Of a stretch of DNA of 64,000 bases, positions 1 through 64,000 are shown piece by piece (the first letter of the stretch is position 1; each line of letters opens with the position of its first letter). Source of the stretch: Pseudomonas paeninsulae (lineage in GTDB: Bacteria > Pseudomonadota > Gammaproteobacteria > Pseudomonadales > Pseudomonadaceae); NCBI RefSeq assembly GCF_035621475.1, contig NZ_CP141799.1, positions 3,956,501 through 4,020,500 on the forward strand, in the 5' to 3' direction. Both the position numbers and the translations under genes were made by a program. Under the pieces are notes generated by a model, which worked only from the letters and a program-made list of their open reading frames with translations, did no database searches and was not told the DNA's origin.

Positions 1-108
1 CAAGGGCTGCGCAAGCCGGTCAACGACCTGTCGCGCGGCGCGCTGGTCGACGACATCGTCTACACCATCGCTCTGACGGCGATTCAGGCGGCGAATTTGG
101 CCAATTAA
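1..108 (+). CDS. C-terminal end of an unidentified protein (partial)
   Basis: The first frame is open from base 1 to the TAA at 106-108 and gives 35 residues ending in [13 protein letters not shown]. Codon use is typical coding sequence for this genome. The start lies before the window. The tail looks like a soluble helical C-terminus, but I do not recognise the family and propose no function. The following 248 bases to the acyltransferase hold no convincing gene. Confidence 0.6.
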
Positions 109-356
109 CACGCCGATTAGTCATCGTAACAGGCGAGATCAGCATCCCCAAAAACGCCAGACCCGGCATGGCCATTGGTGTTGTGCCAAGGGCCCATGCG
201 CTGCAAAGCACCGTTCGATGCGGCGGTAGCGGGCCTTGCAGTTCAGCTGGCAATCGTTAACATCGGCCTCCAAACAAGCCCGCGCCGATCAAAAAAGCGG
301 GTATCCCCCCGATTCGAGGCGATCCTATCGCCTCTTTGCCGAAGGCGCCCGCCCCC

Positions 357-1265
357 ATGCTGTCCTTTCTGCCTAGCCGCGTACGCGGCACCCTTGCGGC
401 CCTGTTGCTCTTCGTAAATACCCTGATCTGGTGCTGGTTTCTGTTTATCGCCGCACTGGTCAAGCTGTGCTTACCGTTCAAGCCGGTGCGCAAAACCTGT
501 AATCGGGTGCTCAACTGGGTGGCGGAAGCCTGGATTTCCTGCAACAGCGGCTGGATGTGGCTGACCCAAAAAACCCAGTGGGACCTGCAGGGCCGCGAGC
601 AACTGAAGTATGACGGCTGGTACCTGGTCACCAGCAATCACCAGAGCTGGGTCGATATCCTCGCACTGCAACACACGCTGAACCGGCGCATGCCGTTTTT
701 CAAATTCTTCCTCAAGCAGGAGTTGATCTGGGTACCGGTGATTGGTCTGTGCTGGTGGGCGCTGGATTTCCCTTTCATGAAGCGCTACTCAAAAACCTAT
801 CTGGCCAAACATCCGGAGAAGAAAGGCCAGGACACCCTGACCACGCGCAAGGCCTGCGAAAAATTCCGTGACGTACCGGTGGCCGTGTTCAACTTCCTCG
901 AAGGCACCCGATTTACCCAGGCCAAGCATGATCAGCAAAACTCACCTTTCCGTTACCTGCTCAAGCCTAAAGCTGGCGGAATCGCCTACGTCCTGGACGC
1001 CATGGGCAGCCAGCTCAAGTCCATAGTGAACATCACCATCCACTACCCTGCCGGCAACCCGGGTTTTTGGGCCTTTCTCTGCGGTGAAGTGCCCAAGGTG
1101 GTGATTCGTTACCAGCGCCAGGACATTCCCCAGGAGTTCCTCGGCAAGGATTACCTCTCCGACGAGGCCTACCGCCTGGCGTTCCAGCAATGGATCAATC
1201 AGCTGTGGCAGGAGAAAGACGCCACTCTGGCAGATTTGCATCGGCAGTACGCCACGCCCCAGTAG
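357..1265 (+). CDS. 1-acyl-sn-glycerol-3-phosphate acyltransferase family protein (YihG/PlsC-like)
   Basis: This is a membrane-associated acyltransferase of the PlsC superfamily, 302 residues from the ATG at 357; an upstream TTG at 336 is possible. One or two hydrophobic segments lie in the first 45 residues. The catalytic HX4D motif is NHQSWVD at about residue 98, and the acceptor-site motif appears as FNFLEGTR at about 186. The length and the internal FMKRY and KAGGIAYV segments resemble the long YihG-type subgroup (E. coli YihG; P. aeruginosa PA3267 from memory) rather than housekeeping PlsC of about 250 residues. The likely role is acylation of a lysophospholipid at the inner membrane, with the exact substrate unknown. 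It is a single gene and ends 21 bases before the convergent regulator gene. Confidence 0.85.
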   Translation: MLSFLPSRVRGTLAALLLFVNTLIWCWFLFIAALVKLCLPFKPVRKTCNRVLNWVAEAWISCNSGWMWLTQKTQWDLQGREQLKYDGWYLVTSNHQSWVDILALQHTLNRRMPFFKFFLKQELIWVPVIGLCWWALDFPFMKRYSKTYLAKHPEKKGQDTLTTRKACEKFRDVPVAVFNFLEGTRFTQAKHDQQNSPFRYLLKPKAGGIAYVLDAMGSQLKSIVNITIHYPAGNPGFWAFLCGEVPKVVIRYQRQDIPQEFLGKDYLSDEAYRLAFQQWINQLWQEKDATLADLHRQYATPQ

Positions 1266-1286
1266 CTCAACCGTACAAGGGCACGC

Positions 1287-3440
1287 TTATGCAGCGGGCG
1301 GTTGACTGAATGGTAACGGCAGCGCTGACCAGTCCAGTTGCTCGGGGAATTGCTGCGCTTGCGCGGCAGACAACCCTGGCGCAACCAGGAACCCCTGCAT
1401 GATGGCGCACTGGTGAGCCACCAGCCAGTCGCGCTGGGCCATGGTTTCCACCCCCTCGGCGATGACTTCCAGGCCCAGATGCCGGCCCAGATCGATGATG
1501 GTGCTGACCACGGCCGCATCGCGCGGAGAGTCGAGCATATTGGCGATAAACAGCCGGTCGATCTTCAGGGTGTCCAGCTCGAAGTGGCGCAGGTAGGCCA
1601 AGGATGAATAGCCGGTACCGAAGTCGTCGATGGCGACCTTCACGCCCAGCGTGCGCAACTGCTGCAGCTGCTTCTGGGTGGCCGCCACATCCTGCATCAA
1701 CGCGCTTTCGGTGACCTCGACCTCCAGCTGCGTCGGTTCCAAGTGATGTTCTTGCAACACCCGACGCAAGTCATCGACCAACTGGGGCATGCCGAACTGA
1801 ACGGGGCTGACATTCAGGCTGAGCACCAATTCATGGGCAAAACACTGGCTCATGCTGCTGCGCTGCTGGGCCCCCTGGCGAAAAATCCAGCCGCCCAGAC
1901 GGTTGATCAGACGGGTTTCCTCCAGCAACGGAATAAACACGCTGGGGCCCACGGTACCGGCGACCGGATGCTCCCAGCGCAGCAATCCCTCGAAGCCGCG
2001 CAAGCGTCCGCTGTCGAGATACACCTGCGGTTGATAGACCAAGCGAAAATCATCGTGCTCGATCGCCGTGCGCAAACCCTCCTCGAGCATCAACCGGGAA
2101 CGCGCCCGCCCATTCATTTCCGGCAGGAAAAACCGGTACTGTTGGCGCCCCGCACGCTTGGCCTCGTACATCGCCATGTCCGCAGCCTGCAATAATTCGT
2201 CCACGGTCTGCCCGCACTCGGGGAAGCAGGCAATCCCCACGCTGGCACCGAGGGTGAACTCAACCCCATTCAGGTTATGTCGCACCGAAACCTGCTCGAT
2301 CAACTTCTCGGCTATCCGTGCTGCATCTTCGGGGTGGCCCAGACCATCAATTAACACGGTAAATTCATCACCGCCCATGCGCGCCAGCGTGTCGTAGGGC
2401 CGCAGGCTGACTTTCAATTGCTCGCCGACCAGCCGCAGCACCTGGTCGCCCGCGTCATGACCGAGCGAGTCGTTGATGCGCTTGAAACCGTCCAGATCGA
2501 GATAGAGCACCGCCATACCACGACCACTGCGTTTGCTGCGTGAGAGTGCTGACTCCATGGCCAGGTAAAAGCCACGTCGGTTGATCAACCCGGTCAAGGC
2601 ATCGGTGATCGCCAATGACTCCAGCTGATTATGCAGATTGCGCACGACCGACATGTCCAGGGCAATGATCACCATGGCCTTCTGCAGTCGAGGTAAAGGA
2701 GAGCAGGACAGGGCCACCGGCACGCCTTCACCAGTGTGCAGGCGGAGGCTCGCGTCGTGCAGGCGGTAGGTTTCCTGGCGCCGCCAGGCCTGATAGAACG
2801 CCGACTCGCCCCAGGCGCAATCGACCTCGGGGGTCAGCAGCCAGGACAGCATCGCAGTGCCTTCCAGATCACTCACCGAGCAGTGCAGCATCTGCGCCAT
2901 TGCAGGGTTGGCAAAACTGATCAGGCCCGTTTCGCCGACCACCACGATACCCTCTGCGGCATTATCCAGCACCGAGGCATTGAAGGCCCGCGCACTATCC
3001 AATTGCTGGGTCAGCTGCAAGAGATCGCTGCGATTGCGCTCAAGGCCGAGCAGGGAGTGAATCTTCTGACGCAGCACCTGCGGCTCGAAGGGTTTCAGCA
3101 TGAAATCCACCGCACCAGTAGCGTAGCCCTGGAGCACGGCATCCTGGGTTTGCGAGATGGCCGAGACAAAGATAATCGGCGTGAAGCGTGTCCGCGGGTT
3201 GCCACGCATCAACCGCGCTACTTCGAAGCCATCCATATACGGCATCTGCACATCCAGGAGCACCAATCCGACATGCTCCTCCAGCATGCATTGCAAGGCG
3301 GCCTCACCGGAGCTGACGCAACGTAACTGCCAATCGCCCTCCTCCAGCAGCGCCTCCATTGCCACGAGGTTTTCCGGACGATCATCCACCACCAGAAGGA
3401 CCTGAGTTCTTCGTGCGGCTTTAATCTGCGCCTGAGCCAT
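1287..3440 (-). CDS. Response regulator with PAS, GGDEF and EAL domains (c-di-GMP turnover)
   Basis: This 717-residue protein begins at the ATG at 3440, which follows an AAGGAG ribosome site; an earlier in-frame ATG at 3506 would overlap the kinase gene. In order it has a receiver domain (residues 13-130, phosphoacceptor D63 in VLLDVQMP, K in LKPF), a PAS domain (about 150-280), a GGDEF domain and an EAL domain. The cyclase site RMGGDEF is intact, and RPYD lies five residues before it, fitting the product-inhibition I-site RxxD. The EAL signature reads EGLLRW, but the metal and catalytic residues (NVSP, EVTES, DDFGTGYSS, KIDR, AEGVET) are present, so both activities are plausible. The gene follows the hybrid kinase by 49 bases on the same strand. 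Inference: the kinase phosphorylates D63 and sets c-di-GMP output. Confidence 0.92.
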   Translation of the reverse strand: MAQAQIKAARRTQVLLVVDDRPENLVAMEALLEEGDWQLRCVSSGEAALQCMLEEHVGLVLLDVQMPYMDGFEVARLMRGNPRTRFTPIIFVSAISQTQDAVLQGYATGAVDFMLKPFEPQVLRQKIHSLLGLERNRSDLLQLTQQLDSARAFNASVLDNAAEGIVVVGETGLISFANPAMAQMLHCSVSDLEGTAMLSWLLTPEVDCAWGESAFYQAWRRQETYRLHDASLRLHTGEGVPVALSCSPLPRLQKAMVIIALDMSVVRNLHNQLESLAITDALTGLINRRGFYLAMESALSRSKRSGRGMAVLYLDLDGFKRINDSLGHDAGDQVLRLVGEQLKVSLRPYDTLARMGGDEFTVLIDGLGHPEDAARIAEKLIEQVSVRHNLNGVEFTLGASVGIACFPECGQTVDELLQAADMAMYEAKRAGRQQYRFFLPEMNGRARSRLMLEEGLRTAIEHDDFRLVYQPQVYLDSGRLRGFEGLLRWEHPVAGTVGPSVFIPLLEETRLINRLGGWIFRQGAQQRSSMSQCFAHELVLSLNVSPVQFGMPQLVDDLRRVLQEHHLEPTQLEVEVTESALMQDVAATQKQLQQLRTLGVKVAIDDFGTGYSSLAYLRHFELDTLKIDRLFIANMLDSPRDAAVVSTIIDLGRHLGLEVIAEGVETMAQRDWLVAHQCAIMQGFLVAPGLSAAQAQQFPEQLDWSALPLPFSQPPAA

Positions 3441-3489
3441 GTACCACTCCTTGGGGTGAACAACCTGTGCCTGCATGAGCCCCAGCCGA

Positions 3490-6400
3490 TCAGGGCCGAT
3501 CATCAAGCAATGCAGCAGCGGCGGACGCTCTAAACGGCACTTCGCTGCTACTTAGCCAGTGCAGCAGTGTGCCGAGCAGCTCATCGCGGCTGATCGGCTT
3601 GGCCAGATAATCATCGGCGCCGGCGGCGATGCATTTGTCCCGATCGCCCTTCATCGCATGGGCAGTCAGGGCGATGATCGGGATGCTGCAGTGATGCTCC
3701 TGCTTGAGCAGGCGAGTTGCGGTGTAACCGTCCATATTAGGCATGGCCATATCCATCAGGATCAGGTCGAAAGGCTCTTGCGGGTAACGCTCGATGGCCT
3801 CCAGTCCATCCTTGGCCGAGCTGCTCTTGATCCCAACCTCATCGAGCAACGCAGTCATGGCGTAGACATTGCGTACATCGTCATCCACCAGCAACACTCT
3901 CCGCCCCGCCAGCGGCTGGCTGAGCGACTGTACAAGCGGGCCCTGGACGGGATCGCGCACACTGCCAAGGAAGCCCTGCACGGCCAGTCCCAGCTCCCGC
4001 ATATCCTCACCGTGCTTGCGCACCACCACTGCGGAATAACGCCTGAGCCGCTGCAGCGCCTGTTGCGCAACGTCCACACCGGTATTGATCACCACCCGAG
4101 TACCATTCAGCGGGCGCTGACGGTCCAGGCTATCCAACAGCTCGAAACCATCCTGATCGGGCAGGTCGAGATCGATCACCAGGGCCGCGAATTGTCCTGC
4201 AGCATAGGCAGCGCAGGCTTCCTCGCCGGTGCTGCAGGTGATCACGGCAAACCCCAGCTGTTGCAGGTGCTCACGGTAATGCTCGCGCTCAACCTCGACG
4301 TCCTCCACCAGCAGCAGCGTCTGGGCCAAGGGTCGGGCGCTGCCCTGCAGCTCGATGAAGACCTGCTCAAGGTCCTCGCGATCGATGGGTTTAACCAGGT
4401 AGTGGGTACCGTCATCATTCCAGCCGACCGGCTGCGGCACGCAGGAAATGATGTTCACCGGCGTACTGCGGTTGCTGGCCTGGCCGCGCAAACGGCGAAA
4501 CAGCTGCCAGCCACTGATATCCGGGAGCAGGATATCCAGGATCACTGCGCTGAAAGGCTCCTCCTCCAGCAACTTGAGCGCTTGCAAGCCCGTACGGCAA
4601 TGCACGCTGGTGAAACCATGGGCATGCGCCGCCTCGATGATCACCGTAGCGAAGTTGGGATCATCTTCGATGATGAGAACCGCCGGCCCCACGCCGCTTC
4701 GCTGCGCGGGTTCAGTAGCGCCAGCGCCCTCGACCGGCGCCTCCACGCGCACCGGCAGACGCAGGATGAAGCAGGAACCTTGCGCGGGCGCACTTTGCAG
4801 GCTCATCTCGCCGCCCATGGCCTGCACCAACTGCCGGGTGATCGCCAGCCCCAGCCCGGTACCGCCAAAACGGCGACTGGTGGAACCGTCGATTTGCTGA
4901 AACGCCTGAAAAATCTGCTCATGCTGTTCGGCTGCGATGCCGATACCGGTATCGCGTACGCTGAAGAGCAACTGCATGCTCGGCTCGTCACCACCGCCTG
5001 GCTCGCAGGTGACTGTCAGGTTCACTTCACCCTGCTCGGTAAACTTGAAGGCATTGGACAGCAAATTACGCAGAATCTGCTGCAACCGCGCACGGTCTGT
5101 GTGCACCACCCGTGGCACCTCGGCCCCCAGCGTGGAGTGCAGGCGCAAGCCCTTGAGCTCGGCCAGAGGCCGCATGCTGGCATCCAGCTCTACCAGTAGT
5201 TCCTGCAGATTCAGCGGCTCCAGCTTGAGGTCGATGTGTCCGGACTCGACTTTGGCCAAATCGAGGATGCTGTTGATCAACTGCAGCAGATCGCTGCCGG
5301 CGCGGTGGACAATGTCGGCGTGCTTGACCTGCTTCTCCGTGAGAGTGGCGCCGCGGTTCAGACGCAGTTGATCGCTGAGGATCAGGATGCTGTTGAGTGG
5401 GGTGCGCAATTCATGCGACATGTTGGCCAAAAATTCGGACTTGTAGCGGCTGGCCAGGGTCAACTGCTCGGCCTGGTCGCGTAGGCGTTGCTCCGCGGCC
5501 TTGCGCTCACTGATGTCAATAATCACCGCCTGCACCAGCGCTTCCTCGCCACTACGGATCGGCGAAAGTCTCACCTCAAGAGGAATCAAACGACCATCGC
5601 GGTGTTGGCCGAACAGCTCGCGGTTGCTGCCCATGCGCCGCCGCTCGGGGTCGTCCTGGTAGCCGCGGCGGACCCCCACATGCGCCTCGCGCTGTTCTTG
5701 CGGTACAAGTTTTTCCACCGGCTGACCAAGCAGCGCCTGACGCGTATAGCCGAACATCTGCTCGGTCTGCTGGTTGACCATGGCAATCTGCCCAGCACTG
5801 TCAATCAGGACAATCGAGTTGGGCGACGCCTCAACCACTAGACGAAAGCGTTCTTCGGCACTTTTACGTGCCCTCAAGTCGATCAAATTGAGTACGTAAG
5901 TGGCCCCCTTCGACTCTGCCAACACACTCAAACTCAGCGTCACGGGCACACTGATGCCACTGTCTCGACGCGCCTCATAATCATTGCCCAACAGCGGGCT
6001 ATCGCCTTTAGCTGCCAGCTCGCCGAAGTCATCCAGCTTTGGCAGGAAGCGCCGCACTCGCTCACCCATCAGGGCTGCGGCTGGGCACTCAAGCAGCTCA
6101 GCGGCGCTGCGGTTAGCCATTTCGATGCGCCCTTCGGCATTGCAGAGCAGGGTCGCGACCGGCAGTTGCTCGATCAGCAGGCGGAAACGTTCTTCGCGCT
6201 CACCTAATTGTCGGGTCGCCAACCGGTTAGCATTCAACTCGCGCTCGCGCAGGTACAGGTAACCGCCGATCAATAGCGCCAACAAGCCGCTGGCAATCAG
6301 CCCCATCCACAAGCTGAAGGTCCGGCTTCGACTACCCATGGCCGCTTCGTAATCTGCGGTGCTGCCTACCTCCAGCACCCAAGTTCGCCCGAACAGTGGC

Positions 6401-7260
6401 AACTCAAGGGTCTGCCGCAGACGTGACGGCAACGCGGCGGCCGGCTGATTGGCACTCAGCAGATCGGTGTCCAGCGCGGACAAGTCCTTGATCGTGATAT
6501 CGAATAGGCGACTCTGTGGTCCGAGAATCCCCGCCATCAGGTCGTGGCTACGAAACGCCCCGTAGACAAAGCCAAGTAATGCCGCGCGGCGTTCCTCCAC
6601 GCTGCTCAACGGCATACCCGCCTGAAACACCGGCAGGTACAGCATCACCCCGCCCTGCACATCCGCCTCGGTTTCCTGCTTGAGGGTGAGCGGCGCTGTC
6701 AGGGCCGCGGCACCACTACTCAGAGCTTGTTCAATCGCTGCCCGGCGCACGGATTCGCTGAACATGTCATAGCCCAGGGCTCGACGATTGCGCCAGTCGT
6801 GCGGACTGATGTAATTGATCAGCACATACTCATCACGCGGATCGGGAGGAAACACCCGGTAGTCGCTACGCCCGGCTGACTGGACGCCAGCCAGGAAATC
6901 GTCGAGCTGCTCCTGCTTCAGGTAGCGCGCCCAACCCAGCGCCTGCATGCCGGGATAGCGATCCTGCAACTGCAGCTGATCGACTGCCCGCTCCCACTCC
7001 TGATACGAGACACTCTCACTGCCGAGCAGTAGACCGGACATGCCACGCAAGACCATTTCATAGCCACGCATGCGGGTAACCACCCGCTGCCCGATATCTT
7101 GCGCCTCGAGCTGAAATCGTTGCTGAACACCCTCCTGGTAACGGGCTTCTAAACTCTGCCACAACCAGACGCTCAGTGCGCCGAACCCCAACAATAACGC
7201 CAGGGTGACCCCGAGCGGCAGTCGGTATTTTTGGGAAATAGTACTAGATCTGTCATCCAT
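3490..7260 (-). CDS. CHASE-type hybrid sensor histidine kinase with two PAS and three receiver domains
   Basis: This is a 1256-residue inner-membrane kinase. A membrane helix at about 15-35 and another at 317-337 bracket a periplasmic sensor that resembles a CHASE domain (GWARYL, PPDPRDEYVLINYISP, FSESVRRAAIEQAL). Two PAS domains follow (about 355-465 and 470-590), then HisKA with H616 in NMSHELRTPLNS, and the ATPase domain with N-box RNLLSNAFKFT, G1 DTGIGI and G2 GGTGLGLAI. Three receivers follow with phosphoacceptors D909, D1030 and D1170. The middle receiver is the most divergent: its region around RKHGE replaces the usual KP. No HPt domain is visible, so the partner may be the last receiver or the downstream GGDEF-EAL regulator. 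CHASE domains bind small molecules; the ligand here is unknown. Confidence 0.93.
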   Translation of the reverse strand: MDDRSSTISQKYRLPLGVTLALLLGFGALSVWLWQSLEARYQEGVQQRFQLEAQDIGQRVVTRMRGYEMVLRGMSGLLLGSESVSYQEWERAVDQLQLQDRYPGMQALGWARYLKQEQLDDFLAGVQSAGRSDYRVFPPDPRDEYVLINYISPHDWRNRRALGYDMFSESVRRAAIEQALSSGAAALTAPLTLKQETEADVQGGVMLYLPVFQAGMPLSSVEERRAALLGFVYGAFRSHDLMAGILGPQSRLFDITIKDLSALDTDLLSANQPAAALPSRLRQTLELPLFGRTWVLEVGSTADYEAAMGSRSRTFSLWMGLIASGLLALLIGGYLYLRERELNANRLATRQLGEREERFRLLIEQLPVATLLCNAEGRIEMANRSAAELLECPAAALMGERVRRFLPKLDDFGELAAKGDSPLLGNDYEARRDSGISVPVTLSLSVLAESKGATYVLNLIDLRARKSAEERFRLVVEASPNSIVLIDSAGQIAMVNQQTEQMFGYTRQALLGQPVEKLVPQEQREAHVGVRRGYQDDPERRRMGSNRELFGQHRDGRLIPLEVRLSPIRSGEEALVQAVIIDISERKAAEQRLRDQAEQLTLASRYKSEFLANMSHELRTPLNSILILSDQLRLNRGATLTEKQVKHADIVHRAGSDLLQLINSILDLAKVESGHIDLKLEPLNLQELLVELDASMRPLAELKGLRLHSTLGAEVPRVVHTDRARLQQILRNLLSNAFKFTEQGEVNLTVTCEPGGGDEPSMQLLFSVRDTGIGIAAEQHEQIFQAFQQIDGSTSRRFGGTGLGLAITRQLVQAMGGEMSLQSAPAQGSCFILRLPVRVEAPVEGAGATEPAQRSGVGPAVLIIEDDPNFATVIIEAAHAHGFTSVHCRTGLQALKLLEEEPFSAVILDILLPDISGWQLFRRLRGQASNRSTPVNIISCVPQPVGWNDDGTHYLVKPIDREDLEQVFIELQGSARPLAQTLLLVEDVEVEREHYREHLQQLGFAVITCSTGEEACAAYAAGQFAALVIDLDLPDQDGFELLDSLDRQRPLNGTRVVINTGVDVAQQALQRLRRYSAVVVRKHGEDMRELGLAVQGFLGSVRDPVQGPLVQSLSQPLAGRRVLLVDDDVRNVYAMTALLDEVGIKSSSAKDGLEAIERYPQEPFDLILMDMAMPNMDGYTATRLLKQEHHCSIPIIALTAHAMKGDRDKCIAAGADDYLAKPISRDELLGTLLHWLSSSEVPFRASAAAALLDDRP

Positions 7261-7390
7261 GAGCGTTCCACGTTATATCCATAACGGGCAGCCACACCGC
7301 TGCCCCTCGCGGAGGCTTTCAAAGCCCTCGAGAGCATAGTAGTCAGAAATTGGAGAACCGGCCTTGTGCCAGCAGAGATTTACTAGGTGG

Positions 7391-7432
7391 CGTCCCCAAC
7401 AAGCCACCAGCGCAACAGGCTTGTTGGGGACG
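7391..7432 (-). terminator. Hairpin downstream of the OmpA-like gene
   Basis: The two arms, 7391-7405 and 7418-7432, are perfect 15-base inverted complements (CGTCCCCAACAAGCC against its reverse complement) around a 12-base loop. The hairpin starts 8 bases past the stop of the OmpA-like gene. It has no clear T run on either side, so it may act as an mRNA 3' stabiliser or a weak terminator. Confidence 0.6.
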
Positions 7433-7440
7433 AGAGTGGC

Positions 7441-8097
7441 TTACTGCGGGCGCAAATTGATCTCGACGCGGCGATTCTGCGCGCGGCCGGCATCGCTGGC
7501 GTTGCTGGCGATCGGCTGGTTCGGCCCGGCACCGTAGGACGAAATCCGCTGTGCTGGCACGCCGTTACTGGTCAGGTACGACGCGACGCTTTGCGCGCGG
7601 CGATTCGACAGATTCTGATTCAGTTCTAGCGAACCGGTGCTGTCGGTGTGGCCGACGATGTCGATGCCGTTCTTGTCGAACTCCTTGAAGACTGTGACCA
7701 GCGAATTGAGGGTCGCGTAGAAACTGCTGGAAACATCCGACGAGTTGCTGGCGAAGGTGATATTGCCCGGCATGATCAACTTCAGATCATCGCCATTGCG
7801 CTGCACCTGCACACCAGTGCCTTGCAGGGTCTGGCGCAACTTGGCTTCTTGCGTGTCGGCGTAATAACCATAGCCACCGCCTGCGGCGCCACCCACTGCC
7901 GCGCCAATCAGCGCGCCTTTGCCCCGGTCTTTCTTGCTCGAAGTGGCGGCACCAATTACCGCGCCGGTTACAGCACCTATACCGCCGTAGATCCCGGCTT
8001 TACCGGCTTCACGTTCGCCGGTGTAAGGATTGGTGGTACAGCCAGCCAGAAGGGTAATGCCCGCTGCTGCAAATGCCAGATTGCGCCATTTAGTCAT
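7441..8097 (-). CDS. OmpA-family outer-membrane lipoprotein (YiaD-like)
   Basis: This 218-residue protein starts at the ATG at 8097, preceded by AAGGAATAACC. The N-terminus is a lipoprotein signal with lipobox LLAGC (Cys at about 20). A glycine-rich stretch (about 36-80: GGIGAVTGAVIGAATS, GAAVGGAAGGGYGYY) resembles the YMGG or glycine-zipper modules of related lipoproteins. The C-terminal 110 residues form an OmpA peptidoglycan-binding domain (IDIVGHTDSTG, NQNLSNRRAQSVASYL, NRRVEINL). The known role of the family is to link the outer membrane to peptidoglycan through meso-diaminopimelate. It is monocistronic and followed by a strong hairpin. Confidence 0.93.
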   Translation of the reverse strand: MTKWRNLAFAAAGITLLAGCTTNPYTGEREAGKAGIYGGIGAVTGAVIGAATSSKKDRGKGALIGAAVGGAAGGGYGYYADTQEAKLRQTLQGTGVQVQRNGDDLKLIMPGNITFASNSSDVSSSFYATLNSLVTVFKEFDKNGIDIVGHTDSTGSLELNQNLSNRRAQSVASYLTSNGVPAQRISSYGAGPNQPIASNASDAGRAQNRRVEINLRPQ

Positions 8098-8210
8098 GGT
8101 TATTCCTTTGTTATTGCGTGTTGTGACAGATCTTGATCGGAGTTTTCGAAATCGGATCTGACCTTAAGTTCCTCACCAGCTTAGCAAGATCTGCCACGAT
8201 GAATTGCCAA

Positions 8211-8855
8211 TCATGCCCGCACGAATGGGTTCTCGCGCATTTCATCGCCCAACCGGGTCTGCGCCCCATGTCCGGTAATCACGGTGGCGTCCTCGTCAAG
8301 ACTGTACAGGCGCTGCTTGATCGAGCGTTCGATCGTGGCGTAGTCGCCGCCCCACAGATCGGTACGACCGATACCCCGACGGAACAAGGTATCACCGGCG
8401 ATCAGCAACTTGTCCTGGGGGAACCAGAAACTCATCGACCCCGGTGTATGCCCCGGCGTGTGCAGCGCCACACCGCAACCGCAGTCCAGCGCCTGATCGT
8501 CGACCAACCACTGATCTGGCGCGGGCACCGGCACATAGGGCACGCCGAACATGCGGCATTGCATTTCCAGGCTATCCCAGAGGAACTGATCTTCCTTATG
8601 CAGGTGCAGGGTCGCGCCGGTCTTCTCCTTCATCTGCCCGGAGGCGAGGAAATGATCCAGATGAGCATGGGTGTGGATGATGCTCACCACTTTGAGGCCA
8701 TGGGCCTCCAGACGCGCCATGATCAGCTCGGGATTGCCACCGGGATCGACCACGATCGCCTTCTTGGTCACGGGGTCACCGATGATCGTGCAGTTGCACT
8801 GCAAAGGCCCGACGGGGAAGGTTTCGCGGATTAGCGCGGTCTTTGTGGCGTCCAT
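8211..8855 (-). CDS. Metallo-beta-lactamase-fold hydrolase (YcbL/glyoxalase II-like)
   Basis: This 214-residue protein has a good GGAG site before the ATG at 8855. The zinc-binding signature HTHAHLDH is at about 61-68, with further ligands in HTPGHTPGS and AGDTLF and a final TGHG. It lacks the C-terminal substrate domain of classical glyoxalase II (about 250 residues), which places it with short YcbL-type enzymes. Those often have glyoxalase II or related thioesterase activity; the substrate here is not shown. It is cytoplasmic, with no signal peptide. It sits next to the integrase remnant, and I see no tRNA there that could have been an attachment site. Confidence 0.85.
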   Translation of the reverse strand: MDATKTALIRETFPVGPLQCNCTIIGDPVTKKAIVVDPGGNPELIMARLEAHGLKVVSIIHTHAHLDHFLASGQMKEKTGATLHLHKEDQFLWDSLEMQCRMFGVPYVPVPAPDQWLVDDQALDCGCGVALHTPGHTPGSMSFWFPQDKLLIAGDTLFRRGIGRTDLWGGDYATIERSIKQRLYSLDEDATVITGHGAQTRLGDEMRENPFVRA

Positions 8856-8905
8856 GGGTACTCCTGCAGGGTTGATGGCACAATTTTGGCACAGTGCGAT
8901 TGAAG

Positions 8906-9350
8906 ATGGCGACGCTCAGGAAGAAAGGCCCTTACCAGTGGCACGCCCAAATCAGGCGTAAAGGGTGGCCCCAACAGACCCGCACATTCAATACCCAGGC
9001 AGAGGGAAAAATCTGGGCGACAATGATCGAGCGGGAAATGGATCAGGGCTCGTTCGTCAATCGCAGCGAAGTCGAAACCACCACCTTCGGCGAAGCCAGC
9101 GAACGCTACTCTCGCGAAATCACCTGCAATAGGCGCAGCAACGCCGCCGAGCTGTCGCGCCTCACTGCCCTGCTCCGTCACCCACCGGCCTGTCGTGCAC
9201 TCGCCATCTGCCGAGGCAGCCGATATGCCGGTTTACCGTGACGAGGGCCTTGCACAAGGCATGGCAGCCGCCACCGTCCGCCGCGAGCTAGCACTGATCT
9301 CCCACGTATTAACCATTGCTCGTAAAGAGTTTTGCCGATGCCGTGGACTA
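8906..9350 (+). pseudogene. Phage-type tyrosine integrase, decayed N-terminal fragment
   Basis: The frame from the ATG at 8906 reads MATLRKKGPYQWHAQIRRKG, a typical arm-binding start of phage-like integrases, and continues through the start of the core-binding domain to about 9215. It then needs a +1 shift: the next frame carries YRDEGLAQGMAAATVRRELA and SHVLTIARKEF, which belong to the same domain. A further break follows at about 9330. The catalytic domain with R-HxxR-Y is absent. It is therefore a dead remnant about 445 bases long. The 120 bases after it (to about 9470) have no recognisable gene. Confidence 0.8.
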
Positions 9351-9472
9351 CGCCAGGGCTGCATACGAACAAGGCATGAGCGCACACCTAAGCGTCAAGC
9401 GCGTGTCACAAAAAAACATTGAGCGGCAACGTGCAGAAGACAGCGTCCTGCTCGACCTGCGCGTCCACGACT

Positions 9473-9540
9473 TGAATCCCCCCCGATTTCCTAGACACTT
9501 TCCAAGCTCAATAAATGTTGCGTTTCGAACTCTACCGGGG
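9473..9540 (-). mobile_element. Right end of an IS3-family element with the last codons of its transposase
   Basis: Bases 9473-9499 read like an IS3-family terminal repeat (TGAATCCCCCCC then GATTTCCTAGACAC). On the minus strand the reading frame ends at a TAG inside that repeat after the residues PVEFETQHLLSLESV, which resemble the tail of IS3 OrfB transposases. No other part of such an element was found nearby. The family call rests on recalled motif style, not a search. Confidence 0.5.
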
Positions 9541-9922
9541 CCAGCCGGTAGATGCCCTGGCAGCTGAGGCTGTTCTCCAGGCGCAAGAAGGTCGCACCCG
9601 AGGCCAGCGCAGTGACTTCGTCCAACGGCGCACGCCCCAGCGCCAACTTGAACACAGGGTCGCGGCGCAGGCTGTTGGCGTCATTGCCATCGACATAGCC
9701 GCAGGCACTTTGATAGATCCGTTGGCGCGGCAGGTCGACGACGCTGTGCTCGATGGAGGACGGATACCGGCCATCATGGATCGCTTCAGCCAGGCGGCCG
9801 ATCAGCCCACACTGCGGTTCGGTGCCGCGTAGCCGCAATGGGCCAAAATCACTCGAGCGCGCGCCGCCTTCAAAACTGGCGATGGCAGGAAAACGCAGCT
9901 GGCCCGGGGTAGAATCACGCAT
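9541..9922 (-). pseudogene. IS1380-family transposase, N-terminal fragment
   Basis: From the ATG at 9922 the protein reads MRDSTPGQLRFPAIASFEGG, then SSDFGPLRLRG, GLIGRLAEAIHDGR, RIYQSACGYVDGNDANSLRRDP and LGRAPLDEVTALASGATFLRLENS. This is the conserved N-terminus of IS1380-type transposases of about 450 residues. The homology stops after GIYRLA, before the catalytic core, and the frame runs directly into the IS3-type tail described at 9473-9540. The open frame at 9491-9922 is thus a chimera of two broken transposases, not a gene. The sequence from 9923 to 10020 probably contains the original left end of the element, but I cannot fix its boundary. Confidence 0.8.
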
Positions 9923-10042
9923 GTCTCGGTTAAGCTTCGGACGAAACGTTATTCGAACAACTCCTTTTATATCAAAAAGTTAAACGAGACCCGCCTCTGT
10001 CTATGAAAGATCCGGGCTAACTATGCGCAGATTTGACTGTGA

Positions 10043-10894
10043 TCAGAACAACGTCTTGAGTGCCAGCGTCGCTACCACGCCGGCTAATAAAACCGCCACG
10101 ACACCTAACAACCGCCGACTAAAGCCTTGGTTTCGCGGCACCGCAGCCGGCCCTGGGCTGAGCGGGACGGCAGCACGTAGCGGATTCCTGGCACCCGCAT
10201 GGCTGACCTGGGGTTTGCTGTTACCCGGTTGGGGCAGGTCAATGGCGCGCATAAAGACCGTGGCATCTTCATCCTCGGCTTGCGCGACTGCGGTCTTGGG
10301 TCCGATGACCAACAGCGTCACCGAGCCCATTTTCAGTTGATCGCCTGGCTGCAAGACAGCCATAGCGACCTTCTGCTGGTTGACCAGTACGCCGTTGGCC
10401 GAGGCCAGATCCTTAACCTCCAGCACATCATCCTTGAGGAAGAACTCACAATGCCGACGCGACAGCTCCATGTCGCTAAAGCACAGCTCACACTTTGACG
10501 AGCGGCCGAATGTCATCGAGCCGTTGACGTGAAACTTCTTGCCCTCATGCTCACCCTTGGCGACCTGCAAGAACCAGCGCGCACTGACACCGGTTTTCAC
10601 CTTGCTCTTGGTCGGGTCAACGAACAACAGCTCCACAGTACCCAGACGTACGCAGTCGTTGGTGCGAATCTGGTAGCGGGCGCTAATACGCTCGTCGTTG
10701 ACGAAGGTGCCCGCCTGGCTGCCGCAGTCGGTGAGGTAGTAATAACCGTGGTCCTGGCGAATCTCGGCATGGAAAGAGCTAATGCCGGCATCGGCCAGAA
10801 CCAGGTTGTTACGACCATCCTGACCGATGGTCAGACGCTCGTCGACCAGCCAGATCGGCGCTTGGCGATTGTCGCTGAAATGAATCCTGAGCAT
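10043..10894 (-). CDS. Tandem FHA-domain protein with C-terminal membrane anchor
   Basis: This 283-residue protein starts at the ATG at 10894 after AAGGTAAG. Two forkhead-associated domains are visible: FHA1 at about 5-92 (LTIGQDGRNNLVL, SSFHAEI, GTFVN) and FHA2 at about 108-200 (MTFGRSSKCELC, LSRRHCEF, SANGVLVN). Each carries the G-R/Q, S-xx-H and N-G-type phosphothreonine-binding core. A proline-rich linker leads to one hydrophobic segment at the extreme C-terminus (LLGVVAVLLAGVVATLAL), suggesting a tail anchor in the inner membrane. It follows the kinase gene on the same strand, separated by a 164-base repeat element. Inference: it is a reader of threonines phosphorylated by that kinase. 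Confidence 0.9.
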   Translation of the reverse strand: MLRIHFSDNRQAPIWLVDERLTIGQDGRNNLVLADAGISSFHAEIRQDHGYYYLTDCGSQAGTFVNDERISARYQIRTNDCVRLGTVELLFVDPTKSKVKTGVSARWFLQVAKGEHEGKKFHVNGSMTFGRSSKCELCFSDMELSRRHCEFFLKDDVLEVKDLASANGVLVNQQKVAMAVLQPGDQLKMGSVTLLVIGPKTAVAQAEDEDATVFMRAIDLPQPGNSKPQVSHAGARNPLRAAVPLSPGPAAVPRNQGFSRRLLGVVAVLLAGVVATLALKTLF

Positions 10895-10976
10895 GTTTGG
10901 CGCTTACCTTGTGTAAGTGTCGCAAAGCCAAAAAACGCAACCCATTAACGCATGTCACTGTCGCCCAAGGCCGGTG

Positions 10977-11140
10977 CTAGTGGCCTGTATGGCTAGTTCA
11001 ATGAGTCTATGTCGGCGTTTGAGGCCCCAATACTACGTTGCCGCTCCTCGCCATAGCCCACTATGGCTCGTCGCAGCGCTGGGTCTCGGAACCTCAACCC
11101 TCCGAACTCGAGTTAACCCCCTAACCGTACAGGCCACTAG
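10977..11140 (-). repeat. CTAG-ended inverted-repeat element, copy 1 (MITE-like)
   Basis: The left end CTAGTGGCCTGTATGGCTAG (10977-10996) and the right end (11121-11140) are inverted repeats matching at 18 of 20 bases. An inner palindrome CCATAG-CCCA-CTATGG lies near 11051-11066. The reverse complement matches the elements at 49196 and 55180 along its length, including GGTTAACTCGAG, GGCGAGGAGCGGCA and a GGGGCCTCA block. It has no coding capacity and lies between the kinase and FHA genes. CTAG at both ends could be a four-base target duplication. Confidence 0.75.
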
Positions 11141-11172
11141 TCACTGTCAGCGGACTATGAGTCTCACCACAT

Positions 11173-12705
11173 TCACTTGTTGAAGATATTGTTCCACAGT
11201 CGCTTGATCGGGTTCTGCGTGGTTTGTTTTTGCGAACTCGTTGCTCGCGCTGCGGGCTTGCTGGCCGGCACCCGCGGCGCCTGGGCCAACTGTACGCGGC
11301 GCTCATGAGCATCATAGAGTTTTAGCAGGGCTTCATTGGCCGGCTCCACTTCCAGCCCTTGTTTGATGTATTCCAAGGCCATTCTGTATTCGCGTCGCCC
11401 ATAGGCCCGTTGGCTCTGCTCGATAAAGCGCTGCGCAATGCGATTAATACCCGCCAGAGCCAATAGGTTGTCCGGCTGCCAAGCCAACACTTGGCGAAAA
11501 TAGAACGTCGCACTGTCATCCTCTGGCAACCATAGCCGGTCTTCCACAAGGCGCTGCTCAGCGCGCTCCAGGTAACCGTCGATTCGCGCCTGTAACACCC
11601 GCTTCAAGCCCTCAAGGGCTTGAACGTTGCCGTGATCGAGCAACAACGCCTGGCGGTAGTAGTAATCGGCGTTATTCTGCGGCGGCTCGAGCAGCTTGCC
11701 TTCGCCCAAGCGCTGTTCGGCTTGAGCGATAAAGTCGGCGATTTGCATGTGTTGGTAACCGTAGTAACCGGCCCACCCAGCCCCACTCAACAATAGGACG
11801 CCAAGCAGCGCCCAGGGCAGAACGTTGCGTCGTACACTCGTACCCTTGCGGGCATGGGCCTGATCCAACTTGAGCCCAGGGCCAATGCGGGTGCTATCCG
11901 GGTCATACTCCTGCAACTCGTCCAAACTGGCGAGCAATACCCGGCAGTCCATAAAGCGTTCGTCCGGGTTCTTGGCCAGCATGCGTTCGAGCAACCATTG
12001 ATAACTCTGCAGATGCACCGGTAGATTGGGTAGTTCCATCTGCACGTGATTCATCACGGTCTGGGTGTAGCTAGCGCCGCGATAAAGGTTAGTACCAGTG
12101 AGCATCTCCAGCAGGATTACGCCAAGACTGTAAATGTCACTACGGGCATCCAGTGCCAAGCACTGGGCCTGTTCCGGGCTGCTGTACGCTGGGCTACCGA
12201 CCGCGATACCGAACTGAGTGAGGTCGTGATCCAGCGTCACTTCCTTGGCCACGCCAAAGTCGCTGATCACCGCGGTGCCGTCATCACGAAAGAGGATGTT
12301 GGCCGGTTTGATGTCGCGGTGCACCAAGCCATGGTCATGCACCACGGCCAGACCGCTGGCGATCTGGCGGACTATCTGCAACGCACGGTACGGCGCGAAT
12401 ACTTCACCCTTGTGCTGCGCCAGGTCGCCGCCGGAGACGAACTCCATCGCCAGGTAGTAACGGCCATCGGCGAGCATGTCGATGTCATGGATGGTGATGA
12501 TTGAGGGGTGATGCAGGCCGGCCACTATGTGGCCTTCCTTGATGAAGCGCTGACTGAACGCCTCGTCGTGGGCGCTGAGCAACACTTTCACCGCGACCTT
12601 GCGGTGCAACGAGAGCTGGGTGGCCAGGTAAACCTCGGCCATTCCGCCCTTTCCCAGGCGGCCATGCATGCTATAGCCAGGAATCTCAATCAAGTTTTCA
12701 TTCAT
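11173..12705 (-). CDS. Membrane serine/threonine protein kinase (Stk1/PpkA-like)
   Basis: From the ATG at 12705 the protein is 510 residues; a TTG at 12714 would add three. Counting from that TTG, the Hanks-type kinase domain spans about 14-270, with glycine loop GKGGMAEVY, lysine K43 in VAVKVLL, HRDIKPAN (D134), DFG (D152) and GSPAYSSPEQ. A membrane helix at about 299-320 (VLPWALLGVLLLSGAGWAGYY) separates it from a C-terminal part with repeated TPR-like units (NADYYYRQALLLDHGNVQAL, SATFYFRQVLAWQPDNLLAL). It is 23 bases downstream of the PP2C phosphatase gene on the same strand, so the two are probably cotranscribed. In P. aeruginosa similar kinase, phosphatase and FHA sets control type VI secretion, but no such genes are visible here. 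Confidence 0.93.
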   Translation of the reverse strand: MNENLIEIPGYSMHGRLGKGGMAEVYLATQLSLHRKVAVKVLLSAHDEAFSQRFIKEGHIVAGLHHPSIITIHDIDMLADGRYYLAMEFVSGGDLAQHKGEVFAPYRALQIVRQIASGLAVVHDHGLVHRDIKPANILFRDDGTAVISDFGVAKEVTLDHDLTQFGIAVGSPAYSSPEQAQCLALDARSDIYSLGVILLEMLTGTNLYRGASYTQTVMNHVQMELPNLPVHLQSYQWLLERMLAKNPDERFMDCRVLLASLDELQEYDPDSTRIGPGLKLDQAHARKGTSVRRNVLPWALLGVLLLSGAGWAGYYGYQHMQIADFIAQAEQRLGEGKLLEPPQNNADYYYRQALLLDHGNVQALEGLKRVLQARIDGYLERAEQRLVEDRLWLPEDDSATFYFRQVLAWQPDNLLALAGINRIAQRFIEQSQRAYGRREYRMALEYIKQGLEVEPANEALLKLYDAHERRVQLAQAPRVPASKPAARATSSQKQTTQNPIKRLWNNIFNK

Positions 12706-12728
12706 CTGGGTCAACGCACACCGAGTGA

Positions 12729-13514
12729 TTACTTCGTTAGGGGTTTGAATAATTTACTGAGAAACCCGCGCGGCTGTGCCGCAGCCACCGGTTCGACCGA
12801 GGCGCGCCCGAGTACGATGCAAGAGATATTGTCACGCCCACCCATTTGGTTGGCCTGGGCAATCAGCTGCTCCACCAGTTCGTCGAGACTGTTGGCGCTA
12901 GCACACACTTGCTGGATTTGCGGGTCGGTCAACTCCCCGGTCAGCCCATCGCTGCACAGCAACAACAGCTCATGCGGCCCTAGACTGCCCCGCGCCTGTC
13001 CGATTTCGATGACCTGATGGTCGCGCCCCAGGCACTGGAAAATGACATTACGCTGAGGATGGCTGCGTGCCTCTTCGACGCTCATTTCGCCGGCATCGAT
13101 CATCGACTGCACCCAGCTGTGATCACGGCTCAAGTAGCGAATGCAGTCGGCATCGACGCGATAGGCGCGACTGTCGCCAACCCAAACAATCTCGAAATCG
13201 GCCCCCGAAAAGCGCACGGCGACCAGGGTAGTGCCCATTCCGCGGCAATCGGCATCGCCCTCGGCAGCGGCGAGGATGGCGCAATTCGCCGCATGTACGG
13301 CGGTCACCAAATCCTGCCCTTCGGCACAGGCGGTACGTAGCGTTTGCAGCGCCAAAGCACTGGCCACTTCACCGCGTAGATGGCCACCCATGCCATCGGC
13401 GACCGCCCATAGAGCCAACTCGGGACAGCACAACAGCGCATCTTCATTGTGCCCTCGTACCTGGCCAACGACAGTCTGCGCCGCGTACACCAGAGGTTCT
13501 CCAATTTGCGTCAT
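12729..13514 (-). CDS. PP2C-family protein serine/threonine phosphatase (Stp1/PppA-like)
   Basis: This 261-residue cytoplasmic phosphatase carries the PP2C motifs in order: RGHNEDA (about 19-25), VADGMGGH (37-44), GMGTTLVAV (about 91), VWVGDSRAYR (about 109), LCSDGLTGEL (about 186) and GRDNISCIVL (about 230). These supply the aspartates that bind the two metals. The length matches PppA/Stp1. It is the first gene of the phosphatase, kinase, FHA unit on the minus strand and should reverse the kinase's phosphorylation. Upstream (13515-13787) I see an AT-richer stretch with no gene, then IS debris. Confidence 0.93.
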   Translation of the reverse strand: MTQIGEPLVYAAQTVVGQVRGHNEDALLCCPELALWAVADGMGGHLRGEVASALALQTLRTACAEGQDLVTAVHAANCAILAAAEGDADCRGMGTTLVAVRFSGADFEIVWVGDSRAYRVDADCIRYLSRDHSWVQSMIDAGEMSVEEARSHPQRNVIFQCLGRDHQVIEIGQARGSLGPHELLLLCSDGLTGELTDPQIQQVCASANSLDELVEQLIAQANQMGGRDNISCIVLGRASVEPVAAAQPRGFLSKLFKPLTK

Positions 13515-13787
13515 CGACCTGCCTACTTCTTAAGAATCTGGAGGGCTGCGTGACATACAGCGTAGAGGTGCTTGCGACAGTGCGCACAATACCCTCAGGG
13601 TTCGCTGCAGTCATCGACCGCCCCACTCCCCCATGAACAGATATTCACCCAGATTAAGCATAAGCCTAGCAGCCTGGCGGGCTTGAATTCATGGGCAGGG
13701 CATCAATAGCGAAGACGAAATAATTCGTCTAACCACTTGGATAGTTACAGGTATTTATTGCCAGTGAACTCATTAAAACAAGTTAAT

Positions 13788-14190
13788 TTAGCTAGTTTTT
13801 GCCAACAAGTGACGTGTTTTTTTGCGCCAAACAGCCATGCGCTTCAGGTTCCAGGCCAGGCAAACCAGGCGCCATTCGCCGCTCACCTTGCCCTTGCCCC
13901 GCAGCAGAAACTGACGAAAGCCCATGACCAACTTGATGATGCCAAACACCGGCTCAACCGTCTGTTTGCGCAGGGCATAGTGGCGGCTTGCCGCCAGGTT
14001 TCTTGCCGAAGCGTGCCGTACGCGCCGCACGCTTAGCCAGTTTCTCCCGGTAGGCGGCATGCTCCTGTTCCAAGCGCACGCGGGCAGGGCCTCGATCTTG
14101 GCCTTCGCTGCGTCCATGGCGAGCAATCGTTCTTGCCGACGCTTAATCTCGTCCGGCAAGTCGATGCTGTCAGGCTGTGCGTAGCGCCTT
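13788..14190 (-). pseudogene. IS1182-family transposase remnant with internal deletion
   Basis: Reading the minus strand, RYAQPDSIDLPDEIKRRQERL and the following KAKIEA resemble the middle of IS1182-type transposases. After a one-base shift the text continues as RLEQEHAAYREKLAKRAAR and KKPGGKPP. It then jumps straight to the C-terminal region YALRKQTVEPVFGIIKLVMG, FRQFLLRGKGKVSGEW and LVCLAWNLKRM. The catalytic segment between these blocks is missing and so is the N-terminus, so the element is dead. Its upstream edge lies about 15 bases from the stop of the next minus-strand gene. Confidence 0.8.
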
Positions 14191-14205
14191 CATACCGGCG
14201 CAGGC

Positions 14206-14526
14206 TCACTCCACAAGCGGAGCATCTTCGGCCACGCAGCGTACGGCCCGCTTGCGCTGATCGACCAGCACGCCACTGAGGCCTTTCTGTTCCAGGTCGA
14301 ACAGCACCACGACGCCATCTACGCACTGCGCCACCTGGTTGGCCGGTTTGAGCGAGACCTTGTAGTCCTCGCCGGGAACGGTCTTGAGCATGGTGTAGTC
14401 GGAGAGCAGCAATGCATCCTCCGGCTGGGCGAAGTGCAGGTAGCCGTAGTAGCCGAGGACCGCCACCGTGGCGCAGATGCTGCCGATACCGGTGAGGATC
14501 AGGGGGATGGGGTTCAGTTCACTCAT
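14206..14526 (-). CDS. Small conserved-type membrane protein of unknown function
   Basis: This 106-residue protein has one N-terminal membrane helix (IPLILTGIGSICATVAVLGYYGYL, about 7-30) and a C-terminal domain of about 70 residues (PANQVAQCVDGVVVLFDLEQKGLSGVLVDQRKRAVRC) with two cysteines that could pair. The N-in orientation would place the domain in the periplasm. I do not recognise a named family. It ends next to the IS1182 remnant, but the reading frame itself looks intact. Confidence 0.7.
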   Translation of the reverse strand: MSELNPIPLILTGIGSICATVAVLGYYGYLHFAQPEDALLLSDYTMLKTVPGEDYKVSLKPANQVAQCVDGVVVLFDLEQKGLSGVLVDQRKRAVRCVAEDAPLVE

Positions 14527-14671
14527 TACAGACTCTCGAGGTTGGACGTTTCAGCAAAAATAATCGCCTAGCCAACCAGATGGCTGGCTGACAGGCGAGC
14601 TACGAAGTGACACTGACAGTAGCGACAGGCGGCGCAGCTTGATACAAACCCAAGCCGTTGCAAAGTGGCGA

Positions 14672-15418
14672 TCATTTACCGTCGGCGCGCACTTGCTCAC
14701 GGGCTTTGAAGGTCGCCTCGTAGATGCGCTCGGCCAGGCGCGAGAATGGCAGGCTCTGTACCCAGACCGTGCCAGTGCCTTTCAGAGTCGCCAGGACGAT
14801 GCCCTCGCCGCCGAACAACATGCTTTTCAGCCCGCCGGCCAGGGCGATGTCGTAATCGATACCACTGGTAAAGGCCACCAGACAACCGGTGTCGAGGCGC
14901 AGGGTCTGGTTGTTCAGCTCCTTACGGATCACCGTGCCGCCGGCATGCACGAAGGCCAGACCGTCGCCCTCGAGCTTTTGCAGGATGAAGCCCTCGCCGC
15001 CGAAGAAGCCGGCGCCCAGGCGCTTGTTGAAACTGATACCGACAGCGGTGCCGTAAGCGGCGCAGAGAAAGGCGTCTTTCTGGCAGATCAGGCTGCCGCC
15101 GTGCTCGGCCAACTTGATCGGCACCACGGTGCCCGGATATGGCGCAGCAAAGGCGACCCGCGCCTGGGTTTTGCCGGCATTGGAGAAATGCGTCATGAAC
15201 AGCGATTCGCCGGTGAGCATGCGCTTGCCGGCGCTCCACAACTTGCCCAGCACCCCGCTCGCCGCGCCATCGCCCATGCGCGTCTCGAAGCGCACGCCGT
15301 CAGTCATGTAGTTCATCACCCCGGCTTCGGCGATCACTGTCTCACCGGGGTCGAGGATGATTTCCACACTCTGCGCCGAGGCGCCGAGAATTTCGTAGTC
15401 GAGTTGATGGCTGGGCAT
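14672..15418 (-). CDS. AIM24 family protein (TIGR00266-type)
   Basis: From the ATG at 15418, which follows CCAGGAGCC, the protein has 248 residues. It is a beta-rich single-domain protein with family hallmarks: [18 protein letters not shown] near the start, [13 protein letters not shown] in the middle and [27 protein letters not shown] near the end. Related proteins occur in bacteria and as mitochondrial AIM24; their biochemical role is unknown. No signal peptide or membrane segment is seen. It lies downstream of the DUF1704 gene with the 131-base palindromic element between them. An upstream extension of the frame to 15580 overlaps that element and has no ribosome site, so I rejected it. Confidence 0.88.
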
Positions 15419-15485
15419 GCAAAGGCTCCTGGCAGTTCGCTTAGGCGCTGTCCTGGGTGTTAATCGGGCTACCCTATCGCATGAC

Positions 15486-15616
15486 CTGAAAGCGTCGCGA
15501 GCGAAGAGCAGGCAAGGCGAAGATGAGGCCGGAAAGCGGAGTTTACTGCTGTAAATGAGCATTTCCGGCCGCATCTTCAACGCAGCATGATGCGCGAAGC
15601 CCGCAGCAGCTTTCAG
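15486..15616. repeat. 131-base palindromic intergenic element
   Basis: CTGAAAGC at 15486-15493 and GCTTTCAG at 15609-15616 form the outer inverted repeat. A large inner stem pairs GAAGATGAGGCCGGAAA (from 15520) and GTTTAC with the complementary TTTCCGGCCGCATCTTC (to 15578), 21 of 28 positions matching around TGCT. The right end contains the stop codon of the DUF1704 gene. Similar palindromes occur between genes in other Pseudomonas as far as I recall. It is a different sequence from the CTAG-ended repeat. Confidence 0.65.
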
Positions 15617-16908
15617 AGGATGTTGGCGTAGTCGGCTTCAATCCGGTCGAGACTCAGGTGATTGAGGAAGTTGGAGAAGCACATCCAGGCCGACAGCGAG
15701 TTGAGGTCGCGGAACTGTTCGGGCAGGTATTTCGGTGCTACCACCAGGCCCTCGTCGACCAACTTACGCAGGGTGCGCATGTCTTCCAGGGTGGTCTTGC
15801 CGCAAAACAACAGCGGTATCTGCTCCAGCTTGCCCTTGCGCACGGCCAACTGGATGTAGTTGTAGACCATGATGAAGCCCTTCAGATAGGACAGATCCTT
15901 GGTGAACGGCAGCCCGGTCGGGGTCGAGCCACGGAACACCCGACTGGCATTGCTGTAGCCCTCCTCCAGACTGAAGCCCTGTTCGCGGTAGAACTCGAAC
16001 ACCTGGAGAAAGTCCGCACCCTCCTCGGCCATGTGGATGCCGCGCGTGCGGTTGGTCAGCTTGCGCAGACGGGTCGGGTAGGAGGCGAAGGTAATCACCT
16101 CCATCAGAATCGCCAGGCCTTCCTGGGTCACAGTAGAGGATGGCGGGCCCTTGGCCAGGAAGGTGCACACCGGCTGATTCAGGCCATTCAGGGTGGTCGC
16201 CACATGCACCAGTCCTTCATGCACCTCCAAGGCCTTGACGTCACGCTGGTTGAACATCGCATCGGCGCGAATCTTGATGTAATCGGCACCGGCAGCGGCG
16301 TCGGCGAGGATGCCATCGGACTCGAACACCCGAATGGTGTCTTCTGCCTCGCCAAACACCTTGTTCAGACGATGTTGCAGCAGGTCGACGGCCTGCTTGG
16401 CGGTGAGGTCTTTCGGCTCGTCCTCGAGGTCGCCACGCTTGTCGATGTTATTCAGGTAGCCGGAAAACATCAGGCCCAGGTCGGACAGGGTCGGGTCACC
16501 GGCATGGAAGGCATCCGACGCCGCGCCGTAGAGTTCCTGCGAGATCAGGCCGAAGTCCTCGGTGCCGCGCGCCTCAAGCATGCGAATGACCATGCGGTAC
16601 TCGCGGCACATGCGCCGCATGATCTGCCCGACCGGGTTGAATTGGCCCAACTGGCGGGTGACGTCGCGCTCGATATTCTGGAACTCCAGCTTCTTCGCCG
16701 CTGCATCGAAGGCCAACGGCCGGCTGTCGTAATAGGCACGATCTACCGCAGGCAGTTTCTTGCCTTTGTGCTTGAGAAAACCCTCGCGAATGCTGTCGTC
16801 CCACTTCACCGCATCCAGCACACGAATCGGCGTCTGCGCCTCGACAATCCGGTCGGACAACGCCCGCACGGTAAGCTGATAGTCGTCCAACCCAGTGAGA
16901 CTGTTCAT
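15613..16908 (-). CDS. DUF1704 / QEGLA-motif protein, putative metalloprotease
   Basis: This 431-residue protein is of the family annotated as flavohemoglobin expression-modulating QEGLA motif protein (DUF1704). The naming motif appears as [10 protein letters not shown] at about 264. About 35 residues before it is [15 protein letters not shown], an HExxxH arrangement. Eukaryotic members of the same domain family (MATCAP/KIAA0895) are zinc carboxypeptidases using HExxxH plus a glutamate, so a zinc peptidase activity is plausible but untested here. There is no signal peptide. The TGA stop lies in the terminal repeat of the 131-base element. The lipoprotein gene is 29 bases upstream on the same strand, suggesting cotranscription. 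Confidence 0.85.
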
Positions 16909-16937
16909 CGCTCCCTCATTATTTGCTCATTAACTAA

Positions 16938-17489
16938 CTATGGACCGACGCGCTGAAAGCGCGCGACCTCGATAAATACATCCGAATTGGCCTGGTCGTC
17001 GAGATAGGCGAATACGGCATCCAGTGGGCTGGTAATCAATACCCCCTCACCCTGCTGCGTATCGACTGACTTGCCTTGCAACGTGCCTGCCTCAAGCTCC
17101 TGCACAATGCGCTCGACATCCAGGGTGTGGATCACCAACTCATTGTCGACGGTCAGTTCGAAACCGGCGATGGCGAAGTTGCCACCCAAGTTTTGCGGCA
17201 GACCGGCCGACAGATACCAGCGCCGGCCATGATGGGCCACGGTGAAACCGTATTTTTCCAGGCTATCGAGGTTGTCCGGGCTGCCCTTGTAGGTTCTGGC
17301 CTCGTAGAGGCTGGAGCCGGCACGGGTAATGTCCAGATAGTAGCGCTCACCCCATTCGTCCTTGCGCGACCATTCGCCGAGCAGAGGGATGGGCGCCGCT
17401 TCGTTGGCTGGAATCGGGTCGTTGAAGGTCACCAGACAGCCGCTCAACAGCAGCAAGGACAAGGCAATCGCTACGCGCCAGGCATTCAT
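16938..17489 (-). CDS. Putative lipoprotein of unknown function
   Basis: This 183-residue protein starts with a type II signal peptide, lipobox LLSGC with Cys at about 18 (MNAWRVAIALSLLLLSGC). The mature part is beta-rich (LLGEWSRKDEWGERYYLDITRAG, HGRRWYLSAGLPQNLGGNFAIAGFEL) and ends with a segment around VLITSPLDAVFAYLDD. It resembles uncharacterised Pseudomonas lipoproteins; no function is assigned. It probably forms an operon with the DUF1704 gene, 29 bases downstream. Confidence 0.8.
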   Translation of the reverse strand: MNAWRVAIALSLLLLSGCLVTFNDPIPANEAAPIPLLGEWSRKDEWGERYYLDITRAGSSLYEARTYKGSPDNLDSLEKYGFTVAHHGRRWYLSAGLPQNLGGNFAIAGFELTVDNELVIHTLDVERIVQELEAGTLQGKSVDTQQGEGVLITSPLDAVFAYLDDQANSDVFIEVARFQRVGP

Positions 17490-17562
17490 TTCGCTCTCCT
17501 TGTGAAAACAATTCGACCACGCCTGCAGATAATCCTTGAGAGCCCCGGCCGCAGGGCGCTAC

Positions 17563-18315
17563 TCAGAGTGCCAACACTACATGCATATACCGTTTAAGAA
17601 TGGCCAACATGTCCTCATTATCCAACTGCTCGAGCCCATCGAGCAGGCCCTGATACTCCATCCAGCCAATAATCGCCGTCAACAGCTTGGCATCCTGCTC
17701 GGGCTGCGCTGAACCCAACACCTGGCAAAATTGGCTGACGCCCTGCAAGAGAATCTGCCGATGGGCACGCACCAACTCGTGCAAGCGCGGATTGAGCAAG
17801 GCTTCCTGCTTGAAGGCCTGCTCGGCGAGCAAATGGTCGCGCCGGCTAAGCAGCTGATGGCGCACGTACTCCAGCGCCAAGCGGGCAATCTCGTCTGCCA
17901 GGTGCTGGCGTGCCTGCACGCTGCCATCGAGCGCGCCGAGCAACTCCTGCAACACACCCTCGGTGCTGCTCCAGAATTTGGCCATGTAGGCAGCGCTGCG
18001 CTCAACGAACTGGGCGAAGGTATCGGTGATCAGGTCATCGATATCCTTGAAGTAATAGGTGGTGGCCGACAGCGGCACCCCGGCTTCGGCGGCGACCGCG
18101 CGATGGCGTACGGCGCGCACGCCATCGCGCACGATGATGGCCATGGCGGCATCGAGAATCGCCTGACGACGCTGCTCGCTGCCCTGCCGGCTGGTTTTGC
18201 GGCCCTGGTACTGCACACTCTGGGCAACGGCATTGGCCACACGGGTGGCGCTATCTTGGGCAGGGGTGGAACTCACGGCTGGACAGTCCTCGCGCGCACT
18301 AAGAAACAGCGACAT
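17563..18315 (-). CDS. TetR-family transcriptional regulator
   Basis: This 250-residue protein has a long N-terminal extension of about 45 residues before the DNA-binding domain. The TetR helix-turn-helix runs RRQAILDAAMAIIVRDG, VRAVRHRAVAAEAGVPLSAT and TYYFKDIDDLI (about 49-97). The C-terminal ligand domain is helical and unrecognised. The start at 18315 is the most upstream; an internal start nearer the HTH cannot be excluded. It lies just downstream of the lysS terminator. The P. aeruginosa counterpart next to lysS (PA3699 from memory) is also TetR-type. Its targets are unknown. Confidence 0.85.
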   Translation of the reverse strand: MSLFLSAREDCPAVSSTPAQDSATRVANAVAQSVQYQGRKTSRQGSEQRRQAILDAAMAIIVRDGVRAVRHRAVAAEAGVPLSATTYYFKDIDDLITDTFAQFVERSAAYMAKFWSSTEGVLQELLGALDGSVQARQHLADEIARLALEYVRHQLLSRRDHLLAEQAFKQEALLNPRLHELVRAHRQILLQGVSQFCQVLGSAQPEQDAKLLTAIIGWMEYQGLLDGLEQLDNEDMLAILKRYMHVVLAL

Positions 18316-18360
18316 CTCGTGTTAGGCAGTATTGCGCAGAATAATTTCAGCGCCAGGCAA

Positions 18361-18384
18361 CAAAAAGCCGCCCGAGGGCGGCTT
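18361..18384 (-). terminator. Rho-independent terminator of lysS
   Basis: On the minus strand a 9-base stem AAGCCGCCC / GGGCGGCTT (18365-18384) is followed by TTTTTG. It lies 5 bases beyond the lysS stop. Confidence 0.85.
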
Positions 18385-18388
18385 GGCT

Positions 18389-19891
18389 TCACGCCTGCGG
18401 GCGCATGTGCGGGAAGAGGATCACATCGCGAATCGACGGCGCATTGGTCAGCAGCATCACCAGGCGGTCGATACCGATACCTTCACCGGCGGTCGGCGGC
18501 ATGCCGTACTCCAGGGCGCGGACGAAATCGGCATCGTAGTGCATGGCTTCGTCGTCGCCGGCGTCCTTGTCGGCCACCTGGGCCTGGAAGCGTTCGGCCT
18601 GGTCTTCCGCGTCGTTCAACTCGGAATAGGCGTTGGCGATTTCACGGCCGCCGATAAACAGCTCGAAACGGTCGGTGACGCTGGGGTCTGCATCGTTGCG
18701 CCGGGCCAGCGGCGACACTTCGAACGGGTATTGGGTGATAAAGGTCGGTTGCTCCAGCTTGTGCTCGACCAACTCTTCGAAAATCATGGTTTGCAGCTTG
18801 CCCAGGCCTTCGTAGCCCTTCACGTCGGCGCCGACGGTCTCGGCGATGGCCCGCGCCTTGTCGATATCGCGCAGATCTTCGGCACTGATTTGCGGGTTGT
18901 ACTTGAGGATCGAGTCGAACAGCGACAGGCGTGCGAACGGCTCGCCGAAATGGAACAGCTTCTCGCCGTAGGGCACGTCGGTCGAACCCAGCACCAGCTG
19001 CGCCAACTCGCGGAACAGCTCCTCGGTGAGGTCCATCATGTCTTCGTAATCGGCGTAGGCCTGGTAGAACTCGAGCATGGTGAACTCGGGGTTGTGCCGG
19101 GTCGAAACGCCTTCATTACGGAAGTTGCGGTTGATCTCGAACACTCGCTCGAAACCGCCAACCACCAGGCGCTTGAGGTACAGCTCCGGGGCGATGCGCA
19201 GGAACATCTGCAGATCCAGGGCATTGTGGTGGGTTTCAAACGGCTTGGCCGCGGCGCCGCCCGGAATGGTCTGCAGCATCGGCGTTTCCACTTCGAGGAA
19301 GTCGCGCTGCATGAGGAAGGTACGGATATGGGCGATCACCTGGGAGCGCACGCGGAAGGTGTCGCGCACCTCCTCGTTGACGATCAGGTCGACATAGCGC
19401 TGGCGATAGCGGGTTTCGGTATCGGTCAGGCCGTGGTGCTTGTCCGGCAGCGGGCGCAGCGACTTGGTCAGCAGACGCACCTGGGTCATTTCGACATACA
19501 GGTCACCCTTGCCGGAACGCGCCAGGGTGCCTTCGGCGGCGATGATGTCGCCCAGGTCCCAGGTTTTCACCTCGGCCAGTTTTTCTTCCGCCAGGGTCTT
19601 GCGGTTGACGTACACCTGGATGCGCCCGCTCATGTCCTGAATGACCATGAAGGAGCCGCGGTTGAGCATGATGCGACCAGCGACTTTGACCGGAATAGCG
19701 GCGTCGGCCAGCTCTTCCTTGGTCTTATCGACGTACTGTTTCTGCAAGTCCGCGCAGTAGCTGTCGCGACGGAAATCGTTGGGGAAGGCGTTGCCCTGCT
19801 CACGCGCGGCGGCAAGCTTTTCCTTGCGCTGGGCAATCAGCTTGTTTTCTTCCTGTTGCAGTTCGTGCTGGTCGAGTTGTTGGTCGCTCAT
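18389..19891 (-). CDS. lysS: Lysyl-tRNA synthetase, class II
   Basis: This 500-residue class II enzyme charges tRNA-Lys. An N-terminal OB-fold anticodon-binding domain (about 60-175, [20 protein letters not shown]) precedes the catalytic domain. Motif 2 is [20 protein letters not shown] (about 265) and motif 3 is [13 protein letters not shown] near residue 475. The length equals that of other bacterial LysRS. It follows prfB on the same strand by 136 bases; this gap contains a short hairpin (GGCCAATGGGCCGGCC). The order prfB-lysS is conserved in many gammaproteobacteria and suggests cotranscription. Confidence 0.97.
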
Positions 19892-20027
19892 GGTCTCTGG
19901 TCTTTCCTGGTAATCGTAGGGTGGTGCTGAGCGCAGCGATGCTCAACATCCGGCCAATGGGCCGGCCTCCTACGCAAATGCAGCGCCGCTCGTTGGGCCT
20001 GACCGGCCCAACCTACATTACGTGTGG

Positions 20028-21123
20028 TTAAAGCCCCTGTTTCAGGCTGGCCACCAGGTACTCGTCAATATCGCCGTCGAGCACGTTGACGCAGTCGCTA
20101 CGCTCGATATTGGTGCGCAGATCCTTGATCCGCGACTGATCGAGCACGTAGGAGCGAATCTGATGCCCCCAGCCGATGTCCGACTTGGTGTCTTCCAGGG
20201 CTTGCGAGGCAGCATTGCGCTTCTGCACTTCCTGCTCGTACAGACGCGCCCGCAACATCTTCATCGCGGTGTCTTTGTTGGCGTGCTGCGAGCGTTCGTT
20301 CTGGCAACAGACCACGGTATTGCTCGGCACGTGGGTAATCCGCACCGCCGAGTCGGTGGTGTTGACGTGCTGACCGCCGGCGCCCGAAGAACGGTAGGTG
20401 TCGATGCGCAGGTCCGAGGGGTTGATGTCGATTTCGATGTTGTCATCGATTTCCGGCGAGACGAACACGGCCGAGAACGAGGTGTGACGACGGTTGCCGG
20501 AGTCGAACGGACTCTTGCGCACCAGGCGGTGCACACCGATCTCGGTGCGCAGCCAGCCGAAGGCGTACTCGCCCTTGATGTGCAGGGTGGCGCCCTTGAT
20601 CCCGGCGACTTCACCGGCCGACAGTTCCATGATGGTGGCGTCGAAACCGCGCTTGTCGGCCCAGCGCAGGTACATGCGCAGCAAGATGTTGGCCCAGTCC
20701 TGGGCTTCGGTGCCGCCGGAGCCGGCCTGGATGTCCAGGTAGGCGTTGTTGGCGTCCATCTCGCCGCTGAACATGCGGCGAAATTCCATCTTCTCGAGGA
20801 TGCCGCGCAGGCGCTCGACCTCGGCCGCGACATCGTCGACGGCGCCCTGGTCTTCTTCTTCGGCAGCCATCTGCAGCAGGTCGCGGGAGTCGACCAGGTT
20901 GCCGTCGAGGTCGTCGATAGTGTCGACGATCAACGCCAGAGCGGCGCGCTCACGCCCCAGATTCTGGGCGTATTCGGGGTTGTTCCAGACGTTCGGGTCT
21001 TCGAGTTCGCGATTTACTTCAACTAGACGATCATGCTTTTGATCGTAGTCAAAGATACCCCCGAATAGTCTGGGTGCGCTCGGACAGGTCCTTGAGGCTA
21101 TTCAGGATCGGGTTGATTTCCAT
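20028..21123 (-). CDS. prfB: Peptide chain release factor 2 with programmed +1 frameshift
   Basis: RF2 terminates translation at UGA and UAA. The gene is split: codons from the ATG at 21123 to CTT at 21054-21052 encode [20 protein letters not shown] then RGYL, an in-frame TGA follows at 21051-21049, and after a +1 slip translation resumes at GAC (21050) through to 20028. The total is 364 residues, as expected (E. coli 365). The stop-recognition tripeptide SPF ([15 protein letters not shown]) and the catalytic GGQ ([14 protein letters not shown]) are both present. The slip makes RF2 synthesis autoregulatory. A short start at 20933 would remove domain 1 and is wrong. Confidence 0.96.
21048..21065 (-). 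promoter_or_regulatory. prfB programmed frameshift site
   Basis: The minus strand reads CGG GGG TAT CTT TGA C, the conserved RF2 recoding signal: an internal Shine-Dalgarno-like GGGGG three bases before CTT, a slippery CTT and the weak stop TGA followed by C. It differs from the E. coli site only in the leading base of the purine tract (C instead of A). Confidence 0.95.
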
Positions 21124-21239
21124 GGCTGGCGGCACTCGCAGGTAAAACTTTCGGAAAAGCCGGCGAGTATACCGTAGTCGCACTAGCTCTGGCAGCCCGC
21201 ACGCGGCCGGGATTGGCCAGGCGGCAGACCAGCGGGCGC

Positions 21240-22901
21240 TCAGCCGGCAACGCCCTCGCCCACGGGCCGCGCCAGGCTAACCTCCTGGCCCGGCCAAGAT
21301 TGCGGTTCGAGAATCAACTGCGCGGCTTTCTCGGCGATCATCAGCACCGGCGAACAGGTGTTGCCCGAGACGATGTTCGGCATGATCGAGGCATCGGCGA
21401 TACGCAGCCCCGGCACACCATGCACGCGCAGCTGCGCATCGACCACCGCAGCGCGTCCCGAGCCCATCTTGCAGGTGCCGACCGGATGGAAAATCGTGGT
21501 ACCGATCTCCCCCGCAGCCCGCTGCAAATCCTCCTGGCTCTGGTAACTCGGCCCCGGCTTGTATTCCTCGGGCTTGAAGGCCGCCAGCGCCGGCGCGGCG
21601 ACGATGCGTCGAGTCAGGCGGATGGCATCGGCCGCCACCTGCAAGTCACGCTGGTCACTCAGGTAGTTGGGTTGAATCAACGGCGCCTGCGCGACGTCCA
21701 GCGAACGTATTTCGACCTTGCCACGGCTGTGCGGACGCAGGTTGCACACCGAGGCGGTGAAGGCCGGAAAGTCATGCAGCGGCTCGCCGAAACGCTCCAG
21801 CGACAGCGGCTGCACGTGGTATTCCAGGTTGGCCGACGCCTGCTCGGCACTGGACCGGGCAAACGCGCCCAACTGGCTCGGCGCCATGGCCAGCGGACCG
21901 CTGCGCTTGAACAAGTACTCCAGCCCCATGCCCAGCTTGCCCCACAGGCTGCCGGCGATCTGATTGAGGGTCGGCACGCCGCTGACCCGGTAGATCAGGC
22001 GTAACTGCAGGTGATCCTGCAGGTTCTCGCCCACGCCGGCCAGCTCGTGCTGCACGCCGATGCCCAGGCGCTGCAATAACGGCCGCGGACCGATACCCGA
22101 ACGCTGCAGCAGTGCCGGCGTACCGATCGAGCCGGCACACAGGATGATCTCGCGGCGCGCCCGGATCAGCCGTTCGTGCCCTTGCCAGCGCAGACTCAAT
22201 GCATCGGCGCGGCCCTCGGCGAGCACCACCCGCTGCACCTCGGCACCCGTCAGTACGCGCAGATTGGGCCGTTGACGAATATCGCGGAGGAAGGCTTTCG
22301 CCGCGTTCCAGCGTACGCCACGGCGCTGATTGACCTGGAAATAGCTGCAACCTTCGTTATCGCCCGCGTTGAAATCTTCGATGCTGGCGATACCGCTCTG
22401 CCCCGCGGCCTGACGGAAGGCTTCCAGCACCTGCCAGGACAGGCGCTGGCGTTCGACCCGCCACTCGCCTGCCGCGCCGTGCACCGCGCTGCTGCCGGCG
22501 AAATGGTTCTCCGTACGTTTGAACAGCGGCAAGACATCGTCCCAGGCCCAGCCGGGATTGCCGGCCGCCGCCCAAGCATCGTAGTCGCGGGCCTGGCCGC
22601 GCATGTAGATCATGCCGTTGATCGACGAGCTGCCGCCCAGCACCCGGCCGCGCGGATAGTTCAGCGCGCGGCCGTTCAGGCCGGGTTCGGCCTCGGTGGA
22701 ATAGCACCAGTCGGTGCGCGGGTTGCCGATGCAATACAGGTAACCGACCGGAATATGGATCCACGGATAGTTGTCACGCCCGCCGGCCTCCAGCAACAAC
22801 ACCCGTACCGCAGGATCGGCAGACAGGCGATTGGCCAACAGGCAGCCGGCCGGGCCGGCCCCGACGATCAGGTAATCGTAGCTGTCCTCGAGTTGCTGCA
22901 T
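21240..22901 (-). CDS. GMC-family FAD-dependent oxidoreductase (alcohol/choline dehydrogenase-like)
   Basis: From the ATG at 22901, with GAGG upstream, the enzyme has 553 residues. The FAD-binding start YDYLIVGAGPAGCLLANRLS is at about 8, followed by the GMC signatures YPRGRVLGGSSSINGMIYMRG (about 80) and GSIGTPALLQRSGIGP (about 255). The C-terminal active-site region contains HPVGTCKMG and IADASIMPNIVSGNT. Members oxidise alcohols such as choline, long-chain or aromatic alcohols; the substrate cannot be told. Two further in-frame starts (22916, 22940) exist. It is a single gene; in P. aeruginosa a GMC enzyme (PA3710 from memory) occupies a similar place. Confidence 0.9.
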   Translation of the reverse strand: MQQLEDSYDYLIVGAGPAGCLLANRLSADPAVRVLLLEAGGRDNYPWIHIPVGYLYCIGNPRTDWCYSTEAEPGLNGRALNYPRGRVLGGSSSINGMIYMRGQARDYDAWAAAGNPGWAWDDVLPLFKRTENHFAGSSAVHGAAGEWRVERQRLSWQVLEAFRQAAGQSGIASIEDFNAGDNEGCSYFQVNQRRGVRWNAAKAFLRDIRQRPNLRVLTGAEVQRVVLAEGRADALSLRWQGHERLIRARREIILCAGSIGTPALLQRSGIGPRPLLQRLGIGVQHELAGVGENLQDHLQLRLIYRVSGVPTLNQIAGSLWGKLGMGLEYLFKRSGPLAMAPSQLGAFARSSAEQASANLEYHVQPLSLERFGEPLHDFPAFTASVCNLRPHSRGKVEIRSLDVAQAPLIQPNYLSDQRDLQVAADAIRLTRRIVAAPALAAFKPEEYKPGPSYQSQEDLQRAAGEIGTTIFHPVGTCKMGSGRAAVVDAQLRVHGVPGLRIADASIMPNIVSGNTCSPVLMIAEKAAQLILEPQSWPGQEVSLARPVGEGVAG

Positions 22902-23202
22902 CGCTGCCCTCGTCATGCTCGTGTAGATGCCAATGAGCACCAGCCTAGCCGCTTGGGCCGCGCGGCAGAATGATCATTTGGTCTGAGATAGACGCGTGAA
23001 TGGCAACCGGGCCGGTAAATCCTATGCACCTGTGCAAGCTCTGTGACAGCGGCGGACGACGCGTTACCCATCCACTAACAGCGAGGGCGGATGAAAAAGG
23101 CGTCATCCACCCTGCCCAGCGTTGGTCACCCGAATGCAATCCAGGGATGGAGCGCCTGGGCGATGCGCGGCCCCGGATTGCAACCGGGCAGCAGGCCGAA
23201 CG
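22902..23202. other. Intergenic gap with a GGATGA/TCATCC hairpin
   Basis: No gene is visible between the GMC and DUF533 genes. An inverted repeat, AGGGCGGATGA (23084-23094) and TCATCCACCCT (23103-23113), matches at 10 of 11 positions around a loop containing AAAAGGCG. The same GGATG-loop-CATCC design recurs at 26331-26356. Confidence 0.5.
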
Positions 23203-23931
23203 TCAGCCGGCGTTCAGCTCCACGCGCACCTGGGCTTCCAACTGGCTTTTCAGCGCCGGATCGAGCTTGAGCTGACGGGCCAGCTCCTCCAGGTAGGCGC
23301 GCTCCATGAAGTGCTCCTCATCGACCATCAGTACGCTGGCGATATACATCTCGGCGGCCATTTCCGGGCTGGTCGCCGCGCGCGCCACGTCGGCCGGATC
23401 CAGCGGCTTGTTCAGCTCGGCCTCTAGCCAGCGCTGCAGCTCGGCGTCATTGGTCAACTTGACCAGTTCGCCTTCGATGAGCTGGCGCTCACGCGCATCG
23501 ACATGCCCATCCGCCTTGGCAGCGGCCACCAGCGCCTTGAGAATGCCCTGGCTGTGCACCTCGGCCTGCGCCGCCGGCAAGCGATCGAGGGTTTGCGGTT
23601 CGCCTTGCAGCGCTTGCGCCTGCTGCGCCTGCCAATTGCCATAGGCCTTGTAGGCGATCACCCCGAGCGCGGCCAGGCCGCCATAGGTCAGCGCCTTGCC
23701 GCCCAACTTGCGCGCACTCTTGTTGCCCAGCAGCAAACCCATGGCACCGCCAGCCAATGCGCCGCCCCCCGCTCCGGATAGCAGACTGCCCAGACCGCCG
23801 GCACCACCACCTGACAACAAACCACCCAAACCACCGGCGGCGGAACCCTTGCCGGGGTTTTGCCCAGCCTTGTTTTGCAGCAGGTCCTGACCGGATTTGA
23901 GTAGCTGATCGAGCAATCCACGGGTATTCAT
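23203..23931 (-). CDS. DUF533 / TerB-like inner-membrane protein
   Basis: Starting at the ATG at 23931 after CAGGAGAC, the protein has 242 residues. The N-terminal 20 residues (MNTRGLLDQLLKSGQDLLQ) precede a low-complexity glycine-rich stretch (about 30-75: GGLGGLLSGGGAGGLGSLLS) and a hydrophobic segment around LTYGGLAALGVIAYKAYGNW. The C-terminal 125 residues form a helical TerB-like domain (LKALVAAAKADGHVDARERQLIEGEL, MAAEMYIASVLMVDEEHFMERAYLEELARQL). E. coli YebE is a homologous protein, induced by envelope stress; its function is unknown. It is a single gene. Confidence 0.87.
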   Translation of the reverse strand: MNTRGLLDQLLKSGQDLLQNKAGQNPGKGSAAGGLGGLLSGGGAGGLGSLLSGAGGGALAGGAMGLLLGNKSARKLGGKALTYGGLAALGVIAYKAYGNWQAQQAQALQGEPQTLDRLPAAQAEVHSQGILKALVAAAKADGHVDARERQLIEGELVKLTNDAELQRWLEAELNKPLDPADVARAATSPEMAAEMYIASVLMVDEEHFMERAYLEELARQLKLDPALKSQLEAQVRVELNAG

Positions 23932-24049
23932 CGACAAGTCTCCTGGGTAACAAAGGTGCAAATAAGACCGCCAGACTAAACGGGAAATTCCGGCCCTGGC
24001 GGGCGGATTGCGTCGAGATGTTGCCGCAACGCAACCTTGCGAGCCGCAC

Positions 24050-24940
24050 TCCGTGAATTATTGATCGACGGCCAACTGCTCGCCGGTAGGCGTGGGGGAA
24101 GCGATCCTCAACCCGGCCAACGGCGAAGTCCTCGCCCGCATCGCCAAAGCCTCAAGCAAGCCGGTCGAGGCCGCCATCCTTGCAGCACACCGGGCATTTC
24201 CCCGCGGGTCGCGGACCACCGCGCAGCAGCGCTCGCTGATCCTCCTCGGCATCGCCGCCGCCATCGAACAGCACGCCGATCTACTCGCCCGCCCGCCTGC
24301 AAGCGGTGGTCGAAGGCGTGCGCACCTATGGCTATTACAACGCTGGCCAGGATTGCACTGCGGCCTGCCGCATCTATGCTCAAACAAGTATCCATGACCG
24401 TTTAGTCGCGGAGCTGGGTGATGCCGTGAGCAACGTACGCTTTGCCCGCCAGACGGACGCGGACAACGAGATCGGCCCGCTGATCAGTGCGCGCCAGCGC
24501 GAGCGAGAGGCCCGTTTCGTCGAGCGCACCCTTGGTCAACCGCATATCGAGCGCGTCACCGGCGCCGCCGTGTATTCCGGCCCCGATTTCTATTACCAGC
24601 CGACCCTGCTCGCCGGCTGCAGACAGCCAGCGCGAGGTGTTCGCGCGGTGGTCACCGTCACCCGTTTCGACGAACTGGTTACCGCAGTGGACTGGGCCAA
24701 CGACTCCGCATACGGCCTGGCGACTTCGCTGTGGGCCGACAATCTGGACAAGGCCATGCAGGTCGCCGCGCGTCTGCAGTACGGCAGCACCTGGATCATC
24801 AGTCACTTCATGCTGGTCAGCGCGATGCCCCATGCGGCCTCAAGCGCTCCGGCCACGGCAAGGGTCTGTTCAGCGATTCGTGGCAGGACTACAGCGTGGT
24901 GCGCCACAGCATGGCTCGCCACGGCGAGCAACTGGATTGA
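24050..24940 (+). pseudogene. Decayed aldehyde dehydrogenase (YdcW-like), internal deletion and frameshifts
   Basis: The pieces match the intact dehydrogenase at 29431-30855 but in shifting frames. LLIDGQLLAG comes first (about 24058), then a shift to AILNPANGEVLARIAKASSKPVE and IAAAIEQHADLLA. About 190 residues are then missing, and the text resumes with [26 protein letters not shown] (24304 on). Small deletions follow at about 24620 (lost REVFGP region) and a shift at about 24830. The tail KRSGHGKGLFSDSWQDYSVV ends at the TGA at 24938-24940. The NAD-binding core is gone, so no activity is possible. A long open frame through this region runs by chance into the next gene. Confidence 0.88.
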
Positions 24941-25028
24941 GCAGGTAGTAGCAACAACCAGCCCCGCAAGGGCGAGCAACGCGACGTGCAACTGTCCCGA
25001 ACCCAACAATAGACAAGAGGGAATTCCA

Positions 25029-26180
25029 ATGTTCGTGCAAAAAACCGCTTTGTTGAGTGCGCTGACCAGCGCACTGCTGGCCAGCGCCAGCCTGCAAGCC
25101 GCCGAGCCGCTGATGGCGGTCGGTGCCGGCGAAGGGCGCCTGGATATCGTCGCCTGGCCCGGTTATATCGAGCGCGGCGAGACCGACAAGGGCTACGACT
25201 GGGTCACTGGTTTCGAGCAGCAGACCGGCTGCATGGTCAACGTCAAGACCGCCGCCACCTCCGACGAAATGGTCAGCCTGATGGCCAAGGGCGGCTACGA
25301 CCTAGTCACCGCCTCGGGCGACGCCTCGCTGCGCCTGGTCGCCGGCAAGCGCGTACAGCCGATCAATATCGACCTGATTCCCAACTGGAAGTCGCTCGAC
25401 GAGCGCCTCAAGGACGCACCTTGGCACACCGTCGCCGGCCAGCATTACGGCACCCCCTATCAATGGGGACCGAACGTGCTGATGTACAACAGCAGCGTGT
25501 TCAAAGAGGCGCCGACCAGCTGGAAGGTAGTGTTCGAGAAGCAGACCCTGCCCGATGGCAAGAGCAACGAGGGCCGGGTCCAAGCCTATGACGGCCCGAT
25601 CTACATCGCCGACGCGGCGCTCTACCTCAAGGCGACCAAGCCCGAGCTGGGGATCGACGACCCCTACCTGCTCAACGAGGCGCAGTACGCCGCCACCCTG
25701 GCCCTGCTGCGCCAGCAACATGAGCTGATCCACCGTTACTGGCACGACGCCACGGTGCAGATGAGCGACTTCAAGAACGAAGGGGTGATCGCCTCCGGCT
25801 CCTGGCCGTACCAGGTCAACGCCCTGCAGGCGGAAAGCCAGCAAATCGCCTCAGTGGTGCCGGTAGAGGGCGCCACTGGCTGGGCCGACACCACCATGCT
25901 GCACGCCGAGGCCAAGCACCCGAACTGCGCCTACAAGTGGATGAACTGGTCGCTGGAGCCCAAGGTGCAAGGCGACCTGGCCTCCTGGTTCGGCTCCCTG
26001 CCGGCGGTACCCGCCGCCTGCCAGGGTAATGAACTGCTCGGCGCCGAAGGCTGCAAGACCAATGGCTTCGACAAGTTCGAGCAGATCGCCTTCTGGAAGA
26101 CCCCGCAGGCCGAGGGCGGCAAGTACGTGCCCTACAGCCGCTGGACCCAGGACTACATTGCGATCATGGGCGGCCGCTAA
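25029..26180 (+). CDS. ydcS: Periplasmic polyamine-type ABC substrate-binding protein (YdcS-like)
   Basis: The true start is the ATG at 25029 after AGAGGGAATT, giving 383 residues with a Sec signal peptide (MFVQKTALLSALTSALLASA, cleavage after LQAA). The mature protein is a PotD/PotF-type binding protein: LDIVAWPGYIERGET, VTGFEQQTGCMVNVKTAATSDEM, GKRVQPINIDLIPNW and SWPYQVNAL. Family members bind spermidine, putrescine or related compounds; E. coli YdcS is encoded with ydcTUVW. Here the ATPase, two permeases and the dehydrogenase follow in the same order on the same strand. The substrate is inferred from that order. Confidence 0.92.
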   Translation: MFVQKTALLSALTSALLASASLQAAEPLMAVGAGEGRLDIVAWPGYIERGETDKGYDWVTGFEQQTGCMVNVKTAATSDEMVSLMAKGGYDLVTASGDASLRLVAGKRVQPINIDLIPNWKSLDERLKDAPWHTVAGQHYGTPYQWGPNVLMYNSSVFKEAPTSWKVVFEKQTLPDGKSNEGRVQAYDGPIYIADAALYLKATKPELGIDDPYLLNEAQYAATLALLRQQHELIHRYWHDATVQMSDFKNEGVIASGSWPYQVNALQAESQQIASVVPVEGATGWADTTMLHAEAKHPNCAYKWMNWSLEPKVQGDLASWFGSLPAVPAACQGNELLGAEGCKTNGFDKFEQIAFWKTPQAEGGKYVPYSRWTQDYIAIMGGR

Positions 26181-26574
26181 GACAGGCAGTGATTGCCTGG
26201 CTTCGTAGGATGGGTTGAGTGAAACGATACCCATCGGTGCTTGAGTGCCGCCCGTAAGACGACGGGTATCGCGGGCTCAGCCATCCTACGAGCTGCAGAG
26301 TCGGCGGTTTCGGCGGATCGACGACGCAATGGTGGATGGATAAAGCGTCATCCACCCTACGACTGCGGGACACCTTGCCCACGAACCGCTCGCTCACGGA
26401 GCTTCGGCGTGAGCCACACACGGGGAGCGATCTGATGGCGGCTGGCTAAAGCCTTATCCAGCCGCGCATCCCGAGCAATTGATTTCACCGTGACACATCC
26501 ACCCTGCCCCGTCGTATCGGCAAAGCCCGGCAGCCAGGGCGGGATGGATGGTTTTTTCTTCTGGAGCTTTTGCT
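26181..26574. other. Intergenic gap with three hairpin repeats
   Basis: No gene is seen in these 394 bases between the binding protein and the ATPase. Three inverted repeats stand out: CGTAGGATGG (26204-26213) with CCATCCTACG (26281-26290) enclosing GATACCC/GGGTATC; GGTGGATG (26331-26338) with CATCCACC (26349-26356); and GCGGCTGG (26438-26445) with CCAGCCGC (26458-26465). The last two share a TAAAGC loop. They could attenuate the operon after ydcS, so the binding protein is made in excess, as is common for ABC systems. Confidence 0.55.
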
Positions 26575-27618
26575 ATGACCCTTGCAGTGCAATTCACCGG
26601 TGTGTCGCGCGTGTTCGGCGAGGTCAAGGCCGTCGACCGGGTGTCCATCGACATCCAGGATGGTGAGTTTTTCTCCCTGCTCGGCCCCTCGGGCTCGGGC
26701 AAGACCACCTGCCTGCGCCTGATCGCCGGTTTCGAGCAGCCCAGCACCGGCAGCATCCGCATCCATGGCGAGGAGGCCGTGGGCCTGGCGCCCTATCAGC
26801 GCGACGTCAACACGGTGTTCCAGGACTACGCACTGTTCCCGCACATGAACGTGCTGGACAACGTCGCCTACGGCCTCAAGGTCAAGGGCGTGGGCAAGAG
26901 CGAGCGCTACGCCCGTGCCGAAGAGACCCTGGCCCTGGTCGCCCTGGACGGCTACGGCGCGCGCAAGCCGGCGCAACTGTCCGGCGGCCAGCGCCAGCGC
27001 GTCGCCCTGGCCCGCGCCCTGGTCAACCGGCCACGGGTGCTGCTGCTGGATGAACCGCTCGGCGCACTCGACCTCAAGCTGCGCGAGCAGATGCAGGGCG
27101 AACTGAAGAAGCTGCAACGCCAGCTCGGCATCACCTTCATCTTCGTCACCCACGACCAGACCGAGGCGCTGTCGATGTCCGACCGTGTCGCGGTGTTCAA
27201 CCAGGGTCGCATCGAGCAGGTCGACAGCCCGCGCAACCTGTACATGAAGCCGGCGACCGCGTTCGTCGCCGAGTTCGTCGGCACCTCCAACGTGCTGCGC
27301 GGCGAGCTGGCCAAACGCCTGACCGGCCAGGCCCTGGCCTGCTCGATCCGCCCCGAGCACATTCGCTTCGCCGACGACCAGGCGGCCACCAGCGGCGAGG
27401 TGGAAGTCAGCGGCCTGCTGCTCGACATCCAGTACCAGGGCGCGGCCACCCGCTATGAAATCCAGCTGGATAACGGCCAGAACCTCAGCATCAGCCAGGC
27501 CAACGATCAGTGGCAGGCCGGCACCTCGGCTTTCCAGCCGGGCCAGGCCGTGACCGCGCGCTGGGCCCGGGCGGCCATGGTCGCCCTGCAGGACGGCGCG
27601 ACGAGTGAGGGTCACTGA
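26575..27618 (+). CDS. ydcT: ABC transporter ATP-binding protein (YdcT/PotA-like)
   Basis: From the ATG at 26575 after TGGAGC the protein has 347 residues. Walker A is GPSGSGKTT (about 40), Q-loop QDYALFPHMNV, signature LSGGQRQRVALARAL (about 134), Walker B RVLLLDEPLGALD and the H-loop FVTHDQTEAL. The C-terminal 110 residues form a TOBE domain (CSIRPEHIRF), as in polyamine importers. It is the energising subunit at the cytoplasmic face. The downstream permease gene starts one base after its stop, indicating translational coupling. Confidence 0.95.
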   Translation: MTLAVQFTGVSRVFGEVKAVDRVSIDIQDGEFFSLLGPSGSGKTTCLRLIAGFEQPSTGSIRIHGEEAVGLAPYQRDVNTVFQDYALFPHMNVLDNVAYGLKVKGVGKSERYARAEETLALVALDGYGARKPAQLSGGQRQRVALARALVNRPRVLLLDEPLGALDLKLREQMQGELKKLQRQLGITFIFVTHDQTEALSMSDRVAVFNQGRIEQVDSPRNLYMKPATAFVAEFVGTSNVLRGELAKRLTGQALACSIRPEHIRFADDQAATSGEVEVSGLLLDIQYQGAATRYEIQLDNGQNLSISQANDQWQAGTSAFQPGQAVTARWARAAMVALQDGATSEGH

Positions 27619-27619
27619 G

Positions 27620-28570
27620 ATGCAGGCGTCGTTGAAATCCCGGACCCGGCAGCCGGCCCATGGCCCCCTGCACCGCCTGTCCAACCTGCTGTACCGCAAG
27701 CCCAACCTGTACCTGGCGCTGCTGCTGGTGCCGCCGCTGCTATGGTTCGGCGCGATCTACTTCGGCTCGCTGCTGACCCTGCTCTGGCAAGGCCTGTACA
27801 CCTTCGACGACTACAGCATGACGGTGACCCCGGAGCTGACCCTGGACAACCTGACCGCGCTGTTCCGGCCAGCCAACTACGACATCATCCTGCGCACCCT
27901 GAGCATGGCCATCGCCGTATCGCTGGCCAGCGCCCTGCTGGCTTTCCCCATCGCCTACTACATGGCGCGTCACACCACGGGCAAGACCAAGGCGTTCTTC
28001 TATATCGCGGTGATGATGCCGATGTGGGCCAGCTACATCGTCAAGGCTTACGCCTGGACCCTGCTGCTGGCCAAAGGCGGGGTGGCCCAGTGGTTTGTCG
28101 ACCAGCTCGGCCTGGCGCCGGTGCTGCAGCTGATCCTGAACATTCCCGGGGTCGGCGGCAGCACCCTGTCGACCTCGCACCTGGGCCGCTTCCTGGTGTT
28201 CGTCTATATCTGGCTGCCGTTCATGATCCTGCCGATCCAGGCCGCCCTGGAACGCCTGCCGCCGTCGCTGCTGCAGGCCTCCGCCGACCTCGGCGCACGG
28301 CCCTGGCAGACCTTCGTGCAGGTGATCCTGCCGCTGTCGATCCCGGGCATCGCCGCCGGTTCGATCTTCACCTTCTCGCTGACCCTGGGCGACTTCATCG
28401 TGCCGCAGCTGGTCGGCCCGCCCGGCTTCTTCATCGGCAGCATGGTCTATGTGCAGCAGGGCGCGGTCGGCAACATGCCGATGGCCGCCGCCTTCACCCT
28501 GGTGCCGATCGTGCTGATCGCCATCTACCTGTCCATCGTCAAACGCCTGGGGGCCTTCGATGCACTCTAA
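27620..28570 (+). CDS. ydcU: ABC transporter permease (YdcU/PotB-like)
   Basis: This 316-residue inner-membrane permease has six predicted hydrophobic segments (for example [58 protein letters not shown]). The conserved cytoplasmic EAA-type loop reads [20 protein letters not shown] with the G at about 230, which docks to the ATPase. The ATG at 27620 lies one base after the ATPase stop; a GTG at 27605 is in frame but inside the ATPase gene. The stop overlaps the next gene by 11 bases. Confidence 0.94.
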
Positions 28571-29384
28571 TACTCCCTCGTCAGAGCGGGCTTCCTGGGG
28601 CCTCAAGCTGGCGGCCTGGGCGGGATTGCTGTTCCTGCACTTCCCGATCCTGATCATCTTCATCTACGCCTTCAACACCGAGGAGGCCGCCTTCAGCTTC
28701 CCGCCCCAGGGCTTCACCCTGCACTGGTTCAGCGTGGCCTTCGCCCGGGACGATGTGCTTGAGTCGATCAAGCTGTCGTTGCAGATCGCCTGCCTGGCCA
28801 CCCTGATCGCCCTGCTGCTCGGCACTCTGGCCGCCGCCGCGCTGTACCGCCGCGACTTCTTCGGCAAGGAAGGCATCTCGCTGCTGCTAATCCTGCCGAT
28901 CGCCCTGCCCGGCATCGTCACCGGCCTAGCCCTACTGGCGGCGTTCAAGACCCTGGATATCCAGCCGGGGATCTTCACCATCGTCGTCGGCCACGCCACT
29001 TTCTGCGTGGTGATCGTCTACAACAACGTGATCGCGCGCTTTCGCCGCACCTCCTACAGCCTGATCGAGGCCTCGATGGACCTCGGCGCCGACGGCTGGC
29101 AGACCTTCCGCTACATCATCCTGCCCAACCTCGGCTCGGCCCTGCTGGCTGGCGGCATGCTGGCGTTCGCCCTGTCGTTCGACGAGATCATCGTCACCAC
29201 TTTCACCGCCGGTCACGAACGCACCCTGCCGCTGTGGCTGCTCAACCAGCTCAGTCGCCCGCGCGATGTACCGGTCACCAACGTGGTAGCGATGTCGGTG
29301 ATGCTGGCGACCATGCTGCCGATCCTTGGCGCTTACTACCTGACCAAGGGCGGTGAGAGCGTGGCCGGCAGCGGCGGCAAGTAA
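28560..29384 (+). CDS. ydcV: ABC transporter permease (YdcV/PotC-like)
   Basis: This 274-residue second permease has six membrane segments. The EAA loop reads [20 protein letters not shown] (about 160-180) and the last segments are [19 protein letters not shown] and [20 protein letters not shown]. The 11-base overlap with the upstream permease implies coupled translation and equal amounts, as expected for a heterodimeric channel. The dehydrogenase gene follows after 46 bases. Confidence 0.94.
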
Positions 29385-29430
29385 GCCCGCTGCCGTTAAT
29401 TCGTAGAAGCCCCAACCGGAGGATTGCGCA

Positions 29431-30855
29431 ATGCAAAGCAAACTGCTGATCAATGGCCGACTGGTCGCTGGTGAAGGCGCCAGCCTGGCGGTGCTCAACC
29501 CGGCGCTCGGCGCTCCGCTGCTGCAGATCAACGAGGCCAGCAGCGATCAGGTGGACGCCGCCGTACGTGCCGCCGATGCCGCCTTCGACGGCTGGTCGCA
29601 GACCACACCGAAAGACCGTGCGCGGTTGCTGCTGCGCCTGGCCGACAAGATCGAGGCGCATGCCGAGGAACTGGCCGAACTGGAATCGAACAACTGCGGC
29701 AAGCCCTATGCCGCCGCGCTGAACGACGAGATCCCGGCCATCGCCGACGTATTCCGCTTCTTCGCCGGCGCCAGCCGTTGCCTCCAGGGCAGCGCCGCCG
29801 GCGAATACCTACCGGGTCACACCTCGATGATCCGCCGCGACCCGATCGGCGTGGTGGCGTCCATCGCGCCCTGGAACTACCCGCTGATGATGGCCGCCTG
29901 GAAGCTCGCCCCGGCCCTGGCCGCCGGCAACACCGTGGTGCTCAAGCCGTCCGAGCAGACCCCGCTGACTGCGCTGAAGCTGGCCGAGTTTCTCGCCGAG
30001 ATCTTCCCGGCCGGCGTGGTCAACATCGTCTTCGGCTGCGGCCAGAGTGTCGGCAGCCCACTGGTGACCCATCCCCTGGTGCGCATGGTGTCGCTGACCG
30101 GTTCGGTAGCCACCGGTGCCAACATCATCTCCAGCACCGCCAGCTCGGTGAAGCGCCTGCACATGGAACTGGGCGGCAAGGCGCCGGTGCTGATCTTCGA
30201 CGACGCCGATATCGCAGCCGCGGTGGCAGGCATCCGCACCTTCGGCTTCTACAACGCCGGGCAAGACTGCACCGCCGCCTGCCGCATCTATGCGCAGAAA
30301 GGCATCTACGACAAGTTCGTCGCCGAACTGGGCGCCGCGGTCGGCAGTATCAGGCATGGCCTGCAGCACGACCCGGCCACCGAGCTGGGCCCACTGATCA
30401 CCGCCGAGCACCGCGACCGCGCCAGCGGCTTCGTCGAACGCGCGGCCGCGCTGGGCCATATCGAGGTGGTTACCGGCGGCAAGGCGGTCGCCGGCCCCGG
30501 CTTCTTCTATCAACCCACGGTACTCGCCGGTGCCCGCCAGGACGACGAGATAGTGCGCCGCGAAGTGTTCGGCCCGGTGGTCTCGGTCACCCCGTTCGAT
30601 GACGAAGTGCAGGCGCTGGCCTGGGCCAACGATTCCGACTATGGCCTGGCCTCCTCGGTCTGGACCCAGGACGTCGGCCGCGCCCACCGCCTCGCCGCAC
30701 GCCTGCAGTACGGCTGCACCTGGGTCAACACGCACTTCATGCTGGTCAGCGAAATGCCCCACGGCGGGATGAAGCTGTCCGGCTACGGCAAGGACATGTC
30801 GATGTACGGGCTGGAGGATTACACCGCCGTGCGTCACATCATGTTCAAGCATTAG
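29431..30855 (+). CDS. ydcW: Gamma-aminobutyraldehyde dehydrogenase-like enzyme (YdcW/PatD-like)
   Basis: This 474-residue NAD-dependent aldehyde dehydrogenase has the substrate and cofactor motifs [20 protein letters not shown] (about 150), GSVATGANI, catalytic Glu in HMELGGKAP (about 248) and catalytic Cys in [13 protein letters not shown] (about 282). The CTAACR context and the length match E. coli YdcW (Prr), which oxidises 4-aminobutyraldehyde from putrescine to GABA. Together with the upstream transporter it suggests import and oxidation of a polyamine-derived aldehyde. The upstream amine-oxidising step is not encoded here. A good GGAGG site lies before the ATG. Confidence 0.92.
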
Positions 30856-30917
30856 CAGTTGGTAAAAAAACCGGGCGGCCCATGCCGGGCCACTCATCCT
30901 GAGCTGGAGCACCAACC

Positions 30918-31394
30918 ATGAAAACCGTACTGCGCAGTATCAGTTTCTTCCTGCTGTTCGCCGCTGCCGGGCTGGTTCAGGCAGCGGATGACGCCAAGAC
31001 CATAGTCGATAGCTACATGGCCGCCTGGAACGCCCACGACGCCGACCTGGCCGCAACTTTCCTGGCCGAGGACGCGGTGTACTTCGATGCCACCGTCGGC
31101 ACCCCGCAGAACGGCAAAGCGGCGGCGCGCGACAATGTGATCAAGGTATTCATCGGCGCGGTGCCGGACCTGAGCTGGAAGATGACCAGCGCGCCGATCG
31201 TCGGCGCCGATGGCATCGCCTTTCAGTGGCTCTTCAGCGGCACCAACAGCGGCGCCTGGGGCCCCGACACCCCGGCCACCGGCAAGCCGCTGAGCTTCGA
31301 GGGGGTCAGTTTCATCCGTATCAAGGACGGCAAGATCGCCTACCAGGGCGACTACTACGACGCCCTCGGTTTCAACAAGCAGTTGGGCTGGTAA
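30918..31394 (+). CDS. Secreted SnoaL/NTF2-fold protein
   Basis: This 158-residue protein carries a signal peptide (MKTVLRSISFFLLFAAAGL, cleavage after VQA). The mature part has an NTF2-like cone fold pattern: IVDSYMAAWNAHDADLAATF, LAEDAVYFDATVG, WLFSGTNSGAW and FEGVSFIRIKDGKIAYQGDY. This matches SnoaL-like polyketide-cyclase-type ester-cyclase proteins, which bind small ligands; function is not predictable. It follows the dehydrogenase by 62 bases and is closed by a strong hairpin, so it is the last gene of the operon. Its link to polyamine metabolism is by position only. Confidence 0.82.
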   Translation: MKTVLRSISFFLLFAAAGLVQAADDAKTIVDSYMAAWNAHDADLAATFLAEDAVYFDATVGTPQNGKAAARDNVIKVFIGAVPDLSWKMTSAPIVGADGIAFQWLFSGTNSGAWGPDTPATGKPLSFEGVSFIRIKDGKIAYQGDYYDALGFNKQLGW

Positions 31395-31401
31395 GGCCAC
31401 C

Positions 31402-31427
31402 GCGCCGCCGGCCCGAGCCGGCGGCGC
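31402..31427 (+). terminator. GC-rich hairpin ending the ydcSTUVW-like operon
   Basis: GCGCCGCCGGC (31402-31412) and its exact complement (31417-31427) form an 11-base stem with loop CCGA, eight bases after the stop codon. No T run follows, so termination strength is uncertain. Confidence 0.65.
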
Positions 31428-31629
31428 CACCTGCGCAACGACCTCCCCCCGCCAACACCACCCCCATGCAGTTCGTCGCTTAATCTGGGGGAAATCCTCA
31501 AATAGTGTTTTCCATCACACACTGCCTCTATGCGCTCACTAATTGACGTCGGTAGGATGGCGGCCAAATCGAGTAAACCTCGATTAAGGCTATGGATGGC
31601 TCAACAGTCCAGCGCAGACAGCCCCAACC

Positions 31630-32301
31630 ATGCCCCGACTTTCAGTCACCCTCGCCCGCACGTTGCCCATTGCCCTGACAACCCTGCTGAGCATGGCTGG
31701 CAGCCACTGCCTTGGCGCTGACCAGACAGAAGTCCGCGCCCTGACTCAGGCCATCGAGCAGGCACGGCTGAGCAGCTGGCGCAGCCTGATCGAGCAGGGC
31801 GGCGTCTTGGACGAGCGCAGCAAGCTGCAAACGGTCAACGACTTCATCAATCGCGCGGTGAGCTACGGGACCGATCGCGAAATATGGGGCGCGGACGAAT
31901 ACTGGGCGACGCCGCTGCAGACCCTGTCACGCGGCCGCGGCGACTGCGAAGACTTCGCCATCGGCAAGTACTTCAGCCTGGTAGAGATGGGCGTGCCCAG
32001 CGAGAAACTGCGCCTGACCTTCGTCAAGGCCCTGGCGCTCAACCAGGCGCATATGGTGCTGGCCTACTACCCGAGTCAGACGGCGCAGCCACTGATCCTC
32101 GACAACCTCGACCCGCAGATCAAGCTGGCCGACGAACGCCGCGACCTGCTGCCGGTGTATGCCTTCAATAACCACGGGGTCTTCCTGGCCAAGGCGCCGC
32201 AGCAAAAATCCGGGCAATCGCCGCAGTCGCTCTCACGCTGGAGCGATGTCAGCGAGCGAGTCATCGCCGATGAAGCGCGCCTGCGGGCAAACCAGAGCTG
32301 A
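31630..32301 (+). CDS. Transglutaminase-like cysteine protease (LapG-like)
   Basis: This 223-residue protein has an N-terminal signal peptide (LARTLPIALTTLLSMAGSHC, cleavage near CLGA). The bacterial transglutaminase-like cysteine peptidase triad is visible: Cys in GRGDCEDFA (about 102), His in NQAHMVLAYY (about 138) and Asp in LILDNLD (about 155). WATPLQTLSRGRGDCEDF is the characteristic LapG block. LapG is a periplasmic protease that cuts large adhesins such as LapA and is restrained by the c-di-GMP receptor LapD. Neither LapD nor an adhesin is adjacent here. It ends three bases from the convergent recJ. Confidence 0.85.
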   Translation: MPRLSVTLARTLPIALTTLLSMAGSHCLGADQTEVRALTQAIEQARLSSWRSLIEQGGVLDERSKLQTVNDFINRAVSYGTDREIWGADEYWATPLQTLSRGRGDCEDFAIGKYFSLVEMGVPSEKLRLTFVKALALNQAHMVLAYYPSQTAQPLILDNLDPQIKLADERRDLLPVYAFNNHGVFLAKAPQQKSGQSPQSLSRWSDVSERVIADEARLRANQS

Positions 32302-32304
32302 TCG

Positions 32305-34017
32305 TCAACGCGGCGCCAGGTGCGCCACCATCAGCTGCACGCTTTCCCGGCCACGGTACTCGTTGACGTCCAGTTTGTAGGCCAGCTCGACCCAGCGCAC
32401 GGTGGGATTGGGCCAGACCTCGCGGTCGATGTTGAAGGCGATGCCATCCAGGGTCTGGCCGCCGCACTCGGTCTTCAGCACCAACTTGAGGTGTTTGTCA
32501 CCGACCAGGCGCTGCTGGACCACCTGAAACACCCCGTGGAACAGCGGCTCGGGAAAATGCTGGCCCCAGGGCCCGGCATTGCGCAGTTCCTTGGCCAGGG
32601 GTAGATGAAACTCTTCCACTGACAAGGCGCCATCGGACAGCAGGCGCCCGGTCAGGTCGTCTTCGTCAAGCTGACGCCGCACCTCGGCATCGAAGGCCAC
32701 GGCAAAGGCACCGAAGTTGGCTTCAGGCAGCGACAAACCCGCCGCCATGGCGTGCCCGCCGAACTTGCTGATCAGCTGCGGATGCTTGGCCGCGACGGCA
32801 TCCAGGGCATCGCGGATATGAAAGCCCGCCACTGAGCGCGCCGACCCTTTGAGTACACCGGCGCCGGCATCGGCAAAGGCAATGGTCGGCCGGTGGTAAC
32901 GCTCTTTCAGGCGCGAGGCGAGGATACCGATCACACCCTGGTGCCAATCCGCGTCGAACAGGCACAGACCGAATGGCATGTCTTCCAGCGGCAGATCCTT
33001 GAGCTGGGCCAAGGCCTCGCGCTGCATGCCCTGCTCGATGGCTTTGCGGTCCTGGTTGAGCTGATCCAGCTCCACTGCCATGTCGCGGGCCAGCGCTTCA
33101 TCTTCACAAAGCAGGCATTCGATCCCCAGGCTCATGTCATCCAGCCGTCCCGCTGCATTCAGGCGCGGGCCGATGATAAACCCCAGATCCGTGGAGGTAA
33201 TACGCTCCGCTTGACGCCCGGCCACGTCGAGAATTGCGCGCAAGCCCGGCCGTGCGCGGCCGGCACGAATCCGCGCCAGGCCCTGATGCACGAGGATGCG
33301 GTTATTGGCGTCCAGCGGCACCACGTCGGCGACGCTGCCCAACGCCACCAGGTCGAGCAGCTCGGCCAGATTCGGCTCCGGGCGCTGCGCACTGAACCAG
33401 TTCAGCTCGCGCAACCGCGCACGCAGCGCCAGCAGCACGTAGAAAATCACCCCGACCCCGGCCATCGCCTTGCTCGGGAACTCGCAGCCCAGTTGGTTGG
33501 GATTGACGATCGCATCCGCTGCCGGCAGCTCGGCGCCGGGCAAGTGATGATCGGTGACCAGCACCATCAGTCCCGCCGCCTTGGCCGCCGCCACGCCCTC
33601 GACGCTGGAAATGCCGTTGTCCACGGTAATCAACAACTGCGGTTGGCGCTGCAGCGCCACTGCAACGATTTCCGGAGTCAGGCCGTAGCCGTACTCGAAG
33701 CGGTTCGGCACCAGGTAGTCGACATGGGCCGCGCCGAGCATGCGCAAACCAAGCATGCCAACCGTGCTGGCAGTGGCACCATCGGCATCGAAGTCACCGA
33801 CGATCAGCATCCGCTGGCCTTGCTCCAGGGCTTGCACCAGCAACTCGACCGCCGCCTCGATGCCCTTCAACTGCTGGTAAGGGATCAGCCGTGCCAGGCC
33901 CTTGTCCAGTTCGGCCACCGATTGCACGCCACGAGCGGCATACAAACGGGTCAACAACGGCGGCAGATTACCCAGATCGGGCAAGATGGCGGGTAACGGT
34001 CGGGCTTCGATACGCAT
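32305..34017 (-). CDS. recJ: Single-stranded-DNA-specific exonuclease RecJ
   Basis: This 570-residue 5'-3' ssDNA exonuclease acts in recombination and mismatch repair. The DHH-family motifs are present: IVGDFDADGATAS (about 74), TVDNGISS (about 132), VTDHHLPGAELP (about 155), then the DHHA1 nucleic-acid segment with KFGGHAMAAGLSLPEANF (about 400). The C-terminal OB-like part is also intact. The length is typical (E. coli 577). It is convergent with the LapG-like gene. Confidence 0.97.
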   Translation of the reverse strand: MRIEARPLPAILPDLGNLPPLLTRLYAARGVQSVAELDKGLARLIPYQQLKGIEAAVELLVQALEQGQRMLIVGDFDADGATASTVGMLGLRMLGAAHVDYLVPNRFEYGYGLTPEIVAVALQRQPQLLITVDNGISSVEGVAAAKAAGLMVLVTDHHLPGAELPAADAIVNPNQLGCEFPSKAMAGVGVIFYVLLALRARLRELNWFSAQRPEPNLAELLDLVALGSVADVVPLDANNRILVHQGLARIRAGRARPGLRAILDVAGRQAERITSTDLGFIIGPRLNAAGRLDDMSLGIECLLCEDEALARDMAVELDQLNQDRKAIEQGMQREALAQLKDLPLEDMPFGLCLFDADWHQGVIGILASRLKERYHRPTIAFADAGAGVLKGSARSVAGFHIRDALDAVAAKHPQLISKFGGHAMAAGLSLPEANFGAFAVAFDAEVRRQLDEDDLTGRLLSDGALSVEEFHLPLAKELRNAGPWGQHFPEPLFHGVFQVVQQRLVGDKHLKLVLKTECGGQTLDGIAFNIDREVWPNPTVRWVELAYKLDVNEYRGRESVQLMVAHLAPR

Positions 34018-34031
34018 GGTGGCTTTATCTT

Positions 34032-34086
34032 GTAGGGCGGGTGCAACCCGCCGGATTCAAAAGGTGGCGGGTTGCACCCGCCCTAC
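34032..34086. repeat. Nested perfect inverted repeat (cruciform-capable)
   Basis: The 21-base arms 34032-34052 and 34066-34086 are perfect inverted complements. Each arm is itself nearly palindromic (GGCGGGTGCAACCCGCC). This is a common type of Pseudomonas intergenic repeat. Another small repeat follows at about 34113-34135 (TTCCCACGC and GCGTGGG). The element lies 14 bases upstream of the recJ start. Confidence 0.7.
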
Positions 34087-34174
34087 GGCCTGGCGCGGAG
34101 CCATCGGCTGTGTTCCCACGCTGGTGCGTGGGCACACTCATCGCGGTCAGGGTCGCGGCAACAATACAAGCGCT

Positions 34175-34714
34175 TCAGCGTTCGCCAATCAGCCACTCGA
34201 TCGGCACTTCATGCTGACCGCGCTCATCGGTGACGAACAACTCGCCGTCGCTGATCATCACGCTCCAGCTCAGCGCCCGCGGCATGTCCAGCGCCAGGCT
34301 GGCCAGCGCCTCCTGATCCAGCGCCACCACGTTGATGTTCTTCAGGCTGCGCACCGGCGCGAGCACCTTGGCCTGCCACACGCGCAAGTTGCCGTAGGCC
34401 ACCAGGCTGAACTTCTCGGTGCGTCGCGAACACCAGGTGATGCGATCGCTATCGGGTTGACCGACTTCGATCCAGTGCAGCACACGGTCGTCCAGGCTCT
34501 TTTCCCACAGCGCCGGCTCATCCACGTCCGACAGGCCACGGCCGAAAGCCAGTTGCTCGTCATAGAACAACGCATAGCCAATCAGCCGCGCGGCCAGGCG
34601 CTCTTCGGTTTCCGACGGGTGCTTGGCCACGGTGAAGCGCAGGCTTTGATAGACGCTGCGGTCGATGTCGGTAAGGTTCAGATCGATCTTGTAGGTGGTT
34701 GACGGCAGGGCCAT
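34175..34714 (-). CDS. yaeQ: YaeQ family protein
   Basis: This 179-residue protein matches the compact YaeQ family throughout: MALPSTTYKIDLNLTDIDRS, VYQSLRFTVAKHPSETEERL, DEPALWEKSLDDRVLHWIEV and the C-terminal ISDGELFVTDERG. The fold is related to PD-(D/E)xK nucleases; E. coli YaeQ was linked to RfaH-compensating transcription effects, and the biochemical role is unclear. It is cytoplasmic. It lies near recJ, as in P. aeruginosa from memory. Confidence 0.92.
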   Translation of the reverse strand: MALPSTTYKIDLNLTDIDRSVYQSLRFTVAKHPSETEERLAARLIGYALFYDEQLAFGRGLSDVDEPALWEKSLDDRVLHWIEVGQPDSDRITWCSRRTEKFSLVAYGNLRVWQAKVLAPVRSLKNINVVALDQEALASLALDMPRALSWSVMISDGELFVTDERGQHEVPIEWLIGER

Positions 34715-34811
34715 TGGCGGGCTTCTTGGCTGGGCAAATAAGCCAGCAAGTCTACCCGATGCCGCCCGCTCACGTTAGAGTCACGACCACCGCCTGATAG
34801 ATGGAAGCGCC

Positions 34812-36011
34812 ATGCAACTGCCCAGCAAACCCCTCACCGGCCTGAAAGTGATCGAACTCGGCAGCCTGATTGCTGGCCCCTTCGCCGCGCGTATCTGCGC
34901 CGAATTCGGTGCCGAGGTGATCAAGGTCGAGTCGCCCGATGGCGGCGATCCCTTGCGCAAGTGGCGCAAGCTCTACGAAGGCACATCGCTGTGGTGGTTC
35001 GTGCAGGCGCGCAACAAGCGCTCGATCACCCTCAACCTCAAGCACGAGCAAGGCCTGGAAGTGCTGAAGAAGCTGCTCGGCGAGGCCGACATCCTGATCG
35101 AGAACTTTCGCCCCGGGGTGCTGGAAAAACTCGGCCTGGGCTGGGAGGTGTTGCATGCGCTCAACCCCAAGCTGGTGATGGTGCGCCTGTCCGGCTTTGG
35201 CCAGAGCGGTCCGATGAAGGATCAGCCGGGCTTCGGCGCGGTGGGCGAAGCCATGGGCGGGCTGCGTTATATCACCGGCTTCGAGGATCGGCCGCCGGTG
35301 CGCACCGGCATTTCCATCGGCGATTCGATTGCCGCCCTGTGGGGTGTGATCGGTGCGCTGATGGCCCTGCGTCACCGCGAGGTCAACGGCGGCCAGGGCC
35401 AGGTGGTGGATGTGGCGCTGTATGAAGCGATCTTCGCCATGATGGAGTCGATGGTGCCGGAGTTCGACGTGTTCGGCTTCATTCGCGAGCGCAGCGGCAA
35501 TATCATGCCCGGCATCACGCCGTCCTCGATCCACACCAGCAGCGATGGCAAGCACATCCAGATCGGCGCCAACGGCGATGCGATCTTCAAACGCTTCATG
35601 CAGGCCATCGACCGCCATGACCTGGCCGAAGACCCGAGCCTGGCCAGCAACGACGGCCGCGACGCCCGCCGCGACGAGCTGTACGGGGTCATCGACCGCT
35701 GGGTCGGCGGACTGCCGCTGGAGCAGGTACTGGCCACGCTGAACCAGGCCGAAGTACCGGCCAGTCGCATCTTCAGCGCCGAGGACATGTTCAACGACCC
35801 GCAATACCTCGCCCGCGAGATGCTCCTCAGCGCCAAGCTGCCGGACGGCACGCCATTCAAGATGCCCGGCATAGTGCCCAAGCTGTCCGACACCCCGGGC
35901 GGCGTCGAGTGGACAGGCCCGCAACTGGGCGAACACACCGAGCAGATCCTCGCTGCGCTAGGCTATAGCCATGCAGCTGTTACCGAACTGCGCCGCAACG
36001 GCGCCATCTGA
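34812..36011 (+). CDS. CaiB/BaiF family CoA-transferase (class III)
   Basis: This 399-residue enzyme moves CoA between carboxylic acids. Family motifs include GLKVIELGSLIAGPFAARIC at the N-terminus, GAEVIKVESPDGGD, NKRSITLNLKHEQG and GFGQSGPMKDQPGF. The catalytic aspartate is expected in TGISIGDSIAALWG (about 165). The C-terminal GIVPKLSDTPGGVEWTGPQLGEHT is also typical. The substrate cannot be read from sequence; no acyl-CoA dehydrogenase or hydratase is adjacent. The small membrane-protein gene follows after 20 bases and may be cotranscribed. Confidence 0.9.
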   Translation: MQLPSKPLTGLKVIELGSLIAGPFAARICAEFGAEVIKVESPDGGDPLRKWRKLYEGTSLWWFVQARNKRSITLNLKHEQGLEVLKKLLGEADILIENFRPGVLEKLGLGWEVLHALNPKLVMVRLSGFGQSGPMKDQPGFGAVGEAMGGLRYITGFEDRPPVRTGISIGDSIAALWGVIGALMALRHREVNGGQGQVVDVALYEAIFAMMESMVPEFDVFGFIRERSGNIMPGITPSSIHTSSDGKHIQIGANGDAIFKRFMQAIDRHDLAEDPSLASNDGRDARRDELYGVIDRWVGGLPLEQVLATLNQAEVPASRIFSAEDMFNDPQYLAREMLLSAKLPDGTPFKMPGIVPKLSDTPGGVEWTGPQLGEHTEQILAALGYSHAAVTELRRNGAI

Positions 36012-36031
36012 ATCAGCCCAGGAGCAGAGCC

Positions 36032-36295
36032 ATGCTTGCCGATGAACCCGCACTGCCCGAGGACGTGCTGCTGGTTTTGCGCCAGGACAGGCGCGAGGAG
36101 GCCATCGAACTGCTGCAGGTACGCCAGGGGATAAGCGCGCAAGAAGCCGAAAAACGGATCCACCGCTACCTGGAGGAAAACCCGCAGATCCGCCTGCGCG
36201 GCCCTGGAATACTGATTCACAGCAAGCTCAACGCCCTGATCTGGCTGGGCCTGATCGTGCTCATGGCGCTGACCTACTTGCTGCTGGCCGGCTGA
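36032..36295 (+). CDS. Small tail-anchored protein of unknown function
   Basis: This 87-residue protein begins with a helical part (PEDVLLVLRQDRREEAIELLQ, EAEKRIHRYLEENPQ) and ends with one hydrophobic helix (LIWLGLIVLMALTYLLLAG). GGAGC lies eight bases before the ATG. The N-terminal half resembles the ribosomal L7/L12 C-terminal-like or VWA-tail motif seen in other small Pseudomonas proteins, but I cannot name a family. It probably sits in the inner membrane with the N-terminus inside. Confidence 0.75.
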   Translation: MLADEPALPEDVLLVLRQDRREEAIELLQVRQGISAQEAEKRIHRYLEENPQIRLRGPGILIHSKLNALIWLGLIVLMALTYLLLAG

Positions 36296-36329
36296 GACAG
36301 CAGCGCGCCCAGATCTCACACCCACGAAA

Positions 36330-36358
36330 AAGGCCGGCACCTTGCGGTAACCGGCCTT
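36330..36358 (-). terminator. Rho-independent terminator of thrC
   Basis: The minus strand has AAGGCCGG (36358-36351), a 13-base loop, CCGGCCTT (36337-36330) and then TTTCG. It lies 19 bases past the thrC stop. Confidence 0.85.
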
Positions 36359-36377
36359 GGCCCAATCGCGCGCACCG

Positions 36378-37802
36378 TTACAGTGGCTTGCCGCGATTGC
36401 CGTGCTGGGTGACAAAACCCTGCACCGTTTTCAGGTCATTGGCCAGCACCGTGCAGCGCTCTTCGCGCTCGAACAGATCAGCCAGATGCGGTGGCAACGC
36501 CGGAGCCTGGCCGACGCCGGCCTGCTCCACCGCCTCGGGGAACTTCACCGGGTGTGCAGTCCCCAGGATGACCATGGGCGTGGCCAGACTGCGCCGACAT
36601 TCACGGGCCGCACGCACGCCAATGGCGGTGTGCGGATCGAGCAGCTCACCGCACTCGGCGAACACGTCGGCGATGGTTTCGCAGGTCGTCCGGTCGTCTA
36701 CCGCCAACGAGTCGAACAACTTGCGCGCCTCGGTCCAACGCTCTTCTTCCACGCTGAAACCGCCACCCTGCTTGAAGTTGCTCATCAGCCCGGCAATCGC
36801 CGCACCGTTGCGCCCGTGCAGGTCGAACAGCAGGCGTTCGAAGTTCGACGAAACCATGATGTCCATGGACGGCGACAGTGTCGGGTACAGGTCGCCCTTG
36901 ACGTACTGATTACCGCTCATGAAGCGATGGAGAATGTCGTTGCGGTTGGTCGCGACGATCAGCTGACTGATCGGCAGGCCCATGTTGCGCGCCAGGTAGC
37001 CGGCGAAGATATCGCCGAAGTTGCCAGTCGGCACCGAGAACGCAATGGAGCGCGCCGGACCGCCGAGCTGCAGGGCGGCGTGAAAGTAGTAGACGATCTG
37101 GGCCATGATCCGCGCCCAGTTGATCGAGTTGACCGCCACCAGACGCGTGCCCTTGAGGAAGCTCTGGTCGGCGAAGCTATCCTTGACCATCTCCTGGCAG
37201 TCGTCGAAGTTGCCTTCCACGGCGATGTTGTGGATGTTCTCGCCGAGAGTGGTGGTCATCTGCCGGCGCTGCACTTCGGACACCCGGTTATGCGGATGGA
37301 GGATGAAGATGTCGACGTTGTCGCAGGCCTTGCAGCCTTCGATGGCCGCCGAACCGGTGTCACCCGAGGTAGCCCCCATGATCACCACGCGCTCGTTGCG
37401 CTTGGCCAACACATAGTCGAGCAAACGACCGAGTAACTGCAGGGCGAAGTCCTTGAACGCCAGGGTCGGGCCGTGGAACAGTTCGAGCACCCACTCGTTG
37501 CCATTCAGCTGACGCAGTGGCGCCACCGCGCCGTGGGCGAACACGCCATCTGGGCCGGCCGCGTAGGTCTCTTCAAGAATCTTCTTGAAATCGGCATCCG
37601 GAATGCTGCCGGTCACGAACGGACGCATCACCCGGAAGGCCAGTTCGTGGTAGGGCAAGCCGGCCCAGGAGGCGATTTCTTCCTGGGTAAAGCGTGGCAG
37701 GTTTTCCGGTACGTAGAGACCGCCATCACTGGCCAGGCCAGCCAGCAGAACGTCTTCGAAATTCAGGGCCGGTGCCTGGCCGCGGGTACTGATATAGCGC
37801 AT
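36378..37802 (-). CDS. thrC: Threonine synthase
   Basis: This PLP enzyme converts O-phosphohomoserine to threonine. From the ATG at 37802 (MRYISTRGQAP) it has 474 residues; an upstream frame extension to 37838 lacks family similarity. The PLP lysine is in PTLAFKDFALQLLG (about 112) and the phosphate-binding loop is MGATSGDTGSAAIEG (about 145). The length is of the long (yeast/Pseudomonas) class rather than the 430-residue enterobacterial form. It follows hom by 80 bases on the same strand and forms a two-gene operon for the last steps of threonine synthesis; thrB is not next to them. Confidence 0.97.
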   Translation of the reverse strand: MRYISTRGQAPALNFEDVLLAGLASDGGLYVPENLPRFTQEEIASWAGLPYHELAFRVMRPFVTGSIPDADFKKILEETYAAGPDGVFAHGAVAPLRQLNGNEWVLELFHGPTLAFKDFALQLLGRLLDYVLAKRNERVVIMGATSGDTGSAAIEGCKACDNVDIFILHPHNRVSEVQRRQMTTTLGENIHNIAVEGNFDDCQEMVKDSFADQSFLKGTRLVAVNSINWARIMAQIVYYFHAALQLGGPARSIAFSVPTGNFGDIFAGYLARNMGLPISQLIVATNRNDILHRFMSGNQYVKGDLYPTLSPSMDIMVSSNFERLLFDLHGRNGAAIAGLMSNFKQGGGFSVEEERWTEARKLFDSLAVDDRTTCETIADVFAECGELLDPHTAIGVRAARECRRSLATPMVILGTAHPVKFPEAVEQAGVGQAPALPPHLADLFEREERCTVLANDLKTVQGFVTQHGNRGKPL

Positions 37803-37882
37803 GGTTGGCAAACCTTCGGTTTGAGCTGCAAGCTTCAAGCGGTAAGCCGCACGCGCCTGCTGCGCGGGCGGCTTGCTGCGGG

Positions 37883-39187
37883 TTAGTTCAACTGTTCGAC
37901 GCGGATGCGCATGACTTTGCCAACGACATCGTCCAGCGCCTCCAAGGCGGCCAGCGCCTCATCGATACGCGCCTCGACCACCCGATGGGTCACCAGAATC
38001 ATCGGCACCAGGCCGTCGTGTTCTTCGACTTCCTTCTGCATGATCGACTCGATGTTGATCCCACGCTGCGACAGGATGCTCGCCACCTGAGCCAGCACGC
38101 CGGGATGGTCCTTGGCCTGAATGCGCAGGTAGTAGGCACTCTCGCACGCCGCGATCGGCAGAATCGGGTGATCGGACAACGAATCCGGCTGGAAGGCCAG
38201 GTGCGGCACACGATTGGTCGGGTCGGTGGTCAGGGCGCGCACCACGTCGACCAGGTCGGCGATGACCGAGGAAGCGGTCGGCTCCATGCCGGCGCCAGCG
38301 CCGTAATACAGGCTCGAGCCCGCCGCGTCGCCATTGACCATCACCGCGTTCATCACGCCATTGACGTTGGCGATCAGGCGATCGGCCGGGATCAATGTCG
38401 GGTGCACCCGCAGTTCGATACCGGCGTCGGTACGACGCGCCACGCCCAGGTGCTTGATGCGATAACCCAGGGCTTCGGCATAGCCCACGTCAGCCGTGGT
38501 CAGCTTGGTGATGCCTTCGGTGTAGGCCTTGTCGAATTGCAGCGGAATGCCGAAGGCGATGGAGGCGAGGATGGTCAGCTTGTGCGCCGCATCGATGCCT
38601 TCGACGTCGAAGGTCGGATCGGCTTCGGCATAGCCGAGCGCCTGCGCCTCTTTGAGCACGTCGTCGAACGCCCGGCCTTTCTCGCGCATTTCGCTGAGGA
38701 TGAAGTTGCCGGTGCCGTTGATGATCCCGGCCAACCAGTTGATGCGATTGGCTGCCAGCCCCTCGCGAATCGCCTTGATCACCGGGATGCCACCCGCCAC
38801 CGCAGCCTCGAACGCGACTATCACGCCCTTCTCGCGCGCCCGGGCGAAGATCTCATTGCCATGCACGGCGATCAGCGCCTTGTTTGCGGTGACCACGTGC
38901 TTGCCGTTGTCGATGGCCTTGAGCACCAGCTCACGGGCCAGCGTATAGCCCCCGATCAGCTCGATGACGATCTCGATCTCGGGATTGTCGACCAGCTCGA
39001 ATACATCGTGGGTAATGGGGGTACCGGTAATGTCGCACTGCGGGTTCTGCGAACGCAGCGCAATTTGCGCCACTTCAATATCACGCCCGGCACGCCGCGC
39101 GATTTCCTCGGCGTTGCGCTTGAGCACGTTGAAGGTACCGCCACCGACGGTACCGAGCCCACAGATGCCTACTTTGACCGGTTTCAC
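37883..39187 (-). CDS. hom: Homoserine dehydrogenase
   Basis: This 434-residue enzyme reduces aspartate semialdehyde to homoserine with NAD(P)H. The Rossmann start VKVGICGLGTVGGG is followed by the catalytic region NWLAGIINGTGNFILSEM, AEADPTFDVEGIDAAHKL, TILASIAFGIPLQF and KLTTADVGYAEALGY. A C-terminal ACT domain (YYLRIQAKDHPGVLAQVASIL) provides threonine feedback control. It is monofunctional, with no aspartokinase part. The start is GTG at 39187 with GGGGAG upstream. Two hairpins lie directly before it. Confidence 0.97.
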   Translation of the reverse strand: MKPVKVGICGLGTVGGGTFNVLKRNAEEIARRAGRDIEVAQIALRSQNPQCDITGTPITHDVFELVDNPEIEIVIELIGGYTLARELVLKAIDNGKHVVTANKALIAVHGNEIFARAREKGVIVAFEAAVAGGIPVIKAIREGLAANRINWLAGIINGTGNFILSEMREKGRAFDDVLKEAQALGYAEADPTFDVEGIDAAHKLTILASIAFGIPLQFDKAYTEGITKLTTADVGYAEALGYRIKHLGVARRTDAGIELRVHPTLIPADRLIANVNGVMNAVMVNGDAAGSSLYYGAGAGMEPTASSVIADLVDVVRALTTDPTNRVPHLAFQPDSLSDHPILPIAACESAYYLRIQAKDHPGVLAQVASILSQRGINIESIMQKEVEEHDGLVPMILVTHRVVEARIDEALAALEALDDVVGKVMRIRVEQLN

Positions 39188-39216
39188 ACTGAACTCCCCA
39201 TCTGCACTGCGTAAAA

Positions 39217-39238
39217 CGGCCGGAGCTAGCTCCGGCCG
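39217..39238 (-). promoter_or_regulatory. Terminator-like palindrome immediately upstream of hom
   Basis: The 22-base sequence centred at 39227 is a perfect palindrome (CGGCCGGAGCT and its complement), followed on the minus strand by TTTT. It is 30 bases before the hom start codon, leaving no room for a promoter between them. It may be a second dsbC terminator, or an attenuator in the hom leader if the promoter lies upstream. Confidence 0.55.
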
Positions 39239-39253
39239 CAGAAAAGAAAAAAG

Positions 39254-39275
39254 AGCCGCACCTTACGAAGCGGCT
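39254..39275 (-). terminator. Rho-independent terminator of dsbC
   Basis: The minus strand reads AGCCGC, a 10-base loop, GCGGCT, then CTTTTTTC. It lies 32 bases after the dsbC stop and before hom. Confidence 0.85.
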
Positions 39276-39306
39276 GTTTATTAGTCAATCGGGCCGAGGC
39301 CCACAA

Positions 39307-40032
39307 TCACTCGGCTTCGAGCGCCAGCTTGGACAATTGCGCCGCTGGCTGGTAACCGGGTATCAACTTGCCATTGGCCAAGACGATCGCCGGTGTGCCA
39401 TTGACCCCGATCATCTGCCCCAGGGCATACTGCTTGGCCACCGGATTGTCACATTCGGCAGCGGGTACCTCCTGGCGCGTCTTGGCCAGGTTCATCGCCG
39501 CCTGGCGGTCCTTGGCACACCAGACGCTGACCAGTTCCTTATAGGCCGGACTCTCCAATCCCTGGCGCGGAAACGCCACGTAACGCACCTCGACGCCCAG
39601 GCGATTGAGTTCCGGGACTTCGCTGTGCAGCTTCTGGCAGTAACCGCAATCGGTGTCGGTGAACACGGTGATGTGGGTCTTGGGCTGCTTCGCCGCGAAG
39701 ATCACCATTTCCTTGGTCGGAATGCCGTTTATTTCTTTACCAATAGCCTGGGTTTCATGCTGCTCGGTCAGGTTGACCGCCTTGCCGCCCTTGATTTGGA
39801 ACAGATAGCCCTGCATGAGGAACTGGCCGTCGGCGCTGGCATACAACTGGCGGCCGCCCTTGAGCTGAATCTGATACAGACCGGGCATCTGACTCTCGGC
39901 AATCGCTTCGATTGGCAGGTCTGGCTGGATAGCCTGCAGGCTCTTGCGGATCACCAGATCAGGGTCGGCGGCCAAGCTCAAACTGCTGGCCAAGCCGAGG
40001 GCCACGGCTGCAAAAATACGGGTCACGCGCAT
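39307..40032 (-). CDS. dsbC: Thiol:disulfide interchange protein DsbC
   Basis: From the ATG at 40032 after TTAGGAG the protein has 241 residues. The signal peptide is MRVTRIFAAVALGLASSLSL, cleaved after SLAA. The mature protein has the N-terminal dimerisation domain (YQIQLKGGRQLYASADGQFL) and a thioredoxin domain with active site CGYC in TDTDCGYCQKLH (about 116) and cis-proline loop GTPAIVLANG. A second cysteine pair (VWCAKDR, AECDNP) is conserved in DsbC. It isomerises wrong disulfides in the periplasm and is kept reduced by DsbD. It lies next to xerD, as in many Pseudomonas and Enterobacteria. Confidence 0.97.
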   Translation of the reverse strand: MRVTRIFAAVALGLASSLSLAADPDLVIRKSLQAIQPDLPIEAIAESQMPGLYQIQLKGGRQLYASADGQFLMQGYLFQIKGGKAVNLTEQHETQAIGKEINGIPTKEMVIFAAKQPKTHITVFTDTDCGYCQKLHSEVPELNRLGVEVRYVAFPRQGLESPAYKELVSVWCAKDRQAAMNLAKTRQEVPAAECDNPVAKQYALGQMIGVNGTPAIVLANGKLIPGYQPAAQLSKLALEAE

Positions 40033-40124
40033 GGATACTCCTAACGAGCGTAGGACAAACGAAGGTTGCAACAGCCTACCATAGATGCCCGCAAAGGCAG
40101 ACCACAGCAGGTCGGACGGCCACC

Positions 40125-41021
40125 TCAGCCCCTTGGGTGGTGTTGGGCATGCAACTCCTGCAGGCGCGCCCGAGCGATATGGGTATAAATCTGCGTGGTC
40201 GACAGATCGCTGTGCCCCAGCAACATCTGCACCACCCGCAGATCGGCACCATGATTGAGCAGATGGGTAGCAAACGCATGACGCAAGGTGTGCGGCGAAA
40301 GGCTTTTGGCAATACCTGCCACCCTGGCCTGCAGCTTGATTCGATGCCAGAAGGTTTGCCGGGTCATTTGCTCGCCACGCAAGCTGGGAAACAGCACGTC
40401 ACTGGGCTTGCCGCCCAGCAATAACGGCCGCGCCTCCTTGCTGTAGCGCTCGATCCACAGGATCGCCTCTTCGCCCAGCGGCACCAGACGCTCCTTGCTG
40501 CCCTTGCCAAACACCCGCAGCACGCCCTGCCGCAGATTGACCTGCTCCAGGGTCAGGCCGATCAGCTCGCTGACCCGCAAGCCGCAGGCATAGAGCACCT
40601 CGAGCATGGCACGATCGCGCAGACCGATCGGGTCATCCAAGTCCGGTGCCGCCAGCAGTGCCTCGACATCCGCCTCCGAGAGGGATTTTGGCAACAACCT
40701 GCCGAGCTGCGGCAAGTCAACCTGCAGGGTCGGATCGGTGCCAATCAGCCCTTCACGCAACAAGAACCGATAAAAGCCGCGCAACCCCGAGATCAGCCGC
40801 GCCGTGGAGCGAGCCTTGTAACCTTCGTTCAAGCGCCAGGCCAGGTGATCGAGAATCAACTCACGGCCGGCGCTGGGCAACTCCAGATCACGCGCCTGCA
40901 ACCAGCCATTGAACAACGCCAGATCGCTGCGATAAGCCGCCCTTGTGTGCACGGACAAGCCCTTCTCCAGCCACAGGGCATCGAGAAAACGGTCAATCAG
41001 TGGGTGATCGATAGCGGGCAT
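40125..41021 (-). CDS. xerD: Site-specific tyrosine recombinase XerD
   Basis: This 298-residue recombinase resolves chromosome dimers at dif together with XerC. The N-terminal SAM-like core-binding domain (FLDALWLEKGLSVHTRAAYRSDL) is followed by the catalytic domain with Arg in YACGLRVSELIGL (about 148), Lys in FGKGSKERLVPLG, HTLRHAFATHLL (His/Arg about 244-247) and Tyr in HSDLSTTQIYTH (about 279). Length and motif spacing are those of XerD rather than a phage integrase. The frame is intact, unlike the integrase remnant at 8906. Confidence 0.97.
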   Translation of the reverse strand: MPAIDHPLIDRFLDALWLEKGLSVHTRAAYRSDLALFNGWLQARDLELPSAGRELILDHLAWRLNEGYKARSTARLISGLRGFYRFLLREGLIGTDPTLQVDLPQLGRLLPKSLSEADVEALLAAPDLDDPIGLRDRAMLEVLYACGLRVSELIGLTLEQVNLRQGVLRVFGKGSKERLVPLGEEAILWIERYSKEARPLLLGGKPSDVLFPSLRGEQMTRQTFWHRIKLQARVAGIAKSLSPHTLRHAFATHLLNHGADLRVVQMLLGHSDLSTTQIYTHIARARLQELHAQHHPRG

Positions 41022-41106
41022 GGGGGGCTATGGCGGCAATTGAAAGCGGGTTAGTCTTTCACAGCCTGGTCATCCCCGACTAGTAGTGTGCGCACAAGGA
41101 TCAGCG

Positions 41107-42948
41107 ATGGGCGAGCAACAAATCCTCCTTGCCTTCACGGCTATCGGCGCAACCGCCCTCGTCTGCCAGTGGCTAGCCTGGCGCCTGCGCCTGCCGGCGA
41201 TTCTGTTTTTGCTGATCAGCGGCATACTCGCGGGGCCGATTCTCGGCTGGCTTGACCCACAGGTGCTGTTCGGCCCACTGCTATTCCCCATGGTCTCGAT
41301 GTCTGTGGCGCTGATCTTATTCGAAGGCAGCCTGACCCTACATTTGTCCGAATGGCGCGAAATCGGCAGCGTGGTCAGACGCTTGGTAACAGTTGGCGCA
41401 CTGACCACCTGGGCGACTATCGCCATCGCGACCCACTACCTGCTCGACTTCGCCTGGGACATGGCTCTGCTGTTCGGCACCCTGACCCTGGTCACCGGGC
41501 CCACGGTGATAGTACCGATGCTGCGCGTGGTGCGCCCGAAAGCCTCGGTGTCGAACATCCTGCGCTGGGAAGGTATTGTCATCGACCCGATTGGCGCGCT
41601 GCTTGCCGTAGTCGTTTACAGCTTCATTATTGCCAGCAGTGACGGCGACGGCTGGAATCATGGCCTGGGCACCTTCGCCGGGGTGATCCTCTGCGGCAGC
41701 CTGTTCGGCGTGGCCGGTGGCTGGGCACTCGGACAAGTACTGCGGCGGCAATGGTTGCCAGACTACCTACACAACCTCGCCGTGCTGGCTACCGTCCTCG
41801 GGGTTTTCATTGGCGCCAATCAGGTCATGCACGAGTCCGGCCTGCTCGCCGTCACCCTGATGGGCATGTGGCTGGCCAATATGAAGGGCGTGGACGTCCG
41901 GCACATCCTCCACTTCAAGGAAAACCTCAGCGTGCTGCTGATTTCCGGCCTGTTCATTCTGCTCGCCGCGCGCCTGGACCTCAGCGCCCTGCTCGCAATG
42001 GGACCGGCAGTTTTGCTGCTGCTTGCCGTCATTCAGTTCGTCGCTCGCCCGCTCAGTGTGGCGCTGTCTACCTTTGGCTCCAGCCTCAACTGGCGCGAAC
42101 GCGCCCTGCTCGCCTGGATATCCCCGCGCGGCATAGTCGCCGCAGCGGTCTCGGCGACCTTCGCCATCCGCCTGAGCGAGTCCGGCCACGACGGTGCCCA
42201 GCTGCTGGTGCCCCTGACTTTTGCGGTCATCATCGGCACCGTGGTGCTACAGAGCGCCACCGCCCGCCCACTGGCAACCCTGCTCAAGGTGGCAGAACCA
42301 TCGCCCAGCGGCTTTCTCATCGTTGGCGCCAATTCAGTCGCCCGGGAGATTGGCAAGGCCCTGCAACAACTCAACTGTCGCGTACTGCTCACCGACTCAA
42401 GCTGGGAAAACATTCGTGCCGCGCGCATGGAGAACCTGCCGACCTATTTCGGCAACCCAGCCTCACAACATGCCGAGGCGCACTTGGATCTGGTCGGCCT
42501 CGGCCACCTGCTGGCGCTGTCGCCGGCCGGCGAACTGAACACCCTGGCGAGCATGCGCTTCCGCCATGAGTTCGGCGCCACGCGCCTGTTCAGCCTGGCA
42601 AGCGGCCAGGAAAGTCGCCGCAGCGACAAACACCGCGCCAGCGACGAACACCGTGGTCGACCGCTGGGCAGTCAGCCCCTGACCTATCCTCATGCAGCCA
42701 GTCGCCTGTCCCACGGCGCCGAACTGTACAACACAACATTGACCGACAGCTTCGGCTGGAGCGATTACCAGGCTCTGTATGGCACGCGCGCCACCCTACT
42801 GTTCGCTCGCGACCGTGAGGGCTGGGTGCATGTGGCAACTTCAGGCCACAACTTACAACCGCAGACCGGCTGGACCCTGGTATCACTCATCGAAACGCAA
42901 ACAGCCAGTACCGCCGGCGCGGAGCAAAATAGCCTGCAGACAACCTGA
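41107..42948 (+). CDS. CPA1-type sodium/proton antiporter with C-terminal TrkA-N domain
   Basis: From the ATG at 41107 the protein has 613 residues. About 12 membrane segments fill the first 400 residues, with the exchanger core SVALILFEGSLTLHLSEW, GTLTLVTGPTVIVPMLRVV and ILRWEGIVIDPIGALLAVVV. These contain the acidic residues expected to carry ions. A nucleotide-binding-like domain follows (PSGFLIVGANSVAREIGKAL, then LLTDSSWENI), with a further C-terminal tail. The counterpart in P. aeruginosa at this place (PA3739, from memory) is annotated as a sodium/hydrogen exchanger. Ion specificity is not shown. It is transcribed divergently from xerD. Confidence 0.9.
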   Translation: MGEQQILLAFTAIGATALVCQWLAWRLRLPAILFLLISGILAGPILGWLDPQVLFGPLLFPMVSMSVALILFEGSLTLHLSEWREIGSVVRRLVTVGALTTWATIAIATHYLLDFAWDMALLFGTLTLVTGPTVIVPMLRVVRPKASVSNILRWEGIVIDPIGALLAVVVYSFIIASSDGDGWNHGLGTFAGVILCGSLFGVAGGWALGQVLRRQWLPDYLHNLAVLATVLGVFIGANQVMHESGLLAVTLMGMWLANMKGVDVRHILHFKENLSVLLISGLFILLAARLDLSALLAMGPAVLLLLAVIQFVARPLSVALSTFGSSLNWRERALLAWISPRGIVAAAVSATFAIRLSESGHDGAQLLVPLTFAVIIGTVVLQSATARPLATLLKVAEPSPSGFLIVGANSVAREIGKALQQLNCRVLLTDSSWENIRAARMENLPTYFGNPASQHAEAHLDLVGLGHLLALSPAGELNTLASMRFRHEFGATRLFSLASGQESRRSDKHRASDEHRGRPLGSQPLTYPHAASRLSHGAELYNTTLTDSFGWSDYQALYGTRATLLFARDREGWVHVATSGHNLQPQTGWTLVSLIETQTASTAGAEQNSLQTT

Positions 42949-43390
42949 GCAATGATCGAATCAACCTGCCCTGACTGGGTGATCAAGCAAAACTGGCGTA
43001 TTCACGCTTCGGCCAGATCCTGAGCTATACGGGCATGAGCAGAACACCTCAGATGATCCACTCATCAGGTACTCGGCAACCGCAAGTCTCTTGGCAGACC
43101 CCACAACCGAGCCGGCCGAGCGCTAGAAGACGCCACCGCCGGATATCCGCACGGCCAATCGCAACCGGATAACTACGCGTCGCAACAATGACCGACGCCT
43201 CTCCCAGCCGAGTCATTACCGCCTTGCCGAACTTCCTGCTCTCCCGCTGCCATGCCATTACGACCTGAATCAATGGCCGGAGCAGCCACAGCGCTGCGTA
43301 GCTTCTTGAGGCTGACCAGCCTGCCAGACGGGCAGCTTATCGGGGCCCAGACCAGGCAACACTCAACGTCCAGCCCGCCCCATAAACGCA
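42949..43390. other. 442-base gap without a recognised gene
   Basis: The sequence between the antiporter and the rplS terminator has no supported gene. The longest minus-strand frame (43049-43273, 74 codons) has no family similarity I recognise and no clear ribosome site. Stops are frequent in all frames. It could be a decayed gene: P. aeruginosa has extra small genes between these neighbours, as far as I recall. Confidence 0.5.
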
Positions 43391-43414
43391 AAAAGCAGCC
43401 CGAAGGCTGCTTTT
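43391..43414 (-). terminator. Rho-independent terminator of the rpsP-rplS operon
   Basis: A 10-base perfect stem (AAAAGCAGCC / GGCTGCTTTT) with tetraloop TTCG on the minus strand is followed by T-rich sequence. It lies 17 bases after the rplS stop. Confidence 0.92.
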
Positions 43415-43431
43415 CATAAGGAAGCTGAGGC

Positions 43432-43782
43432 TTAGCCCAGTTTTTCCTTGATACGTGCTGCCTTACCGGACAGGTCACGCAGGTAGTAAAGCTTGGCTTT
43501 ACGCACGTCACCGCGACGCTTGACGGCCAGGCTGTCGACCAGCGGGCTGTAGGTCTGGAAAGTACGCTCTACGCCAACACCGTTGGAGATCTTGCGCACA
43601 GTGAAGGCACTGTTCAGACCACGGTTACGCTTGGCGATTACCACGCCTTCGAATGCCTGCAGACGCTCACGGTCGCCTTCCTTCACTTTTACCTGGACGA
43701 CAATGGTGTCACCCGGGGAGAAGGGAGGGACTACTTTGCCCATCTGCTCAGCTTCGATTTGCTGAATGATCTTGTTGGTCAT
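43432..43782 (-). CDS. rplS: 50S ribosomal protein L19
   Basis: This 116-residue ribosomal protein lies at the 30S-50S interface. Typical blocks are [50 protein letters not shown] and [19 protein letters not shown]. It is the last gene of the rpsP-rimM-trmD-rplS operon, 42 bases after trmD and followed by a strong terminator. Confidence 0.98.
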
Positions 43783-43824
43783 GCTGCGCTCCTAAGACAA
43801 GCCGTCTGGCCGGTCATCGATACA

Positions 43825-44577
43825 TTAACTATCGTCCCGCTGGCGGATGTATTCCTCCAGCAGCTTTTTCTCTTCTCCAGAAAGCGAGCGGCTATCCAGA
43901 AGATCGACACGGCGTTCCCAGGTCCGACCGAGGGACTGCTGTAAACGCCAGCGCCGGATGTGTTCGTGGTTGCCGCCGAGCAGCACCTCAGGAACACGCT
44001 TATCCGCATACACCTCCGGACGAGTGTAATGCGGGCAGTCGAGCAGGCCATCCGTAAAGGAATCCTCCTCGGCCGAACTTGCATGACCCAATGCACCAGG
44101 CAAGAGGCGCGTCACCGCATCGATCAGCACCATGGCCGGCAGCTCACCGCCAGACAGGACGTAATCCCCAATCGACCATTCTTCATCGACATGCGTTTCA
44201 ATGAAACGCTCATCGACACCTTCGTAGCGCCCGGCAATGAGGATCAAAGCCTCCTCGTTGGCCAGTTCGCGTACGGCTGACTGCGTCAGCTGACGACCCT
44301 GCGGCGAGAGGTAAATCACCTTCGCTTTTACACCTGCGGCCTGCCTGGCATCGAGCAAGGCATCCTCAAGCGGCTTGATCTTCATCACCATGCCCGGACC
44401 GCCACCGAAAGGCCGATCATCAACAGTGTGATGGCGGTCTGCGGTGTAGCTCCGCGGGTTCCAACAGGTCAATTGCAACAAGCCCTGTTTCACCGCACGA
44501 CTGGTGATGCCGTAATCGCTGATTGCGGTAAACATTTCCGGGAACAGCGTAATGACTTCAACGCGCAGATTTGGCAT
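43825..44577 (-). CDS. trmD: tRNA (guanine37-N1)-methyltransferase
   Basis: This 250-residue SPOUT methyltransferase adds m1G37 to tRNAs to prevent frameshifting. It has the N-terminal [34 protein letters not shown] (about 54-70), and the knot that binds SAM with [14 protein letters not shown] and [20 protein letters not shown]. The catalytic aspartate is in [21 protein letters not shown]. It starts five bases after the rimM stop, indicating close coupling. Confidence 0.98.
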
Positions 44578-44582
44578 CAGGC

Positions 44583-45119
44583 TTAGAAGTCCGCATCCCA
44601 GTCGACCCGCATTTCGCCAGCGCCAAGGTCAATCGACAACACGCATTGCTCCGTATAGGGCAACAGGCGCTCACGATCATCCAGGCTGTCGGTGCAGGGT
44701 TTGACCACAATCACATCGTTGGCGCCGGTCTCGAATAACTGCTCAATCTTGCCGAGCAACTGCCCTGCCTGATCGATAACCTTGAGACCTTCCAACTGAT
44801 ACCAGTAGAACTCGCCTTCGCTCAGGTCAGGCAATTGGCTGCGCGGCACACTAATCTCAAAACCGGCGAAGGTACGCGCTACCTCGCGATCATCGAGACC
44901 CTTGAGCCTTGCTACCAGAACCTTGCCTTGCAGGCGGCCACTGGCTACTTCGACTTGTTTCACCTCGTTGTCACGCCTGAGCGTCCAGCGAGGGTAATCG
45001 AGCACGTTGGTCAAAGGATCAGTAAAGGAAAAAACCTTCACCTCTCCTTTTATGCCATGCACCGAAACTATCTTGCCAAGAACCACTAAGTCCTCGGCGG
45101 GGGCTGGCTTCATGCTCAT
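44583..45119 (-). CDS. rimM: Ribosome maturation factor RimM
   Basis: This 178-residue 16S rRNA processing factor assists assembly of the 30S head. The N-terminal domain shows [20 protein letters not shown] and [20 protein letters not shown]; the C-terminal PRC-barrel has [35 protein letters not shown] and [10 protein letters not shown]. It lies eight bases after rpsP and five before trmD. Confidence 0.97.
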
Positions 45120-45127
45120 AAGGTTGC

Positions 45128-45379
45128 TTAGGCAGCAGCCTTGGCAGCTTCCTTGAGCAGCTGAGCAACACGCTCAGACGGCTGTGCACCCTGACCGAGC
45201 CAGTAAGTGGCACGCTCTTGGTCGATGGACAGCTTGATCTCGGCACCCGAAGCAACCGGGTTGAAGAAACCAATACGCTCAACGAAACGACCATCGCGCG
45301 GATTGCGGCTGTTGGTCACGGTGAGGTGGTAAAACGGGCGCTTTTTGGAGCCGCCACGGGCAAGACGGATGGTTACCAT
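45128..45379 (-). CDS. rpsP: 30S ribosomal protein S16
   Basis: From the ATG at 45379, with AGGAAAGAAG upstream, the protein has 83 residues, the usual S16 length. Blocks: [39 protein letters not shown] and the alanine-rich tail. An upstream extension of the frame to 45427 has no support. It is the first gene of the rpsP-rimM-trmD-rplS operon. Confidence 0.98.
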
Positions 45380-45453
45380 TGAACTTCTTTCCTGTAGTCG
45401 GTGCTGCAAAACTAAAAATGCATGCATAGGGCACGAGGCCCGAAAGGCCGCAT

Positions 45454-45481
45454 ATTCTAAGGATTATCGGTACTTTTGCAA
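45454..45481 (-). promoter_or_regulatory. Candidate sigma-70 promoter of the rpsP operon
   Basis: On the minus strand TTGCAA (45481-45476) and TAGAAT (45459-45454) are separated by 16 bases, followed by a GC-rich start region (CGGCCTTTCGGGCCTCG) and the rpsP start about 75 bases downstream. The GC-rich discriminator is usual for stringently controlled ribosomal operons. Confidence 0.5.
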
Positions 45482-45571
45482 AGTCTTTTTCCGAAAGACG
45501 GAAAAGGCTTCATGAAAGGACCACTACAAGCCTCAAGCATGAGCCTGTTACCTGCAGCGTGTTACTCACAG

Positions 45572-46945
45572 CTACATCTTCGGCATACCGCCCGGCATCA
45601 TACCGCCCATGCCACGCATCATCTTGGCCATGCCGCCCTTGGCCGTGAATTTCTTCATCATCTTCTGCATCTGCTTGTGCTGCTTGATCAGGCGACCGAT
45701 ATCCTGCACCTGAGTCCCGGAACCCATGGCGATACGGCGCTTGCGCGAACCGCTGATGACTTCAGGATCACGTCGCTCGCCCGGGGTCATCGAATTGATG
45801 ATGGCCTCCATCTGCTTGAACTGCTTCTCGGCCGCACCCTGGGCGTTGCCCATCTGCGCCGGGTTGACGCCACCCATCTGCGGCAACTTGTCCATCAGGC
45901 CGCCGAGCCCACCCATGCTCTTCATCTGCTGCAACTGGTCACGGAAGTCTTCGAGATCGAAGCCCTTGCCCTTCTTCAGCTTCTTGGTCAGCTTGTCGGC
46001 TTTCTCGCGATCGAGGGTCTGCTCGGCCTGCTCGATCAGGCTGAGTACATCGCCCATGCCGAGGATGCGCGAAGCGATACGATCCGGATGGAACGGCTCC
46101 AGCGCATCACTCTTCTCGCCCATACCGATAAACTTGATCGGCTTGCCGGTGATATGCCGCACCGACAAGGCCGCACCACCACGCGCATCACCATCGACCT
46201 TGGTCAACACCACACCGGTCAGCGGTAACGCATCACCGAAGGCCTTGGCGGTATTGGCAGCATCCTGACCGGTCATCGCATCGACCACGAACAAGGTCTC
46301 GGCCGGCTTGATCGCCGCATGCAGCGCCTGAATCTCTGCCATCATTTCGGCATCGATGGCCAGGCGACCGGCGGTATCGACGATCACCACATCGATGAAT
46401 TTGAGCCTGGCTTCCTTGATTGCCGCCTCGGCAATCGCCACCGGCTTCTGACTGAGGTCCGAGGGAAAGAAGGTCACCCCGACCTCGGCAGCCAGGGTTT
46501 CCAACTGTTTGATTGCCGCGGGACGGTAAACGTCGGCGGACACAACCATGACGGTCTTCTTCTTGCGCTCCTTGAGAAAGCGCGCCAGCTTGCCGACCGT
46601 GGTGGTTTTACCGGCGCCCTGCAGACCCGCCATCAGCACCACGGCGGGCGGCACGGCATTCAGCGCCAGGTCTTCGTTGGCCGCGCCCATCAGCGCTTCC
46701 AGTTCGGCACGCACGATCTTCACGAAAGCCTGGCCCGGCGTCAGGCTTTTCGACACCTCGGTACCGACCGCACGGTCTTTGACCTTGCCTACGAAGTCCT
46801 TGACCACCGGCAACGCGACGTCAGCTTCGAGCAACGCCATGCGCACTTCGCGCAAGGTGTCCTTGATATTGTCTTCTGTCAGCCGGGCTTTGCCAGTGAC
46901 ATTGCGCAGCGTCTGCGAGAGGCGGTCGGTCAGATTTTCGAACAT
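45572..46945 (-). CDS. ffh: Signal recognition particle protein Ffh
   Basis: This 457-residue SRP GTPase targets membrane proteins with 4.5S RNA. The N domain is followed by the G domain: G1 GLQGAGKTTTVGKLA (about 108), DVYRPAAIKQLETLA, G3 VDTAGRLAID and G4 TKVDGDARGG. The C-terminal M domain is methionine-rich (KQMQKMMKKFTAKGGMAKMM, then RGMGGMMPGG), as needed for signal-peptide binding. The RNA-binding motif GSGTQVQDIGRLIKQ is present. It is transcribed divergently from the CcsA-like gene. Confidence 0.98.
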   Translation of the reverse strand: MFENLTDRLSQTLRNVTGKARLTEDNIKDTLREVRMALLEADVALPVVKDFVGKVKDRAVGTEVSKSLTPGQAFVKIVRAELEALMGAANEDLALNAVPPAVVLMAGLQGAGKTTTVGKLARFLKERKKKTVMVVSADVYRPAAIKQLETLAAEVGVTFFPSDLSQKPVAIAEAAIKEARLKFIDVVIVDTAGRLAIDAEMMAEIQALHAAIKPAETLFVVDAMTGQDAANTAKAFGDALPLTGVVLTKVDGDARGGAALSVRHITGKPIKFIGMGEKSDALEPFHPDRIASRILGMGDVLSLIEQAEQTLDREKADKLTKKLKKGKGFDLEDFRDQLQQMKSMGGLGGLMDKLPQMGGVNPAQMGNAQGAAEKQFKQMEAIINSMTPGERRDPEVISGSRKRRIAMGSGTQVQDIGRLIKQHKQMQKMMKKFTAKGGMAKMMRGMGGMMPGGMPKM

Positions 46946-47102
46946 GCACGTTCCTTTCAGGCCCTATCGAGCCGAGGGTGGGCTTGCAACAGACCAGCGA
47001 TTATATCGGAGACTCCCACCCACCGACACTGTCAGCGGTCTTTCGTGAAATGCTCGTTGTATGCCACACTCAGCGCCTTTCGGGCTTGCCTAACAAGGAT
47101 TT

Positions 47103-47903
47103 ATGCACCCTCTGCTTCCCAGCCTCGCTGCTGCCAGTCTCTATGCCGGCGCCACCTTCTACCAAGGTCTGCGCCTCAGCCAGCGCAGTACGCCCGACAA
47201 ACGCCTGCTGGTGCTACTCGGCGTGCTTGCCCTGCTCTTCCATGGTGCCAGCCTGTTTTTGCAGATGAGCCACGCGTCCGGCCTGTCGCTCGACTTCTTC
47301 AATGCCGCCAGCCTGATCGCCTATGCCGTGATCGCACTGACCCTGCTCGCCTGCGCCCGCATCCCGGTAGAAAATCTGCTGCTGCTGCTATTCCCGCTGG
47401 GTGGCCTGACCGTATTACTGGCGCAGCTCATGCCGTCCGGCACCCTCAAGTCGATCAATGAAGCGCCAGGTATTCTCGCCCACATCCTGCTGTCGATCAT
47501 GGCCTACGGCATGCTGACCATTGCCGTGTTCCAGGCACTGCTGCTATTGCTGCAGGATCATCAGCTCAAGCACAAGCACCCGTCTGGACTGATCAGGAAC
47601 TTCCCCCCGCTGCAAACCATGGAAAGCCTGTTGTTCGGCTTTCTCTGGGCCGGCTGGATCCTGCTGTCGCTGTCATTGCTGTCCGGCGCGATCTTCATCG
47701 ATGACCTGCTTGCCCAGCACCTTGTGCATAAAACCATCCTTTCCTGCTTCGCCTGGATCGTCTTCGCCGTCCTGCTCTGGGGCCGCCACCAGCTCGGCTG
47801 GCGCGGGCACAAGGCAATCCGCTGGACCCTGGCCGGCTTCTGCCTACTGATGCTGGCCTACTTCGGCAGCAAGCTGGTTCGCGAATTCATTCTGCATATC
47901 TAG
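47103..47903 (+). CDS. CcsA/YpjD-like inner-membrane protein
   Basis: This 266-residue protein has about eight membrane segments (for example LLLLLFPLGGLTVLLAQLMP, GILAHILLSIMAYGMLTIAV). The pattern belongs to the cytochrome c assembly (CcsA/CcmF-like) family as the short YpjD type encoded next to ffh. The lost tryptophan-rich WWD motif of true haem-handling proteins is not seen, so a haem role is uncertain. It is followed after nine bases by the CorC-like gene. Confidence 0.88.
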   Translation: MHPLLPSLAAASLYAGATFYQGLRLSQRSTPDKRLLVLLGVLALLFHGASLFLQMSHASGLSLDFFNAASLIAYAVIALTLLACARIPVENLLLLLFPLGGLTVLLAQLMPSGTLKSINEAPGILAHILLSIMAYGMLTIAVFQALLLLLQDHQLKHKHPSGLIRNFPPLQTMESLLFGFLWAGWILLSLSLLSGAIFIDDLLAQHLVHKTILSCFAWIVFAVLLWGRHQLGWRGHKAIRWTLAGFCLLMLAYFGSKLVREFILHI

Positions 47904-47912
47904 GCCATTTCC

Positions 47913-49199
47913 GTGGACAACGCTCACCCTGGCTTTCTGCTCGGCCTGCTGATTTTCCTGCTCGCCTGCTCGGCGTTCTTCTCCAGCTCGGAAACCGGCA
48001 TCCTCAGCCTCAATCGTTATCGCCTGCGCCATCTGGCCAAAGAAGGGCACCGTGGCGCCAAGCGGGTCAGCGACCTGCTCAGCCGCCCGGATCGCCTGCT
48101 CGGCACCATTCTGATCGGCAACAACTTCGTCAATATTCTCGCCTCGGCCATCGCCACCGTGCTGGCCATTCAGCTCTGGGGCGAAGCAGGGATCGCGATC
48201 GCCACCATAGGCCTGACCCTGGCGCTGCTGATTTTCGGTGAAATCACCCCGAAAACCCTGGCCGCCCTGCACCCGGAAAAAGTTGCCTACCCGTTCAGCC
48301 TGCCGCTGCTGATACTGCTCAAACTGTTCTACCCGCTGGTCATCCTGCTCGGCTGGATCAGCAACGGCCTGCTCAGGCTACTGGGTGTCGACCCGGCCAG
48401 TAAAAACAACGACAGCTTGACCACCGAGGAACTGCGCAGCGTGGTGCGCGAGTCCGGCCATGAACTGCCGAAAAACCGCCAGAACATGCTGCTCGGCATC
48501 CTCGACCTGGAGAAGGTCACGGTCGACGACATCATGATCCCGCGCAACGAAGTCACCGGCATCGACCTGGAAAACGATATCGAGACCATCATCAACCTGC
48601 TCACCACCACGACTCACACGCGCCTGCCTGTGTTTCGCCACGACATCAACCAGGTCGAAGGCATCGTGCACATGCGCCAGATCGCACGCCTGATGGGGCA
48701 CAACCAGCTGACCAAGGAAGACTTGCTCGCCGCCTGCAACGAACCCTACTTCGTGCCGGAGAACACACCGCTATCGACTCAGCTGATTAACTTCCAGAAA
48801 CAGAAACGCCGGATCGGCATCGTCGTCGACGAGTACGGCGATGTGATTGGCATCGTGACTCTGGAAGACATCCTCGAAGAAATTGTCGGTGACTTCAGCA
48901 ATCAGGACACCCTGCGCAGCCCGGACATTCATCCGCAAGAAGATGGCACCCAGGTCATCGATGGCGCCGCGTACATTCGCGAGGTCAACAAGACGCTCGG
49001 CTGGCACCTGCCCTGCGACGGCCCCAAGACCCTTAACGGCCTGATCACCGAAGCGCTGGAAAGCATCCCTGACAGTGCTGTGTGCCTGAAGATCGGCCCT
49101 TACCGCCTGGAAATCCTGCAGTCGTCGGAGAATCGGGTGAAAAGCGTACGAGCCTGGAAGACCAGCGCTACGGCACCGAGCGAAACACCGGCAGACTAG
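47913..49199 (+). CDS. CNNM/CorC-family transporter-associated protein (DUF21-CBS-CorC)
   Basis: This 428-residue membrane protein starts at the GTG at 47913, nine bases after the previous stop. The N-terminal DUF21 region contains four hydrophobic segments (GFLLGLLIFLLACSAFFSSS, ETGILSLNRYRLRHLAKEG, ILASAIATVLAIQLWGEAG). A pair of CBS domains follows (about 205-325: DIMIPRNEVTGIDLENDIET, GIVVDEYGDVIGIVTLEDIL), then a C-terminal CorC_HlyC domain (DGAAYIREVNKTLGWHLP). Homologues export or regulate magnesium or cobalt; the ion here is unknown. The stop codon TAG is part of the CTAG end of the repeat at 49196. Confidence 0.92.
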   Translation: MDNAHPGFLLGLLIFLLACSAFFSSSETGILSLNRYRLRHLAKEGHRGAKRVSDLLSRPDRLLGTILIGNNFVNILASAIATVLAIQLWGEAGIAIATIGLTLALLIFGEITPKTLAALHPEKVAYPFSLPLLILLKLFYPLVILLGWISNGLLRLLGVDPASKNNDSLTTEELRSVVRESGHELPKNRQNMLLGILDLEKVTVDDIMIPRNEVTGIDLENDIETIINLLTTTTHTRLPVFRHDINQVEGIVHMRQIARLMGHNQLTKEDLLAACNEPYFVPENTPLSTQLINFQKQKRRIGIVVDEYGDVIGIVTLEDILEEIVGDFSNQDTLRSPDIHPQEDGTQVIDGAAYIREVNKTLGWHLPCDGPKTLNGLITEALESIPDSAVCLKIGPYRLEILQSSENRVKSVRAWKTSATAPSETPAD

Positions 49200-49351
49200 T
49201 GGCTGGTGCGGTGAGTTGGTTAACTCAAGGCGGATACCTGAGGCTCTGAGACACGTCGCCTGCGACGAGTCATGGTCCGCCCTGGCGAGGAACAACATCA
49301 GGGCCTCAGGCGCCGAAATTGACTACTCGAGCCGACCAAACAGTCCACTAG
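49196..49351 (+). repeat. CTAG-ended inverted-repeat element, copy 2 (MITE-like)
   Basis: This 156-base element is flanked by CTAG at 49196-49199 and 49348-49351. The ends (CTAGTGGCTGGTGCGG and, inverted, CTAGTGGACTGTTTGG) are related but less perfect than in copy 1. It shares GGTTAACTCAAG, ACCTGAGGCTCTGAGA and CAGGGCCTCAGGCGCCGA with copy 3. It lies between two convergent genes and contributes the stop codons of both. Confidence 0.75.
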
Positions 49352-50057
49352 CCGCCAGGCCCTCGGCCCAGGCCCGATAACCGAGACTCGATGGGTGGTA
49401 GCCGTCGACCGCCAGGTAATCCGCGGAAAACTCCAGACTCAGCGGATGATGCTCCACCCCGAGGCGAGCGGCGAGCTGGAGCAAGCAGGTATCGAGCAAG
49501 GCTGCACGCACGCCGAACACCTGCCGTAGCAGCCAGGGCAAGGCACTGAAATGCTGCAGCGGTGGCACACCGCTGAACGCCACCTGCGCACCACGCTGAG
49601 CCAGCGCCTCGGCCATGTTGCCGAGCGCAACGCGCCAGCACTGCAGCGACGTGAGATGGCTGGCGTCGTTGACACCGAAGACCAACAGCGCCAGATCGAA
49701 CGGCTCGTCCAGCACCTGCGGCAACAACCGCTCACACGCCTGCGCGGCGGTGATGCCATTTTCACCACAGGCACGCCAGGCCACCGGCCTGCCTTGCCGA
49801 ACCGCCAGCGCCTCGGCCAACTGCCCCACCAGCGCCGCCCGCAAGCAGCTCACGCCAACACCCACCACCGTGGATTCACCCAACACCAGCAAGCGCAATG
49901 GCTCGCCCGCCAGGTCAGCCCCAGCCAACCCGCGCTGCGGACCTTCGGCTGGCGGCAGCCTAAGTGCCTGCCTGCGCGTGCGTATGGCTAGCGGCACCAG
50001 CACAGGCGACAAAGCCAGCACCGTCAGCCACCAGGCATATGCGCGCAGCGGGCTCAC
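49323..50057 (-). CDS. SGNH/GDSL-family hydrolase
   Basis: This 244-residue protein begins with an N-terminal hydrophobic segment ([19 protein letters not shown]). The SGNH blocks are [12 protein letters not shown] (serine, GES in place of GDS, about 57), the glycine of [21 protein letters not shown] (Asn, about 126) and the Asp-His pair [10 protein letters not shown] near 218-222. The start is a GTG overlapping the purT stop (GTGA). The last residues SGLFGRLE and the stop are encoded inside the terminal repeat of the element at 49196, so its C-terminus may differ from relatives. Substrate unknown; it may be an esterase or acyl hydrolase. Confidence 0.85.
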
Positions 50058-51235
50058 AGCTCGACGCAGACCGCCTGCGCCGCACGAGTGGCCTTGTCAC
50101 GCGCCGCCTGCAGCGACTCATCGCGCGCCAAGGCCACCCCCATGCGCCGCTGACCACTGACTTCGGGCTTGCCGAACAAACGCAGCGCCGTGTCCGGTTC
50201 GGCCAACGCCGCAGCGAGATTGGCAAAACTGACCTGCCGCGATTCACCCTGCACCAGCAGCACCGCCGACGCGGAGGGGCCGAGCTGACGAATAAGCGGA
50301 ATCGGCAGGCCGAGAATGGCCCGCGCATGCAGGGCGAACTCGGACAGATCTTGGGAAATCAGCGTGACCAGACCGGTATCGTGGGGACGCGGCGAGACTT
50401 CGCAGAACCAGACCTGATCGCCCTTGACGAACAACTCGACGCCAAACAGACCGCGACCGCCCAGCGCGTCCGTGACGGCCAGGGCAATGCGCTCGGCCTC
50501 GGCCTGGGCCTTCGCACTCATCGGCTGCGGCTGCCAGGATTCCTGATAGTCGCCCTTGACCTGACGGTGGCCGACCGGCGCACAGAAGCTGGTGCCGCCG
50601 GCATGCCGCACCGTCAGCAGGGCAATCTCATAGTCGAAATCGATAAAGCCCTCGACGATCACTCGCCCCTGACCGGCGCGACCACCCGCCTGGGCGTACT
50701 CCCAGGCCGCCTGCAGGTCATCGATAGTTTTCAGCAGCGACTGGCCTTTACCCGACGAGCTCATGATCGGCTTGATCAGACAGGGAAAGCCGATCTGCTG
50801 CACCGCCGCCCGGCACGCCTCGAGCGAGTCGGCAAACTGGTATGGCGAAGTCGGCAAGCCCAACTCTTCGGCCGCGAGACGGCGGATACCCTCGCGGTTC
50901 ATGGTCAACTGCGCGGCACGGGCGCTGGGAATCACGGTAAAACCTTCGCTCTCCAGCTCGACCAGCGTCGCCGTGGCAATCGCCTCGATCTCGGGCACGA
51001 TGTAATGCGGCTGTTCCAACTCGATCACCGCACGCAACGCCGCGCCATCGAGCATATCGATCACATGGCTGCGATGTGCCACCTGCATCGCCGGGGCATT
51101 GACATAGCGATCCACGGCGATCACCTCGACGCCGAGGCGCTGCAGTTCGATCACCACTTCCTTGCCCAGCTCACCAGAGCCACAGAGCAAGACGCGAGTC
51201 GCACTCGGCGACAATGGGGTTCCGATACGGGGCAT
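50054..51235 (-). CDS. purT: Formate-dependent phosphoribosylglycinamide formyltransferase
   Basis: This ATP-grasp enzyme makes FGAR from GAR, ATP and formate. From the ATG at 51235 after GAGGAG it has 393 residues; the frame continues upstream to 51322 without similarity. Blocks: [75 protein letters not shown] and [16 protein letters not shown]. It overlaps the following SGNH gene by four bases. PurL, the next enzyme of the pathway, is encoded 5 kb away in the window. Confidence 0.97.
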
Positions 51236-51282
51236 GAAGGCTCCTCGAACTAACAGGGATACAAGGCCACCAGGCAGTGGAG

Positions 51283-51471
51283 TTAGAGCAGTACACCCTG
51301 GGCTTGCGCCCGCGCATGACAAAGCAGCAACACCTGACGACGCTCGGCATTGCCCATGCGGCCCCAGCGGGTGATTTCGGCAACATTACGCTGGCAACCG
51401 ATACAGATGTCGTCATCGTCCAGCGCACATATCTGCACGCAGGGCGAGACAACGGGGCGTTCGTGCCCCAT
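51283..51471 (-). CDS. DUF1289 family small cysteine-rich protein
   Basis: This 62-residue protein carries the DUF1289 pattern: [20 protein letters not shown] with four cysteines in CxxxC-x(7)-CxGC form, followed by [17 protein letters not shown]. The cysteines suggest a metal or iron-sulfur site, but function is unknown. Its ATG overlaps the stop of the carbonic anhydrase-like gene by one base (TGATG arrangement), so it is translationally coupled to it. Confidence 0.88.
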
Positions 51472-51995
51472 CAGTCTTCCTGCTCGACCAGGTCGCGCGC
51501 GTAACGCTGAGCGTTATGCGCATAGTGCGCGGCGCTGGCCTCGAGCATGGTCTTTTGCGCCTCGCTCAGCTCGCGCACCACCTTGCCTGGCGAACCGATT
51601 ACCAGGGAGCCGTCGGGAATTTCCTTGCCTTCGCCGATCAGGGTGTTGGCGCCGATGATGCAGTACTTGCCGATTTTCGCGCCGTTGAGCACCACCGCAT
51701 TGATGCCAATCAGGCTGTAATCGCCGACCGTGCAGCCATGCAGCATGGCGTTATGGCCGATGGTCACGCCCTTGCCGAGCGTCAGCGGAAAGCCCATGTC
51801 GGTATGCATCACGGTGCCGTCCTGCACGTTGCTCTGCTCGCCGATGTGGATCAGCTCGTTGTCGCCGCGCAACACCGCGCCGAACCAGACGCTGGCACCC
51901 TGCTCCAGCTTGACCTTGCCGACCAGCGTGGCGTTCGGTGCCACCCAGCTCTCGGGGTGGACGTCGACGCTGGATTGCCCCAGGCGATATTTCAT
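51471..51995 (-). CDS. Gamma-carbonic anhydrase-like hexapeptide-repeat protein
   Basis: From the ATG at 51995 the protein has 174 residues of left-handed beta-helix hexapeptide repeats. The metal-binding histidines of gamma-class enzymes are visible in [22 protein letters not shown] ([12 protein letters not shown] spacing). [20 protein letters not shown] precedes them. Homologues include YrdA/CaiE-type proteins that bind zinc; activity as carbonic anhydrase is not certain. It is coupled to the DUF1289 gene downstream. Confidence 0.92.
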
Positions 51996-52037
51996 TGATT
52001 GACCCTCGTTTCGCGATTGATCTGCGCTTTCGCGCAA

Positions 52038-52640
52038 TTAGCGGAGCGTGATGAAGTGCTCAGATGGTTGATGCAGATTGATGTCGGCGTCATAGACCAG
52101 ATTGACCAGTTCCACCAGCATGATCGCAGTAAGCCCCCAGATCTTGTATTCGCCATAACGGTAACTCGGCACGTACCAGCTCTGCCCGAGGTAGTCGATG
52201 CGATGGGTCATCTCGCGCGGATCGCCGCGAAAGAACTCCAGGGGCACCGAGAACACCGAGGCGATTTCATCATCGTTGGCCAGGTATTCGACGTAATCCG
52301 GCACCAGCCCGACGTAGGGCGTGACCTGAATGCCGTGACGCGAAATCAGGGTGCTGAGCGGCCCGATCACCTCGACCAGCCCCGGCGCCAGACCGATTTC
52401 CTCTTCGGCCTCACGCAGTGCGGTACGAATCAGATCGGCATCTTCCGGATCCCGTCGACCGCCGGGAAAAGCCACCTCGCCGCCGTGAGTGGACAGGCCA
52501 CTGGCGCGCAAGGTCAACACCACTTCCGGTTGGTCGTTGCGGGTGAGAGGAACCAACACCGCCGCCTCGGGGAAGTTGCGGTCAGTCTCCAGAAGACGCG
52601 GGTTGTAGCCGCGCACGCGGTGGAGCAGATCGTCCAGCAT
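52038..52640 (-). CDS. NUDIX hydrolase, coenzyme A pyrophosphatase type (NudL/YeaB-like)
   Basis: This 200-residue protein has the NUDIX box GGEVAFPGGRRDPEDADLIR followed by TALREAEEEIGL (about 53-85). The preceding LTRNDQPEVVLTLRASGLSTH resembles the CoA pyrophosphatase signature family. Such enzymes cleave CoA or acyl-CoA to 4'-phosphopantetheine and 3',5'-ADP. It lies 42 bases upstream of the carbonic anhydrase-like gene, in the same direction. Confidence 0.9.
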   Translation of the reverse strand: MLDDLLHRVRGYNPRLLETDRNFPEAAVLVPLTRNDQPEVVLTLRASGLSTHGGEVAFPGGRRDPEDADLIRTALREAEEEIGLAPGLVEVIGPLSTLISRHGIQVTPYVGLVPDYVEYLANDDEIASVFSVPLEFFRGDPREMTHRIDYLGQSWYVPSYRYGEYKIWGLTAIMLVELVNLVYDADINLHQPSEHFITLR

Positions 52641-52807
52641 GGAGATTCTCAGTCTTTATTCTTGTTTCGATGATTGCACGAAAGTCACCCTCGCCCCAAG
52701 CTCGGCAACGCTCGCGACGATCATTCAGGGAGTCGCTGCAGCGCCTGATCGCGCTTGCCGCCCGGCCCCATCACGCGCCAAAATGTGGGTGACAAAGAGG
52801 ATTCCCC

Positions 52808-53365
52808 ATGAAGTTCTGCAGCCAGTGCGGCAGCCCTGTGACCCTGAAAATCCCCGAGGGCGACAACCGCTTGCGCCATGTGTGCGAGCACTGCCACACC
52901 ATTCATTACCAGAACCCGCGAATAGTCGCCGGCTGCTTGCCGGTGTGGGGCCAGCGCGTACTGTTGTGCCGCCGCGCCATAGAACCGCGTCGTGGTTTCT
53001 GGACCCTGCCGGCCGGCTTCATGGAGAACGGTGAAACCCTGGAGCAGGCTGCTGCGCGCGAAACCCACGAGGAAGCCTGCGCCCGGGTACACGACCTGAA
53101 CCTCTACACCCTGTTCGACCTGCCGCATATCAATCAGGTGTACCTGTTCTTCCGTGCCGAACTGGCTGACCTGGATTTCGCTGTTGGCGAAGAGAGCCTC
53201 GAAGTGCAGCTATTCGAGGAATCCGAGATCCCCTGGTCTGAGCTGGCTTTCCCGACTATCGGGCGTACCTTAGAATGCTACTTTGCTGACCGCCGGCAGC
53301 ACGTTTACCCGGTACGCAACGAACCGCTGGAAGCCTTGCGCGCACACTACAAGAAAGTTCATTGA
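52808..53365 (+). CDS. NUDIX hydrolase with N-terminal zinc ribbon
   Basis: This 185-residue protein begins with a zinc ribbon (MKFCSQCGSPVTLKI, CEHCHTIHYQNPRIV: four cysteines). The NUDIX box is GFMENGETLEQAAARETHEE followed by A (about 75-95), preceded by WTLPAG. This layout occurs in a group of NUDIX enzymes related to NudC-like and ADP-ribose pyrophosphatases; the substrate is unknown. It is the first of two plus-strand genes, 19 bases before the L,D-transpeptidase. Confidence 0.9.
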   Translation: MKFCSQCGSPVTLKIPEGDNRLRHVCEHCHTIHYQNPRIVAGCLPVWGQRVLLCRRAIEPRRGFWTLPAGFMENGETLEQAAARETHEEACARVHDLNLYTLFDLPHINQVYLFFRAELADLDFAVGEESLEVQLFEESEIPWSELAFPTIGRTLECYFADRRQHVYPVRNEPLEALRAHYKKVH

Positions 53366-53384
53366 TCCCCGGGATACCGCTCCG

Positions 53385-53888
53385 ATGCGCTGGTTACTCA
53401 TTCTGCTCTGTTTGTCCCTTACCGCTAATGTTCACGCCACTGCCACGCCCATGCAGGAGGCCCCGCTGATCGACAAGGTACTGGTGGTCAAGTCGGAACG
53501 CCGACTGCACCTGATCAGCCGCGGCGAAACACTCAAATCCTACCGGGTGTCCCTCGGCAAGCAGGCCAATGGCGCCAAACAACGCGAGGGCGATCGGCGC
53601 ACGCCGGAAGGCTTCTATTGGATCGATTGGCGTAAAACCAGCGAGAAATACCAACTGTCCTTGCACATCTCCTACCCCAATGCCCGCGATCAGGCCCACG
53701 CCCGCGCGCAAGGCGTGCCACCCGGCGGCATGATCATGATTCACGGCACGCCGCTGGACGAGGAGTACCCGGAGTGGTTCTTCCACACACTGGACTGGAC
53801 CGAAGGCTGTATCGCCATGAAAAACGATGACATCCGTGAAATCTGGAGCCTGGTCAAGGACGGCACCCTGATCGAGATCAGGCCCTGA
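53385..53888 (+). CDS. L,D-transpeptidase family protein (YkuD domain)
   Basis: From the ATG at 53385 the protein has 167 residues with a signal peptide (MRWLLILLCLSLTANVHATA). The YkuD catalytic motif appears as MIMIHGTP (His about 119) and WTEGCIAMKNDDI (Cys about 144), the usual HxX14-17-S/TxGCxA/R order, with TEG replacing SHG. Such enzymes crosslink peptidoglycan or attach lipoproteins to it in the periplasm. The gene follows the NUDIX gene closely. Confidence 0.9.
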   Translation: MRWLLILLCLSLTANVHATATPMQEAPLIDKVLVVKSERRLHLISRGETLKSYRVSLGKQANGAKQREGDRRTPEGFYWIDWRKTSEKYQLSLHISYPNARDQAHARAQGVPPGGMIMIHGTPLDEEYPEWFFHTLDWTEGCIAMKNDDIREIWSLVKDGTLIEIRP

Positions 53889-54062
53889 TGGCCGCAAGGC
53901 CTTCTCTTGCGGCCCATGGCTTGGCGCTTGCGCCATTCGCTCATTGCTGGGTTGCGGACAAATCCGCCCGTCAGCCTGCACGCGTCGCGAAAGCAAAGAT
54001 TTGCACACGTTAATCTTGCGCGATAACTTATTGTGCTAATCACCTGATCGCGGGATCGCCCC

Positions 54063-54512
54063 ATGACCCAGCCCCACACCTGCGCCGCGCTATTGCTGGA
54101 CAACCAGCTGTGCTTCGCCCTGTATTCGACCTCCCTGCTGATGACTAAGGCCTACAAGCCGCTGCTGCAGAGCATCGGCCTGACCTACCCGCAGTACCTG
54201 GCCATGCTGGTGCTGTGGGAACGCGACGGCATCACCGTCGGCGAGATCAGCGCCCGCCTGTTGACCGACCCCGGTTCGCTGACGCCACTGCTCAAGCGCC
54301 TGGAAGCCGAAGGCCTGCTCAAGCGCACCCGTAGCAGCGTTGACGAGCGCGTGGTCGAGCTGTACCTGACCGAACAGGGCTGTGCCCTGCAACAGCAGGC
54401 CGAGCGCTTCCCCGCTTGCATAGTCGAGGCCAGCGGGCACAGCACGGCCGAGCTAATGGCGCTCAAGGAGGAAGTGCTAGCCCTGCGCAACAAGCTACAA
54501 CAGTCGCTCTAA
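54063..54512 (+). CDS. ohrR: MarR-family organic-hydroperoxide-sensing repressor OhrR
   Basis: This 149-residue regulator has a MarR winged helix (VGEISARLLTDPGSLTPLLK, RLEAEGLLKRTRSSVDERVV). The peroxide-sensing cysteine is C17 in LLDNQLCFALYSTS, and a second cysteine lies in LTEQGCALQQQ, fitting the two-cysteine OhrR class. Oxidation of C17 releases the repressor from DNA. It lies upstream of ohr in the same direction, and the AT-rich gap between them would contain its operator. Confidence 0.94.
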   Translation: MTQPHTCAALLLDNQLCFALYSTSLLMTKAYKPLLQSIGLTYPQYLAMLVLWERDGITVGEISARLLTDPGSLTPLLKRLEAEGLLKRTRSSVDERVVELYLTEQGCALQQQAERFPACIVEASGHSTAELMALKEEVLALRNKLQQSL

Positions 54513-54741
54513 CCCAGGTACCGGCGCACCCTGCCGATCGCTAGTCTTTGTCCCCGCCCCGCCCCGCCAACGCCCCGCCTGAAATTCGCAGCCAGCCCCA
54601 CTTATTCCATAAAATACAAATGCGTATAACTATTTAATCTTATAAATATATTGCGCACTAAATTAAATCGAACTAAATTTCAGCCACGCACTTACTTTGC
54701 GCGCAATACTTTAGGCAACAAACTAACCGGGAGACATCGCC
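54513..54741. promoter_or_regulatory. AT-rich ohrR-ohr intergenic region with candidate operators
   Basis: This stretch is strikingly AT-rich against its neighbours. TTGCGCGCAA (54697-54706) is a perfect palindrome 36 bases before the ohr start, and TATTGCGCACTA (54649-54660) is a near match. TTGCGCGATAA (54016-54026) lies upstream of ohrR. These are plausible OhrR binding sites, but this is inferred from position and repetition only. Confidence 0.45.
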
Positions 54742-55170
54742 ATGCAAACCATCCAAGCCCTTTACACCGCTAGCGCCACCGCCACTGGTGGGCGTGACGG
54801 CCGCGCCGTTTCCTCCGACGGTTTCCTCGACGTGAAACTGACCACCCCGCGCGAACTGGGCGGCCAGGGCGGCGAAGCGAGCAACCCGGAACAGCTGTTC
54901 GCTGCCGGCTACTCGGCCTGCTTCATCGGTGCGCTGAAGTTCGTCGCCAGCCAGAAGAAACTGGCCCTGCCGGCAGACACCTCGATCACTGGCAAGGTCG
55001 GCATCGGCCAGATTCCCGGTGGCTTCGGCCTGGAAGTGCAACTCAACATCAGCCTGCCGGGCCTTGCACAGGCCGCCGCCGAGGAACTGGTCGACGCAGC
55101 TCACCAGGTCTGCCCGTACTCCAACGCCACCCGCGGCAACATTGACGTACGCCTGAACGTCGCCGTCTGA
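54742..55170 (+). CDS. ohr: Organic hydroperoxide resistance protein Ohr
   Basis: This 142-residue OsmC-family thiol peroxidase detoxifies organic hydroperoxides. The two redox cysteines are in [14 protein letters not shown] (about 60) and [14 protein letters not shown] (about 124), with the family arginine in [11 protein letters not shown]. It is known to use lipoyl or dihydrolipoamide reductants. GGGAG lies ten bases before the ATG. It is followed, ten bases after the stop, by the third copy of the CTAG-type repeat. Confidence 0.97.
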
Positions 55171-55179
55171 AACGCGCAC

Positions 55180-55335
55180 CCAGTGGTCGGGCCGGTTAGC
55201 GGGTTAACTCAAGTCGGATACCCGAGGTTCTGAGCTAAGGCGCGGCGACCAGTCATAGCCCGCGATGGTGAGGAGCGGCAAAGCAGTATCAGGGCCTCGG
55301 ACGCCGAAATTGACTAATCGAACGGATCAGGCTGG
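55180..55335 (+). repeat. CTAG-type inverted-repeat element, copy 3 (MITE-like)
   Basis: This element is 156 bases, the same length as copy 2 and in the same orientation. Here the ends are CCAGTGGTCGGGCCGGTTAG and, inverted, CCAGCCTGATCCG, so the terminal CTAG has become CCAG. It shares GGTTAACTCAAG, TATCAGGGCCTCGGACGCCG and AAATTGACTA with copy 2. Between Ohr and the convergent NIF3-like gene it has no coding capacity. Confidence 0.75.
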
Positions 55336-55433
55336 ACACGAACCAGCTGACCGGGAGGAACAAATTAGTTAACAACTTCAGCACGATGGTTTCCGCCGCA
55401 CTTCTCGTACTCGCCGCCGGCAGCCTCGGCGCC

Positions 55434-55468
55434 GCACCCAGCACCCAGCACCCAGCACCCAGCACCCA
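55434..55468. repeat. Heptanucleotide tandem repeat (GCACCCA x5)
   Basis: Five exact copies of GCACCCA run from 55434 to 55468 between ohr and the next gene. No gene is in frame with support here. The 7-base unit is prone to slippage, so the copy number may vary between strains. Confidence 0.85.
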
Positions 55469-55516
55469 GAGATTGGGCAATATCGAGCACCGCCACGAGA
55501 ATGCTTTCACACCCTC

Positions 55517-55834
55517 TCAGAACTGCAGGTCGGACAGGCGCATAACCTCGAAGGCAGGTGTCTCATAGGGATGGGCCTTTTTCATCGCCTTGACCGAGTC
55601 GTGCAACAGCTCGTCGGCCACCACCAGTTCGACTTTCCATTCAGCGACCTGGTGCACCTGCCCCTGCTGGCCGAGGAAAGGCGCGCTACCCACCAACGGC
55701 CGGTACTGGCCCTGGCCCAGGGCCTGCCAACAGCAGCTGTCGTAGTTACCGATGCGTCCGGCGCCTGCCGCGAAAACAGCCTGTTTGATCTGCTCAAGAT
55801 GGCTTTCCGGGACGTAGAAACACAGCTTGTACAT
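55517..55834 (-). CDS. NIF3-like/YqfO-type small protein
   Basis: From the ATG at 55834 after GGAGAG the protein has 105 residues. The sequence YKLCFYVPESHLEQIKQAVF, AAGAGRIGNYDSCCWQALGQ, then YRPLVGSAPFLGQQG and HPYETPAFEVM match the insert domain of NIF3/YqfO family proteins, found alone as a small CutA/PII-like protein in Pseudomonas. Function is unknown. The start at 55909 would add a run of basic residues with no support. Confidence 0.85.
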   Translation of the reverse strand: MYKLCFYVPESHLEQIKQAVFAAGAGRIGNYDSCCWQALGQGQYRPLVGSAPFLGQQGQVHQVAEWKVELVVADELLHDSVKAMKKAHPYETPAFEVMRLSDLQF

Positions 55835-56017
55835 CGAGCTCTCCATAATGCATCGACGAATACGGCAAACCCGGACCTCAGGATCGCCCTGCCACAGCAA
55901 TAATGGCATTTTGCCTTATCCAGCACCCATGGCCCAGTTCACAACTCCATATTGGAGCGTCGGAATGGCAGATCATCCATTTCCTTATTAGAGCAATTGG
56001 TTATAAGCCAGCAAGTC

Positions 56018-56286
56018 TTAATCACCCCTGACAAAGCGCCGCCAGCGCACCCGCAGGCCATCGACCGGCGGGTTGTGGCTGCCATCGCAATAGGGCAGGC
56101 GCTGCGACTGACCACAGCGACAGAGCAACAGACGCTGCTCGCGCTGCGGTTCGAGGCGCAGTCCAGCGCAGCATCCGGGAGCACAATCGGGTAGCGCGGA
56201 CGAACGCCCGCAACGGCACAACAGATGCGTCTCGCCGGGTTTGACCTGACGGACTTCGGGAGGATTGGAACATCGCTTTCAGCCAT
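56018..56286 (-). pseudogene. CDGSH iron-sulfur domain protein, one-base frameshift
   Basis: The frame from the ATG at 56286 encodes MAESDVPILP. It must then shift near 56257 to reach EVRQVKPGETHLLCRCGRSS, LPDCAPGC, LLLCRCGQSQRLPYCDGSHN and the end at 56018. The second frame holds two iron-sulfur half-sites (CRCG...C and CRCGQ...YCDGSH), as in short CDGSH proteins of about 85-90 residues. The expected CCGGAAGTC is CCGAAGTC, one G short. Either the gene is broken or the base is a sequencing error; homologues are intact. Confidence 0.8.
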
Positions 56287-56402
56287 CAACAGCGCAAGCC
56301 CGGATGTACTCCGGGGACAATGGTTAGACCAGCCCAGACAACATCCGAGTTGCTGCGCTGCGCCTCAAAGACCGAAAAAAGGAGGCTCCAGGGTGGCTGC
56401 TG

Positions 56403-56427
56403 GCCCTCTCCCGCATTGGGAGAGGGC
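56403..56427 (-). terminator. Hairpin terminator after purL
   Basis: GCCCTCTCCC (56403-56412) and GGGAGAGGGC (56418-56427) form a perfect 10-base stem with loop GCATT, 24 bases past the purL stop. No strong T run follows on the minus strand. Confidence 0.65.
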
Positions 56428-56450
56428 GCTGAAGAGCCCAAGGCTCGCGG

Positions 56451-59400
56451 TCAGTCCACCCAGACCCGCGCGTTGCGGAACATGCGCAGCCAGCCGGCAT
56501 CTTCCTGCCACTCGTCCGGCTGCCAGGAATTCTGCACGGCGCGGAATACCCGCTCCGGGTGCGGCATCATGATGGTCACCCGACCGTCGCGGCTGGTCAG
56601 GCCGGTAATGCCACGCGGCGAGCCATTGGGGTTGGCCGGATAGGTTTCGCTGACCTTGCCGTGGTTGTCGATAAAGCGCATGGCCACGCAACCGGAGAGA
56701 TCGGCTTCGAGCAGGGCTTCCTCGCTCTCAAACTCGGCATGGCCCTCACCGTGGGCGATGGCGATCGGCATGCGCGAACCGGCCATGCCGCGCAGGAAGA
56801 TCGAGGCCGACTCCTGCACCTGAACCATGGCCACCCGCGCCTCGAATTGCTCCGAACGGTTGCGCACGAAGTGCGGCCAGAACTCGCTGCCCGGGATCAG
56901 CTCGTGCAGGTTGGACATCATCTGGCAACCGTTGCACACGCCAAGGGAAAAGCTGTCCTTGCGCTCGAAAAAGGCCTGGAAGCCATCACGGGCACGGTTG
57001 TTGAACAGGATCGACTTGGCCCAACCCTCACCGGCGCCGAGCACGTCGCCATAGGAGAAGCCGCCGCAGGCGACCAGACCCTTGAAGGCCTCCAGGTCGA
57101 CACGGCCGGCGAGGATATCGCTCATGTGCACGTCGATCGCGCTGAAACCGGCACGGTCGAAGGCGGCGGCCATTTCCACCTGGCCGTTGACGCCCTGCTC
57201 ACGCAGCACGGCAATTTGTGGACGCAGGCCCTTCTTGATGTAGGGCGCGGCGATGTCCTGGTTGACGTCGAAATCCAGTTTGATGCTGAGGCCCGGATTG
57301 TCTTCCTCAAGCAGTGCATCGAACTCCTGCTCGGCGCACTGGACGTTGTCGCGCAGGCGCTGGATCTGGTAGCTGGTTTCGCTCCACTGCCGATGCAGCA
57401 AGCGACGCTGGCTGGCGAATACCGGCTGGCCTTGGAAGCTGATCGCGACCTCGTCATTGTTGACCGGCTGACCGATCACCGCCACGCAATCAAGCCCCGC
57501 CGCGCTGAACTGCGTCAGCACCTGCGGCGTGGCGTCCTTATGCACCTGGATCAGCGCACCCAGCTCTTCATTGAACAGCACAGCAGCCAGTTCCTCAGGG
57601 CTGCCGGCCAGTGAGTCGAGCGACAGCTGCAGGCCGCAATGGCCGGCGAAGGCCATTTCCAGCGCGCTGACCAGCAGGCCGCCGTCGGAACGGTCATGGT
57701 AGGCCAGCAGGTGACCATCGGCGTTCAGCCCCTGGATCACCGCGAAGAATGCCTTGAGGTCTTCGGCGTCGTCGACGTCGGGGGCCTGCCTGCCGATCTG
57801 CCCATACACCTGAGCCAGAATCGAGGCGCCCATACGGTTCTGCCCGCGACCCAGGTCGATCAGGATCAGGTCGGTTTCGCCCTTGTTCATGCGCAGTTGC
57901 GGAGTCATTGTCTTGCGGATATCGCTGACCGGGGCAAAGCCGGTAACGATCAGCGACAGCGGCGAGGTTACGCTCTTCTCCGCGCCGTCATCCTGCCAGC
58001 GGGTTTTCATCGACATCGAATCCTTGCCCACCGGGATACTGATCCCCAGTTCCGGACACAGCTGCATGCCCACGGCTTTGACCGTGTCGTACAGGCGGGC
58101 GTCTTCGCCTGGGTGGCCAGCGGCGGCCATCCAGTTGGCGGACAGTTTGATGTCGGAAATCTTCTCGATCCGCGCCGCGGCCAGATTGGTCAAGGTCTCG
58201 CCAATGGCAATACGCCCCGATGCGGCCGCATCCAGCAAGGCCAGCGGCGTGCGCTCGCCCATGGCCATGGCTTCGCCGGTATAGACGTCGAAACTGGTGG
58301 CGGTGACCGCACAATCGGCCACGGGCACCTGCCACGGACCGACCATCTGATCGCGCGCGACCAGACCGGTGATGGTGCGGTCGCCGATGGTGATCAGGAA
58401 GCTCTTGCTGGCCACGGCCGGGTGATGCAGCACACGGGTCAGGGCATCGTCGATCGCCAGGCCACTGGCATCGAAATCATCGCCCTGCTCGGCTTCGCGG
58501 CTTGCCGAACGGTGCATGCGCGGCGCCTTGCCGAGCAGCACATTGAGCGGCATGTCCACCGCCTTGTTACCGAAATGGCTGTCGGCAACGGTCAGGTGCG
58601 GCTCTTCGGTGGCCTCACCGACCACCGCGAACGGGCAACGCTCGCGCTCGCAAATCGCCTTGAACCGCTCGAATTCGGCGGCATCGACGGCCAGCACGTA
58701 GCGTTCCTGGGATTCGTTGCTCCATATCTCATGGGGCGCCATGCCCGGCTCGTCATTGGGCACATTGCGCAGTTCGAAACGCCCACCGCGACCTGCATCG
58801 TTGACCAGTTCGGGGAAGGCATTGGACAAGCCGCCGGCACCAACGTCATGAATAAAGCTGATCGGGTTGTGCTCGCCAAGCTGCCAGCAGCGGTCGATCA
58901 CTTCCTGACAGCGCCGCTCCATTTCCGGGTTTTCGCGCTGCACCGAGGCGAAATCCAGATCAGCCGAGCTGGTGCCCGTGGCCATCGACGAGGCGGCGCC
59001 GCCGCCCAGACCGATCAACATGGCCGGGCCACCCAGCACGATCAACTTGGAGCCGATGGTGACTTCACCTTTCTGCACGTGATCGGCGCGGATGTTACCC
59101 ATGCCGCCAGCGAGCATGATCGGCTTATGGTAACCACGCACCTCGAAGCCGCGAGGAGAATCGACCGCCTGCTCGAAGGTACGGAAATAGCCGGTCAACG
59201 CCGGACGACCGAATTCGTTGTTGAACGCCGCGCCACCGAGCGGGCCTTCAAGCATGATGTCCAGCGCCGTGACGATGCGTTCCGGCTTGCCATAGGGCAC
59301 TTCCCACGGCTGTTCGAAGCCAGGGATCTGCAAGTTGGAGACGCTGAAACCGGTCAACCCGGCCTTGGGCTTGGCACCGCGGCCGGTAGCGCCCTCGTCA

Positions 59401-60344
59401 CGGATCTCGCCACCGGAGCCAGTGGCCGCACCGGGGAACGGCGCGATGGCGGTCGGGTGGTTATGGGTTTCCACCTTCATCAGGATATGCACCGGCTCCT
59501 GATGGGCAGCGTATTGACGGGTTTCCGCGTTCGGGTAGAAACGACCGGCAGAGTGACCAACGATCACCGCGGCATTGTCTTTATAAGCCGAGAGCACGCC
59601 CTCGCCATGCAGTTCGTTGGTGTTCTTGATCATGCCGAACAGCGACTTATCCTGGCTCTCGCCGTCGATATCCCAGCTGGCATTGAAGATCTTGTGCCGG
59701 CAATGCTCGGAGTTGGCCTGGGCGAACATCATCAATTCGATGTCGTGCGGGTTGCGCTTCAGGTCATTGAAGCTGCTGACCAGGTAATCGATTTCGTCTT
59801 CGGCCAGGGCCAGACCCAGCTCGACGTTGGCCTGCTCCAGGGCGGCGCGACCGCCGCCAAGCACATCCACCGCAGTCAGCGGCTTGGGCCCGGCGTGGCT
59901 GAACAGCGCAGCGGCGCCCTGCACATCAGTCAACACCAGCTGAGTCATGCGGTCATGCAGCAAGCCCGCGACCAGCTGCATCTCGGCTTCGCTCAACTCA
60001 CCGGCGACGTAGTAGGCGATGCCGCGCTCGATGCGCTGGATCTTCGCCAGACCGCAGTTGCGCGCGATGTCGCTGGCCTTGCTCGACCAGGGCGAGATGG
60101 TACCGAAACGCGGAATGGTCAGGAGCAGACGGCCGCTGGGCTCCTGCACCGGCACACTCGGGCCGTACTTCAGCAGACGGGCCAGCACCTGTTCTTCATC
60201 GGTGCTGAGCACCCCGGTGACATCGGCAAAATGCGCGAACTCGGCATACAGCCCAGTCACAGCGGGTACTTTGCTGGTCAGTTGCTCAAGCAATTTACCG
60301 TGGCGAAAAGCAGAAAGGGCGGGAGCGCCGCGCAGGATCAACAT
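56451..60344 (-). CDS. purL: Phosphoribosylformylglycinamidine synthase (large form)
   Basis: This 1297-residue single-chain enzyme converts FGAR to FGAM with glutamine and ATP. The N-terminal PurS-like region is followed by the catalytic core, with [13 protein letters not shown] (about 210), [20 protein letters not shown] (about 293) and [20 protein letters not shown], a second half with [16 protein letters not shown] and a C-terminal glutamine amidotransferase domain. There the nucleophile is in [12 protein letters not shown] (about 1140) and the His-Glu pair in MPHPERVFR. The length matches gammaproteobacterial PurL. It is monocistronic and divergent from mltF. Confidence 0.98.
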
Positions 60345-60397
60345 CGGGGACAGCCTCTGGGAAGGGGTGTACTTTGAGGCCGTGCATTCTAGCCTAA

Positions 60398-61948
<1,551 letters not shown>

Positions 61949-62312
61949 CGCATGATGAACTACCCAGCGCTTGACCCAAACACCTCACCGTCACCAACCA
62001 GCAGTAGCGCGGGCCGCGTAGTTTGAGCGCAGCGATTCGCATCAGCTTGGTAGCCTGGATGAAATCCGTGGAACGCCTGCAACGCTCGAACCTGACCGAT
62101 AGCGAGGCACTGGTGGGAGGGGCTTTAGCCGCGACGGCCTCGTTCGAGGGCGCTGCGCGCCAGCGCCGCTAAAGCGCCTCCCACGATCAACTTACGCGCT
62201 CCAGTTTGCCAGCCACCCCCACTATGGTCTGGCACTGAACCGACATTTCAACGCTGTTTCGACACTAGGCTTATTTGGGCTATACGCCGCCGGCCTGAAG
62301 TGGAGAAGGCCT
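61949..62312. other. 364-base gap with an inverted repeat
   Basis: No gene is visible. GTGGGAGGGGCTTTAGC (62113-62129) and GCTAAAGCGCCTCCCAC (62168-62184) pair at 16 of 17 positions. This matches a common Pseudomonas repeat ending in GGAGCGGCTTTAGCC, as I recall. The rest of the gap shows no further feature. Confidence 0.65.
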
Positions 62313-62795
62313 CTACCGCGTTGCGCGCCGCGTTTTGAAGAATTCGCTGAGTACTGCGCCGCACTCCTCGGCCAGCACTCCGCCCTCGATCAGCACCCGA
62401 TGATTGAGAAACGCCTGACTGAAGAACTCGCCACGACTCAGCGCCACCCCGGCCTTGGGCTCGGTGGCGCCATACACCACCCGTTGAATCCGCGCATGCA
62501 CGATCAGCCCGGCGCACATGCTGCACGGCTCCAGGGTCACATACAGGGTGCTGCCCGGCAGGCGGTAGTTGTCGGCGGCCTGCGCTGCGGCGCGAATCGC
62601 CACCATCTCGGCGTGCGCGCTGGGGTCGTGACTGGATATCGGGCAGTTGAAGCCGCGCCCGACGATCACGCCATCCTGCACCAGCACGGCGCCGACCGGC
62701 ACCTCGCCCAGGGCTGCGCCTTCGGCGGCCAGGGCCAGGGCTTCGCGCATGTAATGCTGATCCTGGCTGCGGTCGATGATCTTTGCCTGGCGCAT
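62313..62795 (-). CDS. tadA: tRNA-specific adenosine deaminase
   Basis: From the ATG at 62795 (MRQAKIIDRSQ) the enzyme has 160 residues, the usual TadA size; a longer frame to 62852 lies inside the oxidase gene. The zinc-deaminase motifs are SAHAEMVAI (HAE with catalytic Glu, about 67) and TLEPCSMCAG (PCxxC, about 97-100). It edits A34 to inosine in tRNA-Arg(ACG). Its ATG overlaps the oxidase stop by one base (TGATG). Confidence 0.97.
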   Translation of the reverse strand: MRQAKIIDRSQDQHYMREALALAAEGAALGEVPVGAVLVQDGVIVGRGFNCPISSHDPSAHAEMVAIRAAAQAADNYRLPGSTLYVTLEPCSMCAGLIVHARIQRVVYGATEPKAGVALSRGEFFSQAFLNHRVLIEGGVLAEECGAVLSEFFKTRRATR

Positions 62796-64000
62796 CAGGC
62801 CACCTCGATCGCGGCCATCAGGCCGGTTTCCATATGATCGATGACATGGCAATGGAACATCCAGATGCCGGGGTTATCTGCGACGAAGGCGATTCGCGCG
62901 ACCTCATTCTTACCCAGCAGATAAGTGTCGGTGAAATACGGAATGATCTTCTTGCGATTGGACGAGATCACCTTGAACGCCAACCCGTGCAGGTGGATCG
63001 GGTGCAGGTACTGGGCCATGTTGCGCAGCTCGAAGATGTAATGGCCGTCCTTCTTCAGGCTGGCGATGGGCCGATCCGCGCAGGTCTTGTCATTGATGTC
63101 CCAGGCCTGGCCGTTGATCTGCCAATACTTGGCCGGCCCCTTGTCGTCCACACCAGCCAGCGTCGCCGACCACTCGAAGTTGAACCGCAGGGTCTCGGCC
63201 CGCGCCAGATCGGGCTCCGCTACCGGATTGCGCGGCAGCCGCGCCGGCCAGTCGCCCGCGCTTTCAGTCGTCGCAGTGCTTTTCAGGGTGGCCAGGCGCA
63301 TCGGCCCGTTGCGCAGCGACAGCTCCTGACCAGCCGCCGGCACGCGAACAGCCAGATCGATACGCATGCCAGGCCCCAACCAGTACTCCTTACCCAGCGC
63401 GCGCGGCTCGATCGGGTGGCCGTCCAGCGCATAAATGCGCACTTCGGCACCGGGTAGATTGAGGCGGTAGGTCACGGTGTTGTCCAGGTTCAACAGCCGC
63501 AGGCGTACCACCTGCCCGGCCGGCAGTTCCAGGGTCGGCCGTGACTTGCCGTTGATGCTGCTCAAGCGTCCGCGCGTACCTTCGCGGGCCGCCTCGCGCG
63601 GCACACTGAACGCGGTGAAGGCGCCCTGCTCGTCGATATGCCAGGTCTTCAGACTCAGCGTGCGTTCATGCCTGAACCCGCTCGGCTCGCGCTCCTCGAC
63701 AATCAGTGGACCGACCAGTCCGCGGCCCAGTTGCCCGGCGCTGGACAGGTGCGGGTGGTACCAGAAATTGCCGGCGTCTTCGGTCTTGAAGCGGTAGTCG
63801 AAATACTCGCCCGGCAGTACCGGCAACTGCGAGACGTAGGGCACACCGTCCATTTCCAGCGGCAGGCGAATACCATGCCAGTGAATGGTGCTCGGCTCAT
63901 CCAGGTGATTGATAAAGCGCACCCGCAGCCAATCGCCCTGGCGCGAGCGAATTTCCACGCCCGGCGCCTGCCCACCATAGGCCCAGGCTGGGGTCATGTG
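62795..64000 (-). CDS. Multicopper oxidase (C-terminal part, cut by the window)
   Basis: About 401 residues of a laccase/CopA/CueO-type oxidase are visible, reaching the window edge, with the N-terminus and signal missing. Copper motifs are complete: TIHWHGIRLP and WYHPHLSSAG (domain 1), HPIHLHGLAFKV and HCHVIDHMETGLMAAIEV (domain 3, with the type 1 and trinuclear histidines). The axial position is HMETGLM, so a methionine ligand is likely. It is cotranscribed with tadA by a one-base overlap. In P. aeruginosa the neighbouring gene PA3768 is a similar metallo-oxidoreductase (memory). Substrate unknown; copper tolerance is possible. Confidence 0.92.
   Translation of the reverse strand, partial: HMTPAWAYGGQAPGVEIRSRQGDWLRVRFINHLDEPSTIHWHGIRLPLEMDGVPYVSQLPVLPGEYFDYRFKTEDAGNFWYHPHLSSAGQLGRGLVGPLIVEEREPSGFRHERTLSLKTWHIDEQGAFTAFSVPREAAREGTRGRLSSINGKSRPTLELPAGQVVRLRLLNLDNTVTYRLNLPGAEVRIYALDGHPIEPRALGKEYWLGPGMRIDLAVRVPAAGQELSLRNGPMRLATLKSTATTESAGDWPARLPRNPVAEPDLARAETLRFNFEWSATLAGVDDKGPAKYWQINGQAWDINDKTCADRPIASLKKDGHYIFELRNMAQYLHPIHLHGLAFKVISSNRKKIIPYFTDTYLLGKNEVARIAFVADNPGIWMFHCHVIDHMETGLMAAIEVA

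Follow-up and report, generated by a model that had tools for sequence, protein, structure and literature searches.

The window analysed here, a 64,000-nucleotide stretch of Pseudomonas paeninsulae (contig NZ_CP141799.1), contains three repeats that are most likely copies of a gene-less MITE moved by IS630-type transposases. We consider it probable that this MITE family inserts at CTAG with duplication of the TA, and that selection acts on a hairpin RNA formed around its fixed core. Alignment confirmed that the three copies are real and homologous members of a single family, as an earlier note on the sequence had proposed. BLASTN with copy 3 as query matched copies 2 and 1 in the same genome (E 6.8e-20 each), while a repeat finder paired copies 2 and 3 at 77% identity over 62 and 57 nt (repeats D7 and D11) and copies 1 and 3 at 76% over 100 nt as an inverted repeat (I1).

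Copy 1 (10980..11137, 158 bp) has GTG...CAC ends and carries its core on the minus strand. Its TA flanks (10978-10979 and 11138-11139) lie inside CTAG on both sides, and its conserved core (11035..11079) reads GCGCTGCGACGAGCCATAGTGGGCTATGGCGAGGAGCGGCAACGT on the minus strand. The copy is located 35 bp beyond a Ser/Thr kinase stop codon, with a co-directional FHA gene downstream. Copy 2 (49199..49348, 150 bp, core on the plus strand) is also flanked by TA inside CTAG (49197-49198 and 49349-49350); its core (49257..49296, plus strand) is partly deleted, and it has an internal 8-bp gap relative to the copy in genome G394. At 49197..49199 on the plus strand, the flanking TA joins the initial G of copy 2 to form the TAG stop of a CNNM/CorC_HlyC gene (47913-49199). 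A convergent GDSL-like gene has its 3' end within the same copy, such that the last 26 bases of the frame (49323-50057, minus strand), comprising its C-terminal codons and stop, fall at 49323..49348. Copy 3 (55183..55339, 157 bp, plus strand, conserved core at 55240..55284) has lost both TA flanks, which have decayed to CA and GA. It lies 12 bp beyond an OsmC-like gene (54742-55170) that is convergent with a CutA1-like gene (55517-55909), the latter assignment being below the Pfam cut-off. The CTAG at either end of copies 1 and 2 stands as first described, and direct reading reproduced the 18/20 terminal match of copy 1 (CTAG included). All three copies were present where the earlier note placed them, but their ends were moved to GTG...CAC, and the right end of copy 3 had been set 4 bp short.

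The 14 covariance-model matches at E ≤ 1e-4 in the same genome (scoring being capped at 15 candidates per genome) indicate a family far beyond chance. Members were found by the model in 84 of 199 sampled genomes of the genus, and a search with the core only was positive in 143 of 398, this genome being included in both counts. Genomes named P. fluorescens were among those with the core (best 80 of 104 stretches). Copy 3 had no counterpart in the plasmid collection at E 1e-5, Rfam gave no match at gathering score for the 64-kb window and nine loci, and no Pseudomonas MITE with this ~45-nt core appeared among the titles and abstracts listed by the literature searches.

Elements of the family begin and end GTG...CAC (GTGGCC/GTGTCC) and are flanked by TA, mostly within CTAG. 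TA was kept on both sides in 31 of 136 elements (28 sites, four copies at one shared site being counted once), and 26 of these 31 lie in CTAG. At CTAG a 2-bp and a 4-bp duplication are indistinguishable; the other five targets (CTAT, TTAT, CTAC, TTAG or CTAA) favour 2 bp. The inner G and C were constant, as would fit TA duplication, although this constancy is partly by choice because end placement gave a bonus to TA and to GT...AC. An empty site was identified for an element in G187: the corresponding sequence in G115 (95% flank identity) reads GATGCTGGCGATGG, its target being one substitution off (CTGG for CTAG). Four further genomes (G183, G123, G359 and G117) are without the element too, with CTGGCGA at this position. 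This comparison covered five genomes with both flanks, G140, G203, G342, G384 and G289 not being among them; a first comparison around G187 gave no clean site, and a second with hand-chosen handles gave this one. For copy 2, the one window copy compared among syntenic relatives, the site is filled in G394, of the same species, and the element is absent from G012, G013 and G014, which are too diverged there for a base-precise empty site. Together with the further genomic copies, empty sites elsewhere agree with the initial description of an old, once mobile, gene-less family at CTAG.

The ends of the family resemble those of IS630 elements. At least one end was at least 15/20 identical to an IS630 end in 141 of 198 elements (232 distinct minus 34 with an end match below 12/16 or not beginning GT), compared with 14 of 526 single flanks at 263 CTAG sites away from elements. 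Copies 1 and 2 matched the IS end of locus L266 at 17/20 (3' ends) and 14/20 (5' ends), copy 3 reached 12/20 at most against IS630 ends, and an element in G117 matched the L278 IS end at 18/20. The IS ends were taken from 16 distinct IS630 elements (18 rows; L247/L278 and L248/L280 are each one element entered twice), 15 of which are 1.17-1.19 kb. Plausible TA-flanked ends were obtained at 5 of 17 loci in a first pass and at 18 of 29 in a second that required TA, partly for the same elements. The sequence outside the IS630 elements was CTA...TAG in 14 of 16, TA but neither C nor G having been required in the search. One element per lineage was found to encode a DDE_3 transposase domain (E 2.7e-23 and 7.7e-16). 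Such IS elements and MITEs occur together in G203, G183 and G272, where the MITE ends match those of the G203 IS at 15/20. At the cut-offs applied, no transposase match turned up in the window's own genome, in no genome were a MITE and an IS630 helper seen to share identical ends, and in G050, which has near-identical MITEs, the IS630 match contains an internal stop and has no recognisable ends.

Each window copy forms a single hairpin of ~158 bp over its full length, and the whole-element hairpin, conserved core and covarying arms had gone unremarked in the earlier note. Fold z-scores against dinucleotide shuffles, calculated with that note's coordinates, were -8.5, -5.6 and -2.0 for copies 1, 2 and 3, respectively; copy 3 had the weakest fold, with 5 of 200 shuffles equally stable. 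The apical core of ~45 nt, GGCGCYGYGACGAGTCATAGCNNGCTATGGCGAGGAGCGGCAACGCAG, is nearly invariant and holds a perfect or near-perfect dyad (GCCATAGC..GCTATGGC), its conservation being partly an effect of the search, in which the core served to find most of the elements. Inner stems connect the core to outer arms, which differ from copy to copy and in the IS630 lineage that they resemble; a minimum end match was the sole criterion by which the arms were selected. Covariation was scored in an alignment of 44 rows (45 less L031 and L045, with window copy 2 added, and with the L001 and L010 rows replaced by the window's own coordinates). Double changes occurred at 34 of 47 pairs. The 299 double-change cells (75.8 in shuffles) and the covariation score of 0.474 (0.175 in shuffles; lost when slid by 1-3 columns) are to be read with shuffle controls that ignore relatedness and a structure derived from the same alignment. 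At one core pair, 41 of the 44 rows had U-G and the remaining three C-G.

On the core strand G-U outnumbered A-C by 106 to 29, compared with 87:76 in the unpaired control (Fisher p 6e-6), counting strand-symmetric pairs that are at least 80% Watson-Crick. Of 232 distinct elements 218 were used (end matches below 11/16 or lengths outside 150-166 being left out), and 78 sequences remained once those at least 90% alike were removed. The core strand gave the more stable fold in 76 of the 78, and per sequence G-U exceeded A-C in 52, fell below it in 15 and equalled it in 11. Derived states at shared sites, with inheritance assumed from the flanks, comprised 50 G-U, 18 A-C, 59 double Watson-Crick and 32 other changes. 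This ratio of 50:18 differed from unpaired positions (37:29, p 0.046), while in a first, smaller set the difference was not significant (39:12 versus 17:10, p 0.29). Furthermore, G-U exceeded A-C in each of the four gene orientations (26:16, 24:8, 43:21 and 28:8), and with crudely called neighbouring frames no orientation was preferred among 79 sites (20 ++, 23 --, 16 -+, 13 +- and 7 inside); both observations are unlike the prediction for a purely read-through 3'-UTR role. The covarying arms and the G-U excess on the core strand suggest that a hairpin RNA read from one strand is under selection.

The origin of the element was weighed against the proposal, also made in the earlier note, of an IS5-like helper and a four-base CTAG duplication. 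MITEPsy1 of P. syringae (IS5/ISPsy2; 100 bp, 4-nt duplication, ends GGAAGGTCTGAAAAAGCC) is a CTAG-duplicating Pseudomonas MITE (PMC3189936), and an IS5-type MITE of this kind would account for the CTAG that flanks copies 1 and 2 at either end. The present family shares the host genus and the CTAG target with MITEPsy1; it differs in length, in its ends (GTGGCC/GTGTCC against GGAAGGTCTGAAAAAGCC, compared by eye) and probably in the size of the duplication. With five of the 31 TA-flanked copies in non-CTAG targets, inner G and C constant, and with ends resembling IS630 instead, an IS5-type origin is disfavoured and very improbable. The full-length transposase elements with similar ends that were to be sought do exist in other genomes, as IS630-family elements of ~1.18 kb rather than IS5-like ones. 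The IS630-like ends, TA flanks and empty site indicate an IS630-type MITE.

It is possible, if rather doubtful, that the family is purely selfish, its palindrome being just a long terminal inverted repeat and its covariation arising from transposition, ancestry or template-switching correction of the palindrome. The ends and target are indeed those of IS630 elements, there is no orientation bias to genes, and palindrome correction can yield double changes in a single step. However, the 59 double changes and the 50:18 G-U excess were seen in same-site copies, where transposition should play no part, and neither palindrome correction nor transposase binding would be expected to separate G-U from A-C by strand. 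Conservation also peaks in the apical core, away from the ends, in part since elements were found by the core. The nearly invariant core with its dyad could instead be selected at the DNA level, as a protein-binding site (GCCATAGC..GCTATGGC) or a cruciform. This is unlikely, as a dyad in double-stranded DNA is strand-neutral, yet a strand preference is seen both in the core pair noted above (U-G in 41 rows, C-G in three) and in the excess of G-U over A-C.

In the favoured model, an IS630-moved MITE with a selected hairpin RNA, IS630-family (Tc1/mariner-like DDE) transposases would cut and paste the element in trans into CTAG, duplicating the central TA, and its outer arms resemble terminal repeats from differing IS630 lineages. 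Transcription would, at least occasionally, read the core strand, and selection would act on the resulting RNA hairpin. Its simplest role would be that of a structured stretch of untranslated RNA that serves RNA stability or processing, or is tolerated there. The folded shape, judged from sequence, seems to have been preserved as RNA long after insertion, which hints at a function beyond selfish copying. We tentatively extend this to a mobile structured RNA, a module that may ride on IS630-type MITEs with the ends of several lineages, land harmlessly on stop codons and serve an RNA role in either orientation, for example as a hairpin for processing, stability or protein binding, or with its own promoter. 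MITEs of bacteria are commonly regarded as debris; in this family the centre is fixed, the ends change with the helper lineage, and the hairpin seems to go on evolving as RNA once inserted. A single module inserted independently many times, with numerous shared sites and a strand prediction that is clear, provides a natural experiment, making the domestication of MITE hairpins as RNA elements directly testable.

Correia/NEMIS elements of Neisseria and RUP of Streptococcus pneumoniae are linked to IS630 and duplicate TA. The present family is likewise short, gene-less and intergenic with IS630-like ends and TA duplication, but, comparing descriptions, it is set apart by base pairing along the entire element on either side of a fixed core, and by the occurrence of that core with ends resembling different IS630 lineages. 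ERIC of enterobacteria (127 bp) is similar in size and is also an intergenic, imperfect full-length palindrome; it has other hosts, and its sequence is not known to be related to that of the Pseudomonas family. RNase III is reported to cleave Correia-containing transcripts, and ERIC at the 3' ends of Yersinia genes can change transcript levels (PMC10969869). The R178 repeat is reported as 101 bp with an internal 11-bp inverted repeat and is present in 18, 28 and 9 copies in P. fluorescens SBW25, Pf0-1 and Pf-5 (Silby et al. 2009, PMC2718517). R178 resembles our family in low copy number and P. fluorescens hosts and might have the same core, though the element here is ~158 bp.

An intrinsic terminator is unlikely, since the printed copies end CAC with no T run by eye. 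Coincidence with stop codons was not significantly above the CTAG background (18/37 versus 79/238, p 0.095), frames being open stretches of at least 100 codons, with shadow frames that may inflate both counts. CTAG is scarce, and roughly one CTAG in three closes an open frame; since the element's first G restores TAG, insertions often land on a stop codon and rebuild it.

The three repeats of the window, at 10980-11137 (copy 1, minus strand), 49199-49348 (copy 2, plus strand) and 55183-55339 (copy 3, plus strand), share significant homology by repeat finding and BLASTN, and folding gives each a single hairpin spanning its full length. BLASTN at E ≤ 1 located 20 places in the P. paeninsulae genome (5.35 Mb) with copy 3 and 22 with copy 1, the weak ones being fragments; a covariance-model search, scoring at most 15 candidates per genome, returned 14 matches there at E ≤ 1e-4. 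The earlier note's view of three real copies of one family is confirmed, with more copies elsewhere in this genome. Copy 3 matched 9 of 38 genomes, its own and 8 of 37 others (all eight of the same genus), and none of 13 genomes of other genera; several of the matches cover just a central stretch. That stretch (74 nt from a relative) was found in 143/398 genus genomes at E ≤ 1e-6, and the full model, under stricter filters, in 84/199, own genome included in both counts. Searched against 84,980 species genomes, an exact pattern from the core (the near-invariant apical ~45 nt) matched 104 stretches; among the 80 matches listed every title was Pseudomonas, including P. fluorescens, P. mandelii, P. 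frederiksbergensis, P. brassicacearum, P. taeanensis, P. benzenivorans and P. viridiflava.

Across 80 named elements the core is held constant by the search pattern itself, while the arms, the outer paired parts, are free to differ. The window copies end in GTGGCCTGTACGGTTAGTTG, further arm types in GTGTCCTGTCTCACAAATACG and GTGTCCTGTCTCGGAAATACG, and the type in genome G117 in GTGTGGTGTTTTGCAAATACG; in the listed examples of every type the left arm is complementary to the right. An alignment of 44 dissimilar members contained 47 consensus pairs, with 95.5% of cells paired and double changes at 34 of the 47. The covariation values were reached by 0/500 shuffles and slid versions fell far lower, in a control that ignores relatedness and with a pairing model derived from the very alignment tested.

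Paired RNA tolerates G-U almost as readily as a Watson-Crick pair, but not A-C. In double-stranded DNA both are one and the same mismatch, read from opposite strands. Pairs were defined from both strands jointly and read on the strand carrying GCGACGAGTCATAGC. Among 78 dissimilar elements, pairs at least 80% Watson-Crick held 106 G-U against 29 A-C (157:73 at 70%, 60:26 at 90%), compared with 87:76 when unpaired positions were scored for equivalent changes (Fisher p = 6e-6, 0.003 at 70% and 0.015 at 90%). The core strand folded more stably than its complement in 76/78. For copies sharing a site in at least three distinct sequences (18 groups out of 127 sites), the derived states comprised 50 G-U, 18 A-C, 59 double Watson-Crick and 32 others; the G-U excess gave p = 1.3e-4 against 1:1 and p = 0.046 against the unpaired control (37:29), counted by majorities rather than trees among related, non-independent sequences. 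A smaller earlier same-site set (39:12 paired, 17:10 control) was indistinct from its control (p = 0.29). These sequence patterns point to a likely RNA-level layer of selection. Elements showed no orientation bias to neighbouring frames and the G-U excess appeared in all four relative orientations; thus transcription may come either from neighbours on both strands or from a promoter of the element's own.

The element ends resemble those of IS630 elements. In three genomes (loci L216, L227 and L232, from about 1500) an IS630-type element abuts the right end of a core-less mini-element at TA, with an identical junction in all three; the transposase gene in L216 is split over two frames. Genus searches with pieces of two such transposases led to IS630-family elements in 10/119 and 33/298 genomes. 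Sixteen distinct elements with recognisable inverted ends were obtained (18 rows, two elements appearing twice), 15 of them 1.17-1.19 kb; the outside sequence was CTA...TAG in 14, TA itself being required by the end search, and the core was absent from all 16. At least one end was identical to an IS630 end at 15 or more of 20 positions in 141/198 MITEs, compared with 14/526 single flanks at 263 other CTAGs, some of which may be other MITEs. The IS5-like origin named as a candidate in the earlier note thus gives way to a probable IS630 one.

Copies 1 and 2 match the L266 IS end at 17/20 (3′) and 14/20 (5′), and copy 3, with decayed ends, reaches 12/20. A G117 element matches the L278 end at 18/20, the commonest arm type an end in L284 at 18/20, and the G187 type the L272 end at only 15/20; L272-type elements and G187-type MITEs occur together in genomes G203, G183 and G272. 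Since arm types match different IS630 lineages, the sequences suggest that one core was moved by several transposases. Transposase elements with similar ends, which the earlier note had suggested looking for, were found in other genomes; the P. paeninsulae genome yielded no transposase of the two lineages at the cut-offs used, and the window copies therefore look like residents without a helper.

Core-less shortened derivatives are also present, and the P. paeninsulae genome holds further elements that have the same outer ends and lack the core. Minimal derivatives of ~35-80 bp (L060 from 1499; L169 near 358, minus strand; L086 near 336) consist of little more than two complementary ends, and some still lie in CTAG. 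A second MITE class outside the window (for example L067, L074, L077, L078 and L062) has one end in common (GTGGCCTGTACGGTTAG...) and a different opposite end, GTGGCCTGATCGGTTAATCC, which matches the L255 IS630 end at 19/20; several copies carry internal palindromes of REP-like look.

Past mobility, also suggested in the earlier note, was borne out at base level at one site. Genome G187 reads GATGCTA-element-TAGCGATGG where G115 (flanks 95% identical) reads GATGCTGGCGATGG, a precise insertion. The element is likewise missing from G183, G123, G359 and G117, which read CTGGCGA at that place, so the G187 target differs from all of these by one base. G394, a genome of the same species (96% over 1.15 kb), carries the element at the copy 2 site; G012, G013 and G014 lack it there, and their flanks are too diverged for a base-precise junction. 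IS630 elements favour CTAG targets, of which they duplicate the TA. Here, with ends placed using a bonus for TA and for GT...AC, 5/31 TA-flanked copies sat in non-CTAG targets with the inner G and C constant throughout, and a 2-bp duplication is therefore favoured. In L337 and L339 (genome G050) elements adjoin other element ends via a common CTAG, as if copies land on CTAGs made by earlier copies.

The position of copies at 3′ ends of genes may follow from the target. CTAG is infrequent: the named loci, 818 kb minus 400 bases at each locus end, contain 284. An element starting with G and finishing with C restores CTAG at each junction, and with it TAG; in this way copy 2 re-makes the stop of a CNNM/CorC-type gene (49197-49199). 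Stop-codon sites among elements (18/37) were not in significant excess over CTAGs away from elements (79/238 at ends of open frames of at least 100 codons, shadow frames included; p = 0.095). Copy 2 also codes the last residues of a GDSL-like frame ending within it (49323-49348). In several species (L112, L113, L114, L130, L132) an element lies at the identical place a few bases upstream of the start codon of a gene beginning ATGGGCGAGTTTGAGCTGATCCGC, which we take to be thiL; its 3′ end (CAGGACAC or a variant) gives a Shine-Dalgarno-like AGGA or GGGA at the usual spacing.

IS630-type MITEs forming hairpins are a known kind, and Correia/NEMIS, RUP and ERIC are alike in kind to the Pseudomonas element. 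The portions of the literature searched held no description of this family, R178 aside, of a constant core joined to arms from several IS630 lineages, or of strand-specific upkeep of pairing after insertion. R178 of Silby et al. 2009 (PMC2718517) is a 101-bp repeat with an internal 11-bp inverted repeat and 18 copies in SBW25, 28 in Pf0-1 and 9 in Pf-5; it could be the core of the element. A core-based first look gave 75 candidates in G050 and 62 in G410 (two scored in each) and at most 27 in other matching genomes, which may reflect recent expansion; seven of the G050 copies resemble one another.
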